From Stentor roeselii (Eukaryota > Ciliophora > Heterotrichea > Heterotrichida > Stentoridae): a DNA stretch of 28,293 nucleotides. The stretch's first letter is position 1. Each line of letters begins with the position of its first letter. A program made the translations under genes and the position numbers. The notes beneath the pieces are model-generated. The model had not been told where the DNA came from. It made no database searches and saw only the letters and a list, made by a program, of their open reading frames with translations. Location: assembly GCA_006503475.1 (NCBI GenBank), contig RSEH01000390.1, positions 1 through 28,293 of the forward strand, in the 5' to 3' direction. Of this stretch, positions 1-28,293 are shown piece by piece.

Positions 1-2
1 AT

Positions 3-251
3 ATAAATAATTTAAAATCAGATTACCATAATTACTTTGAAATCTTTAGAAACGGTGTAAGATGTACATGTGCACACAAAAAACATGATCATTATGTTGC
101 AAAAATAAAACTTAAAAATAATGTTAAACCAAAAGCATCTCCTTCAAACAGCACGGAAGTGAAACAATCTACAAGTTTTCCGAAAGTAACTACCAGAGGT
201 CCTATAAAAGTACCACATAATGAAGAGAACAAAACACGTGGTCGAAAATGA
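3..251 (+). CDS. C-terminal fragment of a Cys/His-motif protein (5' end outside window)
   Basis: An open frame runs in from the left edge and stops at TGA (249-251), giving 82 residues with no start codon. The readable part contains C-T-C-A-H-K-K-H-D-H-Y-V. Its second Cys is followed after six residues by His, then Y-V, matching the C-x6-H-[YF]-V half of the C-x2-C-x6-H module found in the large GTPases downstream; the first Cys pair is one residue closer (CxC). The last ~45 residues are Lys/Ser/Thr/Pro-rich and basic, ending R-G-R-K, and look disordered. The tail differs from the other family members, which carry about 100 further ordered residues after the motif. It is probably the end of another member of the same family, but no GTPase domain is visible here. 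Confidence 0.6.
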   Translation: MNNLKSDYHNYFEIFRNGVRCTCAHKKHDHYVAKIKLKNNVKPKASPSNSTEVKQSTSFPKVTTRGPIKVPHNEENKTRGRK

Positions 252-980
252 TAAAGATATGATTTAATAACTAAATGAATTAAGATAAGTAGTTAAAATT
301 TATATATGCTATTCACCAAAATTAATTCAATTTAACATTTCTACTCTACTTTCTATTATTAACAAAGAATGATAGCTAATTATTATTACTTTAGAGTCTT
401 ATATAACACAAGGAGTTAGAAGGAAATATTGTTTAAGTTTCCCAAAATATCAATCTTCTTTGCCAAATACTTGCTTTCAAAATGCCTTAATTATTCCAAT
501 TTTCGAACTCAATACTTCAGAAATCCTTTTCAGGTTGGTTAAAATTATATAACTCCATTTAAATTAAGACTGTTTGTTGTTATTTATGGATGAAATCTAT
601 TGAATTTTAATTATTCTATATATCATGCTTTATTTTTTCTATATATTAATTCTCCAATCAAATTGTGAATGCTTTGTTTTAGAATTATAAATGTGAATTA
701 TTTATGGGATATAATGATTAAAAAATTTCCTGAAATCAAACTTAGAATTTGTGATTCTCAAGAATTTATAGAGATGAAAGAGAGTCATTTGAACTTTAAA
801 TACTTACTGAATATGATCGAGCTAAGTATAAGAAGAAATCCTTTAATATGCAATTATTAATCAATAGTAAAAAAAAAAGAAAAATTAATGATTGAATATT
901 TCCAAATAGCCATTCAAGTTTTAGGTTTTTTCCATTCTAAAGTTTACATATAGAAATTATTATTTTTTTCTTCTGTAAAT
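252..980. other. Intergenic, no gene supported
   Basis: A+T-rich sequence with many stops in all frames. A 63-codon ATG frame (669-860, +) exists, but open frames of that length are expected by chance at this base composition, and it has no recognisable motif. Nothing else is seen. Confidence 0.5.
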
Positions 981-1270
981 AATTGTACACAAAAAATGTA
1001 GGTCAATTGTAAAAAAGATAGATTTACAAGATATTATCTTCCAAGTCGATAAATAATTGTAGAAAAAAAAATGGAGGTCAATTGAATAAAACATAGATTT
1101 AAAAAAAATAGTTTTCTAGTTCAATAAATATTTGTAGACATAAAAATGTAGGTCAATTCGAAATAAGATAGATTTTAAAAAATATAATTTATTTCAATAT
1201 ATTTTTGTAGACATAAAATTGTAGGTCAATTCCGAAATAGATAGATCTTAAGTCAATAATATTTTTTATA
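981..1270. repeat. Tandem ~74-bp repeat, about four diverged units
   Basis: Four units start near 981, 1055, 1130 and 1203, a period of 73-75 bp. Each has a core reading roughly ATTGTAGACA, an A-run, TGTAGGTCAATT, then AAATAGATAGATTT. The GTAGGTCAATT cores lie at about 998, 1073, 1148 and 1221 (GAGGTCAATT in the second). Divergence between units is moderate. The same core recurs at 26621-26710, so this is a dispersed element and not only a local satellite. No open frame spans it. Confidence 0.85.
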
Positions 1271-1633
1271 TTTTATATCACAAATAGATTTTTACTCAAA
1301 AGATAAAAGTTTTTTTTTAATGTGATGCTTTAAAAAGAGAAAATTTTCAAGAGATACTAATTGAATCGAGAAATAATTGAATAAAATAATATAATTAGAG
1401 AATAAAGTGATTTTTTTCTTGGGAGATATAAAGAAATCTCTGAGAATTAGATCTTAATTACATTTAATAATCAAAAATTGATCATCTAATAGATTTTATT
1501 ACTGATAAGTTATGCTAATAGACTTTATTATGCCAGGGTTGTATTATTTCATCTCAATATATTGAATAGCCAAGATAATTAAAGGGTAAATAGTATAGAA
1601 TTAAAACAGATCCATATAATAACTAATTCTAAC
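1271..1633. other. Intergenic, downstream of the 1634-3094 gene
   Basis: A+T-rich stretch without an open frame or repeat that I can support. It holds the 3' flank of the minus-strand gene ending at 1634. Confidence 0.5.
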
Positions 1634-3094
1634 TTATGGATTAATCCTAACTCTCATTTTGTCATATAATTCTTCATAAACCTTCAATTCCTTGATAATA
1701 TTCTGCATTTTTGTAGGATCAGATTCCTTATCCCTCTGAAATTTAAGATTTTCAATCGCTTTAGGGAGATATCTAGAAATCGTGTATTTTGGTGAAATAC
1801 TGTGCATATCTCTTTCTGCATTGAGTAAGGTAGTTATAAGTTCTTGTTGCTTTGCCTCAAGTGCTTGGAGCAGCTGGGCCTGAGTTGCACCTGGGTTAAT
1901 ATTAAGACCTCCAAGTACGACAGAAATATCTTCTACAGATTTACATGGTTTTTTCCTCATATGAACATGCTGTTGTGATTGGCATCCACAAATTCTGCAT
2001 CTCGCTGTATTTATATTCATACAATAGCAGTTGTTAAAAAAATCAGTATTATTATTTTCATTTAGCTGCAAAGCACAGTCTTCGTGACATAATGTTTTAT
2101 GCTCTATGCAAACTGTACTGTGGTATTCGGTTTTTATCCAGCTAGCGACTTCTAACTGAGTTTGTGGAGTTGATGAATTCAGAGCATTTTTACATTTGTC
2201 TATATTTTCTAAAACTACTTGGAAACTTGCTATTTTTTTCATAATATTGTTATGTTGTTCAAAAAGTGTACTATATTGTGTTGTTGCCTGCTTATTCATC
2301 GTAAAAAGTTTGATTATAAATTTTTTTACTTGTTTTATACTTTTCTCCCAAAACGGAATGTTTTTTTTCATACATTTAGGCTCAATAATTTCATTGTGTG
2401 TAGAACTAAAGGCCAGATTATTTATTTTAATTTTATGCTGAATAGGGAAAGGAAACCAATTATCTTCAAATAAGATATCACCTGAGTAAAAGGTAAATGC
2501 AAGAATAACTTTTGATTCAAAATCTTTTGGAATAATTTGAGCGATTCTCATTAAATTGTATTCAATAATAGGGTTCAGTCTGTTAGTACTTGATTTTTCC
2601 ACAACTACAATCGCATTAAAGTGGCTAATCCTTCTTGCAGCATTAATAATAACACTAACATTGTCATCGTCTTCACTGACTCCTCCAGATGATGCCAATC
2701 CAGGAGTGTCTATAATTAAAATTGTTTTATTTTGAGTCGATGTAGTGTTTATTTTATAAAAATGAGCATAAGTGGTTTGACTTTTTCCTGAACCTGCATC
2801 GTTTCTTTCGTGAAGCCCATCGTCGAATCTTGCATCAATAATCGGGTATGTTTTGCATGCTATTACTGAAATAAGGGTTTCTAAGGTGTTTCCAAGTAGA
2901 ATATTGAATATAGTATTAACAAATGTTGATTTCCCGTTCCCACTTGCACCTAGAAGTAAGATGCTGAAATCAAAAGGGTCGAGTGGCTGATTTGGAAGAA
3001 TAGCTCCTATTGACATTTTTTTTTTATAGTCTATATAATTTTTTATTTGAGGATGAGTGGAAATATCGAAAACACTGTGAAGTCTGACAATCAT
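1634..3094 (-). CDS. AIG1/GIMAP-like P-loop GTPase with Cys-rich C-terminal domain
   Basis: A 486-residue protein in one exon. Visible GTPase motifs: G1 G-A-S-G-N-G-K-S (49-56), a Thr-rich G2 candidate (S-Q-T-T, ~105-108), canonical G3 D-T-P-G (129-132), a weak G4 (V-E-K-S-S, ~165-169) and F-T-F-Y-S-G-D (~197-203), the family's signature segment. Residues ~330-385 are Cys/His-rich and include C-R-I-C-G-C followed by H-x-H, the C-x2-C-x6-H spacing found across this cluster. From memory this resembles the Cys/His domain following AIG1-like GTPases in some fungal and invertebrate proteins. The C-terminus is helical and charged. The canonical G3 makes it the least derived member here. The start at 3094 is favoured because V-F-D-I-S-T-H-P-Q-I-K-N-Y near residue 8 resembles the N-terminus of the vWFA gene at 27410. 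Met27 (3016) is an alternative that would avoid overlap with the divergent gene. Confidence 0.85.
   Translation of the reverse strand: MIVRLHSVFDISTHPQIKNYIDYKKKMSIGAILPNQPLDPFDFSILLLGASGNGKSTFVNTIFNILLGNTLETLISVIACKTYPIIDARFDDGLHERNDAGSGKSQTTYAHFYKINTTSTQNKTILIIDTPGLASSGGVSEDDDNVSVIINAARRISHFNAIVVVEKSSTNRLNPIIEYNLMRIAQIIPKDFESKVILAFTFYSGDILFEDNWFPFPIQHKIKINNLAFSSTHNEIIEPKCMKKNIPFWEKSIKQVKKFIIKLFTMNKQATTQYSTLFEQHNNIMKKIASFQVVLENIDKCKNALNSSTPQTQLEVASWIKTEYHSTVCIEHKTLCHEDCALQLNENNNTDFFNNCYCMNINTARCRICGCQSQQHVHMRKKPCKSVEDISVVLGGLNINPGATQAQLLQALEAKQQELITTLLNAERDMHSISPKYTISRYLPKAIENLKFQRDKESDPTKMQNIIKELKVYEELYDKMRVRINP
3028..3037 (+). promoter_or_regulatory. GTCTATA-type start-proximal motif
   Basis: AGTCTATATA lies 15 nt before the ATG at 3053. 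The same element sits just upstream of five other start codons in this window. Here it lies inside the coding sequence of the divergent gene, which supports the start at 3053. Confidence 0.45.
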
Positions 3095-6000
3095 CTATTT
3101 CAACTCTTTATAGTAGAAGAAAATGATCAAAGCATGCATCAATTTTCAGATTATTTGGTATAAACTAAATAGGGATCTCAATTTACCTTTGAACAATTGA
3201 AATCAAATGCTGATAAAATTTTCAGTTCAAGAAAACAACCAAGGATTTTAAGAAAAGAAGATAATATTATTATAAAACGCTGGGAAGCTGCACATGGAAA
3301 ATGGTATTTGCCCATAGTGTGTTATTTTATTAAATATAATGATTTCATCAAAATAAAATATCTAATTGAAGCAAATCAATATCATACTCTAGTTATATTT
3401 GCTCATAAAAAAGAAAATAATATTGAAAATGTTAAGATAAACTTTAAGGTTAAAGATTTTTTTGAAATTATTTATGACACATCTAGAAATGCTGGAATTA
3501 GTCCTGATGAAAATCAGAAGAAATTTTTGATACAACAATATACATTCTCATCAACATATGCCTTACAGCTTAATAATTCCTTTATAAGATATTATCAATC
3601 AATATCTGATAGAATCTTTGACAATATTGAAAATTATTTTATCATGTGTTTTGATGGATATCATGAATATGTAAATGTTAATTTTGGATCAAATGAACCT
3701 CACCAAAAATTTGAGCCAGACAATTACCTTATTAAAATAGAAGATTGTAATTATTATTCATACAATCCTCAAACTTTTAAAGTTTGTTGGAAAATGTTTA
3801 ATATCGAAAATGGGAAAAATATGATATCCTCCCCTCGAAAATGGCCTTTAAAAGAATATGTATGTTCAGATTGCAAACAATCGAATATTAAGCATATTAT
3901 TAATCAATTTATATTTATTTCACCTGGATATAATTGTCAATTAGATACCCGTTTAATGATCAACCATTTTTGTAGTGAAATTCAAAGTCTCAACAGATCA
4001 AATACAGATCTAAAAAATATACAGTTATCACTCGAAAATAAAATTAAAAACCTTGAAAATGATTCGATATTATCTGAGGATTATAAAACATTAAATCAAA
4101 AGCTAAACCAGAAAGAGGAAATTTGTATGAATTTGGGTGATATAATAAAAAAAAAAGATGAAGATCTTCAAAAAGCAACTGCTTACATTGATCAACTTAA
4201 GACTTCTATGAAAAATTTGGAAGAAAATCTAAAACAAAAAGAGAATCATATAAAACATTCAGAAGAAATCTTCAATCAAAACAAGACTGATTTAAAGAAT
4301 AAACAACATGAAGCTTTATTATCGAAAAAAACAATTGAAGATCAAGAAGATAAAATAGAAATTCACCTTAATGACATTAAAAGGCTTAAAGGCCTATTGG
4401 AGTTAGAAAATAGAAAAGTAAATGAAAAAGATAAAGAATTAAATTCACTTAAGTCCTATTATCAGAATTTGGAAGAAAATCTAAAACAAAAAGAGAATCA
4501 TATAAAACATTCAGAAGAAATCTTCAATCAAAACAAGACTGATTTAAAGAATAAACAACATGAAGCTTTATTATCGAAAAAAACAATTGAAGATCAAGAA
4601 GATAAAATAGAAATTTACCTTAATGACATTAAAAGGCTTAAAGGCCTATTGGAGTTAGAAAATAGAAAAGTAAATGAAAAAGATAAAGAATTAAATTCAC
4701 TTAAGTCCTATTATCAGAAAGAGTTGGCTATTAAAGAAAAATTAAATAACAACCCATTAAACAATTTGAATCAAAAGAAGGAAGAAGACCAGAGACTAAT
4801 CATAGAATCACTTGAATCAAAAATAATAAATCTTGAGAAAAATTTAAAAACTTATGAAATTGAAAACGAAAGATTAAGTAAAGAAAATAGTCAAATTAAA
4901 CAAAAAATATTAGAGCAGCCATCTGAAAATGAAAAATGCTTAACTAAAACTGGATTAAATTCTGTCCCAGATCATAGCCATGAACCATCAGAGGATAATC
5001 AAACCCCTTTCTCTGATAACATATACTTAAATCAGGATAATTCTGAACGAAATCTTCCAGATGAAATACTTGAAAACCCTCTTTTAAATCAGATTGTTTT
5101 CATAGGAGAAGAGGGAAGTGGCAAGACAGCTCTAATTTTAAGAATAATGAATTTTCTATTAGAAAAGAAATTAGGAGAGCATTTAGATATCGATGAATTA
5201 TCAAAACAACATTTTATTTACTGTAAAAAATCTGATTTTGGCATATCATATTATTTCAAACACTCATCGAAACCAGAATATGAATTTATAGAAACAAATG
5301 GGCTAGTACCCTTAAGAGGAAATGCATTAGATACAGATAATATCAATAAGATAATCCAAGCGATTGACTACCTTAGTAAAAAAAATAGTACTATCATTTT
5401 TGTTCAAAAATCTGATTCATACTGGCCATGTATATCAATAATAAAAATCTTCGAGCATATTCTCTCACTAAAACATAAACCAAATGATATTAAATATAAA
5501 ATAATTTTTACTTTTACATTTTATGCAGGGGATTTGATTTTTCTTATGGAAAAATTAACTTTTAAACCCTGCTATAGAATTAAAATCAATATCATTAATT
5601 ACAAGAATATTGATCAAAAAAAAATCGGAAAATTTCAAGGTGAATGGGAAAAGTCTTTAAAAAAAATTAATAAATTACTTGAGAAAATTAATCAAGAATT
5701 TACTGATCAAGAATATATATCACAATTCGATGCTCCTATTCAAGTAGGCCAAAATGAAAAAAAAGTACAAGAATTATTAAATGAATCAAGAGGTCAGTTT
5801 TCAAATTTTCAAGGATTTTCATATGCATCTGACATAATATTTTCTAGCACGTATTTCATTTATTATTCTTTTTATAGTTACAGTTATTTATCATTATCTT
5901 CAATAATAACTATTGATGATGATGAAAAAGAGAAGTCATTTGAGGTCGTTTTAGAATTTTTCAATAAGAGGAATAATTCAAGTACGAGGGCTTATATAAC

Positions 6001-6637
6001 AAATCAAGAAATTAAAACTAATCGGTACAATACATTTGAAAAAAAAGTACTGTATTTAGATAATTCAAAAGAAAAAATTAAATCAATACTATCTAAAATC
6101 AATATAGTTGAGTCAGATAAGTATTTCCTTATAAACATGCAAAAGTCTCAAATTTGTTACAATCTCCTTATATCAGAGTGTACATATCCATATAATTCAA
6201 AATCATGGCCATTAACTTGGTCTTCAAATTGTTCAATATGTGGTAGTTCAATCAATATTCATTATGTGACGTCAAAACAAATACTGAATTATTTTAATAA
6301 AGAAATTTTAACAGATAACTTTAAACAGAAAAATTATGACCGACAAAATGCTCGGGGTGTTCAGCATGTAAGAAATGATGATAATGATTTAATGAATGAG
6401 ATTAAAAAATTTAACGAAGTTACAGAAAAAAAAACTCCTCATCTTTTTTTAATAGATGAAAATCTAAAATTAATACATAAAGTATCACAGAAAGAGGAAT
6501 ATTCATATTTGTCTAAAAAACAGCTGCTGAGTACCCTTAAAAAGTATGAAATTGATAATTTGGATGAAAATAAAAACTATTACATTATAGATGCAAATTT
6601 AATGATGAATGGTAAGGAATGTTTTCAAATAAATTAA
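3053..6637 (+). CDS. Large coiled-coil GTPase with paired C-x2-C-x6-H modules (1189 aa, two exons)
   Basis: Exon 1 is 3053-3157 and exon 2 is 3173-6637, joined across a 15-nt intron. Order of parts: N-terminal region; C-x2-C-x6-H module (C266, C269, H276); coiled coil (~308-617) containing two almost identical 84-residue blocks; low-complexity linker; GTPase domain with G1 G-E-E-G-S-G-K-T (680-687), altered G3 E-T-N-G (742-745), G4-like Q-K-S-D (780-783) and T-F-Y-A-G-D (~815-822); helix W-E-K-S-L-K-K; then a C-terminal module (C1055, C1058, H1065) and an N-Y-Y-I-I-D tail. There are no membrane segments or signal peptide. ATG 3053 is chosen because residues from ~15 (F-Q-L-F-I-V-E-E) align with exon 1 of the genes at 11734 and 17951; ATG 3134 would lose that part. 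Molecular role unknown. The G3 Asp-to-Glu change and Asn at the usual Pro question normal hydrolysis. Confidence 0.85.
3158..3172 (+). other. 15-nt intron
   Basis: GTATAAACTAAATAG, phase 0 with its TAG in frame, between Leu35 and Gly36. It follows F-S-D-Y-L, the position at which the genes at 11734 and 17951 have introns after F-S-F-N-F and F-S-H-H-F. Confidence 0.85.
4214..4717 (+). repeat. Recent 252-bp tandem duplication inside the coiled coil
   Basis: Copies 4214-4465 and 4466-4717 differ, by my reading, at one base (CAC versus TAC, giving His or Tyr in E-I-[HY]-L-N-D). The unit is 84 codons, exactly 12 heptads, so frame and coiled-coil register are both kept. Confidence 0.93.
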
Positions 6638-7025
6638 CTTAAGAATAAATAAGTTCTTAGCTTCATTTTATATATGTTAAGGTTTTAAATATTCAACTCT
6701 TTTAATCACAAACAATATATATTAGCATATAATAAATTATCCAAACTATTAGTCGAAAATTTTTTAAGTGTTCATCGGGCATAATTTTTACAATAACACT
6801 CTGATTGTAAATAAAATATTTAAGTCTGTAAAGAATACAATAAAGTATGATATATCAAATTTATTTAAATAGGTAGTTAGTGAGAAAAAATATGTCTATA
6901 TTTCTTTTTTCAAACAAATTGTTGTAAATTTAAGATGTTATATAAGCAGTTTGGACAATATCTTAATTTTCTGTGCAATCTCTAAGAAGATTAAATAGAA
7001 ATAGTTTGCAATATTGGCTAAATAA
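6638..7025. other. Intergenic between two plus-strand genes
   Basis: A+T-rich. A short imperfect inverted repeat (TAAGAA...TTCTTA) begins a few bases after the upstream stop. A TGTCTATAT copy lies at about 6893, roughly 125 nt before the next ATG, which is further than in the other genes. No open frame is supported. Confidence 0.4.
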
Positions 7026-8192
7026 ATGGAAAGATTTTGCTTCACCCGAGGGTGTAAAAACTCTGTTGATTTTTATCATTCAACTTTTAAAAATTTTACA
7101 TGTACAGAGCACCTTGGCACTTATATGATGAATCATAAGATCAAAGATCCAAGTGAATTCCGTCATATAGACGACCTACCTAATTTATACTACTTAGAAA
7201 ACAGGAAAAAAAGAGAAAAACTTCAAGAAAAAATCATAAATTCATCTAGAATGATTATAAAATTAGTTACGAATTGTACAATCAAAGCACTCAATAAAAT
7301 AAGAGATCGATTCAATCAGGACTACAGAATTTTACCTGAGCTAGGTAGTATTGAAATAGAAACTGAACTCTCAGCAAACCAAATTCTAGCTGATTTAAAG
7401 ATCTTTGAATCGATAAAAGAATTCTTTGAAGTTGTTTCAGAATCAAATAAACCAAAAGAATCTGAGAACTCGGCGAATGGAATACAATATAGCCTTAGTA
7501 CTGTTGAATTGAAACCTGAAATAAATAATCCGCAACCAGAATACCAAACAGAAATAATATATAATATAAAGAACATAAGGAACCTTGAGATATCCCTTAA
7601 AGATAAAATGTGTTTAGTCATTGGAGATAGTGGAAATGGCAAGACAACTTTTATCAAGATGATGTGCAACTACTTTAATAAAAGTAATATAGAAGATATT
7701 GGGATAAATTCAAAAATTCTCGATGAATTTAAAGTTACTAATCTATCATTTGACCATGATATTAATCAATCTTATACATATTATAGATTTGAAAATAATG
7801 AAATTTTAGATACAAGTTTCGTTTTAATAGATACTTATTATGAAAAAGACATTAAAGAAAGCATTTTTAATACACTAAAGCAGAATAATCGATACGATTT
7901 TATATTTTTTATAAAGCGATGTGATGAAAACTCCAAGTTTGCAAATGAATGCAAGATGATTTCAAACAATTTGTCTAAGCCTCCATGCTTTGTAGTGGTT
8001 CATTCATTTAACGATGGTAATAACATAGAAAAAATACCAAATACATTCAATATTATAGTTAATCACCGCTTTTTCAATTTATCGGCAAAAAAAATCTCAA
8101 AAAAAAAATGTGAACTGGAAAAGGAATGGTATAATTCAAAGAAGGTTATCCAATCGGCTCTAAATTATATCGAATCAAAATCAAATAGTTAG
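7026..8192 (+). CDS. B-box-like zinc finger fused to a degenerate GTPase domain (388 aa)
   Basis: Residues 1-37 carry C5, C10, H18, C26, H29 and H37, a spacing like a B-box-type zinc finger. A helical segment (~55-130) and a polar linker follow. The GTPase core has an intact G1 G-D-S-G-N-G-K-T (200-207), but G3 reads D-T-Y-Y where D-T-P-G is expected, the G4 region reads I-K-R-C-D, and T-F-Y-A-G is replaced by H-S-F-N-D-G. The closing helix L-E-K-E-W-Y-N-S-K-K matches the W-E-K-S-x-K helix of the family and supports membership despite the weak middle motifs. An in-frame TAA sits immediately before the ATG, and the stop is TAG. It may bind nucleotide without normal switching. B-box fingers usually mediate protein-protein contacts, so an adaptor role is possible; this is inference. 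Confidence 0.82.
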   Translation: MERFCFTRGCKNSVDFYHSTFKNFTCTEHLGTYMMNHKIKDPSEFRHIDDLPNLYYLENRKKREKLQEKIINSSRMIIKLVTNCTIKALNKIRDRFNQDYRILPELGSIEIETELSANQILADLKIFESIKEFFEVVSESNKPKESENSANGIQYSLSTVELKPEINNPQPEYQTEIIYNIKNIRNLEISLKDKMCLVIGDSGNGKTTFIKMMCNYFNKSNIEDIGINSKILDEFKVTNLSFDHDINQSYTYYRFENNEILDTSFVLIDTYYEKDIKESIFNTLKQNNRYDFIFFIKRCDENSKFANECKMISNNLSKPPCFVVVHSFNDGNNIEKIPNTFNIIVNHRFFNLSAKKISKKKCELEKEWYNSKKVIQSALNYIESKSNS

Positions 8193-8328
8193 GATTTAGC
8201 TTATTAGTATTCTTAAAATTAAGTCTATGAAATTCAAAGCCTTAAATTATATCGAGATCTTTAACTAAATATAATAATTAGCTATTAGATCCAGCATATT
8301 ACACTTGCATTCAATTTCCTACCTTACT

Positions 8329-8338
8329 TGTCTATATA
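8329..8338 (+). promoter_or_regulatory. GTCTATA-type start-proximal motif
   Basis: TGTCTATATA ends one base before the ATG at 8340. It is the closest spacing of the six copies; if the element marks transcription start, the 5' leader is only a few bases long. Confidence 0.4.
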
Positions 8339-8339
8339 A

Positions 8340-9317
8340 ATGGGAAAATTAATAAGCAAATGCTGCCCTTTTAAAAATATAGGTTCTAATCCGCCACAGG
8401 CGAAATTAGATTCAAAAAGCGTATCAACTAAAAATAATATACAGGATAATTCAGTTAAAGTCAATACTAATAAACAAATTTGCGATGCGATATCAGAAAA
8501 ATCTGATTTATGTAAAAAGAATAACATGATTGAAGTAAAAGAAACTACAAATTTTATTAAGCAGGCTAAAAATTACGACGGTCAAATCATTAATAGTTTG
8601 AATGTTGCAGAAAGAATAAATCAAGCAGATAAAACAATAATTCTTATTGGAGAAGAAGCATCCGGTAAGACTACCTTGCTAAAAATGATACTCAATGCGA
8701 TGGAAGGCAACTCTGTTGAAGAAATACGCTACAGTTCTCATTTAGAAACAGACAAACTCACAGAATGCAACTATTTATTAAAAACAGATGATTATGAAAT
8801 ACCAAAAGACTCAAAACAATTAACTCATACTAAAGGTCTACGATTCTACTATAATGAAAACTTTAAAGAATCATTAGAAAATGATGCTCAAGTAAAAAAG
8901 ATTTTAATTATCGATACACCAGGCTTTACAATAATGAAAGAAAGCATCAAAGATACCCATAGTTTAGATTTATTAAGAAAATCTTTGAAAATTTCTAAAA
9001 ATCCTGTGATAGTTTTCGTGCAAAAGGCTGATTGTAATGGATTCTGTCCCTCGGTCTCAAAATCTTTAGCTGATGTAGCAAAGTTATTAAATAGATATAA
9101 TTGTTCAGTTTATATTGCACTTACTTTTTATGCTGGTACAAAAGTATTTACAAGGGAATTACTTCCATTTGATCAAAGTCTGATAAAAAAAGAGTATTGC
9201 TTTAACAATTTAATATTTTCTTTTGTATCTGACGCTAAAAAACTGAAGAAAATTTCAGCTGTATATGAAAAAGGAATAAAGAAATGTAAAAAGCTCTTGA
9301 GTGATGTATTTATTTAG
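8340..9317 (+). CDS. Small GTPase with predicted N-myristoyl/S-acyl anchor (325 aa)
   Basis: The N-terminus M-G-K-L-I-S-K-C-C fits the M-G-x3-S N-myristoylation pattern followed by adjacent cysteines suited to palmitoylation, so the protein probably sits on the cytosolic face of a membrane. A polar region of ~90 residues precedes the GTPase domain: G1 G-E-E-A-S-G-K-T (104-111), a Thr-containing switch segment ending K-G-L-R-F-Y-Y, G3 D-T-P-G (192-195), G4-like Q-K-A-D (228-231) followed by a conserved F-C-x-S-V, and L-T-F-Y-A-G (~260-265). The closing helix Y-E-K-G-I-K-K-C-K-K-L-L ends the protein, with no Cys/His module. All switch motifs are intact, so it is probably an active GTPase. An in-frame TAA directly precedes the ATG, and the stop is TAG. 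Closest relatives here are the genes at 10075 and 25412. The cellular process is unknown. Confidence 0.88.
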   Translation: MGKLISKCCPFKNIGSNPPQAKLDSKSVSTKNNIQDNSVKVNTNKQICDAISEKSDLCKKNNMIEVKETTNFIKQAKNYDGQIINSLNVAERINQADKTIILIGEEASGKTTLLKMILNAMEGNSVEEIRYSSHLETDKLTECNYLLKTDDYEIPKDSKQLTHTKGLRFYYNENFKESLENDAQVKKILIIDTPGFTIMKESIKDTHSLDLLRKSLKISKNPVIVFVQKADCNGFCPSVSKSLADVAKLLNRYNCSVYIALTFYAGTKVFTRELLPFDQSLIKKEYCFNNLIFSFVSDAKKLKKISAVYEKGIKKCKKLLSDVFI

Positions 9318-10074
9318 ATAAATTAGTAGATTTAAGAATATTTTAAATGAATATAGTTTAATTTGAATTTATATAAAGAATCAAAGGCACATTAATAGGA
9401 TATCTTACACCAATTCAGCCAAAAACAATCAATAATTAGACTCAGGGTTTGATTCATTGGGATCAACTGATAAATAGAAAGATGGTTCGACAAGTAAAAA
9501 TTTTTTCAGTATATTCCTATTATCAATTGAAGTCTTAACATGATAATGAGGTAATTAGTATTTTTATATATCTCAATCCAGTCTGATATTATATGGTTTT
9601 AGGTATGATTGAAAAACTAATAGCATACTTAGAAGTATATAAAATTATAATACAAGCGTTTAAAAAATTATTGATTCGAAAATAGTATTCAAAAGCTAAT
9701 GCTGTTATTATCTCATCCTAATATATCATTTATTAAACACTCAATATCTTATAAATTTCAAAATTCAACAAGAAAATTAAGTTCAGACTATTCATGTTTT
9801 CTAAATGATTTGTTCAAAGATTCTAATAAGTGAACTATAATTTTCTTAAAAAGGTGATAAGGAAAGGAAATACTTCTTATTTTAAGAGGATAAACACGCT
9901 AGACAAATAATTAATATAAATAATTACAAGTCTACAATTATGAAAGATAACATTTATATATAGTTATCAGCACTGTAATGCAAAAACCTTACAATCAAAC
10001 TAAAATAAGATGCATAGATTAACTATTAATAATCCAAAATAAAATCTCCGGTTCATTGTATTATATTTATAAAT
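9318..10074. other. Intergenic, 757 nt, no feature supported
   Basis: A+T-rich and broken in all frames. GGTTCGA near 9484 recalls a tRNA T-loop, but it lacks a matching stem and the rest of a tRNA. No repeat or gene relic is recognised. Confidence 0.45.
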
Positions 10075-11166
10075 ATGAGCTTTTTTAGAAAGATTTGCTC
10101 ATGCTTTTTTACAGATGATTATAAAGATAAAGAAAAAACAAAAGAAGATGATCGCGAGGAACATTTTATAAGTGAGAGTTCACCAATGCTTCAAGAAAAT
10201 CCTGAATATTCTGATAAACATATCGTCTCAAGCCCTAAACAAGAAAAATCATATAAGAAAAATGAAGAAATTCTAAAAAAAGACCACCACTCAGATTCTC
10301 AAGATTCATCAAGTTCTTCTAATGACACTGAAGAATTGAAAGCCAACGAAGACAAAGATAAAAAAGATGAAATATGCACAAAAACATCTCCTTTAATCTA
10401 TGATAAAAACGATACAAAAGTAACTCAAATCACCTCAAAAAGTAATCCAGAACCTTTCCCTGAATTAAATTCAGCAGATTCTGTGATTCTCTTATTAGGA
10501 GAAGAAGCTGCAGGGAAGACTTCCTTTGCTAAATTGTTACTTAACACTATGGAGGATAGAACTTTTGAAAACATTAAATACATTTACTCACCAGGGACTG
10601 ATGGAATTCCCGATTGTGAAAGCCAGTTAAAAATCGATGATTTTGAGTTGAATGACTCAAAAAGAACAACATTAACTAGAGGATTAAGGTTTTATTATCA
10701 AAAATATCAGCACCAATCTGAAAATGATGAGTTTGAAGAAAAGAATATTTTGTTAATAGACTCTCCAGGTTTTTCTATTGATAGAAATAGTACAGAAGAT
10801 ATAGAACTCCTTGAAATAATTCATAAAATTTTAGCATTAGTTACAAGGATTACTATATTATTTGTACAGAAGGCTGATTCTAATTCTTTTTGTGGATCTG
10901 TCGCTAAGTCTTTGAAAAAACTCAGTGAAGTGATTAATCAAAAACAATGCCCTGTTTATATTGCTATGACTTTTTATGCTGGTAGCCAAGTATTTTCAAA
11001 GGAAATCTTACCTTTTGAAGAGCATTTAATAAAAAATGAATTCAGTTTTGATAATATCATATTTTCTTTGAAGTCTGATAATGTGAAGTTGAATAAGTTC
11101 GAGAAAAGATACGAAAAGTGTGCTTCTAAATCAAGAAAACTCTTAAAGCTAATCTTAAGTAGTTAA
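10075..11166 (+). CDS. Small GTPase with Cys-rich N-terminal anchor candidate (363 aa)
   Basis: The start M-S-F-F-R-K-I-C-S-C-F-F lacks Gly2, so N-myristoylation is not expected, but two cysteines in a hydrophobic/basic context are candidate S-acylation sites. Residues ~15-135 are a long acidic, Ser/Lys-rich, probably disordered region. GTPase motifs: G1 G-E-E-A-A-G-K-T (142-149), switch segment T-T-L-T-R-G-L-R-F-Y-Y, G3 D-S-P-G (229-232), Q-K-A-D-S-N-S-F-C-G-S-V (from 265) and M-T-F-Y-A-G (~301-306). The protein ends with the family helix (Y-E-K-C-A-S-K-S-R-K-L-L). The segment T-F-E-N-I-K-Y-I just after G1 is identical in the gene at 25412, its closest relative here. All catalytic motifs look intact. 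No in-frame ATG lies just upstream, so this start is the natural one. Function beyond GTP binding is unknown. Confidence 0.88.
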   Translation: MSFFRKICSCFFTDDYKDKEKTKEDDREEHFISESSPMLQENPEYSDKHIVSSPKQEKSYKKNEEILKKDHHSDSQDSSSSSNDTEELKANEDKDKKDEICTKTSPLIYDKNDTKVTQITSKSNPEPFPELNSADSVILLLGEEAAGKTSFAKLLLNTMEDRTFENIKYIYSPGTDGIPDCESQLKIDDFELNDSKRTTLTRGLRFYYQKYQHQSENDEFEEKNILLIDSPGFSIDRNSTEDIELLEIIHKILALVTRITILFVQKADSNSFCGSVAKSLKKLSEVINQKQCPVYIAMTFYAGSQVFSKEILPFEEHLIKNEFSFDNIIFSLKSDNVKLNKFEKRYEKCASKSRKLLKLILSS

Positions 11167-11733
11167 ATATATAATTAAGAATTAGAAATAGCGTCTTGAA
11201 CTTGCTGAGTTTTGCTTTAACAAGATTTGATTACTTTGGTGCATCGTAAGATTAGACACTTGGATAAATTATCGAGTGATGCATGTATTTAACTTCGTAT
11301 AATTGTCTATTTTAAGAAATTTATAAAATTGTATAAATTTGCTAATAGATAGACATTGAAAAAAATTTAATATTGGAATTATAATATTTGGTTTAAGTAG
11401 ATGATTTTAACTAAATTTTATCAAATTTCCAGAAAATAATTGATTTTAAAGACTTAGTATTTGGAAAACATTATTATCTAGGCAGATGAAATTATATTAC
11501 AGTTAGATGATCTATTTAAAGATGGTTTAATGATAATATTAGGACGAGGGACTTCCTAATAAAAGATTAACTCTACTTTGAATAGAATAAATATCGAAGA
11601 ATGTATAATTTTCAACCTTTTCAAAGCAAGATTTATGACATTGATTCTTTATATATAGAATCATTAGAACTAATAATTAACCCTATTGCACTCTAATTAG
11701 ATTCTGAAATGTCTATAATCTAATTTGCCTATT
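11167..11733. other. Intergenic, 567 nt
   Basis: A+T-rich, with stops in every frame. The only element I can point to is the GTCTATA motif at its 3' end (11710-11719). Nothing else is supported. Confidence 0.45.
11710..11719 (+). promoter_or_regulatory. GTCTATA-type start-proximal motif
   Basis: TGTCTATAAT, 14 nt before the ATG at 11734. It matches the copies before five other genes. Confidence 0.45.
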
Positions 11734-14700
11734 ATGATCACAGAACCCGAACAACTTAAACATTTTTTACAAAAAAGCTTCGAAAGCAAGTCAGGATTGA
11801 ATCTCATCATGATAGAAGAATCTAAAGTTTCAAGAGAAGAATTTTCTTTTAACTTTGTAAAACTTATTTAGTTAAATGAACAAGAGTTTAAAGAAATTAT
11901 GCTTATGCCCGAATTCCTGATAGTCGAAGATACAAATCAATTTAGTTATCTAATGAGTTCCCTTAGAATAGAAAATGATTTTTATTTATCATTTTCTTGT
12001 TGTGTGATAAATTTCTGTAACTTTAACAATGAAATGGCAAACTTGATTCAAATGAACACCCAAAAATCCTTTATTGTTTTTATTACCGATCACGATAAAA
12101 ATATAGATGAAAAATATGTCTTGATTGAGAGTTCTTTTAAAACAAAGATCTTGTATCAAAAATATTGGGGAAAAAAAGTTGAGAATTTTTTATCGATTGA
12201 TGAATGTTTGAAGCTGGATGAACAAAATTATGTTTATAAATACAAAAAGGATTTTTTGAATGAATCTAAAGTAATTATTAAAAAAATTATTGAAATAATC
12301 ATTGCTGAGTATCCTGAAATCATTTATTTAACCAAAACATTAAATTATTCATCAAGTGATAAGAATAAATACAGGTATATGGATGAAGTAGATGAATTTA
12401 TCAAAGAAGAATTGAAAAAAGAAAACTTTTATACTAAGGAAAAAGAGGAAGAATATTATTTCTTATACAGTTCTAATTTTAAAAGTCAATGCTTCAAGAA
12501 AAAATTGAACAAAGTGGAAAATAAGATAATTTTCAATCTCCAAAATGTTGATGTTTCAAATAAAGATTGTATTAAGTGCAATGAAAAAATAAAAGATCAT
12601 AAAATTACACAATTCATACTAAAAAAAGTTAATAAAAACGAAATTGGAAAAGAAATAAATAACATCATTTCCAAACTTGAAGAAAGAAATTATTTCTTTT
12701 CAAATGAAAATAAGAGAATAAAAGAGTCATATGAGGAAGAAATTAGTAGATTGAAAAATGAGAATGAAGCTTTGAAATTGAATTGCAAGATAATCTGGCA
12801 ATTGAAAGAAGAAAATAAAGATTTAAGAATTTCGAATCAGAAATTGCAACAATTAACAAATGAAAATGAAAAATTGAGAGATGAATTCAATAATATTTCA
12901 AAAGAATGTGAGACTCTGAAAAACTTAAAAAATGAAAATGAAATCGAAATTAAAAAATTGAGAAAAGAATGCAATACTATTTCAAAAGAATGTGACACTC
13001 TGAAAAACTTAAAAAATGAAAATGAAATAGAAGTTAAAAAATTGAGAGATGAATGCAATTCAATATCGAAAGAAAATAACACACTAAAGAACTTAAAAAA
13101 TGAAAATAAAAAAGAGATTGGAATATTGAAAGATAAATGCGATACTATTTTAAAAGAAAATGACACTCTAAAGATAAAAAACCAAGAAAAAAAACAAACT
13201 ATTATAAAGGTGTTAGGATTAAAGAAAAAATTAAATTTCCAAATAGTTCATATTGACTGCTTAAACATCAATAGTATCAAACTAAAAGATTCAGTTGGTG
13301 AATCAATATCAGAATTTAATGATGAATTTACTAAAAATTCAGATTCAACTGATCAAGATTCTTCATTAAGTCAAGTAAAAATTCAAAATTATCCTGAAAA
13401 AAATTATGATTCACAAGAATTAAATAAAAAAGAAGTTTCTCTTGAAATTTCGAAAAAAATGCAAAATAATTCTGAAAATAACACATTTGAGAGTGACACC
13501 ATATTAAAAACTCCAGATTTTATTGAATCTAAACATGAGATCATTCGTCAAGCAAAAGAAAATCCTCGTCTAAAACAATTAATTTTTATCGGTGAAATCG
13601 GATGTGGAAAATCTTCTTTAATAACTCGAACGATAAACTACTTATTACAAAGAGATATAAATAACCAACTAAATTTAGATATGCTTATTTCAGAACAAAA
13701 AATAATTAAGGTGCAGCATGAATGTTTTGATTCTTACTTTTATATTGATTTAAATAAAGATATTTATTATGAGTTTATTGAACCACCTGGCGTTGAAACA
13801 TACAGAGGAAATATGCTGGATACTGATTCTATTCAAAAGATTATAAATGGGTTAAAGTATTTATCAGCGAATCAAAAATATATTATTTTTATTCAAAAAT
13901 CAGATAATCCTAACTCTTGCGCATCAGTTTTAGAAGTACATAAAAAAATAATTAATCTTTATGAAGAAGGTATGTTAAGAAAATTCCGAATTTTATATGC
14001 TTTCACATTTTATGCTGGTGATTTGGTGTTTTTGTTGGAAAAATTATATATAACACCAATAAAAAAGATTAAAATTTGTTTAAACAATGTGAAACGGCAT
14101 GAAATCAAAGGATTTGAAAAATGTCGGGAAAGCTTTGAAAAATCATACCATAAGATAAAAAGTATGCTTGAAGTTTTAGAATCTGAAATTAATGATGAAG
14201 AGTGTGAAATACAAGTTAGACCATTAAAATTGAATAGAGAAATCGAAGAATCTAAAAAAAATCTTATTAATGAGTTTAAATTTCCTAATTTACCCAATAA
14301 TATTTCGAATGCTTTTTATATTTTCAAAAGGCGCAATTCGCATTCTTTATATCTTCAAGTTAAGATAATCATTGATGAAAACGATCTATATGAATCTCAC
14401 AAACAAATTATTGATTTGTTTAATGAAGAAGATGAAAATAAAAAGAAATTTCTTACGAATAGTAAATTAAATATAAAGATAAAAACCGATAATGCAAAAT
14501 ATAAATATTTTTTTATTATAAATTCAAAGAAAGTCATTCTAGAACATATAAGTAAATTACAAAAGGAAAAATTAGATAAGGTACTCCTAATAAATAAGAA
14601 TGATTTAGTTATATGTCAAGAAATATTATCTATCGAAAATAGTCCATATTCTTCATCATCATGGGAATTCACTGAAAATAATCAGTGCAAGGTTTGCAAA

Positions 14701-15144
14701 TCTAAGCCTTACTCTCATTATGTCACAAGTTACAATTATTCTGATCATAAAGGCTATATTCTACTTAAGAATAAAAAGGTCATAGAAGACACTTCAGTAT
14801 CAAATAATAAAACACATTCTGAACCAACTGCAAATTGTGATTATTCGCTCAAACAAGAATCAAATGGAAATATTAATGAAAAGATCGAATGTGGGGATGC
14901 AGATATTGAACAACTTTTAAAAGGAAAAATTATGGAATGCAAACTCGACTCATATTCTCTTATTGATGAAGACTTTAAATTTATATGCAATGTGAAAATA
15001 ACCAAATATTTTGAATCAAAGAAGGAACTCCTCTCAATGATAAAGCAGTCTTCTAAAGAATTTATCGATGAAAACTTGAATTATTATATTATTGACTGCT
15101 ACTTTTCAAATGGCTTTGGGATTGATTACTTTAAACCTTTATAA
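11734..15144 (+). CDS. Large coiled-coil GTPase with paired C-x2-C-x6-H modules (1131 aa, two exons)
   Basis: Exon 1 is 11734-11856 and exon 2 is 11872-15144. An in-frame TAG closes the upstream frame unless the 15-nt intron is removed; the first in-frame ATG beyond it would be 11899, which drops 50 residues that have counterparts in two sister genes. Layout: N-terminal region; module 1 (C274, C277, H284); coiled coil (~305-480) with four 28-residue repeats; acidic linker; GTPase domain with G1 G-E-I-G-C-G-K-S (615-622), G3 E-P-P-G (678-681), Q-K-S-D (716-719) followed by N-S-C-A-S-V, and F-T-F-Y-A-G-D; family helix (F-E-K-S-Y-H-K-I-K); module 2, C-K-V-C-K-S-K-P-Y-S-H, with an upstream Cys and S-S-W; and a tail with L-I-D-E-D-F-K-F-I and N-Y-Y-I-I-D. 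G3 carries Glu for Asp. It lies downstream of two small GTPases on the same strand. Role unknown; a scaffold is plausible. Confidence 0.9.
11857..11871 (+). other. 15-nt intron
   Basis: GTAAAACTTATTTAG, phase 0, after F-S-F-N-F (codon 41). Its TAG would otherwise stop the frame. Size and position match the intron at 18068-18082. Confidence 0.93.
12874..13209 (+). repeat. Four 84-nt repeats in the coiled coil
   Basis: Units start at 12874, 12958, 13042 and 13126. Each encodes 28 residues (four heptads) of the form L-R-x-E-C-N-x-I-S-K-E, T-L-K-N-L-K-N-E-N-E, K-K. The first three are close; the fourth is diverged. The 28-residue unit divides the 84-residue duplication in the gene at 3053 exactly three times. 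Confidence 0.9.
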
Positions 15145-15327
15145 TAAGTATTATGTTATAGATTTAGTATTTAATAATTGCTATTACATCTTAGTGTTGA
15201 TAGGGTTCTGGCTATTGAGATTCATGCTTCTATGAGTAGGAAAATTTTTATAATCTAAAAAAGCAATAGTTATGATACTTTAAAGGAACATCAAGAAATA
15301 AAATTATTTATTCCTTAAAACTAGATA

Positions 15328-17085
15328 TTATGAATATAATTTAGTATTGTTTAATATGAAAATAGTATCGGTTATAAAATATTCATCCTCTTCATTTAAA
15401 GTGCAATTCATATCTTCATTTTTCATGCATCTAATAATATCATTATTAGATGTTTGTAAAAGTGAATCCTGTTTACGTGTTTTATACTTCAAATTCAATT
15501 TTCTATCTAATACAAATAGGTACCCGGTATTTTCATGTGTTAATTTTATATCATTTTTTAATACACTATCGAAATCATTAGTATATTTATAAATTTCCTT
15601 TACTTCTGAACTCATTTTCAATGAACTTTCTTTTGTTTCATTATATTGTAACAATTCTTTATCGAGAAAGTCTCTAAATATAAAATCAGTAATAAAATGT
15701 AAATCTATTGATGAGCAACATTTGTCACATATAAGACCATACACCATAGAACCTTCGAAAAAGAACCATGATGATGAAATAAATGGGTTTGAATTATTAG
15801 TTTTCAGCATTTCGGAGCAGATTTGCCTTTTGTCTTTATTAACTAAATAATAATTATTAGTCATTTCAAGCTTAATATTTGTCAAAATCTTTTTAATATT
15901 TTCAAAAGAATTTAGTAAACAAATTGAAATAGTTTGATAGCGTTTTTGTATTACATATGCCTGCATTAATTCTTTATTACTTATATATGGTTTGAATTCA
16001 ATTTTCGTGATTTTATTATAAACAAAAGTTAGTGATTTTTCTTTTTGACTCTTATCAATAATGATCTTGTATTTCAAAGAAAATTTTTTGCTTTTGGGGT
16101 TTAAACAATAAATAAAATAGAATCCTGAAATTTTTTCCTCAAAAATCTTAGTTATTAATAAAATAGATAAAAAACTACCTTTAGAGTCTTTGATACATTG
16201 TTTTAAAATGTTTTTTATTGATATTTCTTGATGTTTTTTAAATTGCTGTAAAAATTTTTCATTTTCGATTTCGTTTTGAATACAGTTAATTATTTTAGTT
16301 ATATTTTTAGTTGATTTTTTCCAAATACGATTTCTTTCTAAGATATGCTTTTCTTTTTGTAACTTTCCATTATAAATCCCTAAATATGTATATAAATCAG
16401 GAGTAAATTTGAGATTTTTGGATTCAAGTATTGAACCTAATTTTGTGAATGTTTCAATATATATCAGTCTGTATCTTATTGCATTTTGATCATTTTGATT
16501 AGTGTTTATATAATTATGAAGTCTCTTCATTAAAACCCTTGTTGTTTCTCCTAGTTTTTCTAAAATTATTATAGTACAGTTTTTTTTACTTAGATATTTT
16601 AAGCATTCTAGGGTATTTGAAATATATTCGCTTTTGAAATAAGGATTTTCGGAAATTACTTCAATAAATTCATAAGAGCCTTCTTCATTATTAAAAAAGT
16701 AAGATTTTCTGTTGTTTGTTTTTTCAATGTAAATATTTTTGCATTCATTAAATCTTTCTATATTTAACTGACTATCTACCGGGTTCTTCAAAAGAGTATT
16801 AAGCATCTGAATCACAAAATTCGTTTTTCCACTACCTGGCTCTCCACATATTAAAACTTGCTTTGAATTATTATCATTTTTCAAAAGTAATTCTAACTTT
16901 GCTCTAATTAAATCAAGTTCTTTTTGCTTTGAATTGTTATATTCGGTAGGATCTATTTCAATTTTGCTTACATCGTTCTTTGTAGTAATATAAAGTTTTT
17001 CGTGTTGAATTTCATAAAAATCATCGCTACTCTCTTTATACCGATATTTATAAGTTTCAAAGCTTTGACTAGTTATCGAATCCAT
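15328..17085 (-). CDS. Pseudo-GTPase with C-terminal C-x2-C-x6-H module (585 aa)
   Basis: G1 is intact (G-E-P-G-S-G-K-T, 81-88), but the other motifs have decayed. The E-F-I-E-[TP]-P-G segment reads E-F-I-E-V-I-S-E-N (~158-166), the Q-K-S-D block reads L-E-K-L-G-E, and T-F-Y-A-G reads E-T-F-T-K-L-G. The rest aligns well with the large proteins: helix W-K-K-S-T-K-N-I-T-K-I-I, F-I-Y-C then K-I-I-I-D, Y-Y-L-V-N-K-D-K-R-Q-I-C, S-S-S-W, C-D-K-C-C-S-S-I-D-L-H-F-I-T, and a tail with E-Y-F-I-T-D. The frame is open and long, so this is a maintained protein, not a pseudogene. It lacks the N-terminal module and coiled coil of its large relatives. It may bind nucleotide without hydrolysis and act as a regulatory partner (inference). 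Its 3' end faces that of the gene at 11734, 183 nt away. An in-frame TGA lies 9 nt upstream of the ATG. Confidence 0.86.
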   Translation of the reverse strand: MDSITSQSFETYKYRYKESSDDFYEIQHEKLYITTKNDVSKIEIDPTEYNNSKQKELDLIRAKLELLLKNDNNSKQVLICGEPGSGKTNFVIQMLNTLLKNPVDSQLNIERFNECKNIYIEKTNNRKSYFFNNEEGSYEFIEVISENPYFKSEYISNTLECLKYLSKKNCTIIILEKLGETTRVLMKRLHNYINTNQNDQNAIRYRLIYIETFTKLGSILESKNLKFTPDLYTYLGIYNGKLQKEKHILERNRIWKKSTKNITKIINCIQNEIENEKFLQQFKKHQEISIKNILKQCIKDSKGSFLSILLITKIFEEKISGFYFIYCLNPKSKKFSLKYKIIIDKSQKEKSLTFVYNKITKIEFKPYISNKELMQAYVIQKRYQTISICLLNSFENIKKILTNIKLEMTNNYYLVNKDKRQICSEMLKTNNSNPFISSSWFFFEGSMVYGLICDKCCSSIDLHFITDFIFRDFLDKELLQYNETKESSLKMSSEVKEIYKYTNDFDSVLKNDIKLTHENTGYLFVLDRKLNLKYKTRKQDSLLQTSNNDIIRCMKNEDMNCTLNEEDEYFITDTIFILNNTKLYS

Positions 17086-17950
17086 GTTATATAATCATTT
17101 TTAAGAATTGCTTACAGACTGCATCTTTTCCCCAATAAACACACGTACCTGAATGTCAAAATTTATAAAAAATAGATCAATAATTAGGATGTCTTTAAGA
17201 AGAAAATTGCCTACGTGAAATTATATAATTATCAAATTAAGTATGTCTACATTGAAATTGTAGAACTTTACTTAAATTTTTTTCCATTATGAGTTTATCA
17301 AAATGTCGACGATTTCTTATAGACAAATATTCAACATTTTTACCAAAACGAGATATGTCTGTTGTCTTACAAATGAAGTCAAAACTTAAAATTCAAGACA
17401 AATAGATCTAAACAAAGCACTAAATATTTTAAAGTTTGAAGTGATAATAGCTATAATTCCTTGTAATTACATAAATTTTATTGCATGTTTCCAATATCGC
17501 AGTGTAGTAAACTTCAAAGATATGATAACCTAGAGATATTGTATACAGAGATGCATTTATCTCAAAAGAAGTTAAGAAAATCATATGAAATGGCTAGTTG
17601 ATGAACAGTGTCTGATAATTTTTATAGATAATTATAAATCATGGGAAAATTCATCAAAAAACTGCCTTGAATTGAACCTGGTTATTATTTCAAATATTTA
17701 ATTGTCAAAGCTTTCTGGTAACTAAAATTAAGGCTGAATTAGAGCTAATATTTCATATTAGAATCGAAAAACTTTTGTTTTTAGTAATAAGATTTGAAAG
17801 GTGCATCTTCAGTGAAAATTCTCAATTTTCGTGATTTAAATACAGTATATAAACATTATTAGGTGAATAATGATATTAATAGGGATTACTTAATAATAGA
17901 CCTTACTTAGAAAAGACATATTTTTGAAGTCTATAATAAAAATTTATATA
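17086..17950. other. Divergent intergenic region, 865 nt
   Basis: Separates the minus-strand pseudo-GTPase from the plus-strand large GTPase and must hold both promoters. At 17641 an ATG opens a nine-codon frame, M-G-K-F-I-K-K-L-P, that resembles the first codons of the small GTPase at 8340 before a TGA. It could be a decayed gene start, but the match is short. No longer frame is supported. Confidence 0.4.
17928..17937 (+). promoter_or_regulatory. GTCTATA-type start-proximal motif
   Basis: AGTCTATAAT, 13 nt before the ATG at 17951. Confidence 0.45.
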
Positions 17951-20900
17951 ATGATCAACAATTGTATGGAACTTCAAGACTTTTTCAATAAAAACCTTCA
18001 TTCAAACTTAGAGATTGTAATTGTTGATCAATTTAGAGAAGGATACCAGCAATTTTCTCATCATTTTGTAAATTTTATTTAGAAGGAACTTTTAGAAGAT
18101 CCAGAAGGGCTTGAAAATTGTTACGAGCGAAATATTCAGACAGTAAGAAGAAACACATCTGAGTTCATATTCACTTATTTTGAAAAAGAATCCTTAGTGC
18201 TACCATTTTCTCATTACTCAATTGAGTATTCGAAATTTGATAACGAGCTTGCTGAAATGATTATTAAGAGACAGGAGTGTGTAAAGGTATTTATTATTTT
18301 TATATATGATTACCAACAGCATGTATATAAAAAAATTGAACTCTTGAAAGAACAAGTAACTCATTATTCTATTGCCTATATTGCTCCTAGTATAAATTTA
18401 TATTATGAATACTCAGTTATTGATTGCAAGGGAACTGATACAAATTCCATAATAAATTTTAAAAAAAGTTGCAATTATATAATTAAGTCTATTTTTGACA
18501 AAATACTGAAGGAAATCATTATTGATTCTTCTCAAGCAAATAATTTACAGATCAGTCCAAAAATCGATGATGATGCCTTGACAAATAAATTCAATAATTT
18601 GATGATGCAAGAATTCGAAAAAAATATACTCTTTATAATAACAAAAGAAAATTACTTTAACCTATATGGATGTAATAAAGATCCTTGCTTGAGATTTGAA
18701 ATAAATGAAAAAAATGCTTTCAAATTTATTACTTTAAATGAATCATGTGAAATATGCAAAGGTAAAATTACTGAGCATATAATTTCACAACTTGTATTAA
18801 AAGAATGTAAAACTACTGAAGAAAAGTATGAATCAATTCAATATCTCAAATCGAAAAAATTAATTTTTACGAAGTCAAAGCAATATAAAAGTCAAAAGAA
18901 AATAGATGAGACTTATATAAATAATTTACGCTCAGAAAATGAACTCTTAAAAAATGAAAATAATAGGCTCATTGAAACAATTTCGAAAAATAATGAAACA
19001 AACTCTGAAAAGGATATTGAAATAAAAAAATTGAATGATCTAAAGAATAAATTAGAAGAAGATTTAAAAAAGAAAGACATTGAAATACAAAAAAAAATTA
19101 TAGAAAAAGAGAAAGAAATTAATCTTAAAGCAAAAGAAATAGAAGAACTGAATGAAAGTATTAAAATTGCTGATATTAATAAAAATAAATTCAAAAATTT
19201 ATCTGAAAAAAAGGATTTAGAGTTGAAAGAAAAAACTAAGGAATATTCAAACCTTCTTAGTAATATGAATAAGTTAGAGAAGGATAGAAATCAAGAAGAC
19301 TATGAAAAATTTGAATATAAGAAAGAAGTAAATATTCTGAACGAAACAAAGGATAAGATGACTAAAGATATTGTTCAATTGACACAAAACCTAGAAAATG
19401 AAAAACACAAATCAATAGAGAAGGACACGGAAATAAATTGTATGAAGGATGAATTATTAAAAAATAAATCAGAAATTGAAAAATTGAATCAAGACAATAT
19501 AACCTTAAGGAATAAATTTAAAGAATTGGAAGACAAATTTTATTCAAAAGTTGAAGAATTTGAAGTATTAAATAAAAAATGCTCGGCATATGAGAATGAG
19601 AACAAAAAATTATTGGAAGATTTAGAAAATTTTAAAAATAAATCGCATGAAGATGTGACATCCAGACTTGATAATAAATGTATGAATACCAAAACCAATA
19701 TCTTAGAAAAAAATCCTATAGATGAAGAATTAAAATCATTGAATAATACAGAATCATTTAAAATCGATGGTAAAACAAATTTCTCTATTGAGAGCCTCCC
19801 AGCAATATATTACTTCTGGAACCACACCACAGAAGGAGAAAATAATAATATTGTACTTTCACAGCCTAATCAAGTAAATGGGAAAGATCTAGATAATATA
19901 GAAAAACATGAGAGTGATCATTTACCTGAATCTCTCAGTAATAATAAACCAGAAAATAACTCACTTTCGCAGACTAATAATAAAACTAACCTGGAGAGTT
20001 TGGGCACCTTTGAAACTAAAAGGCAAATTCCTAAAGAATTTAAAGAACACCCTGATCTAAAGCAGTTTCTTTTTATTGGAGAAAGTGGATGTGGGAAAAC
20101 TAGCTTTATAGCCCTTATAATCAACCATCTATTAAATAATCAAATCGAGAACTTATTAGATATTCATAAACTTATAAATGTGCACCAGGTCTACTACGAA
20201 GAAAATAGTTTTGGCGTTTCTTATTATTTAATTGACGAAACAAATAATCATTTTTATGAATTTATCGAAACTCCTGGAATTATCCCATTACTCGGAAAAT
20301 CATTAGACAATCAAAATATTGATAAAATCTTGGAAGGGATAAACTACTTATCAAAATCGATCAGCAATATAGTATTTTTGCAAAAATCTGATTCATATAA
20401 CTCTTGTATATCACAAATTGAGATTTACAACAAAATTATTGAGTTTAACATAAGTGGAAAATTAATAAAATCAAGAATAAGTTTTGTTTTCACGTTTTAT
20501 GCAGGAGAGATGATATTTATCATAGATAATTTAAGTATCACTCCTAATTTTTGGATTAAAATTAATAATCCAAATCTTCTTAAAATTGAGAGAAATAAAT
20601 TGAAAAAATTTGAGGATGTTTGGGCCAAAAATATGAAAATCATAACAAAAATTCTTAAAAAAACTGATACTGAAATAGAACCTGAAGAATTTTGTAATCA
20701 ATTCAAACCAAAGATAAAAGATAACTCAACACTTATTAATTCAGATATTGAAAAAGTTATGAATACTAGAACTAAATCTTCTAATTTCATTAACCAGCTT
20801 CCTGAAGATATAAAATCAGAAATCCTTAAATCTAGAGAATTATTAATCAAATTTTATAAAACGGAAAACATATTTGATATCAGCTACTCAGATTCTTTTT

Positions 20901-21670
20901 TCATTTATGCTCAATTAGGAAATGAAATAAGATTAAGTAAAAAAATAATCATTAATGATAAACAACTAGACAAATCATATAAGGATATTTTGATTGAATA
21001 TAATAATGTAAAGAAAGGAGAAAACAAATATATATTTTACTTGATAAATGTTTTATTGGAAGTTAAACTCGTAAATAAATTCAAGCAGGTTCTTTATTTC
21101 CTCTCTAATTCTGAAGTTCAGCAATATTTGAGCCAAATAACTGAAGAAAAGACTAATTGTTATTACCTTATAAGTAAGTTGAATAAAACAATATGCCAGG
21201 AGAAACCTTATGATGATCAAAATAATCAATGGTCTGCAAAAAAAAAGAAAAAGAATACAGTGTGCTCAGTATGCGAAAAAGGCAGCCAGGATCATTTTGT
21301 AGCAAACTCTATATTCAAAGATAAAGATGAAAATCTACTTTTTAAAAACGATCTTAAAAAAATCAATAAGAAACAAAGTAATAATTATTTAAATGTTGAA
21401 TTCAATCAAGATATTACTAGGAAACAAGTTCAAGAAATTTTTACAATAAATGGGGAGGATCAAGATTATTATATAGTTTTAAATAGCAAATATCAAGAAA
21501 TTGCAGCTGTAAAAAATAAGAAATCTGTAAACTTTAATTCGAAGCAAGAACTTCTTTTATCAATAAAAAATATTGACACAAATTTCGAGTACAACAATTC
21601 TGAAGAGTATCATATTATAGACTGTTATTACAAATCATCATTCAACAATTACTACTTTAAAGGTAAATAA
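17951..21670 (+). CDS. Large coiled-coil GTPase with paired C-x2-C-x6-H modules (1234 aa, two exons)
   Basis: Exon 1 is 17951-18067 and exon 2 is 18083-21670. The in-frame TAG at 18080-18082 is the 3' end of a 15-nt intron; without splicing the frame has no nearby downstream ATG that keeps the N-terminal region. Layout: N-terminal region; module 1 (C261, C264, H271); long Lys/Glu-rich coiled coil (~300-570); Asn/Ser-rich linker (~580-680); GTPase domain with G1 G-E-S-G-C-G-K-T (705-712), G3 E-T-P-G (768-771), Q-K-S-D (806-809) followed by Y-N-S-C-I-S, and F-T-F-Y-A-G-E; a F-I-Y-A then K-I-I-I-N-D block; module 2 (C1100, C1103, H1110), preceded by Q-W and a Lys run; and a Y-H-I-I-D tail. The coil is the longest in the cluster and lacks the near-identical repeats of its sisters. 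It is divergent from the pseudo-GTPase gene at 17085. GTP binding is likely; biological role unknown. Confidence 0.9.
18068..18082 (+). other. 15-nt intron
   Basis: GTAAATTTTATTTAG, phase 0, after F-S-H-H-F (codon 39). Its TAG is in frame, so removal is required to join the two open parts. Confidence 0.93.
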
Positions 21671-22303
21671 TTAAATATATAAAATTTCCTAGTTTTAATA
21701 GTTAAAGAAATAATAGTTTAATTCTCCTGATAGGTCATTTCACTTGCATATCAAAAACTTAGCAATATTGATGCCAATATCTTTCATTCCTTAACCCGCG
21801 AATTCCGAAATTCTTAATATAACATTAGGAATTATGTATTTTTAAGCGCTCTTAATTATTGATATAATTAATGAAATAAATCATTCGATTAAATTATGAG
21901 CAATTTATAAGTATTAGGCTTAGAATATGAAGTATATATATCGTAGAACTAAAGAGATAATTTTTGGAAAAATAAAAACCCAAAAAGTTTCAAATATACT
22001 TTCATAAAAAGTGTAATAATTTTTTATTTATGCTCATCTTGATGAAAATATATTAGAACTTTTTGGATGAAGATACAATATTACTATAAGAGTATAGGTA
22101 AAATCACGAGCCCTAAACAAACCTCTAGGTTTAGGACTGTTTATTTTAGAGATGTGGCATCCAGTCGCTCTCTTCTTTACTTGCTAGATTTTGAGTTGAA
22201 TTACGTAGAAGTTGCTAGTAAAATCACTGACTTTAAGCAGATCTAATGATACTAGGTGATTCTATGACTTAAAAGAAGAAGAACTAAATGATTTTATTTG
22301 AAC
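21671..22303. other. Convergent intergenic region, 633 nt
   Basis: Lies between the 3' ends of the genes at 17951 (+) and 24154 (-). On the minus strand the first ~40 nt past the stop read V-Q-I-K-S-F-S-S-S-S-F-K-S in the gene's own frame, faintly like the P-[YF]-x-S-S-S-W stretch its relatives encode there. An inverted repeat is present at 22112-22135. Nothing else is supported. Confidence 0.4.
22112..22135. repeat. Short nested inverted repeat
   Basis: Arms CCTAAAC and GTTTAGG (7 bp), with an alternative inner pairing AAACCT-CT-AGGTTT. It lies between two convergent genes and could form a hairpin; role unknown. Confidence 0.55.
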
Positions 22304-24154
22304 TTAATTATTCTTTGATATTTGAGAACATATCACTTCGTCTCTGTCTTTTTTTATGAGACTGGGTATGAGTTCTTTACTTGTTATGTAATAATTTTGA
22401 TTTTCTAAATTTTCAATGATACTTAAAATGTTTTCAAACGATTCTTCTTTATTATCCTCATCAATTTTTATTTTGCGGAATTCCACGAAATCATATTTAT
22501 CAATTATATCATATATGAAAAAAAAGCATGGTGAAAAGGCATAAGGTTTAAATAAGGTAGAAATAATAATTTCACTATTAATCAATTCAGGAAAGTGTTT
22601 TTTCTTAAAATCTTCAACTTTTAGATCCATTAATAATCTTTTTTCTGATTCAACTAGTAATAATTTAATTTTTTGTTCTTTCGGATTTTTGAATTGAAGG
22701 TAAAATTCAGCACAAGAAATAGAATTTTTAGAACGATTGATGAGTTTCGAAATCTTCAAATTTGTTTTATTCAAATTATTTATCAATGAATCTTCTATCC
22801 GCATATTTATCTTTCTAATATTTATATTGTTTAATTTGAAATAAAGATTGGGAACGAAGTTAAGTTCTTCGAAATTATACGATAAATCACCTGTGTAGAA
22901 AGTAAAAACCATGAATATCCTAATTTTTTGAGTATTTTGACACATAAGAAAATGATTTAAAATAATAGAAACGGATGATGAAAATATAGAATCATTTGAT
23001 TTTGAAACAAAAACAATATTACTATTTTTTGCCTTCATATAATTTATCGCTTCAAAACATATATTTATATTTTTTGTATCAATACCTCTTCCAGGCATTA
23101 GAATCAGCCCAGGTGTTTCTATAAACTCATAAAATTCAAGACAATATTCTTCATCTCGGCCCGAATAATAGTATGATTTACCAAAGTTATGATTTTCAAT
23201 ATATACATTATTGGCTGGAGTTAGATCTTCTATACTTAAATAATCTTCGATAGTTCTTCTCATAAGAAAATTTAAGATTGTAAGAATCAATGAGGTCTTC
23301 CCATTTTGATTATTTCCTATAAAAATAAATTGTTTAAGAGCTGGATTATTTTTGAATTGAGTTAAAATTTTTTGTACTCCTTCATTATTTTTATCAAAGA
23401 GTAAAGAATCAGTTGATTGTAAATTTTCGCGATTATTTTCTGGAATAAGTATTATATCTTGATTTTTAGATAATTTTTGGAAATACTCAGAATTTGCTGA
23501 TTTTTCTGAAGTTAGATTATCTGAGAAAAGCGGGTTAAATTGTTTTTCAAATTCTTCACATAAGGGAACTTCAAATTTTTGTTTAATTCTCTTCATTTCA
23601 ATATCAAATTCTGCATTTTTTTCTTCTAAAGATTTGTTTTTTTCTTCTAATTTTTCTATCCTTTCTTTCAAAATTTTATTTTGTTTTTCTGTTTCCTTCA
23701 ACATTTTCCCGATATTATTATATTCTAAAATCATTTTTACTCGTCTTTCTTCTGTTAGTAGTTTTAATAAGTTTTGTGTATCACTTTTATAAAATCTAAG
23801 AACTCTTAATTCATGTTCATTATTCTCTTTTTCCATTAAAATAAAATGTAAATTTTGATTAAGTTTATTAATTTCATTTTTAAGTCCAATTATTTCTTCT
23901 TCTTTCTGATCCAAATTTTGTTTATATTTATCAATCATTCTAAATATTTCATTATCTTTGGTTTCAGCGTCTATTTTTATTTTTTTTAAAGTAGACTCAA
24001 GCTGATAGCACTTCATTTGGTAATCCTCTAATTGATTTTTCAAGGAAATATTTTTTAAACGTTCATATTTCAAGGTTTCTTCTGATTTATTCACATTTTC
24101 TAAATCATCATGTTTGACTAACACAGGTAAATTTTCAAGACAATTTTCACTCAT
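22304..24154 (-). CDS. Coiled-coil GTPase with shortened C-terminus (616 aa)
   Basis: A coiled coil at ~25-200 is followed by a linker and a GTPase domain with G1 G-N-N-Q-N-G-K-T (280-287), G3 E-T-P-G, a weakened G4 block (V-S-K-S-N where sisters have V-Q-K-S-D) and F-T-F-Y-T-G-D. Relative to the large sisters it lacks the N-terminal region and the first Cys/His module. After the GTPase domain it keeps F-F-F-I-Y, K-I-K-I-D-E-D, K-E-E-S-F-E and Y-Y-I-T-S-K-E-L, then jumps over about 40 residues to K-K-D-R-D-E-V-I-C-S-Q and ends at N-N, just before the point where sisters encode S-S-S-W and C-x2-C-x6-H. Internal deletion plus early stop suggest an eroding C-terminus, though the rest of the frame is clean. 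An in-frame TAA lies just upstream of the ATG. GTP binding is likely; hydrolysis uncertain. Confidence 0.87.
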   Translation of the reverse strand: MSENCLENLPVLVKHDDLENVNKSEETLKYERLKNISLKNQLEDYQMKCYQLESTLKKIKIDAETKDNEIFRMIDKYKQNLDQKEEEIIGLKNEINKLNQNLHFILMEKENNEHELRVLRFYKSDTQNLLKLLTEERRVKMILEYNNIGKMLKETEKQNKILKERIEKLEEKNKSLEEKNAEFDIEMKRIKQKFEVPLCEEFEKQFNPLFSDNLTSEKSANSEYFQKLSKNQDIILIPENNRENLQSTDSLLFDKNNEGVQKILTQFKNNPALKQFIFIGNNQNGKTSLILTILNFLMRRTIEDYLSIEDLTPANNVYIENHNFGKSYYYSGRDEEYCLEFYEFIETPGLILMPGRGIDTKNINICFEAINYMKAKNSNIVFVSKSNDSIFSSSVSIILNHFLMCQNTQKIRIFMVFTFYTGDLSYNFEELNFVPNLYFKLNNINIRKINMRIEDSLINNLNKTNLKISKLINRSKNSISCAEFYLQFKNPKEQKIKLLLVESEKRLLMDLKVEDFKKKHFPELINSEIIISTLFKPYAFSPCFFFIYDIIDKYDFVEFRKIKIDEDNKEESFENILSIIENLENQNYYITSKELIPSLIKKDRDEVICSQISKNN

Positions 24155-24168
24155 GATCTCTTAAAAAT

Positions 24169-24178
24169 TATATAGACA
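24169..24178 (-). promoter_or_regulatory. GTCTATA-type start-proximal motif
   Basis: On the minus strand TGTCTATATA ends 14 nt before the ATG at 24154. Confidence 0.45.
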
Positions 24179-24180
24179 CA

Positions 24181-25411
24181 AAAAAATGGAATAAAAATTT
24201 TTTACTATTTATTAAAGTTTCGACTAATTTGTATGATTGTGTATAATATATATTTATTTATATTAAAGATTGATTTAGCATTAATTATCTGTAATTTCTA
24301 AACCTAAGCTTTAATATTTTGAAAAAATGAGTATAAAGTTTTATATATGTGATGTATTTTAATGTTATTCTAGAATTTAATAGTAGATACCAAAAATTTG
24401 ATTTTTGGTTTGAAATATTTATATCTAATACTGCAAAGTAATTAAACAGATATATTGGGATATCAAAAGAATGGGATTTGAAAATGGTTTTATATATAAT
24501 GCTACTTTTTATTAGAATCTATCACAAAATTTTTCCTGAGAATTTAACGAATTCATCATATAGCATTCTTAAAAAAACCGAAAATAATGAAAAGAGTGAT
24601 TATACACACATTTTTTAATCTAAATTTTAATCATCTACTTTGAAATACTTTTATAGCAAAAATTAACTATTATATAAAAATATAGCACAAAGTCCTATGT
24701 TCATAGGACTCTCGCTGATTTTAAAATCAGCGAGAAACTTTAAAAAAATCTATAAAACAAAATTACGCACCGGACTGACTCTTAGTATATTGAAAAAAAT
24801 AATTCATTTCATCAGATTAGATTGATATTCCAGCAAACTTTTTATTTGATAGAATATACAGGATTCTTTATTAATCTCAAAATAGCTTTGGTTATTTTTT
24901 AAGGTTAAAAATATGGATTTTAAGTGAACATTGAATCTATTAATAGATTGAATATCTTAAAATTATCTTTAGTTATTTGCGTTTATTAGCTAATATTTTC
25001 TGTATTAAAATCATCTCTTGTAATCGTATGATTCTTTGATGGGCTATCACTAAAAAATTATAAAATCCTTTATGATATTTAATCAAGTAATAATTCAAAT
25101 TCATTTACTCTTCGGTTCATTTCTTCTTGAAAATGGTATAAACTAAGGATTTCTCACAATAATCTTCTAAATAATTTATCAGGCTCTAAATTATTCACCG
25201 ATAATATTCTTTTTATCAGAATCTTAAAAAAATATTTTTCAACAATTCAATCTTTTAATGTATAAATAAAGAATACTTAAAATAAGCATAAAGGAAACAA
25301 GTCTATAAAAATGTAAAAGTTTATAAAAAATTGCTGATTTTATAATAAATCTAAAATTTATCCAAATATATTTCCGCAAATAAATCCATTATATTATTAG
25401 TTTCTTGAAAT
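24181..25411. other. Long divergent intergenic region, 1.2 kb
   Basis: A+T-rich apart from the palindrome pair at 24691-24734 and a short G+C-richer patch near 24763-24782. On the minus strand a coding-like stretch (25246 down to 24973) reads through if a GTGAGAAATCCTTAG 15-mer at 25143-25157 is treated as an intron, but it has no start codon and needs a frameshift near 25080; at most it is a gene relic. A GTCTATA copy lies at 25301, about 105 nt before the next gene. Confidence 0.4.
24691..24734. repeat. Two abutting perfect palindromes
   Basis: Palindrome 1 (24691-24710) has 9-bp arms AGTCCTATG and CATAGGACT around TT. Palindrome 2 (24711-24734) is a gapless 12+12 palindrome, CTCGCTGATTTT followed by its exact complement. 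They touch without a spacer and are clearly richer in G+C than the surroundings. As RNA they would form two stacked hairpins, though the second would need to open a few A-U pairs for its loop. Confidence 0.9.
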
Positions 25412-26350
25412 ATGAGCATCAGAAAATTTTTAGAATGCATCTGTTGCAAAGAAGATCATGAATCTGATACTGATAAGGAACTTATAATAAAACCAAGCTC
25501 TAAATACTCTCAAATTAGTAAAGAAAATGAGTCTAAACAGGTAAAGACCGAAGAGGAAACCAAATATAATAAGCATATACATGAAAAATTTGATCATAGA
25601 TTAAACAAAGGTAAGTTAAACATCGATGAAAGCATTTACTGGAAATTAAAAGAAGCAGATACAATTATTCTTATCATTGGAGAAGAGGCATCAGGTAAAA
25701 CAACTCTAGTAAAAACTCTTTTAAATGCAATAGACAATACGACTTTCGAAAATATTAAATATATTTTTTGTCCTAATCTTGACTTTTTGCCAAATTGTGA
25801 TCAACTACAATCAACTAAGCATATGGAATTAAATTCTGATTCAAGAAGAACAAATTTAACAAAAGGATTAAGATTTTATTATCACACAGATTATATTAGT
25901 TCAAATAAAATGATATCACAACCTAAAAAAGTTTTGATAATTGATACTCCAGGAATTTTAATTTATAAAGGTGAGGAAGTTGATATTGAAACAATAAGCA
26001 TGATCAAGCAAGTACTTGATTTATTTGAAAAGATTAGCATATTATTTACAAAAAAATCGGATGAATTTGGGTTCTGTGGGTCTGTATTGAAGTCTTTAGA
26101 TATCCTTGCTCCCTATATAAATCTTAAAAAGCATCCAGTTTATACGGCATTGACATTTTACCCAGGTTCTAAAAATTTTAATAAGTATTCTCTTCCTTTT
26201 GATAAAACTCTTATCAAAGAAGAATTTACTTTCAACAATATAATTTTTTCTATGAAAAATAATGAACAGAAAGCGAAAAATAATATAGAATTTTTTAATA
26301 AAGGGAATAAAAAAGCAAAAAAACTTATAGATTTAACTTTAACAAATTAG
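25412..26350 (+). CDS. Small GTPase with Cys-rich N-terminal anchor candidate (312 aa)
   Basis: The N-terminus M-S-I-R-K-F-L-E-C-I-C-C has three clustered cysteines, a candidate S-acylation anchor without a myristoylation glycine. A polar segment of ~65 residues leads to the GTPase domain: G1 G-E-E-A-S-G-K-T (90-97), switch segment T-N-L-T-K-G-L-R-F-Y-Y, G3 D-T-P-G (178-181), G4 T-K-K-S-D (213-217) followed by F-G-F-C-G-S-V, and L-T-F-Y-P-G (Pro for the usual Ala). The closing helix F-N-K-G-N-K-K-A-K-K-L-I ends the protein. T-K-K-S-D is the closest thing to a textbook [NT]-K-x-D G4 in the cluster and supports guanine specificity for the family. Most similar to the gene at 10075. An in-frame TGA lies just upstream of the ATG; the stop is TAG. 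Probably an active membrane-attached GTPase; partner unknown. Confidence 0.88.
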   Translation: MSIRKFLECICCKEDHESDTDKELIIKPSSKYSQISKENESKQVKTEEETKYNKHIHEKFDHRLNKGKLNIDESIYWKLKEADTIILIIGEEASGKTTLVKTLLNAIDNTTFENIKYIFCPNLDFLPNCDQLQSTKHMELNSDSRRTNLTKGLRFYYHTDYISSNKMISQPKKVLIIDTPGILIYKGEEVDIETISMIKQVLDLFEKISILFTKKSDEFGFCGSVLKSLDILAPYINLKKHPVYTALTFYPGSKNFNKYSLPFDKTLIKEEFTFNNIIFSMKNNEQKAKNNIEFFNKGNKKAKKLIDLTLTN

Positions 26351-26620
26351 GAATTTTTTTATGGATAATGAGAGTCTATATATTTTTATCCAAACCTTAA
26401 TTTATCACAAAAAATTATGAAGTAATACTTTAATGATACCTAAATATAATAAATCAATATTTTATATTTGCTTAAAAGATTACAATTTTAAGATAATAAA
26501 GATCATAAATTCAAGCTAATTAAATTAAGTTTTCCATCGATCTAACAATTTGATTTCATATAAAATATCTAGAAAGTCATTAAAAATTCAATCTAAAATA
26601 TCTTTTAAAAATGTTCTAAA

Positions 26621-26710
26621 ATTTGTAGACAAAAAATGTAGGCCAATTATAAAAAAGATAGATTTTGTAAAATTATATAAAAAGTTACAAATAATTGTAG
26701 ATCAATTACT
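26621..26710. repeat. Dispersed copy of the ~74-bp repeat
   Basis: ATTTGTAGAC, an A-run, TGTAGGCCAATT, then AAAAAAGATAGATTTTG, followed about 70 bp later by a second partial unit starting ATAATTGTAGATCAATT. It matches the units at 981-1270 in the same orientation, 25 kb away. Confidence 0.8.
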
Positions 26711-27388
26711 AAAAATTTTGACTCTAATCATAATTTAAAAAAAATGACAATTAGCTCATTGAAATCTGTTTTGATATAAAAATTAAGCTCGAAGCTAATA
26801 TATATATTCATGTCATAAAAATTACAAAATAATTTTGTGATCTTTATACTGAATTAAATATGCCTAGTAATTGATATTTTTTTCTTTAAGTACAATAGAC
26901 CAAATATTTTAGAAATGATTCAATATATGATGATTACAGCTGATTTCCCTGTTTTCCAATAATAAATCTATAATCAATCATTTAGTATAATTTTTATACG
27001 TATTAGAGACAACTAAATTATATTTTCCTTTATATTTATTTGAGACTTTAATATCCTGATCAAAGCATTCTTTTTTTCTTGAGGTTTATGATATGAATAT
27101 CTAAGAACTGCTAAATTTATTTACTTTAAAGTTTATATTGTGATAAGCTAGTGGGTAAAGTAACATTTCTATGAAGAAAATGATAAGAGAAATTATAAAA
27201 CCTTTTACTTTTTAGTGTTAAATAAAGTGATCATAAATTGGTATTAAAGACTTAAATGAATATCATGAAAGTTTTCAATTACTAAGCATATGAATCTTGT
27301 ATTGATTATCTTTTAATTCAAGAGTTTATCGATATCCAAAACTATTTATATATAAATGAATTGAAATATTTACGTATTCAGTTCAAAT

Positions 27389-27398
27389 TGTCTATATT
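27389..27398 (+). promoter_or_regulatory. GTCTATA-type start-proximal motif
   Basis: TGTCTATATT, 11 nt before the ATG at 27410. Confidence 0.45.
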
Positions 27399-27409
27399 TA
27401 ATTATATAA

Positions 27410-28293
27410 ATGGAACTTAGAGCACAACCAATATTTGAAACTAATATTACCAACCCACAAATAGAGGAATATCTAAATCATCTCGAAAATATCGGTCTAA
27501 ACATTGAAATCCTATCAGAATTAGATGATAATGAGTTGCAATTAGTACGCAGATTAGCTGATAGACTCATAGACGATAAATTATTCAGAATCTTTTGCAG
27601 AACTATAGACAACAATAGAGATACAAGCAAAAATTCTCCTGAAATTAAAAAATCTAAAGAAGCTGAATATTTACTAAATGAATGCAAAAATTTATCCTTT
27701 ACCTTAAAAAATTTACGAAAGATTCAAGTATCTAATTTTTCAGATTTAAATGAAGAACTTAGTTCACCCTTAACTCCAGTACAAATTCTTATTTTAAAAG
27801 CCCTTATTCGCCACAACGAGCGTGTAGAATCCAATCATCAAAATATTCAAATTTCACAACAATTTAAGGAATTGGAAAAAAAACTAAAAATTTCAGAAGA
27901 TAAAAATAAACTATTGAATTTTCAATTTGAAAATAAGGAAAAATTAGAAAATAAGCTAAAATCACTAAATCTTAACAAAACAGCAGAGAATGATAAGATT
28001 ATCATGGCCGATCAATCTAAAATAGTTTCTCTTGAAAATTTGAAAATATTAGTACGATCAATTTTAAATTTTGGGCGAAATCTTGATATATGTTTTTGTA
28101 TTGATGGCACTGGCTCGATGTCATATATTATAAATGGAATTCGAAAGTGCTTGGTTAAATATTCAGAAGATATTACAAAACTCTCTGGTATGAAATCACT
28201 ATTTTCTTTAGTTGTCTACAGAGATCACTGTGATGGTGATCGAAGACTAGAAATTCATGATTTTACGACTAGTGAAGAATTAAAAATATTCAT
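27410..28293 (+). CDS. vWFA-domain protein, alpha-kinase-associated (VwkA-like) type, 3' end outside window
   Basis: The frame opens at ATG 27410 (in-frame TAA just upstream) and is still open at the window edge, giving 294 residues so far. The N-terminus has P-I-F-E-T-N-I-T-N-P-Q-I-E-E-Y, similar to the start of the GTPase at 3094. A helical region and a short coiled coil (~160-205) precede a vWFA domain beginning near residue 226: hydrophobic strand I-C-F-C-I, MIDAS D-G-T-G-S-M (232-237), then V-V-Y-R-D-H-C-D-G-D-R-R and H-D-F-T. The DxTxSM MIDAS and the Y-R-D-H-C-D-G block are typical, from memory, of vWFA domains linked to alpha-protein kinases such as Dictyostelium VwkA. No kinase domain is visible; if present it lies beyond the edge. 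It is not a GTPase family member but borders the cluster. The MIDAS would bind a divalent metal for ligand contact. Confidence 0.85.
   Translation, partial: MELRAQPIFETNITNPQIEEYLNHLENIGLNIEILSELDDNELQLVRRLADRLIDDKLFRIFCRTIDNNRDTSKNSPEIKKSKEAEYLLNECKNLSFTLKNLRKIQVSNFSDLNEELSSPLTPVQILILKALIRHNERVESNHQNIQISQQFKELEKKLKISEDKNKLLNFQFENKEKLENKLKSLNLNKTAENDKIIMADQSKIVSLENLKILVRSILNFGRNLDICFCIDGTGSMSYIINGIRKCLVKYSEDITKLSGMKSLFSLVVYRDHCDGDRRLEIHDFTTSEELKIF

Follow-up and report, generated by a model that had tools for sequence, protein, structure and literature searches.

The window analysed here, which is the entire contig C334 (28,293 bp) of a 44.4 Mb genome in 522 contigs, raises the question of whether the GTPase-like genes crowded between positions 1634 and 26350 are one family and, if so, what the different parts attached to their cores might do together. 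The original prediction was of nine related genes sharing one GTPase core, and this is borne out: of the ten long open frames in that interval, all but G3 are linked by all-against-all blastp, mostly at E < 1e-5, the pseudo-GTPase G7 being joined through G2 (E 1.6e-32) and G8 (9e-19). G3 gave blastp matches at P-loop level only; it was recovered among 240 frames by the core profile (E 2e-6, profile positions 7-219) and matched the Cys-rich type in profile-profile comparison at 97.1% over 181 columns. A chance likeness of unrelated P-loop proteins is ruled out by the blastp links, the core profile and the profile-profile comparison. Judged from the sequences, membership in the window is secure for nine genes and probable for ten. 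An eleventh GTPase gene is probably represented by its C-terminal end in a fragment at the contig start; the fragment's best blastp match among 60 proteins, with the composition correction off, is the C-terminus of C74:47632-49038 (E 2.7e-4), with which it has a C-terminal motif in common. The genes are as follows:

3..251, plus strand: fragment of subfamily X, probable eleventh gene, truncated by the contig start, with C-x-C...H at 63-92
1634..3094, minus strand: G1, GTPase core and then a Cys-rich module at 1961-2116
3053..6637, plus strand: G2, exon 1 at 3053-3157, 15-nt intron at 3158-3172 and exon 2 at 3173-6637; N-domain, CxxC-x6-H at 3863-3895, coiled coil (by eye), core at 5054-5722, C-domain and CxxC-x6-H at 6230-6262
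7026..8192, plus strand: G3, Cys/His stretch at 7038-7112 at the N-terminus and a very divergent core without DxxG
8340..9317, plus strand: G4, N-terminus MGKLISKCC (putative myristoylation/palmitoylation); G1 and G3 boxes of the core canonical
10075..11166, plus strand: G5, N-terminus with a Cys cluster; G1 and G3 boxes of the core canonical
11734..15144, plus strand: G6, exon 1 at 11734-11856, 15-nt intron at 11857-11871 and exon 2 at 11872-15144; built as G2, with CxxC-x6-H modules at 12568-12600 and 14686-14718
15328..17085, minus strand: G7, pseudo-GTPase with P-loop kept and G3 box lost, C-domain, CxxC-x6-H at 15697-15729
17951..21670, plus strand: G8, exon 1 at 17951-18067, 15-nt intron at 18068-18082 and exon 2 at 18083-21670; built as G2, with CxxC-x6-H modules at 18746-18778 and 21263-21295
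22304..24154, minus strand: G9, coiled coil (by eye), core with Glu in the G3 box, and a shortened C-terminus without CxxC-x6-H
25412..26350, plus strand: G10, N-terminus MSIRKFLECICC; G1 and G3 boxes of the core canonical

The true start of G1, which is 56% identical to C74:49387-50739, is probably at 3016 and not at 3094, because this is where, by correspondence, the paralogues start and because a start at 3094 would overlap exon 1 of G2. The introns of G2, G6 and G8 are exactly 15 nt long (GTATAAACTAAATAG, GTAAAACTTATTTAG and GTAAATTTTATTTAG), and a 15-nt intron lies at the matching place in 6 of the 14 long or pseudo-type genes. The N-terminal exon before it in G2, G6 and G8 is additional to earlier gene calls.

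Mixed attachments on one core had been predicted, and several builds were indeed found by sequence; the count of six architectures holds if G3 is included and falls to five without it. The CxxC-x6-H module, putatively zinc-binding, stands both before and after the core in 8 of the 14 long or pseudo-type proteins (G2, G6, G8, C74:51043, in which the second has x7, C74:57664, C74:67087, C74:92289 and the pseudo-type C74:70484). G7, C74:43656 and C74:90132 have the second module only, C74:61061 the first only, and G9 and C74:98695 neither; some of these frames with one module or none may be incomplete. The Cys-rich module of the G1 type ends in CxxCxCxxxxHxH and is degraded in some copies. Three of the six proteins of the acylated type start with Met-Gly (G4, C74:54275 and C74:84501) and the others carry nearby Cys only, in clusters in G5 and G10 and less clearly in C74:55349; acylation, read from these N-termini, is a putative property of the type. 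For the Cys/His stretch of G3, no B-box is among the Pfam matches listed (HMMER filtering removes most of those above E 0.1), and no close second copy of the gene was found in the genome. A receiver-like reading of the N-terminal domain of the long proteins, whose first strand and a later Asp look CheY-like by eye, was dropped: a profile of ten N-domains found no receiver in PDB sequences up to E 10 (31 matches, mostly ribosomal protein uL18), and Pfam gave five scattered single-member matches on these domains.

The family extends well beyond the window. Across the genome the G4 core has at least 29 matches, of which 7 are on C334, 17 on C74, 4 on C358 and 1 on C494, so that 28 of 29 lie on the first three contigs, as do all 21 of the at least 21 matches to the G2 core and C-terminus. 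These contigs together make up 161 kb, or 0.36% of the genome, and the clustering on them is beyond chance, which upholds the expected GIMAP-like arrangement of paralogues; the counts are lower bounds, and matches and genes do not correspond one to one. G1 has at least 46 matches, which include dispersed relatives on C233, C338, C502, C494, C161 and C11 as well as broken copies, rich in stops, on C358 and C74. The dispersed Cys-rich GTPases occur outside the cluster as one or two genes per contig, and most of those on C233, C338, C502, C161 and C11 consist, as G1 does, of a core and a C-terminal Cys-rich module; in the searches with G4, G2 and G1 the long coiled-coil type was not found among the dispersed loci. 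Repeats of the CCCTAACA telomere type stand at the start of C358, and TGTTAGGG repeats at the end of C11 (19 copies in the last 280 bases). The end of C358 is 94.7% identical to that of C334 over 1031 bp, and the GTPase genes beyond differ. The best explanation for the window is that a large tandem cluster of AIG1/septin-related GTPases has one of its ends here.

The new main fact to emerge from this cluster is that the state of the active site sorts by build. This can be followed through 32 cluster cores, from which, as from the tree below, we omitted C74:74606, C74:86565 (one stop), C74:3-674 (truncated at the contig end), the remaining broken pieces of C74 and C358, and C11:146166. The P-loop motif GxxxxGK[ST] is intact in 28 of the 32, and the Asp of the G3 box is kept in all nine Cys-rich, all six acylated-type and both X cores. 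In the coiled-coil cores, Glu replaces this Asp in 11 of 11 examined, and the switch-I Thr, a column defined by alignment alone, is absent from all 11; of the two X cores, one has this Thr. The three pseudo-types all lack the Asp, two with a damaged P-loop as well, and one of the three, C74:90132, retains Glu as in the coiled-coil type. G7 belongs here, with its P-loop kept and its G3 box lost, in agreement with the pseudo-GTPase member that had been foreseen. In G3 the Asp-Thr is kept and DxxG is absent, and in a double gene on C358 one half has a Lys-to-Met change in the P-loop.

The G4 box had been assigned to the QKSD/QKAD motif. In models of G1 and G2 (mean pLDDT 60 and 80), the order is beta-1, P-loop, alpha-1, beta-2, beta-3, alpha-2, beta-4, alpha-3, beta-5, with QKSD/EKSS at the end of beta-4 and T-F-Y-A-G at the end of beta-5, and T-F-Y-A-G aligns on the TKWD of the genome's own six canonical AIG1 proteins. 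The earlier assignment was therefore misplaced, and it is T-F-Y-A-G that occupies the G4 slot. That slot reads TKWD in 6 of 6 canonical AIG1 proteins and [NT]KxD in none of the 32 cluster cores, and the base specificity of the cores is therefore only putatively for GTP. A Lys after beta-4 is present in 29 of the 32.

To which GTPase family these cores belong is answered in part. No window protein reaches the Pfam cut-offs of AIG1 (PF04548, 27 bits), Septin (PF00735, 26.2 bits) or Dynamin (PF00350, 27 bits), G1 being the best of the ten in each case (24.6, 21.3 in the P-loop region, and 16.4), whereas G1 and G4 pass that of MMR_HSR1. GBP (PF02263) is absent among the Pfam families listed for window proteins, a search whose filters drop weak matches, and NCBIfam gave generic P-loop matches only. 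The AIG1 cut-off is passed by the cluster relatives C74:89099 (28.2) and C358:11723 (29.6 with neighbours). It is not specific, however: 8 of 14 control prokaryote genomes hold matches above it as well. The septin cut-off, crossed in none of the 14, is reached by C74:65662, C358:17795, C358:11489 and the dispersed C161a and C502. Dispersed relatives are also over the cut-offs of AIG1 (C161a, C161b), Dynamin_N (C233) and RsgA (C502a), and C161a, C233 and C502a have the altered G4 slot of the cluster, yet pass the MMR_HSR1 cut-off. Fourteen G1-type proteins matched MMR_HSR1 (14), AIG1 (11), Dynamin_N (10), RsgA (9) and Septin (8) at E 0.01. Since the window proteins stay below the AIG1 and septin cut-offs and their relatives cross those of several families, we call the family AIG1/septin-related and not AIG1.

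In HMM-HMM searches the Cys-rich type matched C161/C11 at 99.4%, canonical AIG1 at 98.1% over 138 columns, septins at 93.7% over 80 and dynamins at 90.4% over 151, and the coiled-coil type matched C161/C11 at 96.7%, canonical AIG1 at 89.4%, septins at 39.9% over 25 columns and dynamins at 38.9%. Scores for the coiled-coil, acylated, Cys-rich and X types rose to 85.0-96.7% when septins or dynamins were the query, for septins mostly over short stretches (septin to Cys-rich 96.7% over 28 columns, septin to coiled-coil 91.5% over 26; dynamin to acylated 93.3% over 135). Even canonical AIG1 reaches 96% against dynamins, and the discrimination of this method is therefore limited. Against PDB sequences, the Cys-rich profile of the G1 type found septins and Toc first, at the P-loop, and a window core profile (A2) generic P-loop matches only (best E 2.9e-4). 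Foldseek placed GIMAP2 and Toc first for the G1 model, with the GBP1 structure at rank 28; by VIA, EF-Tu tied with Toc33 for this model of mean pLDDT 60 (13.6 vs 13.7). For the G2 model EF-Tu came first. As far as these models go, fold comparison does not pick the family. Viral contigs searched with G1 gave no confirmed relative. We conclude that the fold of the core is that of TRAFAC GTPases, on the side of AIG1, septins and Toc ('paraseptin'), and we have low confidence in its exact branch.

An IQ-TREE analysis of 46 cores, all from this genome, supports the Cys-rich cluster type (100/99), the acylated type (99/100), the coiled-coil and pseudo-types together (100/99) and X (100/99), and the Cys-rich, acylated and coiled-coil clades each hold genes of both C334 and C74. 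Dispersed genes of other contigs join the Cys-rich type (96/91); the cluster is therefore not shown as an exclusive clade, which bears in part on the heterotrich-only monophyly proposed as a check with the original prediction. C494 groups with canonical AIG1 (95/90), though the G4 core matches it at E 9.6e-14. Fourteen of 43 forks, deep in the tree, are open, and G3 and G7 sit on long branches. Ratios of NG86 values gave a dN/dS of 0.20-0.59 for ten cluster pairs, which keep long open frames at 31-54% identity, and 0.78 and 0.28 for the dispersed pairs C161a/C11 and C233/C338; in comparators it was 0.14 for one dynamin pair and 0.13-0.26 for three canonical AIG1 pairs, so that 8 of the 10 cluster pairs exceed the comparators' top value. 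Because dS is high and near saturation in most pairs and YN00 mostly failed, these ratios are rough and give hints only that the cluster may be under fast or relaxed change.

The sorting of active-site state by build suggests a division of labour among catalytic, nucleotide-holding and inactive members. We tentatively propose, at somewhat less than an even chance, that four types work in mixed assemblies in which acylated and Cys-rich members are catalytic and coiled-coil members with zinc modules hydrolyse weakly. The first type (G4, G5, G10) is putatively N-terminally acylatable and has canonical G1 and G3 boxes, and the second (G1) combines the same boxes with a Cys-rich module. The third (G2, G6, G8, G9) is long and coiled-coil, most with CxxC-x6-H, with Glu for the Asp of DxxG and without the switch-I Thr, and the fourth consists of the pseudo-GTPases G7 and probably G3. 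Acylated members would be held at a membrane and, in the GTP-loaded state, pair by way of their G domains. Coiled-coil members would bind nucleotide with weak hydrolysis and act as long cross-linkers, holding partners by their zinc modules; turnover would be supplied by Cys-rich and acylated members, and pseudo-GTPases would cap or regulate. The link between build and active site thus makes the idea of a multi-component scaffold more specific, while it stays conjectural. We think it improbable that the locus, GIMAP-like with build-fixed classes and pseudo-GTPases, encodes an obligate mixed membrane machine in which the Lys after beta-4 perhaps replaces the trans-acting finger of Toc and GIMAP dimers.

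The builds might instead reflect mainly duplication and decay in a weakly constrained multigene family of fast turnover, perhaps subtelomeric, its members mostly redundant and forming no working assembly. The broken copies on C358 and C74, the telomere repeats that C358 and C11 each carry at one end and the dN/dS of the eight raised pairs would fit such a family, but its retention of long open frames at 31-54% identity, the classes that sort by build and the intron kept in place in 6 of 14 genes lead us to regard it as rather unlikely. Clustered paralogues, raised dN/dS and broken copies are also to be expected at a GIMAP-like locus of cell-autonomous defence or self/non-self recognition against intracellular bacteria or viruses, where an arms race keeps paralogues diverse, and the matching ends of C358 and C334 with different genes beyond could be read in this way. 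However, no immune partner domain was seen, the dN/dS values are rough, and the two contigs may be related as alleles, as paralogues or through assembly, and we hold a defence role to be unlikely.

We think it quite unlikely that the coiled-coil GTPases form filaments or a lattice at the cell cortex as a septin-like cortical or membrane cytoskeleton. Coiled coils beside septin-related cores would suit it, as would a genome with just two strong septin matches, the three cluster relatives that reach the septin cut-off together with C161a and C502, and the septins that head the solved-structure matches of the Cys-rich profile. It is the coiled-coil cores themselves that match the genome's septins poorly, save in the reverse direction, and no window protein reaches the cut-off. 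Finally, the absence of [NT]KxD from the G4 slot could mean that the cores have ceased to be GTPases and bind either a different nucleotide or none. Unusual G4 boxes are tolerated in other GTPase families, however, and with the P-loop intact in most cores and three altered-G4 relatives over the MMR_HSR1 cut-off we find this improbable.

The mixed assembly that we prefer can be set beside several known systems. Toc33 and Toc34 are plastid import receptors in plants and are not known to carry modules such as the coiled coil or CxxC-x6-H. Septins are likewise related GTPases that hetero-oligomerise, many with coiled coils; the window proteins differ from them in that none reaches their cut-off, although some cluster relatives do, and in that the HMM-HMM matches are mostly short. 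AIG1 and Toc have been termed 'paraseptins', and a recent septin expansion, which concerns a different family, has been suggested in Stentor coeruleus (PMC11238149). Vertebrate GIMAP/IAN genes are described as related GTPases in a tight cluster with anchored and unanchored members and, in humans, a pseudogene, and membrane scaffolds have been proposed for them (PMC8201404). In contrast to GIMAPs, the window proteins lie below the AIG1 cut-off, have lost G4, include a class with Glu in the G3 box, carry acyl-type N-termini with no transmembrane anchor noticed, and include coiled-coil proteins with CxxC-x6-H modules. As had been supposed for heterotrichs, no description of such a GTPase cluster in ciliates was found in the open-access literature, among the matches listed. 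If our reading is true, clustered and specialised GTPases of the AIG1/septin kind are not confined to plants and animals, and a ciliate has made its own set with coiled-coil, zinc-module and pseudo-enzyme partners. It would show, as an independent case, how such GTPases divide the tasks of anchor, enzyme and scaffold among themselves, in cells of a size suited to imaging. Clear biochemical predictions follow from the sorting of the active sites.

Blepharisma, a heterotrich, is described as having introns of 15-16 bp, CCCTAACA telomeres and UGA read as Trp (PMC9942806). Here TGA is the terminator of 5 of 50 distinct frames of at least 300 aa in loci fetched from the genome, and in at least one case, C74:43656-46052, it falls at the natural end of the family, which therefore makes Blepharisma an unlikely source. 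Introns, telomeres and TGA stops together fit a heterotrich using the standard code. C74 begins inside a gene of subfamily X, of which it holds the N-terminal part only and in the opposite sense to the fragment at 3..251; reversed C74 may therefore lie next to C334, a short gap apart.

The repeats within the coiled coils of G2 and G6, two GTPase genes of the window encoding long coiled-coil proteins with CxxC-x6-H modules, indicate at the sequence level that tandem duplication is the route by which these coiled coils lengthened. The tandem repeats are as follows:

4214-4719, G2 coiled coil, 252-bp unit in two copies, 99%
12858-13169, G6 coiled coil, 84-bp unit in 3.7 copies, 82%
976-1251, outside long frames, 75-bp array of 3.7 copies

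DNA 76-80% similar to the last array lies close to the end of C358, another contig of this genome that carries members of the family. G2 stands head to head with G1 (3016-3053), and the 36 bp separating their probable starts may be a shared promoter.

Three further features concern C358 and the window:

C358:1755-5285, single uninterrupted reading frame (1177 aa) that encodes two G1-type cores
27410-28291, gene with a motif (CFCIDGTGSMS) that we take to be VWA-like, truncated by the contig end
C358:22064-22950, 95% copy of that gene

The two-core frame resembles GIMAP8, which is itself multi-core (PMC8201404). Its first core carries a Lys-to-Met change in the P-loop.

A Pfam search of the VWA-like gene at E 0.01 gave no match, and partial, diverged matches to it lie at C74:63758-64216. 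C358 and the window both stop at the same base within this gene. On all five of C11, C161, C233, C338 and C358, family members lie at most about 8 kb from a contig end; telomere repeats, of which none were seen at the member-bearing ends of C161, C233 and C338, are present at such ends on C11 and C358 (two of the five).
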